Positions 1 to 64,000 of a DNA stretch of 64,000 bases are shown here, piece by piece (within the stretch, counting starts at the first letter, position 1; each line of letters begins with the position of its first letter). Location of the stretch: contig JAULBX010015533.1 of NCBI GenBank assembly GCA_032358255.1, positions 248,001-312,000 of the forward strand. Reading direction: 5' to 3'. This DNA is from Heterotrichella gracilis (Eukaryota; Sar; Xanthophyceae; Tribonematales; Xanthonemataceae). Under the pieces are notes generated by a model, which worked only from the letters and a program-made list of their open reading frames with translations, was not told the DNA's origin and did not search any database. Made by a program: the position numbers and the translations under genes.

Positions 1-532
1 GGGAACGAGATAGCGCAGGCAAGGATAGCCTTGGCAAACGACCATATGCATGCATGCAAAACTGCGCACACCCTATATATATGCCTGCTGCTGGTAGCAC
101 CTAATGAAGCATATGTAGGCTATGTGAGGTGAACGAACGGAGGGAACGGCAGTGTCGGAACGCACTGAGAGTTTTCTTCCGGTATCTTTGCATGATTGCA
201 GTGTTGCAACAGGTGGTCAATGCCTGCATCGTCAAACAGTGAGACGTAGGACCGTCTGTGTAGCGCGCCATATTTCCTGACAAGTACGCCATTGCGCTTC
301 CATTAATGTAACGCCAGAGCTTGTTGACGTTAGTTGATTGGTGGCACCCTGCCGATCGGTTAACCGGTTAAACAATCGCACAGTAGTCGTTCTACCTTAA
401 CCAACAGGATCCAAGGCTTTTAACTGTTGCCAGCCCCAAAAAGCAGCACTCTGCAACCCTTCAGGCTTGCTGCAATTTGTCTTTCTCCCCCATTCCTCAG
501 GCCGGTCCCATCTTGGTCACTGGCCTGACAGT
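1..532. other. no gene seen upstream of the F-box/LRR-like gene
   Basis: I see no convincing coding segment here. The stretch has ATGCAT-rich sequence near position 50 and ends in a polypyrimidine-containing splice acceptor (CAG at about 530-532). A 5' exon carrying the F-box of the next gene would be expected upstream, but I could not find it in these 532 bases. It may lie before the window starts. Confidence 0.4.
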
Positions 533-1755
533 GGGCCAATCTGGTCACCCCCAATCTGTGGCAGACGTTCAAGTACAAAAGCTACAGTCGCCAGCGCCTC
601 CCGCTCATCACTTTCCTGCCAATGCTGTGCCACACGCGCCACATCGAGATTGCGGAGGCAAACGCGGGAAAGGTGGTGCAGATCCTGCAAGCATTAGACC
701 CAGGGGTGGTGGAAACCGTCACACTTGGACATGACATCTACACTGGTCATGGGGGCACGAATTTGGTGGCCATGTGCCAGCAGCTGGCTCGTCTGCGTGG
801 CCTGACTAAGCTGGTCCTGTGTGGGAGAAGCTACTTCAGGGGCGACGACCCATCGGTTGAGCAGCTCACTGCGTGCAGCGCCCAGCTTGCCTCAATGACG
901 TCGCTCACCAGCTTGGAATGGCGCCAGCGGGATGCAACTGGCAGGCATGTGCCGGGTCCTCCCTTCAGCCTGCCCCTCCTCCTCCACGCCAAGCTCTACC
1001 TGCCCACCCAAGATCCAAGCGCCGCCGTCACCCTGCCCCACTTGGAGCTGGTATTGTTCCCCTCTGAACGCCAAGGAGTACCCCAGCCGCCCAACTCTGT
1101 GGATCTGCGCCGCCTCACTGCCCTCACCGCACTCAACCTCCACGCCTGCCAAGCGCACCAGCAATGCGACCTCCAGGGCGGTGCAAGCTGGTGCACCTCT
1201 CAGCTGCAGCGCCTGGCGTTGTGCGGACCAACGCGTGCGGAAAACTCAGGCAACCGCAACGCATGGCTTGCTGGCCACTACGATGCGCGCACCCTGCTGG
1301 CCCCACTGCAGCTGACGTACCTAGAGCTGCGGGGCTGTGCGGTGAACCACCTGGAGGAAGGGCTGGCCATGCTGCAAGGGCTGTGCAAGCTGTGTGTGGA
1401 GAGCATGCGGCAGGTGGGGGAGGTAGTGGTGCCTCCCCTCCCCGCCCTGCGCGTGCTGCGCATCGGTGTCGGGGTGGTGGTGCTGCGCCTGCCGCTGAAC
1501 CTGGGGCTGGAGGTGCGCGACTGGGATTTTGACAACTCGGTTGAGAGGGCGGTGCGCTTTGTTGGGAGCAAATATGAGGCGGTGGTGGGGGACAGCTCGG
1601 ATTGCCTGCAGCACGTGCCGTTTGGGCCCAAGTTGTTGGGCAGCAGGGCGGCGGAGCGGCAGCATGTGATGGAGTGGCTGGGGTCCAAGGCGGCGTGGGC
1701 GGTGCCGCTGCTGGTGGAGCGCAAGAAGGGGAGGAGGATGAGCGTAGGTGGATGA
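533..1755 (+). CDS. F-box/LRR-like protein, C-terminal exon
   Basis: Leu-rich protein with repeated L-x-x-L-x-L units (for example LTSLEW, LTALNL, LTYLELRGC), typical of the substrate-binding half of F-box/LRR proteins, which recruit targets to SCF ubiquitin ligases. The reading frame is open back past the ATG at 622 to an acceptor at about 532. The residues before that ATG (NLWQTF, then RLPLITFLP) match the end of the F-box and the linker in the related copy at 15.9-16.9 kb. The true start therefore probably lies in an upstream exon, and 622 is only the first in-frame Met. The last exon encodes about 400 residues and ends in a basic tail (RKKGRR). The F-box itself was not found. The gene could be complete with its 5' exon outside the window, or 5'-truncated. 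Confidence 0.6.
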
Positions 1756-2240
1756 TGGGACACGCATGGGGAGGGGAATGTGAACCATTGTGGTGATTCC
1801 CATGGGGCGACTGCGCTTGGCGTGGTCACCAAGCGCCGGCTGCATGCGACGAAATGAAATGCAGGAGGTGAAAGGAGAATGCAGGAGGTGAAAGAACAGA
1901 GCACACAGAATGCATCATCAATCTTAAAGGAAATATTGAACTCAATGGCAGCTAGAGTATCCACTATTATAGTAATTGGTGCAGGATGTATACATAATGT
2001 CATGACAGTAAAATGTTCGCACAAGTATGCAGTACGCCGCGTTGGGCACATGTGCTGGGAATGAAACGTACGTTGGTTTCCACATCAGATGACAGAAATT
2101 TGTGACTGTCACAGTCATTTTATTTACGTAAGTTGAGTGACCGGTCCGGGATTTGAATTTCAGGCTAGCTATTGGTAATGCTGCATGCTGCTATGATACA
2201 TTAGAGGAGTGCCTGGAAGATGATCTAGTGCGTGCATGTG

Positions 2241-2278
2241 TGCATGCATGTTATGAAAAATGACATAACATGCATGCA
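2241..2278. repeat. perfect 15-bp inverted repeat (hairpin)
   Basis: Arms TGCATGCATGTTATG (2241-2255) and CATAACATGCATGCA (2264-2278) are exact reverse complements around an 8-base A-rich loop. No gene lies close by. It could be a small cruciform or RNA hairpin. ATGCAT palindromes are common all over the window, so part of the match is compositional. Confidence 0.7.
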
Positions 2279-4404
2279 TTTTGTACATATTCAGTTGTTT
2301 GTTGCAACGCGGTGCCGTTTTCTTAATGTGAGGAAATTTATTTAAATGCATGAAAATCACTGTTGCTTTATTTTCCAGGTCACCATGATTCCATGTGTCG
2401 TAGCTGGCAGTGCATTCAATATGCCACAACAGTGTTGTGATTAAAATTGTTGACATTTCATGTGGGTGGTTGCTTTGACAAATCCCTAGCCTATTGCGGC
2501 AATGGTGTGCAGTGACTTACAGTCATAAAACAGCCATAGATTTCTTTGCACACTCAAGTTGGGATCCACCTCTACACAGGGCAGTGGGCAGCACAGCACA
2601 GTTTTGCACAATATCATTACAGCTTTGCATTGTCCACGCAGAAATTGGACACAAATTAAAACCATTCCCCCATGCCAATGCAATAGAATGCGCCCTTTAA
2701 TGCACGCCCACTGAGGATATTAAGCAGCTCTAAAATATCTAAAATAGACTGCGAAGACACACTGTGAAAGTGAACGAGGCCTCGTGACATGCATATGCAT
2801 TTGTCAAAGGACCAAAAAACGAGAATGAAAGTCGCTGCAGTGCTGCTGCACAAGTCCTGTCTGCCACAAGCAAAAGCATGTGGAGGTAACTCACTTTGTG
2901 CTGCTGCAAATGCCTTGTCGATATTGTACATGTGGCAGCATGGCCATGGACCCCTTGGCTGACCTGTGCCTATGACCTGCCCGCCCATCCATCCATGCCT
3001 TGCCCAAGGAAAACTGCAACCCACCCTCCCCACCAGCTGCCCACTATGCCCTTGCGCTGAACCATCGTATAAAACCACATTCAGTTGACTGCCTGCTGGC
3101 ATAGCTGTCATAATTGACGGGCACAGCCTGAGCACCATTGGGTGATACCCCAGACTCTAGGCCAGTCACTTGCACGCATTGGATGACTAGCTGGCGCAGC
3201 TGTCAAGATACACAGGCGCAGCCACCAGCATCACTGTGTGGAAACCAGGCTTGGGGCTCAAGTCACTTGAGTGTGGCTGGCTGCACATCTGGCTGCGCAC
3301 CTCGCGCAACTGCCGAGCTGAACAGGCGCAGCCGTGTGTGTTGCTGCGTGACTAGCCAGGTTCACTTGTGCGTGGCTGGCTGCGTGGCTGGCGTCTCCCC
3401 TGTGGAGGTCACCGCTAGGAACCCTGTGGTGCCCAGCATAAGCGCCACTGTGGCACCCTGCAGCAGAGGCGCAGCACCAAATCGTGAGGTGTGCAAGCCA
3501 ACTCTGGGGCTGGTCTCTGGGTTGAGTAAGCAATTGTGCAATTGTAGTACTGTGCGCGCAGTGAGGTGCTATACTTATTCTTATTATCATTACAAGCAGT
3601 GAGGTTAAACTTGCCTGGAATAGCACACGCGCCCTCATCATCTGTTGCGACAACTTGGAGTTGCCCTGCAGGGGTCAAGGCGTGTGGGGTTCAAGCGTGT
3701 GGAAGGGGGCTCCAGTGCTGCTGTGACAGAGCCAGTGGGCTGTGTGTGGCAGGGTTTATGCAGTTGGATGGTCTGACACAGATGGCAGCTATGCAGGATA
3801 CGTGGATACGTGCAAGGTGTGAAAGGGTCAAGGCACTAGAGGTGGGCAGTGGCTTACCGCCCTGAACGCAGCCAGACCAGCCACAAGCACACCAGCTGTG
3901 GCTATGCAACCTGCACACCAAAGGCAAATGCTTCAACTTGTGGCCAGAATTGGAGTTGAAAACTAGGACATGCTCTTTGTCATGCATAGAACGTACCAAC
4001 CATCACCAGTGGGTTGCGCTTTTGCGGGTGCACGAAGTCGTCTATTTGTCCACTAGTAGGAACTGGGTCTGGGCGGAAAGGGGGTGGGGCGGCCATGCTG
4101 AGTGGCTGGGAACACGTCGTTGTACAACCCAGTAAGGGGTAAGTGCTACTGTACTCCACAAAGTTACTGGCAAGTTTGTCAACGATACTTGCTGGGTTAT
4201 TTGGTGACAGGGAACTTATAGGGGTGGTGTTTATGGCCAGAGTTTTACGAGCCAGGTGTTTCTGCCCAATGGCAACGTTTAGAGTGAATAAACGTCTAAA
4301 ATACAGTGCATATCGTTGTCACAAGTAGCAGTGATAGGTACTGGCGAGCGAACGTTTCCAACTAAAGTCAGTGTCACGCCGCTCAGACGTGCCACGGCAC
4401 TTTT

Positions 4405-4600
4405 CGCTCTATATGCATGCATATGCCCCTATTGTCCGCCCCTTGAAGCCGTGGCTGTGTCGTCCTTCTCAACGGGTCGTCCAGATACAACCCTTGCATA
4501 AACCGTTGTATGGGTTGCAATTATTTGGCTCGTCACTAAAAACTGAAGTACACATCTCAGGAGTTCGGGTGGGAGCCCAGAAAAGCATTTCACATAATAC
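4405..4600 (+). repeat. copy of a repeat also found just before the coiled-coil IQ gene
   Basis: About 190 bases resemble 8530-8735 in the same orientation. Shared blocks include TGAAGCC(A/G)TGGCTGTGTCGTC, GGTCGTCCAGATACAA, a GGGTTGC(A/G)ATTA block and GGCTCGTCACT. The copies differ by many substitutions and a roughly 20-base insertion in the second copy. The second copy ends at the predicted ATG (8732) of the IQ gene, so this one may be a stranded duplicate of that gene's promoter or 5' UTR, or both may be members of a dispersed repeat. Confidence 0.6.
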
Positions 4601-4778
4601 GTATTTCACAGAATAAGCATGTTTTTTTCTGGGTTTTTTAAAGAAAGCCACAAGCCCTTGCGGTGACGTTTGCACTTCTAGATGAGTGGTGTGAGCATCT
4701 ACAGTGCCCTTCACTATAGAACACAGACATAAGTAGCAAACTAATAGGCAGCAGCCCTTGCAAAAATCGTCTCCATCT

Positions 4779-4895
4779 GCTGCAGCTTACTGTGGTAGCC
4801 GTCTTTGTGTTTTTAAGTCCCACTGATTTATCATGGGACATGGTAGATCAGCGGGACTTATAAAGACAAAATAGGATACCACAGTAAGCTGCAGC
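4779..4895. repeat. 117-bp foldback (pre-miRNA-like or tiny MITE-like hairpin)
   Basis: The outer arms are exact 19-base reverse complements: GCTGCAGCTTACTGTGGTA at 4779-4797 and its complement at 4877-4895. Inside them a second stem pairs GTCTTT...AAGTCCCACTGAT (from 4801) with ATCAGCGGGACTTATAAAGAC (4847-4867), leaving a loop of roughly 20 bases. An imperfect stem of this length fits a microRNA precursor or a miniature inverted-repeat element. I see no obvious target-site duplication. Confidence 0.6.
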
Positions 4896-5327
4896 CATCA
4901 TTAAACAAAAACCCAGGTGTTGAAGTTGCAAGGCGCCTTGCAACAAAGCAGAAAGCAGTAGGGCGGATTGAAAATGGGGCGAAGATGCTTATACCAAGCA
5001 TGATTGAGCCGCTTTATTTGTCCAGGGATCTAATATACCCAGGGAAATATCAGCGTATTTTTGGTGTCTACTAACTGCAAAAATCCTGCAAACCAGCACG
5101 CACCTGCAAACCAGCAAAACAAAAATGGCCTACGCTTTGGAAAACTGGTGTGTTGACTCCAGGTCCATGAGACCAAATGTTGATGGAGTTGCATCTGCCC
5201 ACTACTTGCATCCATCATTAGCAACATGCCCAAAAGCCCATGCACAAACCTAGCACAGCCCATGTCCTGCCAAGTATGGCCGTTCAAACTTAGCGGAGCA
5301 CAATCTCCAGACAGCTGAGCAGCTGCA

Positions 5328-8194
5328 TCAGCTCTGGCCTTGGGCTGCAAGGATGCTCACAGGCACCGGTGCAGCAGTTAACATGACGGTCAATGCCCCA
5401 TATGACTCTGCGCGGTACTGCAAACTCCCGCCTGCTTTCTCCACTTCCCGGCGAGCTAGGTCAACCCCCCGTCCAAGGCCTTTAAATACCGTGCGACGGT
5501 CGCCGATACGATGCATGCGAAGCATGAAGCTGGCAAGCGTAGGGTTGCGCGACTGGCTGCCACAGTCGCCAATGTTGTAAGCAGAGATGCCAGGCAGGAA
5601 AACGCCAGGCACCACAAACTCCAGCAAGCGGTGGCGCACCTTGACCACAATCATTGATGAGGCCTGCGCGCATGAAGGTAAGTGGTGGTGTGTGCGAATG
5701 TCCACATTGTGACGCAGTCAGGCATATGTTTTTGCTGCCCCAGCACGTTACCTTAGGCCTTGAATGGTCAAGGTTTACTCATTGAGGATTTAGGGTTTTA
5801 GAAAAAACTGTATAAAAAGGGCAGTTGATATCAAGGGGGATTCTGCCCCTTGCCCGCATTCAAGGGACAACTGACAGCAATCAAGGCAGATGTGGACTAC
5901 CTTGGCCCAGTGACGCTTACCCACTACCCAACTGCCTGCACCAGTGTGGGTGTCCTGATGAACTTGGGAGATGAAGGCACACCTTTTCAAGCATGCAGGC
6001 GCAGGGGGAGGTTTACCTTATGTTCAGCCGTAATTTGATAGTTGACCACTATTAAGGCCTTAACCACAGCCCTAGCCCATTTGTCACGGTACTCACCTCA
6101 ACATATCCCCTGTTCACAATCGCACTGCCCACGATCTCTCGCAAGGCCTTGATCGGGTACAGCTCATGCTGGTAGCCTGAAACGATTGGACGCCCCTGTT
6201 CATCCCTGAAGCCCAGCCTTAGGTACTGCGGCTTGGTACGAGCTTCGATGATCAATAATACTTTATCAATCTGCAGACAGAATCGCCAACCATCAGTCAT
6301 ATATATAACGCCAGCTCAACACGGCCATTATATTGATCATGGTTGGAAACACGTGATTGCTCACCATGGAGAGCGCGTCTCCATACACCTCACTGCTGGC
6401 GAGCACTCCACTTGTGTAGGAGCTTGCATACGTCCCGGGCGCATCATTGTTGTCAAAGTACTGCACCTGCCACAAGCGAGCTATTGTATTGTTCCTGCTG
6501 CATAAATGCACATGACGCACGCGCACAATTGCTTGCTGCTGATCGCTCACCTGCATGCCTAAAGTGAAGTATCTGACCAGGTGCTCCTGCCAGTTCTCCA
6601 CCTTGCTGAGCAACAAGAGCCCAGCTACTGACAGCACCACCTGACCAGGGTGCCAAGGTGCACTCCAGGGTGCATTCCAGGGTGCAGCCAACCCCTTTGG
6701 ATCAGCTCCTCCTCAAGATCTGCTGCACCTGCAAATTCGCAGCAGCAGGCTCGTTGGTGCAACGAAACTCAGTGCAGAGCGTGATCAGTGCAATGCAGTG
6801 ACACCCACCTAACGATGCCAGGTGTTCCAAGTCCAGCCTCTCCAGTTTGGTTTTGTCGAGGAAGTCTGAAACAGTTGCGTGAGCCACAGGATACCGGTCC
6901 CCGCCATCCAACGAGCCCCACACAGGGGTGTATGCCTGTTGAAAGAACCAGCAGCCCGGCACGGGTTAGTTTGACAGTCTGCTCGCCGTTGTTCCGGTAG
7001 ACTGTGTAACAGGTCACTCCTGAAACCCTTAGCTAGGGTTCTGATAGGGTTCCTCAGCTTGAGACTTAGGTCAGCCTGAGGCTGTTCCTCAGCCTGAGGC
7101 TCAGGTCACCTGACAATAGTCCCTGGTGACTCCCGCAGGTACGGTCATGCTGTTTGGCTATCATACATAGCTATGCATCTTGCCAATAGCGGTGTTCGTT
7201 AGCACCCCCAACTCTTGGAAATAGATTTGACTTTCAAGTTGCCTGCCAAGCTGTGCTGTGGTGCGACAAGGGACTGTTTGCCTACACTCACCCCTTTGCG
7301 ATCCACAACGGGGCTCTCTCCACTGCTTGTCAAATGCTCCACCTCATCACTGTCTAGCAAAGACGGCTCAGCACCCGGCTGGCAACCAAACCTCAACTCA
7401 CGCCTGGCTAGCCCACGGCCTGCGGTAACAGAAGTATTAGCAACAGCGGTTTGGTGCAAGTGTTGCAGCATCACAACGAGTCAGTTGCAGATAGCGGATA
7501 CCAGACACTATTAGCTAGCTGTTTTGGCACTTAGGGTATGTGAAACGATGTCTGGGGCGACTAAGGCATTAGTGGTTGAGATGCACACAAAAGACCCTTG
7601 CAGGTATGCTGTGAAATGGGTGTTGTCATCTGTACCCACAAAGTGCGTCTAGATCACCCTTGTGCAAGTGGAACCGCCCCACCCAAGAAGCCTTTGGAGG
7701 CTTCTTTGGCAGTGCATTGTATATGCTTGTGCAGTCCCAAGGTTGACCAAGCGGGATACTCATTCCAGTCCTACACCCAGTTCTCAACCCACGGCACACC
7801 AGTGATTGCGCGCCAGCTGCACCCAACTAGTTTCACACAGGAACCCAACGGACAGGACTGGTGCCTGTGCACACGTTGAAGCAACAAGCTCACAGCTGCA
7901 CAACCTAAAGATGCAGGCCAGAAATCAGCTCAACACACACGAAAACTCTTCCAAACTCCACACCCAGTGCCCAAGCCAAAGCACGGCCACTGTACCTGCT
8001 GCTTCTCGCGCTTGGGCTTTTTGAATGATAACACGGGCCCCATCCATTGGAACTCCCAGCGGCATGAGATGGGTCTCGTTTGCACAACTCAACTCTTGCA
8101 GGGTACTGAAGCCGCCCTGTAGCAGCTTGTCTGCGTACTCTTCGTAACCGCCCGACACATCCGCAAGGAAAGCTGTCAAGTCTGCCAACCCCAT
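5328..8194 (-). CDS. SAM-domain protein of unknown function
   Basis: Predicted 411-residue protein from seven exons on the minus strand: 8194-7996, 7419-7292, 6935-6729, 6640-6551, 6466-6365, 6270-6097 and 5663-5328. All phases agree; the last five exons join in phase 0. The first exon (residues 1-66) is a sterile alpha motif fold: FLADV, then GYEEYADKLLQGGFSTLQEL, then LMPLGVPMDGARVIIQKA. SAM domains mediate protein-protein or RNA contacts. The remaining about 345 residues (for example LSVAGLLLLSKVENWQEHL and the IDKVLLIIEARTKPQYLRLG segment) match no family I recognise. The start is the ATG at 8194, directly before the SAM core. An additional 5' exon cannot be excluded. Confidence 0.7.
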
Positions 8195-8529
8195 TGGAGG
8201 TGTTTGTTGGCGCACACGCCCGTAATTTTAACAGCGGTTGAAACTCAATGCCTTTGCAGCTACACGCTCGTGGAATTAGCAAGCGGACCCGGCCACATAA
8301 CGCTGAACGAATGTTCAAGATCTTATACCTGTGCTGATTTTGCAGCACTTCTGCACTGGCAAAGAGCAGCGCAATGTATGGCATGTAACCTGATTTTGCA
8401 GCACTTATGCACTGGCAATGACATTGTATGGCATTTAACCTGTTTTTTGTCAGCACTTCAGCACTGGCGCGCATGCCACCAAGCACATAACTCACTTCAT
8501 CCGCCATGCTTATACGTTAATATTATATG

Positions 8530-8735
8530 CGTTCTTCGCCCTACATGCATGCATGTGCTCCAGTTGTCCTTCCCCTGAAGCCATGGCTGTGTCGTCTCTG
8601 GCGTCCTTCGGGCTCAAAACGGGCTCTGTTGGGTCGTCCAGATACAAGCTTGCATAACCGCTGGGTTGCGATTACTGGCTCGTCACTGGTAAGCAAGCGT
8701 CGAAGGGGTTTGGGTGGGACATCTGAACGGCATGG
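8530..8735 (+). repeat. second copy of the 4405-4600 repeat, abutting a gene start
   Basis: Same blocks as in the first copy, ending at the predicted start codon of the coiled-coil IQ gene. It therefore probably contains the 5' UTR and proximal promoter of that gene. The copy includes a TTAATATTATATGC stretch just upstream (8518-8531). Confidence 0.55.
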
Positions 8736-10671
8736 AGTCATTGCACCATGCGCATGCCGTGCTGGAAGTCCTGAGCAACATCACTGTTCAGTTGGAAAGC
8801 ACGACCCAGAGGTAAGTGCAGCATACATATGCGCTTGCACTAGGTATACACCTGCTGTTTACCAGCTGTGGGCCAGATTACTGAGCCAAAATCTCTGCCA
8901 CAGGAACGAACAACAGTGGGCTCACAGCGAAGTAACACAAGCATTTTGCCAGGTAGGAAGGACCCATGCAGGCACGCAATAATCGCCCATGCCTTGGTAT
9001 GAACGCTCATCACCTCACTGGTGCAGCTGAGAGACCTTGTTCAAGAGCGCCTCAGAACAACTGCAGAACAAGATGAGATCAAAGAGAGGCACCTGCGCGC
9101 AGCTTTTGAGCACGAGAGTAGTGTAAGCTACTGGGTTTTCTGGGCGATGTGTTTCCCCTTACTGAACTACCATTACAGCAGCTAAGCAATGCTTGTTACA
9201 CAGGCTTACAAGGATAAACTTGCCGTGGAGCAGCAACTTGCCCTGGACCACCAGGACAGGCAAGCCCAGCTGGCAAAACTCCAACAGGAGGAAGAGCGTA
9301 TCAGACAAGAAATACACGTTGTCCAGGCTCACTACAAGCAGCAGGTGGATTTCATGAACACGTCTGCCAGCACCCAGTCTGCCTCTGGAGAGCAAGCGTT
9401 TGAAAGCAAGCAGCGGCAACTCATTGCTGAGGTGGGCCGAGGAGTCCAACACCAGCTTTGAATTTGACCTGTTGGGACGCACCCCATGGCTGCAACATGC
9501 CTGCGCATGTCTGGCAAGAAAGCCATGTCTCTTACAGAATATGTGGCCCACTGGACGGTTTAGGGTTTAGGGTTCTGATGAAGCAAGTATTTAGTAGGGT
9601 TGCGTGCGGCAGGTTGAACAGCTGAATAGCACCTTGGCAAAGTTGGCTGACGAGCACAAAACCCAGGAGGATCTGCTGCGCAAGAAGCAGACCAAGGCCC
9701 AGCAGGAGGTTGAGCTGCGCATGAACACTTACGACCAGGATGTGGGGGGCAAGGACAAGCAGTACCAGGAGGAGCTGGCAGTGTTCAACGCACTCAAGAA
9801 AGAAATCCAGGTGAGGGGATGTAGCTTCATATCTTATGCAGGGGCCCCTGGTACCAACACCGGGTGGTAAACGAATATTATGCAGTGTGCCCTAGGTGCA
9901 TAATGCGGCACAGTGTAACACCCCCACAAATGCATTAGTGAACCCTTGTGACCAACACCAATACATGTCGGGACCTTCATAATCCTGTCATGCACAGCAC
10001 CTGATGGCCCATAGGAATGCAAGAAGATCTGCCCCCAGTGGGTAAGGGGCACTGTGCACTTGCATGGTGGCATGATGGTGGCACATGACGAGTGGCTTGA
10101 CCAGGTCATGGCGGTACCATACCTGCAAAAATCTTACTCTCGAGTCGCTAGTTCATGCCAATGATTGTTGTGGCAGGACTACGAGGTTGAACATCAGGCA
10201 CTGAAGGCCGAGAGGGAAGCATACGAGGCAGAGTTGCAGCAGGCAGACAGGCAGCGGCGGTCTGCGGCGCTGCTACAGAGAGTGCTCAACAAAGCGGCCA
10301 GCTTGATCCAATCCATGTGGAAAAAGCACCGGGTGGGGGTGAATGTGTTTGCAGAGTGTAATGGATGTGCACGCCAAGTGATTCAACTATTACAGTACCT
10401 GTTACACATGTCGGTGTGTAGCTGCAGCATTGAACGATGACTAAGCTGCTCCGGTAATCTATGGGGATTGTGCAATTGTGTTGAGTAATCAAAATTGTAG
10501 CATACTGATTCACCTGTCTTGCAGAAACGCGCTGGGAAAGCTCAAGGTGATGGGGACAAGAAAGGGACATCCAAGAAAAAGAAGAAATCTGCAGACAAGG
10601 GGAAAACCAAGAAGCCCAGCAAACCAACAAGCCCCAAGAAGACAAAAGCTAAAGCCAAAGCTGCAAAGTGA
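8732..10671 (+). CDS. coiled-coil IQ-motif axonemal protein, DRC9/DRC10-like
   Basis: Predicted 317-residue protein from seven exons whose phases all agree: 8732-8811, 8904-8952, 9027-9122, 9204-9431, 9613-9810, 10177-10332 and 10525-10671. Almost the whole chain is charged coiled coil (QQLALDHQDRQAQLAKLQQ; QEDLLRKKQTKAQQE). Near the C-terminus sits an IQ-type calmodulin-binding motif (AASLIQSMWKKHR), followed by a Lys/Ser-rich tail (KKGTSKKKKKSADKGKTKK). This order (coiled coil, single IQ, poly-basic tail) is that of nexin-dynein regulatory complex subunits 9 and 10, which control ciliary motility. I cannot decide between the two, and another IQ/coiled-coil cilium protein is possible. The gene is tail to tail with the pseudouridine synthase; the stop codons lie about 115 bases apart. 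Confidence 0.75.
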
Positions 10672-10785
10672 AGCCCGCTGTCCACCCAGCCAAGCAGAAA
10701 AATTGCTATGCTGTTTATGTACGCATGGAGAATGCTATTCCTTTGCTGCTGTGCTGGTGCGCTTATAAATCCTCCACTTACCAGC

Positions 10786-13644
10786 TTACTGCCTGTCCCA
10801 TGGAGGCTGTGCAGTACATTGCATGCCAGCATCTGCCCATTCGATTTGCCAGGCATGTAGCCCAATCGGACCCTCTTGCATCTCTGACACTTCAACCATC
10901 TCCACAAGCTCCTCATCAGCCACACCAGGCCCTGCTGCACTGGCATCAACCAGCTTGCCTTGTAATGGCGTGTACATTGCGTCCCCAATCACTGGGCACC
11001 CAATCGCGGCCAGCTGAGCTCTGATTTGGTGCGTCCTCCCTGTCAGCAGCGTGACGTGGCTCTCGTAACACAAGGCTGATGCCTGCCGTGGTGAAGTGCT
11101 GTCAACGCTGTCTGGAGCAATGCTGGCTCTCTCAGCAGTGTGTGCATCCTCACTGGACAGTGCCTGGGACCACTCCGCACCAGCAACAGTCTCCTGCACA
11201 CAGCCAAGTCCTTGCATTCATAAATGAGCTCGTGAGCTAGACGGTGCAATGGTGCATTCCACGCAAATGCACCACAGGACGGTGCATGCACATGAGTGTC
11301 ACCATCCCAGGTTGGCATTAATTAGAAAAGCAGGGCCCATGCATGACCTTTGTCGCCTACGCATCTATAGCACGTCCTAGGGCTGTACCCTAACCCTAAC
11401 CCCCGGCTGAGCAGACCCTCTCCAGCTCCCACGACAGCGCAAGAGTCTGCAGTTTTGCATTTTAAAGTTGGCTTTTCCATTGCCGATCCAGCGCTGAGCA
11501 AACCAAACTTCATAGATGGCACATGGCGCCATAACTAGCATGTTGCATGCACAACCCCAACTTTACCCAACCGTCCACCACAGCCATGTGGTTGGTCCTA
11601 CCTGGCATGACAGCACCTCCAGCCGGCACTCCTTCCACCCAGGCGCGTGCGCGTCACTCAGCAGCCGCGGGCCCCGCGCGCGCAGCCCCGCCCCCCGCAT
11701 GATCACCACCGACCTGCCAAAGGGCCCGCCATACATGTGGTGCACCAGCAGGCCCAGGGGCACCGGCTGGCGGGTGAGCACCCTGTAGGTTTTGTGTACT
11801 TCTCCCCCCTGCAGCGCCATCATGAAGCGGCGGCTGGCGGCGGCCTGCTTACCGAGGACCATCACACCTGCATGCAGTGAGTTGCTTTGTTCGGCCCGGA
11901 TCATCCACATGCCGCACGTCAACACATCATGCAGCATGAGGCGCAGATCAACCAGGTCGCCCCAAGGCGCATCCCCAATCAATGTCAGGGGCGTAATGAG
12001 CAAGAGGGCAGGGCTCGCCTCCTTGCACCCTCAAGGACAGACCAGCATATATTATACAAGACATTCCTTGTGTTGCTTTACTTTTTATAAAATGGTTCTC
12101 ATCGAGTATACATATTCGATACTTACTTTATAATTAACATGTTTTATTTGCATTTTTGCTCCTTATTTTCCACGCTATGCGCCCCACCTGTTGTCCACAC
12201 ATCCAGCCGGTGCAGCAGCTGCAGCCACTGGTCAGGCGCAAGCTCAGCCACCGCTGACACGCACGGCACCACCCACTCCCTGCTGTTGCTGTCGTGGGGC
12301 TGGCAGGGCACACCACCAGGCTTGTCCACCACCACATAGTCCGAGTCGTTGCTGATGATGCGCGCGTTCCTGTGGGTGCATGCCATGTAAGCACGTCTGT
12401 ATGCCACTATGTGGCCTTGCGTGGTGATTGGACCACAAAATAATTGACAACAGTGGTTGGGGATGGATGATGTGGTTGCCTCATACGCCGCGATGTCAAA
12501 ACAATCTTCACAAACTGTGCGAAATGGCTTGGGGGATCCCCAACAGCTATGCTCGGCTATATACGTCAGAGCACTAAGATATGCATCACTGAGGCTATGC
12601 CAACCCTAAACCCTAAGCATGGCATACCCGGAAAGCTTGGCGCAGTATGCGCACGATGGCTGCTAATGTATCTGTACAGCTGGAAACTCTGTAACTAACT
12701 ATCTATCCAACAGCGCACCAGTCCTCTTGGAATGCAGCCGGGAAGCGCTTGGGTTGTGGGTGGATGCGCAGCCATTGGCCTCGAGCAACGGGGTTACATG
12801 GGGCGGGTCCAGCCCCGGATGCCCTCTGCCATCGAACCTTTTCGTCGCCTGGTCCGCCCTCGCCCACGTACACAGCCCCTGTAGCGGCGCATATATTGAT
12901 GCTATGTCATGCCAGGGGTACTGGCTATGATCGGTGCTGAAGCATGCTGTGCCCCGGTCCCCCCCTCAATTTGGCCCCCGGCAGGAGACTCTGCTTTAAT
13001 AGCACACGCTACATTGCTACAGCCTGCTGTGGACTGCTGACTCAATCACATTACATGCAGCAGTATTCCAGTGCACATGCCGTGGCAATGGCATGCTTGA
13101 CGTGCATGGGTCGTTGGGCATTGCCACCACCCAGCGCCGCACCTAGGTCCACCAGAAGGTGGGCATCCTCAGCACTCAATCCAGCCATCTGGCGCACACA
13201 ATCCACCAGCGTGGTGCCCTCCCAGGGGCACTGCTGCCTGATGATGACTGCCTGCAGGGTCACAGGCAGACAGACATGGGTGGACCATGCTGGGCTAGGG
13301 TTTAGGGTTTTACAAACTATGCTGGCGATGCACCCCCATGGTTAGGAACTTGTGGCAGCAGGAGTGCGCAAACGAGCTGGATATTATAGTACGAGGGTTA
13401 ATTCAGGTGGGCAACTGGTTGATGCCTTTGGATGCGCTGGCTGTACCTCTGAAGGTTTGTCGTGGCCTGATGATGCATGGATAGTACTGGTTGGTGTCTG
13501 CAGCTGTGGCGGTGAAGAATGGCAACGGAGCAATCTGAAGTTGCATGCTGGCAGCTGCTTGCGTGTCAGGTGTGTCAAGTGGGCTGTGGTTGGCATGCAG
13601 CCAGTAGGCGCCCACACTGACCGCACTGGAGGTGCGGCCAGCAT
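10786..13644 (-). CDS. RluA-family RNA pseudouridine synthase (plant PUS5-like)
   Basis: Predicted 444-residue enzyme from six exons: 13644-13447, 13251-13131, 12878-12719, 12369-12188, 11867-11602 and 11193-10786, with agreeing phases. It isomerises uridine to pseudouridine in structured RNA. Visible landmarks are an S4-like N-terminal region with a RIHPQPKRFP segment, the pre-catalytic YVVVDKPGGVP, the catalytic motif HRLDVWTTGVMVLGK (Asp of HRLD, about residue 212), KTYRVLTRQPVPLGLL, and the C-terminal LLTGRTHQIRAQLAAIGCPVIGD block. The order and the PLGLLVHHMYGG insert resemble plant RNA pseudouridine synthase 5. The N-terminal exon (13644-13447, ending in a GAG|GTACAG donor) is the least certain part. 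A His/Ser/Pro-rich start could be an organelle-targeting peptide. Confidence 0.88.
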
Positions 13645-14226
13645 TGCTGGTACAGCCACAAGGGGGTATAATAGTGTGTGCCCTATTTAAGAAACAATTA
13701 GAGGTATATAAGATGGTACAGAGCTTGACTTCAACTTCCTTTTCATTATTCAGCCACTGTGCATGCGTATGACTTAGCTCACATTTAAGCTAATATCAGT
13801 GACTGCGTTGCATGCTGGCCACCTGCCTCTGCACTCAACTATCATATATGGAAAAAAATCAAGTGCAACAGGCAGATAAGAAGTGTGTGCTCAGTTAAAG
13901 AAGTGTATGGCCACTGGAGGCATGCCACTGGCAATAATTTGTGGCGGGAAGGGGAGACTCCTCCACAGTAACACTCCCAAAATGTAGGAGGGAAGCTCCC
14001 TCTAGAAAGCATATCCCGTTGGTTGAAGCAAACAAAACAAGGAAACACTGCGCCACCAACACCCACTTTTTTTCTTATACACAAAATAGCAGATCGTACC
14101 GCCCAGTACTGCCGGCTGCTGCTCTGTTTGCCCAGCCGCCCAGCTCGCTCCAGTCACTCCATGTCGGCGTGACTTCTCTGGGGAGTTCGCCTTGAATTCC
14201 TTCCTTCACCAGCGGTTTATACCCCA
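13645..14226. other. intergenic, divergent promoters likely
   Basis: This stretch lies between the start of the minus-strand pseudouridine synthase and the start of a plus-strand gene, so both promoters should be here. A GGTATAATAG stretch at 13665-13674 and GGTATATAAG at 13705-13714 are TATA-like, but nothing else supports them. No gene is evident. Confidence 0.35.
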
Positions 14227-14666
14227 ATGACGGAAACTCTGCAGCGTGGAGTTCCAAGGGTGCAGTCGGAACCGGTGTTCCTCCCCAATCACGGCGGGGG
14301 CTTGCAGTTTTCCGAGCCGGTGAGTGTTTACCCTCGACAGTCAAAGAAGGTTTTGCGCCCGTGGACTTCTCGACATGGTTGTCGAGCTGCCTGCTTGCCT
14401 CCAGCCTCCCAAGCTGATCCACTGTCCTTTTGCAGCGCGGTATCGCTTGCCCTCGGCCAAGGGCTGGGAAGCTGGCCAAGGTCTCCAGTTCGGAGGCCTC
14501 CCACACCAAGAGCACATGTGCCAAGTGAGTGGGTTGCCCTATTACTGATACAGTGTGCTGCTGTTTCATCATCCTGCTGAGGTTCCAGTATTCGAACCCT
14601 CTTTCTTTCTGCTGCAGCAGGGACGCTGAGGAGCTGGGCATCGAGGAGATAAGGAACATCATGCAG
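14227..14666 (+). CDS. small unknown gene, 5' three exons
   Basis: Three short exons join in consistent phase: 14227-14319, 14436-14524 and 14618-14666. They give about 77 residues starting MTETLQRGVPRVQSEPVF, with GGGLQFSEP in the first exon and EELGIEEIRNIMQ in the third. An in-frame stop upstream of the ATG supports this start. The family is not recognised. The 3' end is unresolved: a phase-0 acceptor at about 15029 or 15109 could add a few tens of residues, or the gene may end soon after. The reverse strand of the same region has a long open frame (14075-14662) that I regard as a shadow. Confidence 0.4.
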
Positions 14667-15902
14667 GTGAGGCGCGTGAGTGGCTTTCGATACGTTGCCC
14701 TGCTTCGACGTTTAAACCGTGAAGAGCATTGTGCTTTGATAACGGCCTTGATGCACCGTATTTCCCTGTCCTATATGGACTGTTCTTACTGGGCGTTAAT
14801 GGGCTCGTTATTGCTGGAGTTTGGATCGTGTGGGTGGCAAAGATCGGTGTCATCATCGTCATGCCCAATGCCCGTACCAACCTTGAACTGGGTGTGTTTG
14901 GCGCAGTTTGGAGCTCTGCTGGGGTCACCGCCCACAACCTTCCTGGGCGTTTCACCGCCCACAAGGTCAATGGGGGCGGCGAACCCGCTGGTGCAGGACA
15001 GCGTTTGGAAGTGTAACGCCCGCACTGCAAGCAGGAGCAACCTGCAAGCCCTGAGGGACATGGATGCCTGTGGTGTGTCATTCTTGAGGTCTGGCAGCTG
15101 TGGCGACTACAGGCTGCTCATAGGCTCGCCCGATTTTGACCTGCTGTCAGTCGCTTCTGACGCCGATGAGTACAGTGGCCAATGTGCCCTTCGCGGGGAG
15201 TAGCTAGTGGTTTTGCTTGCGTTTGCTCTGCACCAGAGTTGAGCTGCGCTCATCTTACTAACAGATCGCCTGACTATTCACACAAGCTGCTGGTGGTTGT
15301 ATGGTATTTTCACCACCCAAGCTCTTGTGCATATTGTGGTACTGTGGCTATCTGTTTCGTGTTGGGTGCATATTGCGTTTTTGAACTGTCTCCTTTTTTG
15401 CGACTCTAGTGTAGAGCCTAGTGTCTGTATACAAGCCCCCGAGTCTAACCCTTGTACTTTTGGCCGCGCTCTCTATTGCTATTTGACTTTTCAAGAGGCA
15501 GTTTTTGGTATCTCAAATAGAGCCAAAGCTTTGTCAGACCTCCTCCCCAGAGGATTGTATTTTGCTTCGAAAGGCCGTCGTGTACATAGGATATTGGTAA
15601 TTTTCCATGCGTGAAGGTTTCAGGTTGCAACATATTGTCCAAACCCGTGCGTGCAGTGAATATTAAAGAGTTGGTGTGTTGACCATGCGCAGACAGCTAT
15701 GCTTTTAAGACAGCCAAGACGGTGAGTGTATCTTACGTTTTCATTGACAATATTCTTCCAGTATGTCCATTGTGCTACCTTACTGTATTGGTGCCTGTAG
15801 TGCTACCTTGCTGTAACTTGACGATACTTCATTCCCTGGCACTGGCCAAACCCTAGAGCCGCGGCCGGTAGCCTGGCCAACTGGGCAGCGGACAAGTCAA
15901 TA
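14667..15902. other. no supportable coding region
   Basis: Possible 3' exons or 3' UTR of the preceding small gene. An open frame ending at 15203 (LLIGSPDFDLLSVASDADE) looks protein-like but could not be joined with certainty. Nothing else is recognised. Confidence 0.3.
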
Positions 15903-16871
15903 TTAGCCAGAGTTTAGCGGCCAATTGCCGGGCGTTGGCAAAGCCGGTTGCCACTTCCTGCTGTGGTGCAAGATCAGGCACAGAGCATGCTGCTTACATA
16001 TTGCCCAGGACTCAGCGCTGGTAGGGGGCATAGGCATGACATTCGAAGGCTGATGAGGGCTGCCAGGCAACGCAGATGGCAGCATTGGGCCGCAGGCTGT
16101 GCTTATCCCAAAGATATCCAGAGGCAAACTCAATTTTAAGCTCCAAGTGGCGCAGGGTGACATGTCTGCAGCGGTGGTGGGGTCCTGGGCTGGCAGGTAG
16201 AGTTTGGTGTGGAGAATGTGGAGCAAGCTTTAGGGAAGACACATGCCTATCCATCGCGTCGCGCTGGCACCAATCCAAACTGGTGAGCATGGTCATTGAG
16301 GCAAGCTGGGCACATTTGGAGGACTGGCGATGGGGGTTTGTTAAAGTTTGGTCCTTGCAGGACCAGCTTGGAGAGGCCCAGCTGCCTGCCCATGGTCACC
16401 AAGTCAATGGGCAAGCTTGGGTTGGCCATGGCGTAATACAAGTCCACAGTGTCCACCACAGCAGGGTGTAAAGCTTGTAGAGTCTTTGATAGACCGTCGT
16501 TGTCTGGATATGCACACTTGAGGTGGCGCGTGTGACGCAGCATTGGCAAGATGGTGATGCGCGGGAGGCGCGACCGGCTGATGTTGAAAGTCTGCCATAG
16601 CAGGTGGTGTCAACACAGCCGCCCATTGCTTGCTCACCAGCTGCGACTGCGCCCTGGCTGCAGGGGTGGCTAGGGGCAGGATGTGCGCCAGGAGGGGCTC
16701 GGGCAGGTGGTGAATGGTGGTGGTGGTGTGGGGGAGTGGGGGCTGTGCTGCAGGGCGTTCATGGGAGCTGGGCTGCACGGGCAGGGCAGGAGGTGCTATT
16801 GAAAGTGCACAGGCGTCTCTGGGTAAGGGAGTGATGGGCTGGCAGTTCTTATAGGTCATCTGAAGAATCAA
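15903..16871 (-). pseudogene. broken F-box/LRR relative
   Basis: The minus strand encodes an F-box (HHLPEPLLAHILPLATPAAR, then SQLVSKQWAAVLTPP) preceded by a Pro/Thr-rich leader. It continues into an LRR region similar to the gene at 533-1755: shared MLRHTRHLK/MLCHTRHIE, LQALHPAVVDTV/LQALDPGVVETV, LSKLVL/LTKLVL, LDWCQRDAMDRHV/LEWRQRDATGRHV, and TKLYLPAQDP/AKLYLPTQDP. The F-box frame and the LRR frame differ by one shift near 16.6 kb. The LRR region breaks again near 16.25 and 16.1 kb, and the C-terminal third is not found. It is best read as a decayed, inverted, dispersed paralogue about 14 kb from its sister. Unmodelled introns could explain one of the shifts. Confidence 0.6.
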
Positions 16872-17976
16872 GGAGATGGCTATGCATATGGCTATGCGTC
16901 ACCCCCCTGCAGGACATGGCAAGCTGCCTACGGAATTTATTTGAACAACCCAGTTCTGCGTAGATTCCATGCTTAGAGTGGGACAGACCACTGTCGCTGT
17001 TGCAGCCCTGAGCTCTATGCATGCATTACTGGTACCTCCAATCACTAGCATGCATCACGTGGCCCACCTTCCCTCGCCGTTCCAAGTGCGCAACAAAACG
17101 AGCACCGTTGGCCAGGCAACTCGGACGTATGTGAGCCTTGTATTCAGGAAATCTGCAAGGGACTACGACCATCAAGGGAAAATAGAGCTCCCAGAGTATA
17201 GGGCACCATTTATAACAACAGGCAGTGACGAGCAGTGCTGCGTCACTGTTTACAACTGCCGCAATACGGGGTGGGGCCCACTTTCGGATAACTTGCAGAA
17301 GAAGGATATACTTGAGAAATTGCACCTTTGAACCTCGGGAGCAGGTGGCTTACGCCACTCAGTCACAGGAAGGTATGGCATGTTCTGGTTGCAAGCATTG
17401 GCATCGATGCAGGAGTCGTGCGTTGTGTCGGAAGGGCCCGTGCACACGTCTGCGGGAATATTTGTATCTATGGATTGGTCAATTTAATTATTATGGCGTC
17501 TCCTTGCCCTCGCGAGCTGTGACCTTGCTGTGGTCACCACACGGCATCAGGGCAATGGCATGGCATGTGGCCCAGGCGCTATTCAAAGCACGCAAGCCAG
17601 TGCTGAACCGGTTACGGGTGCATCGCCGGTACATCAGCTTTAAAAATGTGCGATGCGTGGTAAATGCAATGCATTGCAATGCATGCATGCGTGTGCTCGT
17701 TTCCGATGCCACGAATACGTATAAACTCGCTGCCGTAGCCTGTCTTGGTTGAGCGCATCAAAATCTTCACGCCGTCTGTAACGACTGCCTAACCACTTGC
17801 AGGTGACTTGGCTGCGCCACAGTGTGTGGTTGTGGTTCGGCAAGGCGAATCAAACGTGTGCAGCAGAGCTGTCTCACTTTTAACCCACCAGCTTAAACAG
17901 CCAGCGAACACTTCCATCTGAAATTTATCAACTACAGCCTCACAGCACCAGCGTCCCGGCACACAGTCAGCGCACC
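16872..17976. other. no recognisable gene
   Basis: Two overlapping open frames on the plus strand (16969-17331 and 17225-17752) lack family motifs and do not join through a good splice site. They may be chance frames or remains of an unidentified gene. The promoter of the VDR/CVDE-like gene should lie at the right end. Confidence 0.3.
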
Positions 17977-20900
17977 ATGGCATCAGCATGCACCACCCCT
18001 GTACCCCCCACCCAAGCCAGGGCAGGCACTAGCAGCTCCAGCACCACCCGTCGCACCACTCCCCACACCTCAGGAGCCCCTCCACCCCACCTGCGCAGCC
18101 GTACCACCCACCACCCACCACCACCCACCCGCCACACCTGGGCACCCACTAGAACACCCTCCGGTGCCCACAGCCAGCGTCCCACAGCCACCCACGCCGC
18201 TGCCCCAGGGGGGAATACAATACCATCAAACACCGCAGGGAGGCTAGCCCCCCGCCGCAGCCGCACCCACATGGCAGGGTGGGCTGTGGCGCTTCTCTCC
18301 ATCACCGCTGCCACGTTCTTCCCTCGGCACCAACCCCACCAGCCCCACCCACATGGCGGATTCCAACGGGGACAGGTGGCGACATCCGCCACCACCCGGC
18401 CACCCACCTCCCCAGTCTCACCCCCACAGCCAGAAGGGGACGGTGCGGGGCAAGGGGTGCACATTACAGCTGTGTTCCCTGGGGAGGTGGACAGCATGTT
18501 TGGGGTGTCCTGGTCCGAGGTGTGTTGCGGAGGCAAAAGGATGCATTATAACCCTTTTCTGTTGGCCCTTTTGTTTCAAGAGGACCTCTTTTGTGCTGTC
18601 ACCAAGCTGCACAATTATCAATCCATGTATTCAATTTATTCAATTTACTTTTATTTTTTCATATGTTATTTTCCATGTGGCAGGTGTTTGACCACATGCG
18701 CGGCAAGCTGCACATCAGCAACCCTGGCTTCACCATCAGCGCATACAGCACCAGCCAGCTGCAAGACCCTAAAACCGTAGCGAGTTTTAACGCCGACCTG
18801 GAGAGGTCGGGGGTTATGTTCGGGGTGGCCATCCAGGATGCTGGATCAGCCAATCAAATTGCAGCAGCAGCGCAGGGGGTGGCTAATGCAGTGTTTATGG
18901 ATTGCGCCCCTGCCCTCATGCAGCAAACCAGGTATGGCAACCCGCTCAAATCCTTAACCCTACATTGCTGTAAATCCGAAGCTCGAACCTGAAACCCTAG
19001 ACCCTACCACTTTTCATTGCCGCTCCTGGTGTGGCGAGACACATCCCTGCACGCTAATCCCGATTTTGCTGCCGTTCCAGGTTCGGGGGCGCCAGATTCG
19101 ACAAATCCGACGCATTTACCAGTCTCCTCGCCAAGCTGCCCTGGACCCAGGCGGCGAAGAACGCCAAGGTGGACACGCTACTGGGGGAGCTGTATGGGAG
19201 GAAAAGCTCGGAGGACTTCTTTTACATCATGCTGGTGGTGATCAACCAGTACATCACTCGAGTGCCCGAGGTGGCCAACTCGGTGCGTATCCACCTGTTA
19301 TGGTTGCTGCTCCCTTTTTGTTTGCCGCAGCAGCCAACATAGTCAGGGTAGTATTTCCCCCTGGTGCTTCAGTTGCGCTGCGGCCAATATCACTCAAACG
19401 CACATCGAGCCGGGGGAGTTTGCTGGCAACTTGCATTATTTAGAAATTCAGAAATCATGTGGATAATTCATACATGACGTCATGCTGTTAGGTGCAAGCC
19501 ACTGGACTTGAGGAGCTGAGGTGCATGATACAAAACTGCGGCGGGGAGGTGCTGGCATGCGTGCGGGATGCAGAGTGCAAGACGGCGCTGGATTGCCTGC
19601 AGGGGTGCAGCTTCAATGACCAAGTGTGCAGCTACAGGTGCGGTTTAAAGCATTCTTCACATGACAAGAATGCATGTCACGGTGGTGGAAAGAGGGTGAA
19701 TGTGGTGGGGAACAGGAGGTCACTCCCTACGCGGCGACATGTCCTGCATGTGTTGACACCCAAAACCCTAGCAGTCACTGCCATCATCTCACTTCCCTCC
19801 AGATGCATTGCCTGCTGCAAGGCCACCAAGCTGCAGCGAAGTTCCTGCTGCATACCTCAAAAGCAAAAAAACCATTGCCCTGTCGTAACCCCATATTATG
19901 ACAGGGTCTTATTATGACCCTGTCAAGATAATTTCTGGACACATGCACTTTCTGAAACATGCCAAACTCCCCTTCCTCGCCAGGTGCATCGCCTCCTACG
20001 AGTCCCCCAAGCTGGAGCAGTTCTCGCTGTGCATACTGCAGAAGCACAACTGCCTGGGCCTGAGCGCAGAGATACCCTCACAGCCCGACCCCGCACCCCT
20101 GGCCTCGTTCCGTGGGGAAGCCATGAGCCACAGCCTGGCTGAAGACCTGTTCATCGCATTCTTCAAGGGAGAGAAGCCATTCAGCTGGAGGGTGGCGGCA
20201 GGTATGTGGGGTGATTGGGGGTTTGGGGGGATCTGGAGGGTGGTGGGGGGAAGGATGTGGGTGGGTGGCAGTAGGTGGGGAGTGGATGGGAGGGCTACGG
20301 GAGGTAAGGATGGGGGCATTGTGGGGAGGTTATGAGCCTCAGCCCAGGTGCATGGATGCTGCAGAGTTTCTTGCTTGTCCATGCAGCACATGGCTTCTTC
20401 TGATGGCTGCACGCTTCCCCCTCCCCTGCAATTACCCCGCGTACAACGACTTCCCCTAAAGATTGCGCGTGCGCTCCCTCCCCTGCAGGCAAGAACCCCG
20501 CGTATGACTACTTCCCCTGCCAGTACCAGCTGTTCTACCGGGGCAAGGCCAAGGACACGCTGTGGTACGACCCGATCTTCAAGGTGCAAACGCTGGATGG
20601 GAGGGAGGTGTGGCGCAAGAGGTGAGGGGGCCGGTGGGGGGAGAGGGGGCGTGCTGTAAGATCAGACTGGCCCACGGGTGGGGAAGGGGTGGGAGCAAGG
20701 GGTGGAGGGAAATGAGGGTAAAAGGGCATACTGGCAGTGAACAAGAATCATCGCAAGTGGGACAAATTCAGGATGTGGTGGTGCTGGCAAGCTTCCCAAC
20801 ACTCGCCACCTGTGGATGACAACGCACCATACCGCCATTTGTGCACCATCCACATCCCTCCCACGCACCCATCCACGCACAGATCCACACATGCGTGCCC

Positions 20901-21540
20901 CTTCACCGATGCCAACCCCACCTCCCACCCCACACCCCCCAGGCACTACCGCGTGCGCCGCGGCCCCACCCCCGCCACCTTCTTCTTCAGCGTACTTGAC
21001 AATGGTGTGACCAGCAAGGAGTTCTGGCGCATCCTGGACTGCGATGAAGCACTGGGGTGGTGCGTGTTCTACTACAGCGGGGCGGCGGGAGCAGCGGGGA
21101 TCACGTACACAGGTGGGGACTGGCGGTTAGGGAGATGCTTATGAGGGGAGGTGGGATTTGAAATTTTACAATTTATCCGGGGTGTTCTAGGTATCGCCAT
21201 GAGTCATTGACAATCTGGCAAACCAAGTCCCCCTCACATGCGTACACATTTGTGAAGCACCCACTCCTGGCAACCACCCTCCGCCACCACACCGCATGGA
21301 CATCGCCACCACCAGGCAGCCAGTCCTGGTCGGACACATCACCCACCACTCATCCACCCTCCCACAGGTGCCATCGTCGCCACCCCGGACGGCGCCTGGC
21401 CTTCCGACTCCTCCCTGCCGCGCATGTATGCCGCGTTGGACACGGCAGGCATCAAGCCATGGGAGCTCAGCCCTGTGCGCAACGAGGAGCACCTGTGCGC
21501 GGATGCCCCCCTAGACCCGGTGGCGCAGCCGGTGTGGTGA
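17977..21540 (+). CDS. violaxanthin de-epoxidase-related protein (VDR/CVDE family)
   Basis: Predicted 610-residue plastid protein from eight exons with fully consistent phases: 17977-18519, 18684-18931, 19081-19282, 19492-19637, 19984-20201, 20489-20621, 20943-21112 and 21368-21540. The family includes plant VDR and the chlorophycean enzyme CVDE, which converts violaxanthin to zeaxanthin for photoprotection. Residues 1 to about 95 are a Ser/Thr/Pro/Arg-rich transit-peptide-like leader, followed by a hydrophobic segment (WAVALLSITAATFF). A Cys-rich region follows at about residues 340-385 (CMIQNCGGEVLACVRDAEC, then ALDCLQGCSFNDQVCSYRC). Then comes the lipocalin-like part (YDYFPCQYQLFYRG, VWRKRHYRVRRG, VLDNGVTSKEFWRI, FYYSGAAGAAG). 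VDR and CVDE are close relatives and I cannot assign activity from sequence alone. Intron 5 holds a decayed copy of the start of exon 6. Confidence 0.9.
20414..20457 (+). repeat. decayed copy of VDR/CVDE exon 6 start and its acceptor
   Basis: The intron sequence CCCTCCCCTGCAATTACCCC, continuing GCGTACAACGACTTCCCCT, parallels the true junction at 20473-20519 (CTCCCCTGCAG, then ACCCCGCGTATGACTACTTC). The copy has lost the AG of the acceptor and ends at a TAA. It is one of several exon echoes in this window. Confidence 0.75.
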
Positions 21541-22377
21541 TGGGAGGCGGTGGGGGCAATGCCCTCCCTATTGTTACAGTTGTAACTGAGCTCAAAGCTA
21601 GGTAGCATTTCCAAACCCGGTCTCAGGCTGAGAGGTTCACACTGTTACAATTGATTGTATGGATTACAAACCGTGAGTTACTTACTGAGCACGTTGCAGC
21701 AGCAACAGTTGCTGTTGCTCCTGTTAATAGCTAGCTAAGAGAGCAATAATGTACTAACATCATAGCATGCACTGCCAGCTGTTCAACAAATTTGACAATA
21801 ACTTGTTCAAGAACTTGTACATCGACCCCCAGGTGCACTACTGTGGGACTCCCACGGTAACTTACCCCAGACTGTTGGTAAAGGACACCCTAGTGACACT
21901 GTTGCAGAGTCAGACTCTGTTATTTACTGGTAAAGTACATAGTGAAAAAAGCATTTTCAAAGCCTTTCATTGACTGACAATCCATTGTGAGCAGCTTGCT
22001 TTCCAAGTACACTCACTTAGGTTGCCGCTCACTGGCAAAAAAGTGCTCCGCTTAGTCAGACAGCCACCAAGCCTCCCCCCCTTTCCAATACCCCATACCC
22101 TTCCCTGTTACAACTACATACACAACACATGCTACCAATCAAAGCCAAGCCCCGGCTCCTATCAGCACCCGGCACTGCACCCCCAAGGGAGCCCTCCCCT
22201 GCGCTTACGCCAATTCCCTGCCCCACCCCACCCACGCGCACTGAGCCATCTGCCCCCCCTCCCCTTTAATTGTGCCATCACCACCTCCCCCCCTCACCGC
22301 GCCCCCCGCGTGAGCCTGTGCTGCTGTGCCATCCGCCTCCCCTCCTCTTTAATTGTGCCTCAATCCCCCTTCCTACC
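21541..22377. other. intergenic between convergent genes
   Basis: 3' flank of the VDR/CVDE-like gene, which contains a TGTAA motif about 40 bases after the stop, like the algal polyadenylation signal. It is also the 3' flank of the RING-CH/AlgH gene on the other strand. It includes one unit of a 75-bp tandem duplication (22264-22338). No gene seen. Confidence 0.4.
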
Positions 22378-22413
22378 TCACCGCGCCCCCCACGTGAGCC
22401 TGTGCTGCTGTGC
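22264..22413 (-). repeat. 75-bp tandem duplication over the last codons of the RING-CH/AlgH gene
   Basis: Two adjacent units (about 22264-22338 and 22339-22413) share TTTAATTGTGCC, CTCACCGCGCCCCCC(G/A)CGTGAG, and CCTGTGCTGCTGTGCCAT. The right-hand unit contains the gene's final codons and stop; the left-hand unit lies downstream in the 3' flank. This is the same kind of exon-edge duplication as seen inside introns elsewhere. Confidence 0.7.
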
Positions 22414-25400
22414 CATGAGTGTTGCCCACAGGGTCTCAGGGGGGGTGCGCCACACGTCGCCAAGGGAGGCAGGGAGGTACGCCCAGGAACCGCTGCGGAT
22501 CTCGCCTGCGAGAATGTTAATGCTGCATCGACATCAATATCATTGCATGCGTGTGGGATACAGCACACGAAATGGGAGAATTGTCAGCTCCAGTCTGGAC
22601 AATACAGTGTGCAGCATGATGCATTCTGGGGTTGCCTTTGGATTCTGGGGTTGGCCCGGGATGCCTATAGGGGCGAGTACTACTCTTGCATGCATGCCTT
22701 CCCAGGATCATGCTACGTGCAGGAGTTGCAAACCTCACCAAACTGCAATAGGCTATCCACACTTTGTGACACAACAAGCCCCCACACGCATTTACCCAGC
22801 AACCGTCCCACCCAACTCCACCCCTTCCGGTGGCCACCAGGTGCATGTGCGGATACCCATTCACCATGTCCCCCCCCACCCCACAGTAGCCACCCTGCAT
22901 TCCCACACCCACTGGCGGCCACCAGGGGCCACGTGCGCACACCCATGCACCATCCCCAACCCCCAGCACCCACCTTCCAACTGACCATGCGCCCACACGC
23001 TAACCCCATGGTACACACGCACGTGCGCCGCCTGCCCCCTCCTCCGCCGGGACACCACCTCCCCCACCACATCCCCCACATGGCCCCCCTCGTACACACC
23101 ACCAGCCACGGCGTACGCGGGTGTGGGGGGTGGGGGGTGGGTGGCGTTGATGGGCACCACCTTGCGAGCCCCCACCATGTCGGGGGCGGAGTGGAGAATG
23201 GCCATTTCACGGGTGGGGCCTCCGCCTGAGGGGTGGGGGGTGGGGAGGTGGGAGGGTGGGGATAAGAGGGTAGGTAGGGTGGGGGGCGAGGAGGTGGGGA
23301 GCATTGGTGAATGCCTGTCAATGTTGAGCAGAGCAACGCACGTGTATGCGCCGTTGTCTTGCTTACATTCAACAAATGGAACTAAAAATGTAGCAATCAA
23401 AACAAACAGTAGCATACATTTCCCCCTAATCCCCCTCCCCCACCTGGTGCCCCCACCGGCCCCCCCAGGAAATGTGCCACCACCGGGTCCCTCAGCAGCT
23501 GGGGGTTGGCGGTGGTGTTGATGGCCACTGCTCGCTCTTCACTTGAAAGCGGTGCTGGGCGCAATGGGGGAGGCACAGTGGGTTCAGCAGACAGCAAGGG
23601 GTGTACGCGCAAGTGCTACTTTGATCAAGTGGTTACGTGCGTTCCTGCAAATGCAGCCAACAAACGGTCCAGGTCAGCCCCTACATTCCACCAACCAAAC
23701 GCACTGGGATTGCTGCTGCTGGTTGGCATGGAATAATTTCCTGCCAACCGCTGGAATGGCATTGGCGCAAGCGGATGCATCGGGAGGCCCCTCATCCCCT
23801 ACCTGTGAGTATCACCCCCCTTGCCCCGTGCCTGCCGTGGTCATACACCAGCACCACGCTCCGGCGGAACATGGAACGGTCAAGGCGGTCGGCAGCAACC
23901 AGCAGCACACCTGTGAGAAGGGGATTGGGGCGATGTTGCGAGCACCACGGTAGCGGAAACAGGGGAGTAACTGGACGACTACAATTGAACAACCAATGCG
24001 CAGTGCGCTTATCTTTTTCATCTTTTTTTCCTACTTTCCCCTCCTACATGGCCCCAGTCCCTCCACCTCAGCGCCATCCCCAGGCGTCCATGCGGCTCCA
24101 TGCGCAGCACCAGCCGCAGGCCACACGTTTGCATATATCCCCCTCTCCCTCAAGACAGAAACACAATATACTCGTATTTACTATTTCCCGCCCCTTTTGA
24201 GTTCTGTGTCCCACCTGGCCCTAACCCCTCCACCTCTGCCCCCTGGCGTATGAGCGCCACCCCCAGGCGGCCATGCGGGTCCATGCGCAGCACCAGCCGC
24301 AAACCGCGCGCGTGCAGCGTAGCCAGCAGGCCCCCCATGAGCAGCAGCGCCAGTGCAAGCAGGGAGTGGGAGCGCGTGCCCAGGAGGAGCAGGGCGAGCA
24401 GGGCGAGGTGGGGCCATGGGGGGCCTGCGGGCTTGGGGGACAGGAGTGGGTGGGATGGAAAGTGGGTGGGGGTGGCTGCGGGGGTCGGGAGGAGCATGGC
24501 AAGCAGGATGAGGTGGGTTGTGTGGATGTGTGGTGGTGGGTGTGGGTGTGGGTGGTGAAGAGGCCAGGAGAGGGTGAGCTGGGGGTGGTGGTGGTGGTGT
24601 GGTGTCTGGTTGGATTGGTTGTGGCAGAGACACGGGTCAGGGCAGGTGGTGCTGGAAAGGCCAGCCAGCCAGTGCTCAGGGTCTCAGGGTTTAGGGTTCA
24701 GGCTGTGGCACAGTAACAGCAGAAAATTCCAGGCCAGGCATTGGCGGCGACCCCAAAGGCTCAAAGGCCAGTCTAGGGTTTAGAGCATGGCATGGCAAGG
24801 GAGGCATTGGCGGCGCACCTGACAGGCCGAACGCCAGCAGTGTGATGCACAGCGCGCCCGCAGCCCCTCTCAAGGCGGCGCCAAGGCGTGTGGGCCAGGG
24901 GCCACGTGGCGGGGGCACACTGAACAGCCCTCGGCACACGCCGCAGCGGGAGGCGCGCTCTGCGGATAGTGGGTGGGGGGTTGGGGGGTGAGTGGTTGGT
25001 GCCCTTGCGCAGCAACTGCTCGTAGTATATATCAAGTCCTTGCTGGGTGTGGTGGGTTGAGGTGGGTGCTAGTGGTGTGGAGGTGCGAGACATCACAGTG
25101 CACCTACACACCTAGTGACGTGGACAGGTGGTTTGGAGTTGCATTGAGGTACTTGCGGGGAAGTGCCTGTGTTCCTAGTGGTACCACACAGTGTGCGCCT
25201 AGTGGTGCGTGGAGCCGCGGTTCAGGACTTGGCACCCCACTACTGCACATCACATCAGAGGAGGTATAAAATATATGGTGGGAAGGGGTACACACCGTCT
25301 GTTGGGTCCCCCCCGCGCACCACGTTGTGTTGCCACTTCCTCAGGCACTTGAAGTGCACATGGCGCTGGGTTCCTGTGGGGAAAGTGCACAGCCTCAGGC

Positions 25401-26002
25401 GCATACATAAGCAAGGGGACGTGGACAACTGGGAGGAGGGCAGGACTACGGGTATGGACAGTGTTGCCAGATTGGGCGCTAGTGGTGGACCCACTGGGTG
25501 GTATCGACACCAAGCGGTGACTCATCCTTGCAAGTTCCGACACGGTCAAAAAGTGGCTCAGCCAACTGGGTTTCGCAACGTTTGTCACAAAAAGCAATAC
25601 TTATGATTGCCAAGTAAGGACGGCAGCCTTATGCCCCGAACAGCGCCACAAGTGGACACAGCGTATGTGGCAGTGCATGTGTCCACACACGCACTGCCAC
25701 CCCCAAATCTCCAGCATTCTGACCGCCCGCGCAAGTTGTCCAACGTAGTATGAGAGACGTGTAGTACCAACGGCACCTGTTGTATATATGTGTGCGCTCG
25801 CTGAGCTTTACTAAACCTCTCAAGGCGTACCTGCGCACTTGCAAGGGCTTATCAGCTCCGACACGTCGTTTGTGTCCTCGAAGCAGATCCTGCACGAGTA
25901 CTGGTGCGTGGCAGCCGCATCAGGCGCAGCTGGATCGTTATCCTCGCGGCTGGGTGGTGGCTCGTCCCGCTTGCGTGCATTCGACCTTGTTTCCACCGGC
26001 AT
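22378..26002 (-). CDS. RING-CH (MARCH-type) membrane E3 fused to AlgH/UPF0301 domain
   Basis: Predicted 399-residue protein from eight exons, every junction in phase 1: 26002-25831, 25373-25296, 24959-24819, 24424-24215, 23910-23803, 23554-23444, 23225-22974 and 22505-22378. Exons 1-3 form a RING-CH zinc finger (CRICFEDTNDVSELISPCKC, HVHFKCLRKWQ, CGVC), the C4HC3 signature of membrane ubiquitin ligases. Hydrophobic segments follow in exon 3 (GALCITLLAFGLSG) and exon 4 (LALLALLLLG; LLALALLLMGGLLATL). Exons 5-8 are an AlgH/UPF0301 domain: GVLLVAADRLDRSMFRRSVV, AHFLGGPVGAP, VRVYHGVSVWAHGQLEG, GEIRSGSWAYL, TPPETLW. AlgH proteins have no firmly known activity. One continuous frame across eight exons argues for a real fusion, but two adjacent genes read together cannot be excluded without transcripts. 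Confidence 0.82.
24050..24125 (-). repeat. decayed copy of part of RING-CH/AlgH exon 4
   Basis: In the intron between exons 4 and 5, the sequence around CATGCGCAGCACCAGCCGCA (24097-24116) and its flanks repeats the corresponding part of exon 4 at about 24240-24310. On the coding strand both read LRLVLRM(D/E)PHGRLG. The copy keeps the frame for that stretch but has no flanking splice pair that fits. Confidence 0.75.
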
Positions 26003-26878
26003 GGTTGGGTGTGTGTAGGGCGAACGCAAAGGCCTTCCGGAGAGTCAAAAGACCAGTAGAAAAGCAGAAATATGCCAGACCTGCTATTTAGCGGTATGAA
26101 CAAGTGATATAACTGCTGATAAGGCAGAGGGCGTGGAGCATATGCGGCACCCACACGGTGGGATTGGGTTTGCTAGGGTTTGAGTTCACATGGTATGGCT
26201 GCCACTCGACCCGCGAGCAAGGCACACCGGGCCCACTGTAACCTGGTACAACAGTCATGCATGACACGCGCATTGAGCGTACGCTTTGTGTGGTTTGTTG
26301 GCTCTGCTCTGCGCCCAAAATTGTTTGCACCCTGGGGAGGAAATTACTTGATGGTATTATGCTACCTCCGAGGCAGTTTTGCATGCATATGCGGGTCTTA
26401 TAACTTCACAAAAGCCGCTTGGTAAAGCCACCATTCTGTCTGCTCGCCCTTTCCACCTCGCCATATACGCACACTGCGACCGCTCGTTGAACCTGGTGTG
26501 TAGGTGTGTCTACTGATTCTGCGAGCCTCGTTGACACGCTCTGAGGTGCAGTCCAGCAGAGCAATGTCACCATTACCCTGCTGCATACAGGAGGGACAGC
26601 TGGGCGTTCGTTAGAGGTATAAATCTTTGCTTTTTACATCAAGCAGGGTTTCAGTCTGCCAATTTAAAAGCTGGTTGCAGCAAACTGCACTGCATATATG
26701 CATATGCATGCATATTCACAAAGTTGTGCAGCTGGGAGTCCAGTGGGTTCCAGCATTACACCCCCCCTTGCAAGCTGAAGATACCCTTATATGTCCTGCA
26801 GTTGGAACCAACCAAACAACCAAGCGTGCTGCTGCTAGCCAAGGACTCACAGCTGGTGACTAGCAGACAGCCAACAGC
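26003..26878. other. intergenic, divergent promoters of RING-CH/AlgH gene and RPB9
   Basis: No coding region is supported. The two genes diverge from here. An ATGCAT-rich stretch (26690-26715) and a CCCCCCCTTG block (26760-26769) lie upstream of RPB9. Confidence 0.4.
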
Positions 26879-27265
26879 ATGGAGTTTGCAGCGCCAGGCC
26901 AGCAGCAGCAGGAGCGGCCAGGCCCCAAGCTGCGCTTCTGTCCCGAAAGCAACGACCTGCTGTACCCCAAAGAGGATAGGGAGCGCAGGCAGCTGGTGTA
27001 CACCTGCAGAAGCTGTGGGTACCAAGAAGACGCAGACCCCTCTGAGTGGTGTGTGTACCGCAACGAGGTGCGGCACTCGGCCAAGGAGAAGACCATCATC
27101 CTGAAGGACGTGCGGTCGGATCCCACGCTGCCGCGGACGAGGGACGTGCGGTGCCCGCAGTGCAACCACAACGAGGCGGTGTTCTTTTCAGCCAGCACTG
27201 AGGAGGGCATGACCCTGTTTTTCAACTGCACCAGCTGTGGCAACAGGTGGCGGGACTATGTCTAG
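26879..27265 (+). CDS. RNA polymerase II subunit RPB9
   Basis: Intronless 128-residue protein matching RPB9 over its full length. RPB9 is a small subunit needed for start-site choice, elongation and proofreading together with TFIIS. The N-terminal zinc ribbon reads FCPESNDLLYPKED with CRSC at 43-46. The centre has CVYRNEVRHS and DPTLPRT. The C-terminal ribbon has CPQC (92-95), EEGMTLFFNC and CTSC-G-x-R-W (117-124). In other eukaryotes the first ribbon begins with a C-x-x-C pair (FCxEC); here the second Cys is Ser24 (codon AGC), so one of the four usual zinc ligands is missing. The N-terminus has a short Gln-rich extension (GQQQQERPG). Being the only intronless gene in an intron-rich window suggests a retrocopy or simply a compact gene. 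Confidence 0.93.
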   Translation: MEFAAPGQQQQERPGPKLRFCPESNDLLYPKEDRERRQLVYTCRSCGYQEDADPSEWCVYRNEVRHSAKEKTIILKDVRSDPTLPRTRDVRCPQCNHNEAVFFSASTEEGMTLFFNCTSCGNRWRDYV

Positions 27266-28247
27266 CCTGGTGGCGCTGTTCTATCGTGATTTTCTGCAAC
27301 ATCATGGTAACAGCATGTAGAAAGTAGCCCTTTTCCTTTGCATGCTGTGGCCTAAGTTACCAGACTGGCTTGTGCCTGTTTACCTTGATCACTTGCAAGC
27401 TGCTTCAAACTAGGCCTGTGGCCGATGGGTTGCGCACAATTTTTTTACTATGTTGTGCATGACGCAACACAGCCTTTCAGTACCGCAGCACCCAGGTCCA
27501 TTTGCGGGTGCGTAAATATGTGCACACCCCAGGGGCTCAAATGGCTGCACTGGCTGAAGGGGTTTGTGGTAGCCGCTAGCACTGGGCCACACACATATGT
27601 GCTTTGATGTGCCGTAGCTTGACCTGTTGGTAAGAAGGACGACAGCTGTACTTCGGCAAGAATGACTTCACTTGCCTGTTTTCTAATTTAGTTTCAAGTA
27701 TTGCTTACAGTTGTCATACCTGGGCCAGCCCACCACCAGTTCAAATCTTCTGTAACTCCTGAAAGACTGCCAAAACACAACCCCATTAGGGGTCCTTGGT
27801 CCAACTTGGAACCCAAGATTGGGGCTGAGCGTTGGCCTGCCTTTAGTGCCCACGGGGCTGTCGTGTAGAAATGGCAAATCCCCAAGAAGGTTGAGGCGCC
27901 CCCAGATGTCCTCGGAAAGGACCAGATTGTAAGATGCACCCAATATTGTCAACAATAACACGCATACCTATACGTGGTAACTCTCTCGTGAAGGTAGAAT
28001 TGCGATCTGCGTGTTTCACGTCTTTTCAACACCGCTTACATATACGACGGATGCATGCCCTGTGCATGCCGCTTGGAATGCAAGAGTGTGTTGACAAGCT
28101 ACAAGGGCTATAACCACTGAAACACGAGTTTCAAGCAATTATATCCCACGTTTACAACCTTTATCACCGTTCTTGCCCTTGTCGTTGGCTACGGGGTCAC
28201 CTAGATGCGCGTCATGGCCGCAGCACCCCCCAATTGATACAGGCACC
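27266..28247. other. no recognisable gene
   Basis: 3' flank of RPB9 and 5' flank of the LamG/TRP-like gene. A 92-codon open frame on the minus strand (27683-27961) has no motif I recognise. Confidence 0.35.
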
Positions 28248-31200
28248 ATGACGCCAACCCAAGTGAACGAGGGTTCGCTCACGGCTTCCCTGTTGATATT
28301 ACTGGTGGCTTTGAGTGGAATGTGGGCTTCGGTCGACGTCAGGTGTCCACAGATACAGCTGAACTCGGTATTTACTTCCGCCAGTGGCCTTCAAGCATTC
28401 AACAGCCCCAGGGTATTCAATAGGTTGGACTACGCAACTCAGCAGGCAGCCACCCTCTGTGGGGTTTCGTCAATTGTCAGCCCCTCATATAGTTTCGACG
28501 TCTCCGGTATCCCTTCCCGGGGCAACGCCATCTCAGTTGGCAGCTCCAATGCCATGGCACAAAATGGTGTTTTGAGCTTCCCATACTTCAGCACTGCCCA
28601 GTGCCCCGTAGGTAATCAACCTGCACCCAAAACTTTGCTCCATTATGCAGTGTGTGAATTCAGGTCATGAGCTTTATTGCTTTGCAAAGCAACGCTCTAC
28701 AACACACTGCACCTGCAGCAGCCAGAAGAACACAGGCCTCTTACTCGAGCGCTTGCAAGTGGTGCAGGTTTCGAGCTACCTAGCTCTCCTGGCAACACTA
28801 TGCACCTGCACTGGCCATAAATAAGGCACAAAGGTCTCTAACTCAGGCGCTTGGTGCAGGTTACGAGCCCACCTACCAGACCTGTCTGGGTCCGCCTTAC
28901 CGGGAGGATGTGTTCTTGTCGGGGTTCAACAACCTGAACAGCGCAACAGGCGCCATCTCGCTGTGGTTCAAGTGGCAGAGCTCGGCGGGTTCCGCTTCAA
29001 CACAAGTGCCACTGCTCACCCTCGTAGGTATGCCATAAACCCTAGACCTTAAAACCCTAAACGACTGCCGCTGCTCTGCCCTCATAGGCATGCATCAAAC
29101 CCTGAACCGTAGAGAACTAGTACCCTAAACAAACTCTTGACTGCGTAGTGGCCCCTCAACTCCGCCTTTGTGCGTCCCCTTTCTTTCTTTCTTTCTAGTG
29201 CTGTGTGCGTGTAGGTGCACCTTACTCAGCATATGCTCGCATCTGAACACCATTCTTTCTACAGGCAACACGCCTGGGTCCAGTCTCAAGGTGTGGCTGG
29301 GCAACGTGTACAACCCAACATCCACCGAGGCCATCACCATCATTGCGGAGGCCACTGGGTCCAGGTACATGTGGCAGTACCAGGAGACTGAGGCCGCATT
29401 TAAGGATAGCCTGTGGCACCACGTGCAGGTCACACACGATGGGACCCAGCCAGGTATGCCATGCATTTGCGGGCCCCCGTGCGATGATTCCATTAGGAGG
29501 CACCACAGGCCATGCAGTCCTGTCCTTGATGGGCTGCTGCCAGGGAATTTTCCCTTCATAAAAACCGCCATCAGGGACTTGACTTGTTGCATGCATGCCA
29601 TTGTTCCCCACCCAGTTACAGGTGTGCTCACTGTTGATGCATCCATAATTTACTGCATGGCTGCACATTTGAAAGCATGGTCTGGTAGACTATGTTGCAG
29701 TTGGACCTTGACATGGCATGCCAATGTCATGGCATTGCCCAACATTCACAAGCCCACTGGAAACACCAAACTGTTCCATCACCAGCCATTTTGCGCTGCC
29801 AGGAACATACAAGATGCTGATCGACGGCAACCCAGCCACCGTCAGAGCCATTCGAGCGCGTCCCCCTTTTGATTTGATGACTTGGGCGGCGTGCGCCAAG
29901 TACTGCTTGGGGGCGACACACCCACTGGGCAGAATCAGCGGTTCCCTGGCGGCTTCCAGTTGTACCGTGTGCGGCTGTTCACTCGAGTGCCCACCTTTTG
30001 TGAGGTGCAGCTCCTGGAATTTGAGCAGGGATGGTCAGCCATTCAGGTGCATGACGTGACCCCCCTGGGTGGCACGCCTATGCATTAATTTTAATGCATT
30101 AACCTGCGCTGTGCTGCATGGTAATTTCAGGCGCAAAAATCTGATGTGGTATAAGCCATTTCAGGAAATACTGCCTGGTGCTGCATGTAAAGGGCTGGAC
30201 TGCTCATCTTGCTTGAAGTCAAGAATGCATACATAATATGTAACAACCTGTCTGGGTTCCAAATGGGCTTCACCCGCCTGCAGGCGTTGGACCCGCAGGG
30301 CTTCTCCTCCCCGTTCACCAACCCCTCCGACACGTGGTGGGCCTTTGACGGCGCCACGCAGACCGCCACCAGCGTGCAGGGTGCCACTGCTGGTGCCAGC
30401 AGCAGCAGCTACCGGGTGGCAATGACCAGGCACTCAGCTGCAAGTGCGTGCCTGGCAAGGGGTTGTGGGCTGATGTGTACTCACTGGCAGATTGTCAGCA
30501 TAATAAATGTTGTACTTTTTCAACTGTGGTGATGGCAGGCTTGACAGCGTTGACAGCATTTGCCTTCGTTTTGGTGGTCAACTAGGTTGTAGCCCCCCGG
30601 CTGAGTGGGGCAGTGAGCCGAAAGAATGCAAATTGCTATTAAATTTAATAGCATGCATATTAATGAATAATTAATTTGTTGTGATATTTCTTCACTGCAG
30701 TCAGATTCATGTACATCAATTGTATGCATTCTGTTTATGTACAAGCATAGTCGCCTTGTTTTCACAGTCGGCCTCAAAACTAACTCCATCTTTCCAAATG
30801 ACCACTGCCGGCGGGTGCTGCAGGTTACCCATCCAGCTTCTCCACCAGATGCGCAACCACCGTCTTCCAGCTCACCCACACAAACCCAACACAATGTAGC
30901 ACGTGGACCCCAACATATGTGGCCTTTGGGTGCATCGGCCCCGCAGCGCCGCCCCCACCGCCGCCACCGCCACCGCCGCCACCGTCAGCAGCTGTTATTG
31001 TCCCAATCTCTGGTAGTCCCAGTGCAGCGTCACCACCACCACCGCCGCCGCCGCCGCCACCCCCCTCGCCACCACCTCCTCGGCCCCCACCGCCTGCCCC
31101 ACCACCACCGCCTTATGACAACCTGTTTGGCACACAAACAAAAACTGCTGTGTAAGTTTGAACGCATGTTATTGCACCCGTCATGCTGGACCCTAACAGA

Positions 31201-34200
31201 TGAAAATGCATGCTGAATGAGACATTTTGACAGAAAACACTTTCGCATTTCAAAAAATTTCATTGGACCAGCACGCTTAACGGAAAAACACTTGGCAACA
31301 TGCAAGGCTGCTTTGTTGTGCAGTTCTGCTCAGAAGCGCACCACCCAGACCTTTGCCGCCACCACCATGGCTGCCTCCGTGACCTCCAGCGTGGTGACGT
31401 CAGCGGTGACAACACAGATATCGGCGCAGCTAGGGACAGTTGTGATAGGTGGGGACAGATATCTACATATATGATTGCCGGGACAAATGTGATAGGCGCC
31501 AGCTATGCCATGCACCAATCGGGACTCGGCATGCGCACTAGAGTCATATTAAACTGGGAGGGATTGCGCACTGGATTGTTGTAATTCATCACATGATAAG
31601 CCAGCAGATGGGTAATCTTCAGTAGGTATCCTTTCAAGAGGTGATATAACTTTTGATCGCGGGAATGCTTGAGTAATGTTCAAAATCTTTCAAAGCCGTT
31701 TCCTGCATGCCCCTCGTGTAGGTCAGCAGCTGGGCATGGCCCTGGGTGGTGGCGTGTTCTCTGTGGGCATCCTGCCCCTGCTTGAGGAGTTCCAGGTGCT
31801 GGCTGTGAGCGCCAAGCTGCCGGTGCAGCTGTCGCCACTGCACTACACACTGGCAGGGGCAATGGACTGGGTGAACTTTAACATCATCCCAACAGGGTAC
31901 GCTGCGCTTGTCCTAGCGATTGGAAAAGCATTTGCATGCGTTGATTTGCTCAACGGCACAGGTTTTCAAAGGCATCATTTCTCTACTATTTTGCGCTAGA
32001 AGACAATATACTTTATATATTTTAAAGTATATAAAAGTATTCATCTTATATACTTTACGATGAATATAAGATCGTAAAGTATATTCTGCCCTGCCCTGAA
32101 TGGTTTGACCCCCAAATACTGATTAGGTAACAGACTTCAATAATCTAAAGTGACAGATGGACAGAGGGTGGAGTAATATGAATAAATTAATTTTTTACTG
32201 GCACCGAACCATGTGGTACCAGCATGCACCAGAGCCTGTATCTCTAGCCCAATTTCTACTGTGTTGCAGGTCTGGCACTGCCAGTGCATTCAGCAGCCCT
32301 GCAGGGCGGCGCCACCTGCTTGCATCAGGCTCCACACAGAGCGCATCCCAAGTGTGGACCAATGCAGCGCTGAGGATCGTGACCATTGGAGTCATCGGGA
32401 TCATCCTCATGCTGCTCCACTATGTTATCCTCAAGGTAGAAAACATTGCATGGCCCTGGCAGGTTGCACATCTACATGAAGCATGTGTTGGGTAACTTAG
32501 CAGCGCATGCAATAGTTGTCACACGATTTGACTTCAAATGTGGCTGTATCATGAATAATATACATGCTACAAATCATTTCCCATATTGGATTGACTAACC
32601 TGGGGAATTCATGGCCTGCTACACTGATAATATAATCTGCTTGCAGTCCTGGGGTTACTTTTCATGGCTAAAGAAGAAGCCGCTGCCCAAGTTCCTGGTG
32701 TTCCCTCGACTGGAGCTGCTGTTCTGCCTGGTCACATACCTGGCGGCTGCGCAGGCTGTCGGTGAGGGTTGCGCAGCCTTGCTATAAATGCCACATACTG
32801 GCAATGATCCATGTGAAGTGCCCCAGTGTTGTCTACTAAGTCAGACACCTGGTCGCAGATAGATCAGGTCTGATTCAGATCAAGTCGGATACCTGGCTGC
32901 AGTGCAGACGAATGTTGAGGATCCATCTATCGGTAGATGGATATGTATTTAAGCATATTACTTTGTGTTCACTTTCTCTTATTTTATTAATCATATCACA
33001 TCCCTGGCTGCAGGAATGCTTGCTGGCGCCACCGCGCGCGGCATCCGCCACCCCCTGGCCCTGGTGTGCGGCGCCGCCGTGCTGCTGTACGTCACCTCCA
33101 TCCTCTTCATCGTGTTCTACCTCATGGGCCACAAGGCCAGGTTCGGGCTGAGCTACCACCAGACCGACATCCAGGACATGAAGGAGATTCGGTTCACCAG
33201 CAAGCAGTCGGCGTGCGGCTGGCTGGTGCACAAGCGCATGCACGGCAACTGGTCCGATGTAAGTTTGACTGCACAGCAATTGATTGCACAAAATCTTGTC
33301 AATTAGCTGGACTTTGCAACCGGCACATTGCGTGACAAATGGCTGCATGTACGTCATGCCGAACAATGCATAGGACCCTGATTTATGACTTCGAAGTCTT
33401 TGATCAAACCGATATTGTAGATGCACACTGCCTGGGACCTGGTTGGATGTGGCACACTGCTGTTGGGATTACAAGAAAAAAGTCCCAATCACAATCTCAA
33501 AAGACCCCCTTGCCAGTGCACTGGCATTTGCCACATGCGATTATGCCCCTTTACGACCTGGTGCGCCTCCTTGTGCAGAACATTGCCGAGGGCTATGCAG
33601 AGCAGGCAGGACCGAGAAGTAGCTGCAGGCGGGCATGGGAGTGCGGCCAATCACGGGCATGATCAGGCACCACATCAGCACCCACCAGCAGCTACTTGAC
33701 GTGCGTGCGGCAGTATATCAGCACGGGTGTATGGTTCAACGATAGTTAGTTAGTTACATACATTCCAGCAATACAGCCAGATTAGCAGTCAGTCTTGCAC
33801 ATGGTTCAACGATTAGTTAAATACATGCATTCCAGCAATACAGCCAGATTAGCAGTCGGTCTTGCATATGTGGCGCCACGCAGCTCTTTCCTGGCACTGT
33901 TTGAACCACTTATTGATCCCACGCACTTGAGGTCCTGCTGGAGTAAGTCAGCCCACGTGGCCCTTGGCTTACCTACCCCCTTTGCCCCCTCTACCCTACC
34001 AAACACCATACATTTAGGAACCCTGTCGTCTGATAAACGGCCTAAATGTCCCAAGCAGCGTAGCCAAATGTCCCTGAGTTTGTCTCTTATGCTTTGTAGC
34101 CCACACTTACTAAGGAGAACGGAATTAGGGGTGTGCACCAACCTAGAAACCCCACACAGAGCCCTTACAAAATTATTTTGAAAAATCTCTAATCTAGCAA

Positions 34201-37200
34201 GTTGAGGCTGCCTAATAGCCCAGCTGTCAGCCCCATATAAAATTGTTGGTTCAACGATGGTCCTTTAAAATTCCAAACCACAGGATATTCACAACTAAAA
34301 TCAACAGATTTGGTGCAAGCGCATTTCTACAAGAAGTTGCGGGTTCAAGCTCTAGGCCACAAATTTGTGATGCAAAGTTTATAATCATATTTGCTGCAAA
34401 TTGCTTTCCATAAAATTTCAACCCTGTAAATCTTGTACAAATCCAGCTATTTCCCTAATGCACAAGTTTAAAATGTGCCGGTGCTCATGTAGGATGCTGG
34501 TCATGGCGCATCGAGCTCCAACAATCCTGTGAAGCGCAAAGGGAAGAAAAAGGGAGTAAGCAGGGATGGCAGCGCTGGTGACCAATTTGATGCACCGAGG
34601 GCGTCTTCCCAGCCTCAAATGAGGAGCGCAAAGCATGTTGCCAGCTTTGAAGTGGACAACGGTAAATGGCTCTATGTCACACATCAATTGTGTTTTTTTT
34701 ATTCCTAATCTTGTGTAGTTTACTTATGAAACCGGATTAAAAATTTTTAAAACGATATGGGTCTTTGTTGCAACATGTACTTGAAAGCAGTACTTGATAC
34801 ATGTACTCGACAGCAGTACTCATGCCGCTCTGTGCATGAATATTAACGCTGTTTTTTTGTAAAGATCATACATAAGTAATCACGTTTCAAGCTGGACAGC
34901 GGTGCTCACGCCACTCTGTGGACGGTGCAGCAACCTACAGCAGCCTCAGTGCAAGCGGACCTGTCACCCAAGAAGCCCAAGAAGGTCAAAGCCAGCCAGG
35001 TGGCCCCTTCCTCGGATTCTGAGATCAGCCCCGACACAGCAGAGGCCCCCGTGGCAGAAGAGGGCATGATTCGGGACACACGGCTGTTCAGCAGGATCAG
35101 CAACTCGGCATTGCTCCTATCACAGGGTAGGCAGGGACACAGAATGTATTGTAGAACCACATTCGGGAATTTCCTTGAAAAGTGGCTCTCCTCAAGTTGA
35201 TCTCTGTGTCATGCAGTGTGCCTCCCTCCCTCTCTCGTGCTCTGTCCCTTCCTAAACTAGCATTGGTCTTCACGATTCAAATGTGGCGTATCGCTCTGAA
35301 TTGATTGTATTAGTTGAATTAATTTGTTACAGAAGAAGCAACTTCTAATCCAACAGACACAATCCAAGCCTGGCCTGGGGATCAGCACCGCATCCCAGAG
35401 GGCCACGAGGCTGAGGAGAGCATGAGCTTGCTGCCTACGGGGGGTGCAGAAGACAAAGGTAGGGTTTAGGGTTTTGGTGGAGGAATGCCCAGCCCCTGAG
35501 GCTGGCTCGCTTTCATTCTGTCAGACAGAGACTCACTTCCTCAGATGATGCCCTCATAATTGAGATGAGGCACATAATTATTTGTGTTCTCGGAATCCTG
35601 GACCGGTGTTTGGCATGTTTGGCATGGTTTTTTTTGCAGACTTTTTTGTAAATTGTTTTGTACAAGTTGTACTGAGTTTATTTGTGGTGCAGGTGACAAG
35701 GCCCCAGGCGAGGTGACTGAGCAGGAGTATCTGAGAACGGAGGCAATCGAGCAGTTTGGCGGCCTGTTTGAGGCCTACCGGGGCAGCTCCCCCTTTGCGT
35801 CCAACTTTGTGGTGGCAGTGATGCTAAACAAGCTCATGTACGCCTGCGTCATTGGCTTTGTGGCGGGCTACGGGAGTACGCAAGGTATGACACATTTATT
35901 AGTCCACTACGTAATGGTATTTTGCTTTTGAAGCAATTAAGTAGTTACTTTTGGTTGCACGTATTATTTACCTCTCTAGGCGCCAATTAATCAGATCTGT
36001 CAACACACTGGGTGGTCCATTTTATGGGGGGAAAGCCTATTGAATCATAGGGAACTTTCTGAGGATTACGTGGCATTTCAATCAGTGATATTCACAGCCA
36101 GCCAGCAGGTATCACACGACATTTCAACCAGTGGTATCCACAGCCAACCCGCAGGCACGACCATGGCGTGGGTGTGCTCTGGCCTCCTTGTCTTCTGTTA
36201 GGGCACCTACACTATCTTCATGTCACTCACTCGTGCACATGACTCTTGGCCAAGGAGTGATTGATTGCTCTGCCACATGCCAATTTCATCGACTTGGTTA
36301 CTTCTGCGCGTGCAACGGCTCAATGCTCAGTTGCGCACACATTTGAGTAACCCAGCCCTCACCAGCAGGCACTACCATGGTGTGGGTGTGCTCCGGCCTC
36401 CTAGTCTTCTCCCAGGGCACCTACACCATCTTCATGTCACTCATCAAGCCCCACACCGACCGCTGGATGTGGTTTGCAAGCATGCTGTGCTACTGGTGCA
36501 CCACCTCCTCGCTGGTGTGCTGCCTCATCATGCAGTCGGGGGCGTTCAGCAAGCTGGTCAATGCCATACTGCAGCAGAGCATGCTGTTCTTCCAGGTTGG
36601 GTAGCAGCCTTTGTTTGGTGTTACAATTACCTTACACTTTCAACATTGTTTTTATTGAATGGCAGTAAAAATAATATTGGAAATTAGAGGGGTTCATTCT
36701 TTAATATAGGGAATTGTCATAGGTACCTGCCCTCACCTGCCCATAAATTACACCCGTGAGAATCTCAAGGCATCTGACGGGGCCCGTCAGATGCCTTGAG
36801 ACGGGCCAAACTTACAAACTGACCCCGAGGTGGTGCCACGGGGCCTCATCAGTAGCCTTTGAACAGAACAGAGGATGGCACAGGCCCCATTTCCGCAGCT
36901 TCTTTGCGCTCACTGTGCCCACCTTGCTTGCAGGTTGCTTCCTGCATCAGCCAGTTTGTGTCTGTGTGGGTGCTGTCGGTGGCTCAAGTGCTCAAGCTGT
37001 TTGAGGTGGCCAGCAAGGTGAGGGAAAGTGCAGGTGGTGGTTGCGTGCAATGCTGAGGCATGCTCTTCTCCATGCTGGCTGGAAACCTTTCTCTGTATTG
37101 CAATTACTGTGCATTTTGGGCATTTCAATACTGCTGGAACATTTCTCTGGAAGCTAGGTAAGGAAAGATTCTGAGGCTATCATCCAATAGCTTCCCTCCA

Positions 37201-38015
37201 GAGACGTTTCTCAAACATATAAAAACTTTCAACTTTGACAGTAGTAAATCTGCCCCCTTCAGGCCGAGGCCATCATCCAGCAGCTCCCCCCCGAGATCCA
37301 GGTGAAGCTGAAGGACCTGCAGCTGGTACCCAGCCCCACGGAGGTCAAGGAGGCAATGGCGGGGCTGGGGACCAATGTGGTCAATGCAGTGAGGGTGGTG
37401 GTGGGATACGCGCCGGTGGCGGTCATGGTGAGTGGTGCAAGGAGGGGGACGGGGACGGGGGGCGGGGGCTCCTGGGGGAAGCGGTGGCAGCGGAGGTTTT
37501 GGGGGTATGCAGGGCTCAGTGATGCCATCAAGGATAGGTAAACTTGCTGTAGAAGAAAGGGGCTATGGTGGCGTTTGTTTTCCCTAGATCGACAGGAGCA
37601 CAATGCCTTTCTCTCTGCCAAATTACCCAACACGCATGTGCGTGAGGCTGGTTGTCCCAGGGCACTACTGTCTGTACCCATGTAGCATCACACATGAAGC
37701 AAGCAGAGGTCCTTAATACATAAATGAAATTTCAAGAGTTTTACCACATTACAATCTTTCTAATATTTATTAAATGATTTTTTTATGGTACATAATGAAC
37801 AATATCAATAAAATGTAAACCATGTTTCACTGCCGCGCTGCCAGGCGACCGCTGTCATTGTCCCGGTAGAGGACGAGCGCAAGAACCTAGCAGCCATGGC
37901 GGCAGCACAGGCGGAAGCAGCTGAGGCGGAAGCGCAGTCTGGACCCCTGCCGGCCAGATTTGCGCAGGAGGGGGGTGCAGCAGAGCCGCAGGGGCGGGCC
38001 TGGAGGTACTGGTGA
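28248..38015 (+). CDS. membrane protein: LamG-like ectodomain, proline hinge, TRP-like membrane region
   Basis: About 1220 residues from 20 exons: 28248-28611, 28860-29027, 29265-29453, 29803-30046, 30284-30443, 30824-31151, 31324-31448, 31722-31896, 32270-32435, 32647-32761, 33014-33258, 33629-33700, 34493-34651, 34931-35126, 35333-35458, 35693-35884, 36369-36595, 36934-37017, 37263-37427 and 37845-38015. The start has a signal-like hydrophobic stretch (SLLILLVALSGMW). Exons 2-5 resemble a concanavalin/LamG fold (GAISLWFKW, SLWHHVQVTHDG, YKMLIDG). Exon 6 holds two proline runs, as in algal wall-associated proteins. Exons 8-19 contain about seven membrane segments with GILPLLEEFQVLAVSAKLPV and FGGLFEAYRG, reminiscent of TRP/Pkd2-like channel proteins. 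Exons 12-15 form a charged cytosolic loop. In exon 4 the frame changes near 29870, which may be an assembly indel. The donor of exon 13 is uncertain. Channel function is an inference. Confidence 0.75.
29041..29098 (+). repeat. echo of LamG/TRP-like exon 2 end and donor, with telomere-like motifs
   Basis: The true exon 2 end (ACTGCTCACCCTCGTAGGTA, then TGCCATAAACCCTAGACC) is followed in the intron by a decayed copy (GCTGCTCTGCCCTCATAGGC, then ATGCATCAAACCCTGAACC). AAACCCTAGAC and AAAACCCTAAAC separate the units. Confidence 0.7.
31020..31120 (+). repeat. CCACCG-rich coding microsatellite (proline hinge)
   Basis: Trinucleotide-rich sequence of CCG/CCA/CCC codons encoding the second long proline run of the LamG/TRP-like protein. 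A first run lies at 30950-30985. Such tracts vary in length between strains and are easily misassembled. Confidence 0.8.
33731..33868 (+). repeat. tandem duplication of about 70 bp
   Basis: Two consecutive units both begin ATGGTTCAACGA and share CATTCCAGCAATACAGCCAG plus ATTAGCAGTC(A/G)GTCTTGCA. They overlap the downstream end of the LINE fragment in the same intron. Confidence 0.8.
33806..34262 (-). mobile_element. LINE (non-LTR retrotransposon) fragment, end of the reverse transcriptase ORF
   Basis: The minus strand encodes about 150 residues typical of the segment after the polymerase core in LINE ORF2: PTILYGADSWAI, ARLEIFQNNFVRALCG, LRDIWLRCLGHLGRLSDDR, and GVGKPRATWADLLQQDL. The frame opens just after a TAA at about 34260 and runs to 33806. 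Nothing upstream encodes the catalytic YxDD region, so this is a truncated remnant. It sits antisense in an intron of the LamG/TRP-like gene. The clade cannot be named from this piece. Confidence 0.75.
36064..36158 (+). repeat. 43-bp tandem units ending in acceptor-like sequence
   Basis: Two units share CATTTCAA(T/C)CAGTG(A/G)TAT and CACAGCCA, ending at CAGCAGG and CCGCAGG. The second unit runs directly into the decayed copy of exon 17 of the LamG/TRP-like gene. Confidence 0.65.
36150..36235 (+). repeat. decayed copy of LamG/TRP-like exon 17
   Basis: The sequence GGCACGACCATGGCGTGGGT and the following 65 bases repeat the first part of the real exon (36369 onward) with about 85-90% identity. 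The copy has a TAG stop where the exon reads CCCAG, then diverges after ATGTCACTCA. It keeps an acceptor-like CCGCAG. Confidence 0.8.
36763..36801. repeat. 39-bp perfect palindrome in an intron
   Basis: Arm 36763-36781 (TCTCAAGGCATCTGACGGG) is the exact reverse complement of arm 36783-36801, with a single base between. A palindrome this tight can extrude as a cruciform and is hard to clone or sequence. It lies in intron 17 of the LamG/TRP-like gene. Confidence 0.85.
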
Positions 38016-39243
38016 TCAGCTGACCATCAAACTTTAAGGATGGAAGTACAGGGCTGTGAGCCAATGGCGTGCCTCGAATGTTGTAGGGAGTGTTACCAGT
38101 GGCTGGATGAGGTCGACGTCACTCCCTTTTAATAACATAATATGCCACCAGGTCCTGTGTCCCTGACAACACAGCAGACCTGGTCTTTTCATCGAGTTAC
38201 ATTTCCAGCAGCGCAACGACTGCGCAATGGGCAATTCCATTCATAGTTTTTAATTCCCTTTCCAATTCAAGGCTTCAAGCTCAGCACTTCTGGGTCCAGC
38301 CTGCTACCTGGTGATCATTGTGATGATGGCTCCTGGACCAGATACTGGCCCCAGGTGGCCATTTTGCTGTCAAGCGACACATTGTCAGGACGATACACGT
38401 GAACCATTGTTGCAAATACAGTATTTGTTGCCCCCAATAATTTGCAAGCCTTACAGGAACATCTTGGAGATACCATCGTGCAACTTGCCATCATTGATGC
38501 GCATTAATGGCAAGTTGAGCGGCAATCCACACTTGGCTAGATATTATCATGGATGTATGCACTTGGTGATTATTTTGGGGGCAGCCGCTGCAGCTGCTCA
38601 AAATCATGAATGCTTTGTTTATCACATGATTTTCTTGTGAGACCGAATATGACCGACATGATTTAACCTGGTATGGTAACGTTATGTGAAGTGCGAACAT
38701 GTTGTTGTTCCAATGTTTTCAATGACGGCTGCCTGCCTGCGTAAGATAATGGTTAACCCCTGCTACCGCATCAAAAAACAACTGCAACTGATCAATGCAA
38801 TTTTTATTCGAAATTTGCGCAGCGATCATCAATCCCAGTTTGATGCCAAAATATCATGTGTTGTTGATGTACCACATGGGACAGAACAAATCCTGACATT
38901 GTCTCAACGAGAAATGCATTGTCAATTCCATAAATTGACCTACGCCCAACGGTTCCCCACACTGAAGGCTTCACATAGGCTCAGCCTATAAGGTAAAAAG
39001 CCCGTGCAGGCTGCTATATATACTATCCATGCATAATAGCACCAGCTGGGTACTCAGTACTAGGTTAGTAGTCTATTGTGAATGTAAAAATGTGCCATAC
39101 GCATCCAATGTGACATGCAACACCGTTTGGAAAAACGCACTTGAATAAAGGAAACAACTCCAACGCCCCAACCCATGGACCTCCAACGCCACACCCGTGC
39201 CCGCCCTCCTCAGCCACTGGGCGGCCCCAGTCACCTGCATGAC
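38016..39243. other. intergenic between convergent genes
   Basis: No coding region supported. There is a short inverted repeat with CAACTTGCCAT at 38481-38491 and its complement at 38507-38517. Two open frames (38311-38640, 38686-38991) lack motifs. Confidence 0.35.
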
Positions 39244-42200
39244 TTATGTGACCTTGTCAATGGCCACCGTTGGAGAAAACCTTGACGCCATCTGGCCCAC
39301 TTTCTGCCCGCCTGCCACCTCCGCCTTGCTAAGGACTTCCCCCCCGGCGCCTCTGCCTCCCGCCACCCCCTTGAGGTAGGCCACTATGTCTGTCATGCAG
39401 CCGTGGTTGAGCAGGAAGCCGCCGTGCAGCTGGGAGGGGTATGTGCACACCTGCACACAGGCAGGCACACAGGAGATTGCTCAATACATGTAGAATATAC
39501 CCGGGTTTGAGCGCCCCAGGCGCTCGAAAAAAGGGGCGACGCAAATTACCCCCAAGAACACCAGACATTTTCATCAAACTCTAAGGGTTGGACAGTACTC
39601 TAGGGTTTCACCTCTTAGGGAGGAAAGTGCATATCTTTTCATGCTTCAAAATACATCTTAGGTTCTGAAAGAAAGAAGGTATTAAAATCTGTGACCATTT
39701 GCACCAGGGGTGGCTCTCGGTGGTGCATTCAACAGCTTGGATTTCATCAGACAGATGATAGTAAACAGCTGCCAGCAGCCGAATGACAACAGGTATAGTA
39801 GTCAAGCAAGAGCCACGGGGAGTACAGCACAAGGTACATCAACCCCAATATCAGTCACCAGTGGTCTTGGAGGTTTGTGGTAACCACTGGTTCACACTAG
39901 GGCGCTCACCTTGATGTGTTCATAGTTTGCTATGCGCAGCTGCTTGCGCACCAGCTCGGATGGCACCAGGTCATCGCTCCCTGACAGCACCACCAGGGAG
40001 TCGCGCTGGGTGGGCAGGTCCTCCGGCCACATCATCTCCTGCAGGTAATTATGGAGATAATATATAATTAATAATACGAGAGATGTCTAATGAATAGCAA
40101 ATTATTTTCTGCTGGTAGGTCCTCGGGCCACATCATCTCCTTCACATCCACACACATTTCCATGTCGCAACTGAACAACAACGCCCTGATAGCAATTACT
40201 GGCAGCAAGAGCACGTTGCCTGATGCCGCAGATGTTACACTCTTGAATCCCTCAACCCCTGCACTCCGACCTCACCTCGTGCCACACAAAGCGGCGCGCA
40301 AAGGTCTCCGCCACCAGCATGTCGCGCGCGCACAGCCACCTGCGGGAAGGGATGGGGGGGGACATGGTGGGGAGTGCGCATGCACCGCTGTATTTAGGTG
40401 GAGAGGGGGATTGCCATGGTGCCAGCTGCGGGCCATGCCGCTCACAGTAAAAGATGGAATAATCAGTATAACAGTTGTTTTATCTCATTTTTGGCATGCG
40501 CTAGATAGGCTCGCACCCTGAAGGTTCCTCTATACACAGTGCACCCGGACCCTAAATATCCTAAACCAACATCCTTGAGGGTTCCTGGACCCAGGGATGG
40601 CACCCCCCCACATGGCAGGATACTTGGCAACCCTTCACAAACAACATCACTACATACATGACCAATCCAGGGTCCCCTGCCGCACCTGAGCACATCCATG
40701 AAACCCTCTAGCGTCCACGCCATGTGCCATGCCGCTGGCTTGTACAGGAAGTTGCGCGTCAGCTGTGAGTAGCAGGTGAGCAGGTTGACGGGGTCGATCA
40801 GCACAAGGCTGGAGGCAATCTGCACGCAGGGCCAGTCTGGGAGTTAGGGTTTGGAATGCACGTACATTAAGGTTTAGGATTAGGGTAAGGGTCGATGAGA
40901 ACAAGGCTGGAGACAATGTGCATGCAGCGCCAGTGGTAGGGTTTGCCTATTAGGGTTCAGAGTCTAGGGTTTAGGCTCTGAACCCGGCTTGACGGGGTCG
41001 ATCAGCACAAGGCTGGGGACAACCATCATGGAGCGCTAGAGCTTAGCGAATGATGTGCACATAAATTAGGGTTCAGGGTCAGAGGGTCATCAGCACAAGG
41101 TTGGAGGCATTTCATCTTTTCTCCGATTTCTTCCACTCACTGTTGGGCTCAGCCTGCACATGTGCGAGATGATGAAGGTCCCGCAGGAGTGGCCCATCAG
41201 CACCACCCCCTGCCACCCCAGGCGCTGCTCCAGCACCTCCATCATGGCACCCGCCACGTCAGCAAACGCCACTGCCCTCGGGGCCAGGCGCAGCGACAGG
41301 TGGCGGGCCTCCAGGAAGGCCAGCGGGTGGTTGGGGAAGGCCAGGGCCAGGTGGGTGATGAAATGCACGTAGGGGAGAAGACCTAGGCCCACACCGTGGA
41401 GGAACACGATTGGCCTGCAGGGGAGGGAAGATGGGGCATGAGCAATTGCCTTGCAAGCGGAGGAATGTGATTGACATGCATGGAGAGGATATAGTGCAGG
41501 GGACGTAGGCCCACAGTGGGGGGACACGATTGGCCTGCAGAGGGGATGGGCCCCAGAGTAGCATACAAGTGGATCATGGCCTTTAAGTTGTGCATTGCGG
41601 CATTGCCAAATTCTTCCCTCCCAGCTCATACACACATAATTGCCCTCATTCCGTCTCCATTCATGACATGGTCTATGTGGATGTGGGCCATTTACCATAC
41701 CTGCGGGTGAAACCCTGAAGCCTAAACCCTAAACAGTACCATACCTGTGGGTGTCACCCTCTGCAGGCGCCTGCGCCTGGATGGAGGGGGGGAACCCTGG
41801 GCAGCTTGCGGGGGAGCCCCCAACATCTATGCCCTGCTTGCGCCCCCCCTTGTGCCCCCTGGGTTGTCTCACCCACACGCTGATGTCTGCACCCTTGTGG
41901 TAGTGCCTGATCATAGAATGGGGACACACACAGCAATGAGGCCAACTCACAGGGGGGATATTGTAGGTACCTAGGATTGCAACAGTGTAGCCACACTTGC
42001 AGTCAGCTAAGTGTGACCCGCAATCGTTGCTAAGTTGCTGTGTGTTGAATCAGATACTTTCATGTGAGATAATGGGAGGCGGAACTCAAATCCATGCAAA
42101 AATGCACTTGGATATGAATTCCAACGGCCCCCCTAGGGTTTTGCCCCCACCTCTTATATCCTAGCAGCTTGAGTAGGCCCACTGCCCCCAGGGTAGCCGC

Positions 42201-43872
42201 CTCCATACCCAGGTACCAGGGGAGGGGCTTGTGCATCACCTGGATGGAGGGGGGCGAGTGAGCTGGAGGGAAAGACGTGGCCTGGCAAGGCATTGTAGCC
42301 ATTGTGCACCCTTTTACAAGAATCTGTACATTGCCGTGGTGACCCATACGTAACTCTTATCCCTTTGGACTCAGCACCAGTTTATGGCCCATAACACAAC
42401 AGTGATTTCATGCCAATCTGGGTGCTCAACTGGCGTCTTGGTAGCTGAGAATAGGCCTGGAGGGTCGCACATCCAAGACACGATGTGCAGGCTTGAGGGC
42501 AGGCTTCCATTCTCGATCTCCGACGCAAAAGCCTGATCTTAAGCCTGCACATCCTGCATTGGCTGTGCCTTTTTCCGGGCCTTTTTCAGCTACCCGTGCA
42601 CCACTTGCGCACCCAAATCTGTTCCAGAGGGATATTAAGAAGCCAACACCTTGAGCTCACCGGTGCTCTGCAAACCCTGCCAAATACCCCTACCCCTGCC
42701 AAACCTCCTCGCCATACAGTAGTGCTTTGCTGAATCGGTCACGACTCCTAAACCATTTAGTCAAAAACCAACTGCAATCCTCCTACTCAGGCTACCCAAA
42801 ATCAACAAAAGGCACGTTTAGTGAGAGGTCAGGACAGTCTCTTTCTGTTGCGAAATCAAATACGCAAAACTCAATGTTCATTGGGCGGCCAGCAAGGGTA
42901 TTGCTGGTGTGCATGTACCTATCCTTGACATGCAAATTTCAGAGTTTGGCCTTAATGCAGAAGAACGTGCAGAATTTAGGGGTTAGGGTGGTCTGGCCTT
43001 ACCTGCAGGGCATCGTGCAGGTGCAGTATACAGTGCACATCCGGATTGAACCCCGGCTCAAACTTGACCCCCCAGGAGCTCTCAATTGCCTCGATAAACG
43101 TCTCCATCTGTTGCTCCTGCTCCGCATTCAGCCCATCAGGAGAGACATTATACAACCAGTAGGACATATTGTGCATCATGTTGCCCCGCTTGATGGCCTC
43201 CAGGGGAGCGTTGTAGAACCAGCCGGAGAGGAAGTCATCCAGTGTGACGATGTGGGGCAGCTGCTGGTGGATGCGGCTGCACGTCTGCGCCACGTTGTGC
43301 GGGGAGAAGGGCTGGAGGCGGGGGGGCCGCACAGCCTGGACCCTGCGCAATAAGGCATCACTAGTTGTGGGGGTGCGCTCACGCACATGAGGCTGAATAT
43401 TCTCTTTTGTGGATGCACCCCTCTTGTTGATGCACCATGCATGCGCATGATACAGTGCTGCTATCCAGAGTGAACCCTGAACCTACCACCCTGCACCTGT
43501 ATCTGCAGTACAGGTAGAACGCCAGCTCCACACTGAACCCTGAACCCTGACCTTTGAGCCCTGAACCCCGCACCTGTATCTGCAGTACAGATAGAAGGCC
43601 AGGTCCCACCCCGCACCCCACACCCTAAACCCTAAACGGCTGAATCCTCAACCCACAAACCACAACCCTAAACCCAGCTGAACCCTATCACCCTGCACCT
43701 GGATCTGCAGTATAGGTAGAACGCCAGCTCCACCCCGCACCACAGCCGCGCCGCCAGCCGCACACCCCACCGCCCCGACTGCAGCAGCCAGCGCACCACC
43801 AGCCACTCGGGGAACAGCACGATCAGGACAGCAGGGTAGAGGCCAGCCTCCAGCAGCTGGTGCCATAAACGC
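39244..43872 (-). CDS. alpha/beta-hydrolase fold protein (lipase/esterase-like), 5' end unresolved
   Basis: Ten joined exons with agreeing phases: 43872-43699, 43342-43003, 42239-42151, 41906-41873, 41776-41745, 41414-41141, 40819-40686, 40339-40276, 40038-39910 and 39450-39244. A hydrophobic first segment (YPAVLIVLFPEWLVVRWLL) and LDDFLSGWFYNAPLEAIKRG precede the catalytic domain. Landmarks are the oxyanion strand PIVFLHGVG, the nucleophile elbow GHSCG, the acid region SGSDDLVPS, and the catalytic His in HGGFLLNH. Together these complete a Ser-Asp-His triad. The family contains lipases, esterases and many uncharacterised plant proteins, so the substrate is unknown. The first exon must be preceded by another (it begins in phase 2). 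ATG candidates near 43986 do not fit in phase. This gene has the densest set of exon echoes in the window. Confidence 0.83.
40117..40143 (-). repeat. echo of hydrolase exon 9 start and acceptor
   Basis: GGTAGGTCCTCGGGCCACAT plus CATCTCCTTCAC repeats the exon/intron border at 40016-40041 (GGCAGGTCCTCCGGCCACAT, then CATCTCCTGCAG). It lies in the intron just upstream on the coding strand. Confidence 0.7.
40774..41110 (-). repeat. four copies of hydrolase exon 7 start
   Basis: The real exon edge (GTCGATCAGCACAAGGCTGG at 40794-40813) recurs at about 40887 (GGTCGATGAGAACAAGGCTGG), 40993 (GGTCGATCAGCACAAGGCTGG) and 41083 (GGTCATCAGCACAAGGTTGG). The copies are spaced about 90-105 bases apart and separated by TTAGGGTTTAGG-like sequence. 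The extra copies lie in the intron between exons 6 and 7 and have decayed to different degrees. Confidence 0.85.
41456..41545 (-). repeat. decayed copy of hydrolase exon 6 start and acceptor
   Basis: Sequence around CACGATTGGCCTGCAGAGGG (41526-41545) repeats the true exon 6 acceptor region (CACGATTGGCCTGCAGGGGA at 41406-41425). It extends about 60 bases into exon-like sequence (GTAGGCCCACAGTGGGGGGA against CTAGGCCCACACCGTGGAGG). Confidence 0.75.
43488..43740 (-). repeat. three copies of a hydrolase exon end with its splice donor
   Basis: TGCACCTGTATCTGCAGTAC + AGGTAGAACGCCAGCTCCAC at about 43493, CGCACCTGTATCTGCAGTAC + AGATAGAAGGCCAGGTCCCAC at about 43571, and the real edge TGCACCTGGATCTGCAGTAT + AGGTAGAACGCCAGCTCCAC at about 43695. 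Runs of AACCCTGAACCCTGA and CCCTAAACCCTAAAC separate the units. All three keep an ACCT on this strand, which is a GT donor on the coding strand, so they could compete as splice sites. Confidence 0.85.
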
Positions 43873-46800
43873 CTGTAGCATACACATACACGTGCGTTTA
43901 GCCACAAAACCTTGCATGGCCTCAGGTGTGATTCCTGCCACAATTACACTGTTTATTCCACCAGAGACCACTGCCGGACCTTGCATGGCCCCCAGGTGTT
44001 ACTGCCATATGTGCACTGTTTGTTCCACAAATGACCACCGAGTGCTACCGTAAAAATGTAAAGCCGACCCAGACTTCACATGGTAGAGCGATGATAAGAT
44101 CACGACTGTCTAGGCTACCAGGTTACTCTGAGAATGTGAGGAGTTGGTTGGCAGTCACCACATATGTGTCTGAGAATGAGCAGCAATGTTCGCGCTACCT
44201 GAAGGGCTGCGTCAACCACTTGGCCATGCCAAACCTTGTGAATCCTGTGAAGCCTTTGTGGCGCGTGACAAGATAACATGTTAGCGCCACATCGCCACCA
44301 AAGTCAACCCAATTGGTGGCATGCATGCATGCAAGAGGTTATTCATATGCTGCACCCCGCCCGTGCATTAAACAAAACTCCAGTGTTATTTGATTTAGGA
44401 AAGTGTGGATACATAGATGACCAGGATCGGTATGCAAAAAAGCTTCTTGCATCTTTCACGAGATATGCATGCATCCCAGCTGCCAGGCAGGCGTGCAGCT
44501 GCGGCTACAAAGGCAACTACCCGTGCGGCACAAACAAGACGAACTTAGCGAAGGATTTTCTTTACCTTGCATTATTCCTCGTGGTTGCGTAGTGGGCTTC
44601 AGTATCACCGCATCAAGCGCAAACGACGGTTTGGCAGAACCACGCCACCTCGAAGGTTGGAAATAACGAGCGGTTTGCAAGAAAATGGCCGGGGGGTGGA
44701 TAACCACACAGGCCTCTTGCCACCGAGATTACTCTCAACTCTGTGCCTATCCAATAAAACCTCTTTGATATGGCATGCAGACGCAGTGATGTGATGTTTC
44801 CATCTGCTTTTGGCGACCCACATGGCATGGTGTACGTCACTGCGATAAAGGGTGAAGTTCACGTGACATTTCACTGTCCTACCACTCTGACGAGGACCAC
44901 TACGTTCACAGGGAAGTGGCTGACACCTGTGCGGAAGTGGCGGGGCGTTGTTGCAGCTTCCCACTGGGCGTTTTCTTGCGACACCCAGCACTGAATCATA
45001 TGCAGCCCCCATTATGGTACCCTAAACCCTGCAGGGTTGTAACAAAAGGGAATCCATGCAGAGCCAGTTGCGAAGCCCAATACCCGCCTCTGTTTTGCTT
45101 GAACTGCACAAGCCAGCATGTGTGCTGCACGCAGTGGAATGGGTGCAGTCACCACTATGGAACAAGCTAGCCAGACTTGGCAAAGGAGACAGCTTGGGAC
45201 ACTGTGTACACTAAACGCCAAACCCTTCTGCATGCCATGCCTGCGGGCATTGGCTAATTAGGCCTCCAGGCCTATACTTGACCAGCCGTTCTGGCTGGTG
45301 TGGTGCCCTGGTGCGAGCCAGTGGCCCCCTAACTACGCCTCTGTGCGTTCCCTTTCTTCCTTTCTTCCTTCTGGGAACTTTGAGGCCAACATGTTTATGC
45401 CATGAGCACAGCCTCTTTCACAGTGGCTGCTTACTATATCCACGTCTATTCAAGAGTGGGACCCTTCACTTCTTGTGATGTTATTACACTACTTTGAAAA
45501 ACGGCCAGGTTCAGCCTGCCAGTGGGATGCCAGTGGGCGTCGCGCCATGGTGACACTAAACAGTGTTGTACCTCAAGCAGTTCAGCCTAGCCTATCACAC
45601 CCCAACTACCTTGTGGCACAAAAGGTTGACAAAAAGGAAACGCTCTGCTGAATAAATGCTGGCTTTCCTTGCAAAAGAAAGGTAATGGAAAACTCCCCGC
45701 CACTCGTGACAGCAGAGGTAATGCACCGAGAAATTCCATGATAGGAGGACAATAAACCATATCAACCTCATTCTATTGTACTGTATCAAACCCCTGCCCC
45801 TCAACAATCCTGGGTCTAGCAAATTTCAACGATTGCATCATCCGTTCAACAGCACTACTTGGCGCTCTGTCCTGCGTGGTCCTGATGGACAAGACTGTCC
45901 ACTCGCACCCCATGCCAATAAACGTTCACCAAAGCCTTTGCTGTTTGGTGGCTGGTCATCCTGCATCACACCCTCCTTCAGGTCTATATACAAAAACAAA
46001 TTTGACCTCTAAATATACATTTGCAGGTTGCGACCTGAGCATCCCTTTGCTGCTTTCAAATACCCTTGCGCTGAGCTAATACCCTAGCTTACCATCCGCC
46101 AAGAGCATTGCCCCGGGTACAGAACCAAACACCGTGACAAAAGCCAACGTGCCTTGCTGTAAGCCAATGGATTCAGTCTACGTTTCCATGAAAAACGCAA
46201 AGTGATGGAAAGGGAAAAACTTCACACAGGCGCAACTTCCCCTGGCAACAGTCTTCTTCCCCCCCTTGGCCACCACCCCCTCCTCACCGCTGCTTGACCT
46301 GCGCCTGGGCTTCACCTTGGCCGCCTTGGCTGTCGCCTTGGCCTCAGCACGGGCATAGTCCAGGGCGGTAAACTCGGTGGTTGCTGTGGAGAGGATGGTG
46401 CACATGTGGAAGGCCCGGACTGTGCTAGTGCTGCTGCTGCCGCGGGGCGCGCGGCGCGGCAAGGCACTGGCCGCCGGCCATTGACTCCGCGTAGGCCTGG
46501 CACTGTTGTGAGCACATGAGCTGAGGTACCTCTGTCCTGCAGGGGGCACAAGGGGCCTGGGTCAGTGGCGAGGGAACACAAGACGCTAGAGTTGGGCGCT
46601 AGGGTTGGGGTCCACCTACATATGCGCAAGAGCCCTTTTCTGTGTTAGTTCCAGGTGTCAAGGATACAGGCGTTTCAGGGTTTGCCAGTTTTGGGGCAGG
46701 TGCCCAGGGGCGAGAGTAGGGAAGAGGGGAGGTATTCTGGGGACGGTGCTGTTTGCAAGGTTGAAACGGTGCAGGGCCAGGTATGGAGTCAAAACCGTAT

Positions 46801-48180
46801 TGGAGACTAGCTTTACCAAGGCAACGCCTGTCACAAGTGGCTGGTTGTTGTCCGGAACGGTCCACACAGGGAGGACAGGCATAACGGCAGCAGCTTGCAT
46901 ACGAGTTCATCTCATAAGGGACTAAAACCCTAAACGCCTCAGTTGGGTGGCCAAACAAGCCAACAACCAAGGTTCAGAGTTAGGCTAGAGACCCACTATG
47001 CGATACAAAGCCATAGTTCAAGTTCCCGCGGGTTCGGTGCACCGCTGTCTCGGGGAAGGGCAAAACCTCAGACCCAATATGCACGTTTGCACCAACTTAC
47101 TCATTGGGAAAGGTGCTCCCGAGGTGGAACGCTGTGCACAGGGCCTCGCACAGTGCTGGGTTGCAAGAAGCGCTGGGGACGACATTGGGGACGGGGATCT
47201 GCTGGGTGCTGGGCACAAACTGGGTATTGTGCTCCTCGGAAGACAACAGCGCTGGGCCGAGCGGCATTTATCAACCAGCGAGCATGCCGTGGAGGTGTCG
47301 AACAGGGTGTGGTGCCAGTCTGCACAGATACTGACGCACCAGTGTGAACGTGGGTTTGGGCGTGTCGGGCGCTGGCAAGAAGGTTTTCAAGCTGTAGGTA
47401 CGCTGGGTGGGCACACTGGGCAGCTTTGACTAGTAACGAGTGGTAGGGATGGTGCTAGAGCAACAAGGGTATGCCCAATGAGTGCGAGCTGTAAGGGTGC
47501 GAAGGTATATGCGAACCTTGGAGCTGTGAGCAAGTTAATATGCTGTCGCGCCAGCAAAGGTATCCCGATAGTAGCTTGTAGCCTTGGTTGTTCGGCTGTC
47601 GCAAAGCGCTGTAAAGTTCTCCGACCCTTGCCTGCCCCCGCACGTGATCACCGTGGGGCGCAATTGGCATAATACCCACCAAAACAGCGGGGACGTCGAT
47701 GGTGGGGAACATGTAGTGAGAGTTTCAAGTGCAAGGGGCCTGAACACTGCCAGCACTCGATACCAGCTTTGCATCGTAACAATAGACTGATTGAGGCTGG
47801 GGTTGCCGAGAGTTGTAGCTGCACAGATGCATGTACAAATGCATGCATGCCATGCATGCATACGCTGAAAAAACACTTCCAACAGCTTACTTCTCAGGCT
47901 AGTGCATTCCAGGCAGCTTGATTCTTCTCTTTTTTCCGTTTAACTTGTTGCTGCGTTGGGAATTTGTGCACAATACTTTTCAAATACCCACACAATGTGG
48001 TGCACTATTTTGACCTTATAACTCGACCACGTTCCTCTGCTAGCGTACGCTTCCATATACCTTCCTGGGCTGTTAAGGGAGTTTGACCTCTCAAAAATCG
48101 TACCTTACAGTGCATATATATGCGCGGCTGATATGCAGTAAGTACACAGTTTACTTTTCAAACCACACCAGCGACCCTTG
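43873..48180. other. 4.3 kb without a confident gene
   Basis: The 5' end of the hydrolase should lie at the left and the promoter of the helicase at the right. Also on the left is a roughly 70-bp tandem pair (about 43911-43970 and 43981-44036). A 50-base block at 45320-45370 (CCTCTGTGCGTTCCCTTTCT) resembles 29149-29199 (GCCTTTGTGCGTCCCCTTTC). Coding-like minus-strand segments at 46.2-47.7 kb are listed separately. Nothing else was recognised. Confidence 0.35.
46658..47712 (-). CDS. possible unidentified gene, exon fragments only
   Basis: Several minus-strand segments read like protein: 47712 onward (MFPTIDVPAVLVGIMPIAPH; LYSALRQPNNQGYKLL), about 47395-47300 (TFTLVRQYLCRLAPHPVRHL), 47268 onward (MPLGPALLSSEEHNTQFVPS, ending near an ATGAGTAAGTT donor at about 47095), and 46880-46658 (PLVTGVALVKLVSNTVLTPY; then a stop). 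I could not join them in consistent phase and I recognise no family. A Lys/Ala/Ser-rich frame at 46370-46250 (AEAKATAKAAKVKPRRR) may belong too. They might be unrelated chance frames. Confidence 0.25.
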
Positions 48181-51100
48181 ATGTCCCACTTTCAAGCGCC
48201 CCCTTGCACGACCCTCCACCCCGCCGGTGGTGCCAGCTCGCTGGGGACGAACCGCTGCCCTCCCTTGCCCCTGGGCCCTCACCGGTGGGGTCTGGATGGG
48301 CTCAGACCATGGGCGAGGGGGGACAGGGTGGGAGGTCCAGACAGGCACCCCCTCCATATCTATGCGCAGAGGGGGGGCACAGCCTCAAGGAGCAGCCACA
48401 GGACTGCAGGGGGACCCACAAAGGGAGGAAGCACTAGAAAACAAACCGGGGGAGGGAAATCAGAAGGCGCATGGGGCCAGCAAGGCGCCTGGGATGGGCG
48501 TCCCCCGCAGGGCAAGGGGAGGATTCCCGAGGGGGCATACAAGGGGGGAAAGGGAGGCAAGCCCAGCAGCGGCAGAAACCCTATCGGAGGGTCTGGCCAG
48601 GGCAAGGGGGGAGGGTTATCCGAGCGGTACGCGGGGAAGCACGTGGCCACCCGCAAGCTTGCCCTGCGCATGCTGCAGCTGAGCATAGAGAAGGGGACGG
48701 GCGGCGACCAGGGGAGGAAGGGGCGGGAGCCTTACGTGCACCAGCTCCTGCGCATGCTCAAGGTGGGTAGCTTACTCAAAGGAGGGGAAATGGGTGCACT
48801 GCTACCTCACCGCCTGTGCCATAGTCCTATTCTATTCCCCCTGCGCATTGATACCTCACCGCCAGGGCCCTCCCGTGCTCTAGCAATGAGGGATCATTAC
48901 CCCCTGTCGGTGGATGCACGCCTCCAGAGGCATCAATGAATTGTATTCCCCGCCTGTGTAATGGACCCTGTCCCCGCCCCTATTTGTGCTCCCATGTTGC
49001 CTCCCCCCTGGTGGGGTCCCTGCCATAGCAATACCCATGTGCATGCCGGTGTTGGGCGCCATGTGTATGCAATGGCGCCCATGTGCATTTGATAGGTTAC
49101 TGTGCAACTGACGCTCGTGTGCATGTAGTGGCATAGACAGATGCAATTTTGCATTGCCTGGCACTGATCACCAAGTGTATCCGCCTCTTTCCATGTGCAG
49201 GAGGATGCAATGGGGCATGGGGGTGGATCAAATGGGGAGGCACCCGCCAGACGCATGGGAAGGGGAAGGGGAGCAGGCAAGGCCATGCTATACGATGCAC
49301 TGGAGGTGAGATGAGGATAATTTTCCATTGAGCAGGGGTATGCTGGTTGCGGTGCATTTCACCTTGCAAATGCAGTTCATTTGCTATCATTTTTGCAAAT
49401 ACTGTGAATGCCACCACCTCACTGAGATTTCTCTATCCATTTTCGAAACCGCACTCTCTCCACTCCCCCATCGTCCAACACAACCACCACATTTACCGGC
49501 CCACCTGACGCGGTGGCTTAAAACCGCAAATCCTTATGCGGAAACCCTTAACTCTGACCCCTTACCTCACCCCAGGTCCACCGCAGCGCCTTCTCCTCTG
49601 CTGGCACATCCCATGCGGAGAATGAAACCCTAAATCCTAATGCGGAACCCTAAAGTTTGACCCCGTACCCCCACCCCAGGTCCACCGCAGCGCCTTCTCC
49701 TTTGCCCTTGAGGCAGAGCTCATGGAGGAGTGGGCACAGAGCGAGGAGAGGCTCAAGTGGTGAGCTGGTTAGGGTTTAGGGTTTGGGGTTGTCTGCACAG
49801 AGCGAGGGACAATCTGAAATTGGCATCAGAATCTGCTGCCAAAAGTGACATAACATGGTGGCGTCATAAAATGTCAACACATTGTTTTTGTATTGCTACG
49901 TGCTCTGGCAGAAGGGTGTGGGAAAAACCTGCCAACAGCGTACATACCCTTTTTCTTGTGGAGCTTGTGGCACCTACTGACAGGGTGTACATTATGTGAT
50001 GCATGCCCTTGTTGTCCACATGTTTCATGTGCCATGACTCTGCCTCGTATTACTCCCTCTGCTTCCTTGTCCCTCCCCTTGGTACCCACACATGAATTTT
50101 CCCATTGCCCCCTTGCCCCTTTCATGTGCACCGACCCAACCTGTGCATCCCCCACCCCAGGCCCCCCAACCGCCTGCAAGCTGAGGGATATGCCATCCTG
50201 GGACTGGCGGCATCCCCAGATGGCCAGCTGTACCGGGAGGCTCTCATGCGCTTCTCACTGCCATCCTTCTCCCCCCTGCCAGATCACGGCTTCAGTCAGG
50301 GGGATATCGTACTGATAAGCAAAGGGGATCCAGGTGCGCTGGAAGACTGTGGGGAAAACAGTGCTATCCCCACCTTAACGTTCTTAATTATACCAAATTA
50401 CTTCGATACCACCCCCAAGTTTTCATAAAGTCTCCATGCATTTTCACAGTCCCACAGTTTGTTCCCGCATGCCCAATGCCAAGCCCTCCTCTAGTCGTTG
50501 ATTTCACCCCCTTGTCCCCTCCACCCCCTTCCCCTCCCAGTTGATGACACCATTGAAGGTGTTGTGGTTGACATCGCCTCCATTTGTCCCTGTTCCAATC
50601 ACCTCTGGCCTATGCCATAAACCCCCCAACCCTTCATTAATTTCACCCCTTGCCCCCCACCTCCCCAGGGGATGACGCCATTGAGGGTGTTGTGGTTGAC
50701 ACCGCCTCCAAATGGCTGAGGGTGGCTGTGCCTGGGGATGTGGCTGGCTTTCTGAGGGATGGGGGCTGGAGGCTGGACCAGTACGCAAACACAGTCACTT
50801 ACGAGCGGTAAGGGTTGGCGCTATGGTATCAGGCTAGGGTTTTGCACAGGGTCTGAGAGGGGCCGCCTGCAAGCAGGAAGGGTGGGGCGGTAGGGTTGGA
50901 GGCTAGGGTTCGAGGGGGGTTGGAGGCTGGAAAGTATGCAAACACGGTCACATACGAGCGGTACGGGTGTTGCATTGCGATTGCAAGTTGACATGGGCTT
51001 CACCGAGTGCTCATTGTGAACCCTCCTGGTTAAAAATGCAATCGAGTCACAATCCCCTTCGATGCCCTAGGTCTATGCAGGCACTATAATTTTTAAACTA

Positions 51101-54100
51101 CAGGCTTGGGCTCCCATTTACTGCTGTAAAATGCACATCTGATTTTACTAACATATTTACCCGGTCCCCCAGATCCATGCAGGCCCTTTCGGTTTTTGGC
51201 TCCCCACCCGCCTCCACGGATGGTGGCCAGGCCGCGCTTCGGCGGGTGATGGTGGGGGTGGCGGGGGGAGGGGCTGTGGGCCTGGCTGCTGCTGCGGGTG
51301 TGGCTCCCCCTTGGATGTGTGGCCAAGGGGGGAAGGAGATGAAGGGAAAGGCAAGGAGTGCAGTGGCGGCGCTGGAAGGTGGGTAGTAATGCGAGCAACT
51401 ATTGAGACAAGGCACAGCCATGCGGATCATTTGGTTGACAATAGTGCACGTTTTAATTGACATATGGACATTAGACTGGCATTTCCATCAATTGGGCATT
51501 TTCTTCCGTTGAAAATGTTGGGGAACCATAACCCCTTGATGTAGCTGCTGATGAACTCAAAGGAATGTGACGAGCTTTGTAAGAAACCCAGCTTTTTCGT
51601 TTGCACATCCCCGCAGGAAAGCTGAACCCCAGCCAGGTGTCTGCCATCCACGCCGCCCTCCAGCGCACCCTCACCCTCTGGCAGGGGCCACCAGGCACAG
51701 GCAAAACAAGCACACTGCTGGCGCTTCTCCAGGTGCGGGTTTCGTTAAAACCCTAAATAAAGGGTACCCTAAATAGAGGTACCAAAAATTGAGGTATCCA
51801 AACGAAGGGAGGTATCCGAAAGAAGGGAGGTATCCGAAAGAACAGGGGTGTTTTCATAAAAATATTGGATGTAAATAAAAACAAAATAAGAAATTCCAAC
51901 GATGTTTGCAAATAATTGTTGCCCTCCTGCAGGTGGTGTCCGAGGTTGGTGTGACGGGGAAGGCGCCTGTGTTGGCCACAGCCGCCAGCAATGTGGCGGT
52001 GGACGGGCTGGTGGCGGGGCTGGTGGCCAGGGGGGTGCGGGTGGTGCGGGTGGGGCAGCCGTCAAAGGTGAGCACACGGCACAGGGGGGAAACCCATAAA
52101 TTGGAACAAAATCAATGTTGAAGGGTGCCCCTTGTGCACGGGCGGATTGATGCTGTTCACACAAAGTTGGCCAGTTACCTGGAGTAAGTTATTAGGGGCC
52201 CTCTCAATTTTGCCACATTTCGCAGGTATTGGCGGGGGTGCGCGAGGTCACCCTGGAGGCCCTCATAGAGCAGCGCCCAGCTGGCAAGGTGGCTAAGATG
52301 ATGCGGGAGCGGATGGGGAGGGCCAGGGGGGCGGTGGGGCGGGAGGAGTGGGACCGGATACAGCAGCTGGAGGAGCAGGCAGCAGGTGGGATCTGGGGGG
52401 GGTGGGAGTTTGTACCAGATAGGTGGCTAGGGTTTCTCAAGGAGATGGTCCTCTGCAAGTACGGTAGCTAGAACAGTAGGCCAGCAGGTGGTTATGGCGG
52501 GAGGTAAGGGATTTGAGGGCATCGCGCATCACTATCAGCAATGTCAGCAGTAGCAGCGGCGTGGAGGCCGGCAGCTGCAGCATCAATCAATAACCGGCAA
52601 GCATCCTGTTGGCATTCGGCATTAGGACTGCCAGTTTTCAGGACATCATCGCACATGCGCCCCAGGTCGCAACATGCCCTCCGGCACCACTGCCCAACCC
52701 GCTTTCTCCCCCGTGCAGATGAGGTGCTTGGCCGCGCTCAGGTGGTTGCGTGCACCTGCATAGGAGGGGGGGACCCACGGCTGGAGGGGAGAAGATTCCC
52801 CCTGGCAGTGCTGGATGAGGCCACACAGGTGGGGGAACCCTTATCTGGGGTTCGCGCTCACAACTCTTACGAGGGTTCATGCCACAATCTGTGGGGGGAA
52901 ACACTTGCAAGAATTTTATGCAAAAAAGGGCTTTATATACCTTTACATGGGGTGTTGCCCCCAATTTCCTAGGAGGGATCATCCTTGTGTGGGGGATTTA
53001 TAGCGATGGGCGCACAACCCTCACAGCCCTCACGCGTGTTTATTAGCCCTGCTTCAGGGTAGGCACCGGTGGCTTGTTTGGTGGAGCGTGGCTAGCTTCC
53101 TTGTTGCGCACATGCATGCGTGGTCTGGCGTCGCAGCATCCTACTTTCCAATGTGTATGCAGCCCTTGGATTGCGAGAACTTTGCAAGGGTGTGTGAAAA
53201 CCCTGTCCAGGATTTTGCTGCTGTAGATAAGGGTAATTCTGTCGCTCCGCAGGCCACTGAGCCCTCCAGCCTGGTGGCCCTCCTGCAGCAAGTGGAGTCC
53301 ATCATCATGGTTGGGGATCCCAAACAGCTCCCGCCAACCGTAAAATCCCTGGAGGCCATGGGCTCGGGGCTGGGGATCAGCATGTTTGAGCGGCTGCAAA
53401 TGCTGGGAATCGAGCCCTACTTGCTGAATGTACAGTATAGGATGCACCCAAAAATCGCAGAGTTTTCATCGCTCCAGTTTTACAACGGCAACGTGAAGTC
53501 GCACCCCAAACCCAGCGAGAGGCTGGCGCCTAAAGGTGTGTATCAGCCTCAATCTCACACCGCGCTGTGATCCTGCAATATCACCATCCATGCATTTTCA
53601 CAATCTACCGTACTACACCTACCTAATTTTGCCACTACCTTTTCCAACTCCTGCTACAGTTGATGGGGTGTTGGATGATATTATTAGCGTAGCATAAGTT
53701 GCGCCCTTTGCTATTGTCAACGGTGTTTCTTGGGCCATCCATCAGGGTAGATAAAGGTGGCTCCTGTGCCATGCCGCTAGCTTTCCTCTGGCCAATCCCT
53801 AAACCCCAATTGATGGAGTATCGATGTGCTTCGCGCCGCGGTGGCTCCTGTGCCATGGCTGCTAGGGTTCCCCTGGCCCACATCCTTAACCCTAAATTGT
53901 TAGGGTGCTGACGCTGCCTCCTGTGCCATGCTGCTAGGGTTCCCCTGGCCCAACCGCTCTAAGCCCGTGGCCTTCACCAACTGCCAGGGCAAGGAGGAGA
54001 GGTCACAGTCAGGCTTTGAGGGCTCCACAGCCTCGTTCTTCAACACAAAGTATGGTATATATGTGGTATATAATCTGGAGTATACCGTATATTCCATCGT

Positions 54101-55296
54101 TTCCTTATCTGGGCTTGCTGTCACCTGCCTGCGCTTGTCTTGATCAGGGTTTCACCTGCTGCACTCCACTAGCTAGCAAACACATCAATCCAGTGGCGAG
54201 GATCCGTTCCTGCCCACAGCGTCTACCTGGCTTTACCATCACATAATACATGCCAGATCTCTGACGTCGATGGTGAAACGCTTCTGTGTGTATTTTCTGC
54301 ATCCCAATATGCTCATTATCTCTGTCCCAGGGAGGCCCAGGTGGTGGTAGCTGCAGCCCTGGACATACTGGCAGCCAATCCCGACCTCTCCCCCAGCGAT
54401 TTGGGTATCATCACCCCCTACAGCGCCCAGGTGAGGGTAGCGCGGACTATATACAACCTCGCTTGTTCAAATTGAACCCAGAAAAGAACACACTGTAGCC
54501 AAAATTCAGCAGCAGTTGGTCCAACTGGAATGTCTATTAGAGCTAACGCATTCAGCCATACAGCTTGGAGAGGAGGGATGTAGTGTATGAAAATATTACT
54601 CTAAATTGCTGAAGTGGTATCCATTTGCACATAAAAGGGGCAACATGGGGCTAAGCGTGATTGCCCTCTTTTCAGGTGCGGGCCATCCGCGAGGAGCTGC
54701 GGACCAGGGCCAAGGGGGGTAAGGTGGTTGAGGAGCTGGAGGTGAAGACTGTGGATGGGTTCCAGGGGAGAGAAAAGGAGGTCATCCTGTTCAGGTGGGG
54801 GTGGGGTAGGATTGAATTACTATTGGGATTTTCAGGGATAGGTCAACGAGCTCTTTCAAAATTGCTGATGCAAATTGCTGGTGCGCATATTCGTTTGACT
54901 CGGCACCCTCTTTGATGTTTGGTGGACAATAATTGTCAATTTATGTTCTCGATGTGCATGTGATTGTGCCACACTCCAGTATCAAAGTGTAGGGAGGGTG
55001 ATTTTCATTGGTACTCCATTTGGTTTTGCCACACAACTCCTTGAACAACCCCCTCTTCCTCTGCTGCCTGCAGCGCTGTGCGATCCAACGAGACGGGGTC
55101 TGTAGGGTTTCTGAGCGATGCGCGGCGCCTGAACGTTGCCCTCACCAGGGCCAAGCGCGGTCTGGTGGTTGTGGGCAACAGGGCGACGCTGCAAGGGGAG
55201 CGCACATGGGGGGCGTGGCTCAAGTGGGTGGAGCGGCAGGGGATGGTGGTTGTGGAGGGGGGCGCTGTGGGAGGGGTGCCAGAGAAGGATTCGTAG
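48181..55296 (+). CDS. IGHMBP2/SMUBP2-like SF1B (UPF1-type) helicase
   Basis: Complete predicted 880-residue protein from 15 exons with all phases agreeing: 48181-48762, 49201-49305, 49680-49759, 50161-50333, 50669-50807, 51173-51378, 51617-51732, 51933-52067, 52226-52385, 52719-52828, 53253-53535, 53938-54049, 54331-54430, 54676-54794 and 55074-55296. It is an ATP-driven nucleic-acid helicase of the UPF1/IGHMBP2 group. Landmarks are a Gly/Arg/Ser-rich leader (1-170), a beta-barrel region (GFSQGDIVLISKGD), Q motif (LNPSQVSAI), motif I GPPGTGKTST (about 452), II DEATQ (about 598), III GDPKQLPPT (about 622), YRMHP, the SF1 GFPWP insert (about 696), V TVDGFQGREKEVI, and VI NVALTRAKRG (about 829). 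No R3H or AN1 finger is visible at the ends, unlike human IGHMBP2. The leader could be organellar targeting. Echoes of exons 3, 5 and 12 lie in its introns. Confidence 0.92.
49535..49710 (+). repeat. duplicated acceptor and start of helicase exon 3
   Basis: The block CACCCCAGGTCCACCGCAGC + GCCTTCTCCT occurs at about 49571-49600 and again at the true exon start (about 49674-49703). TGCGGAAACCCTTAACTCTG and TGCGGAACCCTAAAGTTTG precede the copies, giving a period of about 103-105 bases. Confidence 0.85.
50505..50715 (+). repeat. duplicated acceptor and start of helicase exon 5
   Basis: TGATGACACCATTGAAGGTG + TTGTGGTTGACATCGCCTCC at about 50541-50580 repeats the real exon (GATGACGCCATTGAGGGTGT + TGTGGTTGACACCGCCTCC at 50671 onward). 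The pyrimidine-rich intron tail before it is repeated as well. The copies lie about 130 bases apart. Confidence 0.85.
50750..50980 (+). repeat. duplicated end and donor of helicase exon 5
   Basis: The exon end (GGAGGCTGGACCAGTACGCA + AACACAGTCACTTACGAGCG, then GTAAGG) is repeated about 150 bases downstream in the intron (GGAGGCTGGAAAGTATGCAA + ACACGGTCACATACGAGCG, then GTACGG). Several GGCTAGGGTT motifs lie between. The second donor looks usable. Confidence 0.85.
51770..51848 (+). repeat. 18-19 bp minisatellite in a helicase intron
   Basis: Four consecutive units of the form GAGGTATCC(A/G)AA(A/C)GAAGG lie between about 51774 and 51846, directly after two telomere-like CCCTAAATA motifs. The first unit is divergent (GAGGTACCAAAAATT). 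Confidence 0.8.
53750..53968 (+). repeat. three copies of helicase exon 12 acceptor and start
   Basis: GGCTCCTGTGCCATGCCGCT + AGCTTTCCTCTGGCC (about 53758), GGCTCCTGTGCCATGGCTGC + TAGGGTTCCCCTGGCCCA (about 53842), and the real junction CCTCCTGTGCCATGCTGCTA + GGGTTCCCCTGGCCCA (from about 53917). CCTAAACCCC and CCTTAACCCTAAATTG lie between them. The middle copy retains an intact TAG acceptor. Confidence 0.85.
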
Positions 55297-56202
55297 GTTG
55301 TAAGCATGGGGAGGAGGATGCTGATTTGGGGCTTGGGAGCACCGCAGCATGTGGGTTCTGTACAGTTGGGGTCTGATCAATCTGATCATTGCTGGGGAGG
55401 GTTCTGAACCAGGAACAATGCATTCGATGCAGGCTGACCACAGCTGTTCTTAAAATGGATTAGCGACTGTACATAACGCTGGAGCCCATTTGGTCATTGA
55501 CATGTTATCTTCTATTCTTGCTGTTTCAGGATGCATATACCTCAAAGCTTAATTTTAGTGTACACTATGTTGTAATATGCATGAAACTCAGAGGATTACC
55601 TAACAGCTGCTGCAGCAGGCTGATACTCTTGACATCAGTTGGGATAAAGAGAAGGATACTGAATTGATGTCTGTAAACCCTGACCCATTCCATTGCCCAA
55701 TTGCCACTATAACAACCTTTTCGAAGGTTTTGAAGTTCAGACTGAGGGTTGTGGAAGCCCTCCAAGCAGCCTGTGGTTGAAGTTCGTGTGGCTCTGTCGT
55801 GGGGTCGTGGGTCCTGGAGTCCAACCAGCCAGGTCCGACCAGCCAACATAAGCAACAACAGTGTACACCACACTGAATTTCAAGGCGTTTAACTTGAAGA
55901 TGGGGCTTCAAGTAGAGGTTCGTGCATTGCAATATACAGTAAAGGTTTTGCATGACGAGGGCAAAACTTGAAACTTTCGAAATCGCGCCCCTTTGCACAC
56001 CTTGCTCCCAGCAACCTTGCTTGACTATTTCCAGCATACTTCCAAATCAGTACGACAATTGTTTCCTCAGGGTGCAGGATCAGTCTTCAACAACAGTGTG
56101 GTTGTACTTCAATGGCACTAAAGGGGTTCTGGGGTGTCTTCTGGATAACAGTGCAGCACAGGGCCTGCTCTTCCTGAAGACCAGTGCCACTTGCTACCCA
56201 CC
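55297..56202. other. intergenic
   Basis: 3' flank of the helicase, where a TGTAA motif lies three bases after the stop, and 5' flank of the Gln-rich gene. No coding segment supported. Confidence 0.4.
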
Positions 56203-59200
56203 ATGGCATTCCCGTGGGACTATCAGCAGACGAGCTCTCAAGCACCACCCAGCACAGCCAACACCTTTTCTCAAAGCCTGTACAATGGTGGGTCAGGTAC
56301 ACAACCTCCACAGTTCTCCCACAGTGACTCACATGGAGCTCCTCATGCTTCTCAAAGCATGCAGCAGCCATGGCAGCAACGCACCCAGCAGTATGGTACA
56401 ACACAATATCAGCCTCAACACAATCAACAGGCACATGCAGATCGTACCTCAGTCTGGCAGCCAGCTGCAAGCCAACCAGGCGCTTGGCAGGCTTCAAATC
56501 AGGGTCAGCCATATCACAACCCACAGCTTCCAGAAAGAGCTCAGCATATGGCTGGTGGACAATCAAGATTCACTCAGCAGGGAGCACGTGCAGTGCAGTA
56601 TCCAGCTCAACACCAGAACCTCCAGGGCATAGCCAAGCCGAAGAACAAGACCTCAAATGCTCGGCCGCCGATCATGCAGCACACAGTGTATCCCACTGGC
56701 CCTCAATTGAAGCGCAGGAAGGTGCCGGTACAGCAAAAGCAGCCATTCACTGTAACGCAGGTGGACCTGCCACTCCACAATTCAAGCCAGCAGGTACCAC
56801 TATCAGAAGTGTTTGTCGGATATCAGAATGGGCAATTTGAGGTGCAGAGTCAGCAGTATCAGAATGGATGGCACAATACCATGGACGTCCAGCAGAGCCA
56901 AATCCAAAATGCATCCACGTTCAATCACTGCTCCAATGCTCAACCAATGTATGGTGGACCACAGGGTGGCGCAATGAGCTGCAATGGAAACCCAGTTTCA
57001 AACAATGCTCGTATCAGTGCAGCAGCTGTTCCCCCAGGCCAGGTGCAGCGGCCAATGGCCTCCCTGCAGCCTTGCAGCGCACTGGAGCAGGCTGAAGGTG
57101 CAGCTTTCAGTCAAGCGTGTCCTGGCGCAGTGGCTGCTGGGAATCCACCCGTCCAGCCTGTACCTCCGGGCAGCACAGGGGTGCCCATTGACTCTCATCC
57201 CATGCAGGAGACGTTTCCATGCAACATCCCTCTAGCAGGCATTTCCTTGGAGACCTACCTGACCCTGTATGATGCCCTCACAAAAGGCCAGGGCGTGGTC
57301 CAGCCACCATCGGAGATGGAGAAGGCGTACTACAAGCTTGGTGACCTGAGACAGGTATGAATGAACTTTTATTGAGAATGAGTAGATTGGTTGATAATCA
57401 TTGTCATCACCAATGGTGGGCGCGTACTTAGCGTGAAATGCCCGACATTGGCTGTGCAAACCTTGTCACTAACGCATACCGCTTTACATTTGTTTTGTTA
57501 ATATTGTTTGTATGCATTGTGCAACTGCTATCATACAACATTGCCATATTTAGAAAGCAGAAGAGGAAGCAGCTGCACTAGTGAAGTAAATTTAATGCAT
57601 TTCTGCAAGCACAATCCCAGGATCCTGTGTATTTCTTGCAGATGCTTTCTTTGTTAAAGCTACCTGGCAAGAGCAAGTCAAAGCAGGTGAGTAGTATGGG
57701 CATTTTTGCAACCTGCATCTCACCTTGCCCGCAGCGCTACAGTCGCCATGCACTCCACTTGCCCTGGCTTGCATGCGCCGCGCCGCAATGGCACTAAGGA
57801 GCTGAAACCTTTTCGAATGCTTGCCAGAATATGCTCAACGCCCTCACAGATAAGGAGCTCTGGCAGGCTTCCTGCATACAGGTGCGCACAAGGCTCTAGG
57901 CGCTCCTGGACCTGGGCGAGGTTTGACCTGCTCCTGGGCATTTACAGAGCTTTTACTGAATTTAGTCGATTCTGCAGGATCCTGCTGACATGCCCACCAT
58001 GCACCAGCAAGGCCCATTTTGCTTCAAGGGAGTGGACATGTTGCCTGGTGACCTGCTGAGCCTGGGATGGGTTGACCAGTTAAACTGTGCACAGCTGGCT
58101 GGTGTGTTTGAGCAGAAGCTGTCATTCTGCCCATGTATCTCTACAAAGGCACCCACTGGCAGTTCTGACAAGGAGACTGTCGCGCCCGTTATTCCAGCAT
58201 CTCAGCAAGTGGACACACCCTTCAGCCAGGAGCATGCACCACATGCGGGGCGCAATGTTGGGGGCCACCTTGCGCCAAACCCCAGCGCGGGGGGCAACAC
58301 AGCCAGTGCACAAGATCCTGCTGTAGCAGAGAGCAAGGATAACACTACGCTGGAGGCAGACCATGATGGTAGCGCAGGATGCTCGGAGGTTCAGAAAGCT
58401 GCGCCTGCGCCGCAATGGCATCACAAGAAGGGAGGTCCTCCTCAGGTACCACCGGTGAAAACAGCCACACAGACAGTCGCCAAGCCCATGCCAGCCACCA
58501 AAGGAGGGTTCTTTGCAGCCAAGATCACCACACCGGCACTGGCCCAACCCAGCACAGTCACCGCTTTGCGATCAGTGCACACTGGAGATGCGCAGATGTT
58601 GGATGACACCCAGGACTCTGACTGTGCTGCCATCCACCTCATGGCGCAGTATGCTGCGGGGCCTGTAGGTGCTGACCAGGATTCACAAGCCACATATGAC
58701 ACGTGTGCAGGCTTACAAGGTACGCCACCACCAGGTACACACAAATAAGTTTTTTGCATTGCCTGCTCGCATGTGCCTGGCACAGCGCCTGCAGTCAATC
58801 GCTTGCAGTTGTGTTGCCAAAATTTCCGCGCCGAGCCGTGCCACCCGCCCACATTCACCTAGTGACACTTCAAGGAATGCAGCTAGTATCTTTGAGAGCA
58901 CCAATTTTTCTGTGCATGTAGAGGGCCAGGCTGTGCCTCTGCCATTCAATTTGGCCACATCAGAGCCTGTCAATGAGGCGCACAGCGATGGCATGCCTGG
59001 TGGAGCCACGCAGGCTGAGGCCACCAACGATGAGCTGGCAGAAGATGAGGCGGTTGTGCTCGATGGCGGTTCACGAGGGGAGTCAGAGGCAGAGGATGAG
59101 GTTGCAGCTGACACACCGGACTGGCTGCCAGGTATGGGATGTTGGACTTTTGCTTATGATGTCAACACAGAAGGCCCTTGTCAATTAAAAGAAAGACGAT

Positions 59201-61650
59201 GATTAGGATACCTCGCAGTAATTAGGAGTGCCTGTAGCCAACTTTCCAAACCTACATCTACCGTTGCAAAATGTAGGGTTATTACTATGATTACCCCCGA
59301 TGCAGGTGAAATAGCGCGCGTGGCGCGCACGTGCCAGGTGAGCGATGCGCCTTGCGAGGGGAGGGCGCTGGTGGGGCGGCGCGTTGCCTTCCTGCTGCTG
59401 GAGGACTTCACGCAGGGGGATGCCAACGGCGTGGAGGACACCCTGCGTGCGGGGTTGAGGCAGGGCATGTGAGTTGCGGGTGGACAGGCGGGTTCACAGG
59501 TTCACAGGGATTTGTGCTCACACAGGCTTTGCTTGTGCACTGATGATGGACTGTTTTATATCCGTCGACAAATACATCATGTTTGACATAAGTATTGTTG
59601 GCATACTTGAATATTTAACAAACAAGAAAGAGTCAGTACCACTGTTTTGTATACCGCCATCCAATACATGACAAGGTGGTGCCTGCACTTGTGCGCCGAC
59701 CGCATGTCACATACTGACTGCATAGGCCGAATGAGTAGTATTACCCTGCATTGCTGATACAGTTTGGTGACCCATGTATTCGCGGCACGGCCTGCACATT
59801 GGCTGATTGTGTCAGCTGTGATTAAAGGCAATGATTTCTGTAGATAATAAAAACGATTGTGCATATTTAAACAAACATTGGTGCATTTGACACATCCTAT
59901 TTCCCCCCCCCACAGTGTGTTTGAGTACCTTGGCGACCAGCACCAGCCAGACATGTGCCCCCCCGACTGCACCCACCCGCACGCCATGGCCTTCCTGCGC
60001 CTGCGCCCCGACGCGTGCTCCTCCGGTGCCTGCCGCCAGCGCCGCCTGGAGCTGCGCCTGGACCTGCACCCGCGCCTGCGCTGCAACAGCTGGGACCACC
60101 TGGGGGCCATGGGTCAGGAGCAGCTGCAGGTGAGCGTAGGTGGGCGGGGGGTGGGGGATGGAGTAGGGCGGGGGATTAGATTGTTGCCTGCGTTGCAGCA
60201 TCTGGAGCCACCCGAGTCTAATGGGTGCTCCACCCACTGGGTGGTTATGGTGGTGAGGCTCTCCTGCCGCCTGCTGCCATCTGTGGGCCATAGGGTAGGA
60301 GCAGCTGCAGGTGTGTAGAGGTGGTGCGGTGGGGCTTCAAGGTATACACGCGCCTGCCAGCGCGGCTTTGTACACATCTGCAATGACTGTTTGCCACTCC
60401 AGCCAAAGTATAAAGAGAAACTGGAATCAATATAAGCTACTAACTGGTTGAACGGAATGCAGGATGCGTGGCTGCTGACTGCTCCCAAGGATACTGATGC
60501 GCCCGTGGAGGTGGCGCCAATCAAAGGTGGAGGGTCCAAAGATTCTGCTGCAGCTGGTGGAGCGAGCGCAACCCAGGCTGTGGCAGCATGGAATGTACAT
60601 GTACCAGATGCGGCTCCAGCTACATGTGGTGTGGGTAAACCCGCCAGCCAAGCAAGCAAGGGTCTCAGCAGGCATGCGGCTGCAATTGTCAGCATGCTTC
60701 AGGAGTCAGCGGGGCCGTCTGGCGGTGTTGGGGGTGGCAGGGGTCGAGGGGGGGCAAGGGGCCGTGGCAGGAGGGGAGGGATGGCAGGCAGGGGAGCCGG
60801 GCGATCAACAGCACAGCCACCAGGAAAAGCAAACTCACAGGTATATTCTGTGCACATCTAGAATGGAAAAGTGAGTAATGCACCACTCTCAGACTCTCGT
60901 TACAACAGGCATCAGAATATGCATTACGCAGCACTCAAATTGATGGTACTGTCAGCCATAGCCATATCATGGAGTCTCTGTCGAAATGCCAACTTACTCC
61001 ACTGCCCGATGGGTTTGCCAGGTGGCAGCGGCTGCAGCAGCACATGAGCCACCCGCCAGCGCCACTGCCCGCTTTGTGCTGAGCGTGCACAAGCCGCTGT
61101 ACTGCATGAACCAGGGGGCAGACACATGGCAGCCGGTCACGGTGATCAAGACCTCGTCAACGCAGATCAAGATCTGCATTCCATGTGAGTGTTCCATGAG
61201 AATAGGCACACCTTAATTGCCCAACAGTTTTGGTAGGATGTAGGATTTTCTGGGACAATTCTTCATTATTTATTCTGTGGTTCATGAATCCTTGTCAAGG
61301 TTTCATAAGTTACAAATTGCATTCAGGTGAATTTCCTCTTTGGTCACGTAAAACTCTCATCTGAACAGTTCCTGCCTGCATGTTTGCGGTATTATAACAA
61401 GCCTGAACCAACTAGGGCCTGGCCTGGTTGTCCTGGCCACCCAGTCATTGCCGTTGGCAGCACTGACAATTTGGGAAATTAGTGCCTGAAAATGGTTCCG
61501 ATGAGCTGTGCCGTAGGTGTTGTGGGGCGCAGCGGCGAGGTGATCAAGTGGGTTGACAAGGAGGATAGCAGGCTGCGGTGGTGGTCGGGGCAGCGGGGGG
61601 AGTGGCGCTACACAGGGAAAGGGATGTGGCAGCCAGTGGAAGGAGCATGA
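56203..61650 (+). CDS. large Gln-rich, RGG-box protein of unknown family
   Basis: Predicted 1084-residue protein from ten exons with agreeing phases: 56203-57354, 57642-57686, 57828-57881, 57978-58719, 58922-59131, 59306-59468, 59916-60129, 60463-60840, 61022-61184 and 61517-61650. The start ATG is in an ACCATGG context. Exon 1 (384 residues) is dominated by Gln, Ser, Asn and Pro, like low-complexity activation or condensate-forming domains, and contains a basic LKRRKVPVQQK that could be a nuclear signal. Exon 5 is acidic. Exons 6-7 encode a compact Cys-containing region (VFEYLGDQHQPDMCPPDC). Exon 8 ends in an Arg-Gly-rich box (GGGRGRGGARGRGRRGG), common in RNA-binding proteins. The C-terminus is Trp-rich (IKWVDKEDSRLRWWSGQRGE; WRYTGKGMWQPVEG). 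No known family recognised. A nuclear or RNA-related role is inferred from composition only. Confidence 0.8.
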
Positions 61651-62471
61651 GGGTGATTTAGTAGTGGCCTAGGCCGACAGTTACTGTGATATTGCATCAC
61701 TTGGTTATGGGCCTAGTCAATGACCCAGTGATGACATCATGAGTGAGCATTCTGTCGCAGACTGGGGGGTACAAAATTGGATGCACATGTGCATACCAAC
61801 AGCTGTCGCCTCACGTGTGGCCCAGGGGGATCATGGTGATGGATTATATTTTTGCACCAGGAGCTTTTCCACAACATTGCCGCATTGCATTATAATTAGT
61901 TGTGTGCACACTCGACAAAGTCCTTTACAGGTGGCAGAGCCAGGAATAAATAGGCTTTGCTGCTTGTGCAGTATACTATATAATAGTAGTGCTTCCAGAC
62001 TGGGTAAACCATACATGCCATGATTATCCAGGCAGAATCTAACAAATGCAGCTCATTTACCACCTATAGCTTCCAAGTAATAAATGGAAGTCAGGGTGAA
62101 ATAATCATAGCAGGGAACAATTGTGACGTTGGAAATTATATGTTACTCAGCAGCAGGCTGCCTGGAATATGTGTTCAAATCAGTGTTCATACCCTGATGG
62201 CTGCGGATGGATTTGCACCCAAGGCTCGAACCCAACTGGGAAATGCCTTAAAAAGCCTTGAAACTTCAAAACAAAAAAAAATTACCGTGCCCGCATGCGT
62301 GCACTCGTCAGATGTGTCAATGACGTGCGGTTATCAGCATGCCATCGATGGTTTGGCAATCAGTGGATTGGCCATGTCAACCTGCACATACTGATCCCAT
62401 TGGGAGCTACCATGGTGGCCACTGGCGGCCCTGCCCCCATCTGGGAAGGCCTGCTCAAATGTAGGGCTGCA
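61651..62471. other. intergenic between convergent genes
   Basis: 3' flanks of the Gln-r ich gene and of the minus-strand gene that follows. No coding segment supported. Confidence 0.4.
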
Positions 62472-64000
62472 TCACGCATGCCCTGACATGATGGAAATGA
62501 CATCATCAATGTCATCCTCGTGCTGCGGCCCCCCCTGCATGGTCATGAACTCCTGCAAGCTGCCACAGCTGCTTGTTGCTCCCCCCATGGCCAACCCAGC
62601 CTGAACATGCACTGCCACCCCCCTCCCACCACCACCCACCCCCACACCTCCAGGCTGCGCCGCCACCCACCCTCCCTCGTGCCTCCCTCTCTGTTTGTGA
62701 AGCAGGGTGTGTGCGCCGGGCTCATCCACGCACATGATCCGCGAGGAGGGGCGAGAGGGTGGCAATGGCGCCCCCCCTTGGTCCATATCCCCACCCCGCA
62801 CCATCATCCCCTCCACCTCCTGCACCAGATCCATCAGGGAGCCCTCGCTGTAGGTGGGGGGTGGGGGTGGGGGTGGTGCGGTGGGATGCGGGCGGTGTTG
62901 GTGTGGTGCGGCGCCTGGTTGTGGAGGCACCAATGGGCCAGGCTCGGCCCACTGCTGTGGTGGGAGGTGTCTTTGTATGTGGAAGGAGGGGCGCATATAA
63001 TCCCCTTGTCCTCCCATATATGTGTGCGCATTGTGCCCTGATGCCCAATCGTTGCCCTCACCCCAATTTGGCGGTGTGGTCATTGCACCTCCAAACCCTT
63101 GTCTAGGGTGCTGTCCGTCACCCGCAAACCCTTGGGTATGGTGTTGCCTGGTGCCGTTGTAGGATTGCTGCCACGCCGCCCATGCTGACTGCCCCTCAGC
63201 CTCAGGTTCCCAAGCTGACATGGCGGTTGCACTAGGTGTCTGCCCCTGCATGTACCTTTCTCCCCCCTGCACCTGCAGATGCCCCCTCACTGATGGAGCA
63301 GCCCATGGCATGGCGCTCTCCCGGCCACCCATGCTGGTGGTATTGGAGGTATTGGTGCCGCCTCCACCCTGGTGGTGCACAGCATATGGTGGGGGCGGCT
63401 GCTGGTGTGGTGTGCTGCTGGTGGTGCTGGCCCCACCATGGTTGTGCACACACACGTGAGGCTGGGGGACTGCCAAGTGGCGGACGGCTGCTGCTTCCAC
63501 CTCCACCTCCTGTTCCCAGTATGGCTCCGGGGCATATTGAATGCTCGGGGGGCCCTGGAAGCTCCCCTCTGATTCCAGGCTGGTGGTGGCCCTGTATGCA
63601 TGTGTACAACCATTGTCGGCGGGGGGTTAAGTACTGAAACTGCATTGAGGTCTGCAGGAGGTGCCATTTGCAAGGCTGTGACACGTACCAGGCACAAGGG
63701 GAGGTTCAGCATTATGAAATCGTTTTCGTCTGCAATAAAACCTGGTGCATTTTATTAAAACGTGTGTGAGGGGTGAAGGTGTGCGATGCCCTTAACGCAT
63801 GCCACTAAAATGCGCTGCATGTATAACACCATGCAACTGGGTGCTCATCCAAGCAGGTGGATGCGCACAGCCAATGCCTCACCCTGTGCCCAGCAGCTGT
63901 GCCGCCATCCGGCTGGCTGCAGCAGCCTCCTGTGCAAAGTCATCGACATCCACAAAGTAAAATGCACCGGATCGGCCAATGGAGGGGTCAAAGCGCAGGA
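62472..64000 (-). CDS. Gly/Gln/Pro-rich protein, 3' part of a gene leaving the window
   Basis: The last exon (about 63591 to the stop at 62472, about 373 residues) is rich in Gly, Gln, His and Pro, with a proline run (TAPPPPPPPTYS). It ends in an acidic/amphipathic tail (GGPQHEDDIDDVISIMSGHA), and an earlier short helix reads SLMDLVQEVEGMMVRGG. Two upstream exons are likely: 63729-63689, and 63883 to beyond 64000, which encodes FDPSIGRSGAFYFVDVDDF and an Ala-rich helix (AQEAAAASRMAAQLLG). The phase between 63689 and the last exon does not close with the sites I can see, so a border there is wrong or an exon is missing. The family is not recognised. The composition suggests a regulatory or scaffold protein. 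Confidence 0.5.

Follow-up and report, generated by a model that had tools for sequence, protein, structure and literature searches.

Tandem genomic duplication with AGGT as a way of creating introns is the subject of PMC3443670 and PMC4974935 and has reportedly been described by Rogers 1989, Gao and Lynch 2009 and Hellsten 2011. In this process, as presented in PMC3443670, a local duplication runs across splice-like sites, as it does in the alga studied here, whereas the predicted homology between donor and acceptor was not found in our material. The Daphnia neointrons (PMC4202315), in the sections of that paper concerned, come closer in that the exon's terminal bases are repeated inside the intron, direct repeats arise from staggered breaks within introns, and passive intron lengthening via repeated breaks is proposed. 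However, those introns are new and their exon motifs measure 4-12 bp, whereas here existing introns appear to grow and the repeats are longer. The Daphnia text contains the string "telomer" 0 times, while the filler here is often telomeric. Rogers and Bendich 2025 (PMC11782384), in the relevant excerpts, likewise put repeats near intron borders down to insertion and break repair; their repeats, with a mean of 11.4 bp, relate the 5' to the 3' border of one intron, whereas our pairs consist of an exon edge and the intron interior. The string "telomer" appears twice in that text.

Mammalian short ITS are described, in passages of PMC2246262 and PMC7215372, as inserted at double-strand breaks, sometimes with target duplications, and the horse ITS paper among these attributes such insertions to staggered breaks. 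A share of 31% of human ITS is given there as intronic, which fits random insertion, whereas the tracts studied here show a tie to introns and exon edges, and roughly every second clean tract in the sample is flanked by direct repeats. Small tandem duplications have also been traced to CST-guided Pol alpha-primase fill-in at 3' overhangs (PMC8355091). There the telomere fill-in complex duplicates the stretch between opposed nicks (43-bp overhangs tested), much as proposed here; the work concerns mouse and human cells, and its relevant passages describe neither telomeric filler nor introns. Published short local duplications at breaks, as excerpted, also include splice sites and exon parts, but among them is an exon copied inverted, whereas our copies are direct only and have telomeric filler. 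Parts of a staggered-break explanation are already known from mammals and Daphnia. The alga papers PMC12636532 and PMC6549138, in the parts seen, mention no telomere repeats in introns.

Copies of exon edges in adjacent introns

We analysed a 64,000-nucleotide stretch of Heterotrichella gracilis (the window) plus 200 kb from a single contig and 50 kb from three more, 314 kb in all; C1 was excluded from the statistics because of its GC content of 36%. Gene models came from a self-trained gene finder working on sequence alone, the accuracy of which was gauged by Pfam matches only. In the window, banded self-alignment (offsets 30-1000, pair threshold score at least 64) gave 38 direct pairs, compared with 0-2 in eight displaced-band controls. 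The initial annotation had claimed at least a dozen introns in five genes with copies of the adjacent exon edge, and this held: the predicted gene models place such a copy, here called an echo, at 13 splice borders within 20400-54000, in five genes (VDE 1, RING/AlgH 1, "LamG" gene 2, hydrolase 5, helicase 4). Outside that range there are two more echoes (19799-20018 and 60074-60313). A strict automatic test, which compared 50-bp exon edges with the trimmed intron, was positive at 9/157 window borders. Across this genome, which looks green-alga-like by gene content and telomere type, about one in ten introns carries a worn copy of the adjoining exon edge. The window also has direct pairs without any splice-border connection. 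The echoes are given below; a telomere word is a 7-mer of the CCCTAAA/TTTAGGG repeat, and a linker is the sequence between two copies.

19799..20018, + strand: acceptor echo, VDE-like gene (supported by a Pfam VDE match); intron copy 19799-19837, while 19980-20018 spans acceptor 19983|19984; linker without telomere word
20428..20518, + strand: acceptor echo, VDE-like gene; intron copy 20428-20457, while 20489-20518 begins exon 20489-20621; linker without telomere word
24042..24316, - strand: donor echo, RINGv/AlgH-like gene; 24042-24133 against 24209-24316; linker without telomere word; we think the gene-finder exon 24035-24148 is wrong
29002..29111, + strand: donor echo (29027|29028); copies 29002-29051 and 29061-29111; linker 29052-29060 is AAACCCTAA
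36147..36443, + strand: acceptor echo (36368|36369); 89% identity over 83 bp, likeness ending 8 nt inside the intron; linker of 131 bp without telomere word and with no match to neighbouring segments
40013..40144, - strand: acceptor echo, alpha/beta-hydrolase gene, exon edge 40038; linker without telomere word
40781..41109, - strand: a single acceptor edge (exon edge 40819) present four times, at about 40785-40836, 40889-40934, 40989-41039 and 41074-41109; telomere words in 3/3 linkers
41370..41543, - strand: acceptor echo, hydrolase gene, exon edge 41414; linker without telomere word
41693..41760, - strand: donor echo, exon edge 41745; a 24-bp copy on each side of the linker GAAGCCTAAACCCTAAACAG
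43482..43741, - strand: donor edge in three copies, exon edge 43692; linker 43618-43683 rich in CCCTAAA; one of the three copies is called exon by the gene finder
49521..49705, + strand: acceptor echo, helicase-like gene (49679|49680); linker without telomere word in the first alignment, but with telomere words inside it after masking and realignment (49555-49601, 49658-49705)
50543..50710, + strand: acceptor echo (50668|50669); 93% identity over 40 bp; one telomere word in linker 50583-50670
50758..50968, + strand: donor echo (50807|50808); telomere words (TAGGGTT) in linker 50816-50911
53756..53955, + strand: acceptor edge in three copies (53937|53938); CCCTAAA in linker 53881-53911, none in linker 53820-53838
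60074..60313, + strand: donor echo (60129|60130); no telomere word

Most copies span the donor or acceptor, though not always as first described, since the copies at 20428 and 50543 begin only within the exon, by 0-2 bp; and the copy spacing, put earlier at about 65-215, is in fact wider, 44-293 bp. An exact telomere word stands in a linker at 7/15 of these border places (8 with masking before alignment), so that other filler or decay must account for the rest.

Across the 314 kb, direct pairs numbered 180, while each displaced control gave 5-18; when telomere words were masked beforehand, there were 169 against a control mean of 1.0. Non-overlapping inverted pairs, the mark of templated copies, showed no excess over the same 314 kb (10 versus 8 in the control, with 88 overlapping palindromic self-matches left out); copies in direct orientation only are what duplication by staggered-break repair leads one to expect. 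Pairs within one family or array were counted separately in the direct-pair, linker-word and tandem tests, although members of the same family do not count as independent. The tie to splice borders also stood when exon edges were aligned with their own intron and, as a control, with a mismatched one: 39/729 borders matched their own intron and 0/729 another intron, and outside the hot stretches (C300 and the part of the 200-kb sample beyond 168 kb) the figure for the own intron was 19/615. Families touching a junction numbered 41/127 against 25.5 +- 4.5 by circular shift; outside the hot stretches they were 25/69 against 12.7, and within them 16/58 against 12.8, which is not significant. This excess, 1.6-2.1 times what random placement gives, is a moderate one, for which geometry and selection could be largely responsible: exons are short, within-exon duplications are purged, and exon-anchored copies stay recognisable for longer. 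Outside the hot stretches the main results still hold, but are weaker. Identity of 48 intron-lodged echoes ranges from 74 to 96%, in line with the graded decay noted at the outset, and in 35 echoes, a set that omits echoes with at least 60 intron bases, the duplicated part extends further on the exon side (median 34) than on the intron side (median 11).

Telomere repeats in linkers and introns

The earlier account of this DNA made no mention of telomere repeats between the copies. Telomere 7-mers per kb amount to 0.59 in exons, 2.1 between genes, 8.1 in introns and 43 in linkers, and in an unprompted 7-mer scan of the linkers the top seven enriched words (among words seen at least 8 times) were the seven rotations of CCCTAAA. 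We then considered the exon-edge linkers among the 120/169 masked pairs that had a linker of at least 12 and a spacing of at most 260. A telomere word was present in 40/67 of them, compared with 11% of matched intron segments, and word density was 62.1/kb against 3.65/kb, or 17 times higher. This enrichment points to break repair. Echo and telomere word also occur together in the same intron (odds ratio 4.8, p 2.5e-5); the association has p 0.005 outside the hot stretches and is not significant in the window alone (p 0.09).

Telomere words are found in 149/375 introns, with 1111 words against 237 in an order-3 simulation. Introns with such a word have a median length of 348 versus 245, although longer introns also acquire more words by chance. 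The 245 intron tracts are all internal and short (median 9 bp, maximum 58), and single words may be chance occurrences. Direct repeats flank 54/245 of them, compared with 15/490 control positions, in a test with 3-5% positives at control intron positions; outside the hot stretches the count is 22/151. By place, flanked tracts make up 21/57 within 40 bp of the donor, 9/36 within 40 bp of the acceptor and 24/152 deeper in the intron. For 13 tracts on 13 other contigs, flanking repeats scoring at least 64 were found in 6 stretches (control 19/400). Clean tracts had flanking direct repeats in 13/25 (5 rows from two places) and 6/13 cases. The repeats abut the tract, at 0-3 bp, at L034, L036, L039, A:136305 and C300:9253, and tracts abutted by direct repeats occur on other contigs as well; elsewhere there are extra bases or no repeat.

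The repeat unit itself is very likely, though not finally, the organism's own telomere unit: contigs C70 and C140 begin with CCCTAAA arrays that have the orientation of a telomere but reach only about 70 bp, and a CCCTAAA 28-mer has 209 overlapping match positions against 0 for the reversed pattern. A telomerase domain (PF12009) lies on C626 above cut-off. Searches for the CTC1 and Stn1 (CST) families gave no match, but neither did the control families.

Proposed repair of staggered breaks and its alternatives

We propose that the exon-edge echoes were probably left behind where staggered double-strand breaks were repaired imprecisely. Two nicks, one on each strand and some 20-90 bp from each other, would leave overhangs; with both filled in, the stretch between the nicks would be doubled, and the ends would be joined with extra filler, often telomere repeats, duplication and filler presumably arising from one event. 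Such a scar would be neutral within an intron, whereas within an exon the reading frame would be spoilt unless a splice site lay in the doubled stretch; the outer site would then be used, and filler and second copy would leave with the intron. What survives such a splice-rescue filter would look like an exon edge that had been copied into the intron, and with every event an intron that already existed would grow longer. The echoes accordingly suggest growth rather than gain of introns, through break repair near exon ends. The filler was presumably written by telomerase rather than taken from captured telomeric DNA. We further advance, tentatively and with some doubt, the idea that telomere maintenance machinery (telomerase, perhaps with a fill-in polymerase complex) acting at staggered breaks is a main intron-lengthening engine here; it would write the telomere filler and double the flank, and splicing would hide the scar whenever the flank holds a splice site. 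Against the break-repair reading, telomere words are 4 times scarcer in intergenic DNA than in introns, a contrast that would not be expected from random breaks; the deeper reach of the duplicated part into the exon and the window linkers that lack a telomere word also count against it.

It is also possible, although we regard it as unlikely, that the tracts were in the introns first and that their fragility (stalled forks, G-quadruplex) led to local tandem duplications that include the tract, some spanning a splice border. Interstitial telomere repeats are described as breakage-prone in the abstract of PMC11626172, and in the arrays C300:14078-14417 and L039 the tract is repeated together with its unit. 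Several tract loci contain more than one tract; L030, L034, L035 and L039 have additional telomere words at most 120 bp downstream, which recurrent insertion or unit duplication would each give. For 48 well-preserved pairs, we asked whether the linker resembles the segment predicted by a head-to-tail unit. It did in 16/48 at a score of at least 48 (control 2%) and in 24/48 at a loose threshold of at least 36 (control 12%), while a simulated tandem control, run without indels, reached 100% at 44 or more. The other 32/48 linkers are unlike the neighbour at 48 or more even though the copies are at least 85% identical, so that plain head-to-tail duplication, which the initial annotation had invoked, fails for most well-preserved pairs, whose copies flank a foreign linker. 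Likewise, A:136287-136356, C300:9218-9311 and L036 each have a clean tract with the repeat at a distance of 0-3 bp on either side, and no further telomere word was found beside them.

Uniform neutral tandem duplication, with telomere words as unrelated intron decoration, is disfavoured and in our view improbable. With predicted medians of 155 bp for internal exons and 282 bp for introns, many random units of about 100 bp would span a junction, and the border tie, given the modest junction excess, could come from geometry, exon purging and slower decay. However, this account is opposed by the 17-fold density of telomere words in exon-edge linkers, by their co-occurrence with echoes, and by linkers that mostly differ from the neighbouring segment.

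A mobile intron-like element (introner or MITE) with telomere repeats and long target-site duplications would place direct repeats around an insert at many loci, as seen here, but is very improbable and found no support as a candidate. No shared 7-mer stands out in the linkers beyond telomere and telomere-variant words, non-overlapping inverted pairs are not in excess, and when three echo-bearing stretches were searched against the genome DNA, all matches elsewhere were short and many were telomere-like, in a search that skips simple repeats. Nor was a second haplotype with an empty site found for these three stretches.

The tandem-duplication model proposed at first survives in part: local direct duplication across borders and intron growth fit it. 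Intron gain by exonic AG|GT duplication of the Rogers/Hellsten type does not, and is contradicted in the 314-kb sample to the point of being highly improbable. The predicted borders do show the proto-splice form CAG|GT, and one intron, C300:13832-13986, scores 51 in register, where 0.07 would be expected at 50 or more; but donor and acceptor regions are alike in register at 60 or more in 0/375 introns, so this route is unsupported. We give equally little credence to duplicated exon edges functioning in alternative splicing. Splice dinucleotides are preserved in 29/38 echoes, although these were chosen for similarity across the site, and coding or alternative-exon use is not supported: no more than 8/38 echoes have a spacing divisible by 3 (8:16:14 for remainders 0, 1 and 2), by which the copies look out of coding use; mismatches over the codon positions (94, 97 and 129 of about 480 each, ungapped count) are slightly more frequent at the third position, as they would also be if a neutral copy were compared with a coding exon. 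An assembly artefact, which a draft of 903 contigs might invite, is scarcely credible given the graded identity between copies and the recurrence of flanking repeats at telomere tracts on several contigs.

Staggered-break repair as the proposed source of the echoes would bear on how introns lengthen; intron growth is usually argued from old, blurred sequences. Because the scars here are numerous and age-graded, have conserved exon edges as anchors and in many cases contain a recognisable filler, one genome may yield a datable series of them. The finding would join three literatures, those on telomerase healing of internal breaks, on fill-in duplication at staggered breaks and on intron evolution, and it offers the testable idea that splicing is a safety net which allows exon-edge break repair to be survived.

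Direct copies of exon edges at splice borders

The genome assembly comprises 68.5 Mb in 903 contigs, from which we analyzed a 314-kb sample consisting of the window (C156:248001-312000), a further 200 kb of the same contig, C156, and 50 kb from contigs C300, C50 and C500. Genes were predicted with a two-strand finder written in C++, seeded with exons read by eye and self-trained to convergence. This yielded 428 exons and 375 introns, all borders being predicted, with median lengths of 282 bp for introns and 155 bp for internal exons, and with the splice consensus CAG/GTRNGT at donors and TGCAG/G at acceptors. We compared seven predicted proteins with Pfam, five of them from 20400-54000, where the initial annotation had reported echoes, that is, partial copies of an exon edge lodged in the adjacent intron, in five genes. 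Four of the five gene names were backed by domains (VDE; RINGv with AlgH; alpha/beta hydrolase; AAA_11/AAA_12 helicase); the LamG/TRP-like name was not confirmed, because the predicted protein has no Pfam match.

Direct pairs (score at least 64, offsets 30-1000) numbered 38 in the window against 0-2 in eight displaced controls, and 180 in the 314 kb against 5-18 per displaced control. When telomere words (any 7-mer rotation of CCCTAAA, either strand) were masked beforehand, 169 pairs remained in the 314 kb, with a control mean of 1.0. Non-overlapping inverted pairs showed no excess over the same 314 kb (10 against 8 in the control), 88 overlapping palindromic self-matches (score at least 64) having been excluded from this search; the excluded matches may be hairpins or palindromic words.

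The reported echoes were recovered at 13 borders inside 20400-54000, and two further echo borders lie beyond this interval in the window. Their claimed tie to splice borders also withstood a mispaired control, as over the 314 kb a 50-bp exon edge matched its own intron at 39 of 729 borders and a random other intron at 0 of 729. Deeper in the exon, same-intron matches fell to 3/588 (bases 51-100) and 0/382 (bases 101-150). Junction-touching pair families reached 41 of 127, compared with 25.5 ± 4.5 under circular shifts, and intergenic families were depleted (10 observed, 38.6 under shifts). A border-spanning echo is present in 37 of the 375 introns.

The distribution is uneven, with two hot stretches, in C300 and at the end of the 200-kb sample, without which the effects persist but weaken. 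Local direct repeats in C300 (L024, L025) and in C156:168000-199000 are several-fold above the rest, and the hot stretches include a sulfotransferase-like gene, with duplicated segments predicted as separate exons. The first 20 kb of the 894-kb contig C1 (L022, L023) differ from the rest in their GC content of 36% and their very long open frames, and the contig may come from a bacterial contaminant or symbiont; a frame of 1482 codons on it has no Pfam match. GCATGCA (231) and ATGCATG (186), palindromic TGCATGCA-like words, are among the commonest intron 7-mers of the 314-kb sample. Other local features of the window are as follows:

26879-27265, a single-exon gene amid intron-rich neighbours, whose predicted protein we take, by eye, to resemble the RNA polymerase subunit RPB9
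36763-36801, a 39-bp near-perfect palindrome (97% against its own reverse complement) within an intron of the echo-bearing gene at 28-38 kb
39493-39612, a short dispersed repeat in a hydrolase gene intron, matching contigs C725 (83%) and C584 (88% over 50 bp)
42416-42618, an inverted self-match of about 200 bp at 70% identity in a hydrolase gene intron

Shape of the copies and sequence between them

In 16 well-preserved echoes (identity at least 86%, score at least 90), the exon part of the match spans 15-78 bases, and the match stops within 17 bases beyond the splice site in 12 and extends farther in four. Across 35 echoes, those with at least 60 intron bases being omitted, the medians were 34 bases on the exon side and 11 on the intron side. 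A tandem unit predicts that the linker, the bases between two copies, resembles the segment beyond the other copy, and simulated tandem duplications without indels passed this test in 100% of cases at a score of at least 44. Among good pairs, such similarity was found in only 16/48 at a score of at least 48 (control 2%) and 24/48 at a score of at least 36 (control 12%); therefore about two thirds of the good pairs, and at minimum half, look like direct repeats flanking a foreign linker.

A mobile element is an unlikely source of the echoes, because a 7-mer scan found little in common among linkers besides telomere words, and three echo-bearing stretches searched elsewhere in the genome gave short matches only. 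Coding use is likewise unlikely, since echo spacings modulo 3 (0, 1, 2) are distributed 8:16:14 and mismatches over the three codon positions number 94, 97 and 129. One part of the reading first offered, intron gain by duplication of an AG/GT segment, was not supported, as the predicted in-register likeness of donor and acceptor appeared in 0 of 375 introns at a score of at least 60, with one at 51.

The telomere unit of this genome is very probably CCCTAAA: contigs C70 and C140 both begin with arrays of it about 70 bp long, and the 28-mer matches at 209 overlapping positions, the reversed pattern at none. These two arrays hold 14 of 100 among the match positions listed, and a telomerase RNA-binding domain was found on contig C626. 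The density of telomere words rises from 0.59 per kb in exons through 2.1 in intergenic sequence and 8.1 in introns to 43 in linkers. Introns contained 1111 words against 237 in an order-3 simulation of intron sequence, so that single words may be chance.

For the linker counts, words were masked during pair detection and 120 of the 169 pairs were kept (linker at least 12, spacing at most 260). A telomere word was present in 40/67 exon-edge linkers (11% of matched segments), 19/38 intron-only linkers (9%) and 4/14 intergenic linkers (6%). An unprompted 7-mer scan of linkers returned the seven CCCTAAA rotations as the top seven enriched words, at 10- to 17-fold. Words were found in 27 of 37 echo introns and in 122 of the 338 remaining introns (odds ratio 4.8, p 2.5e-5), an association that persists inside intron length classes above 230 bp; the echo-tract association within the window alone was not significant.

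Direct repeats around telomere tracts

Taking the tracts as the point of departure led to the same result: direct repeats flank 54 of 245 intron tracts (runs of telomere words) against 15 of 490 control positions. By place, flanked tracts were 21/57 within 40 bp of the donor, 9/36 within 40 bp of the acceptor and 24/152 deeper. Word density peaks in the first 40 bp past the donor, at 15 and 23 per kb compared with 3-16 in the remaining bins on the donor side. Of the 25 sample tracts that contain two or more perfect units, 13 were flanked at a score of at least 64, five such rows coming from two places. Two of the cleanest cases, each with no other telomere word within 80 bp, are:

A:136287-136356 (sample stretch A), four telomere units enclosed by an exact repeat of 18 bp
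C300:9218-9311, a repeat-flanked tract

For replication we used 13 tracts on 13 other contigs, drawn from a genome search listing irrespective of flanks. Six stretches were flanked at a score of at least 64 (L030, L031, L034, L035, L038, L039), the tract analyzed in low-complexity L038 being a second one there; L036 scored 50, with its repeat 1-3 bp off the tract, and the remaining six had no flanking repeat. The control gave 19/400 at a score of at least 64 and 23/400 at a score of at least 50. An exon was predicted in 5 of the 13, and in L034, L035 and L039 it ends 11-14 bp before the tract. More words lie downstream in L030, L034, L035 and L039, and L036 has no further word within the stretches examined.

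Proposed origin of the echoes

The echoes most likely originated through repair of staggered breaks with fill-in and, often, telomeric filler. Opposed nicks would produce staggered breaks, both overhangs would be filled in, and the ends would be joined with filler, frequently telomeric; a break in an exon would be tolerated if the doubled stretch included the splice site. In mammals, according to PMC2246262 and PMC7215372, interstitial telomeric repeats are inserted at breaks, occasionally with target duplications, and PMC8355091 attributes small tandem duplications to 3' overhang fill-in by the telomere complex CST and Pol alpha-primase. A 3' overhang is a substrate common to both activities, and we infer that a single event yields duplication and filler together.

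The proposed mechanism does not account for the presence of an exact word in the linker of just 7 of 15 window echoes, for intergenic words being four times scarcer than intronic ones, for the short intron side of the copies, or for the strand bias of intron tracts (CCCTAAA on the sense strand 148 against 95, p 0.0008, 314-kb sample). Selection on this bias is conceivable, since TTTAGGG in the sense orientation would offer TTTAG/G acceptors.

A search of full-text literature, mostly outside subscription journals and with hits judged mainly by title or the start of the abstract, found no paper that describes telomeric filler lying between two copies of an exon edge. The nearest known cases are the Daphnia neointrons (PMC4202315) and the mammalian interstitial telomeric insertions. 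Scarcity of words in exons and the greater length of word-bearing introns fit the repair of staggered breaks, but coding constraint and length by themselves would predict them as well. Such repair, combined with a splicing filter, would give the copies their direct orientation and their tie to borders, and would place telomere words near donors.
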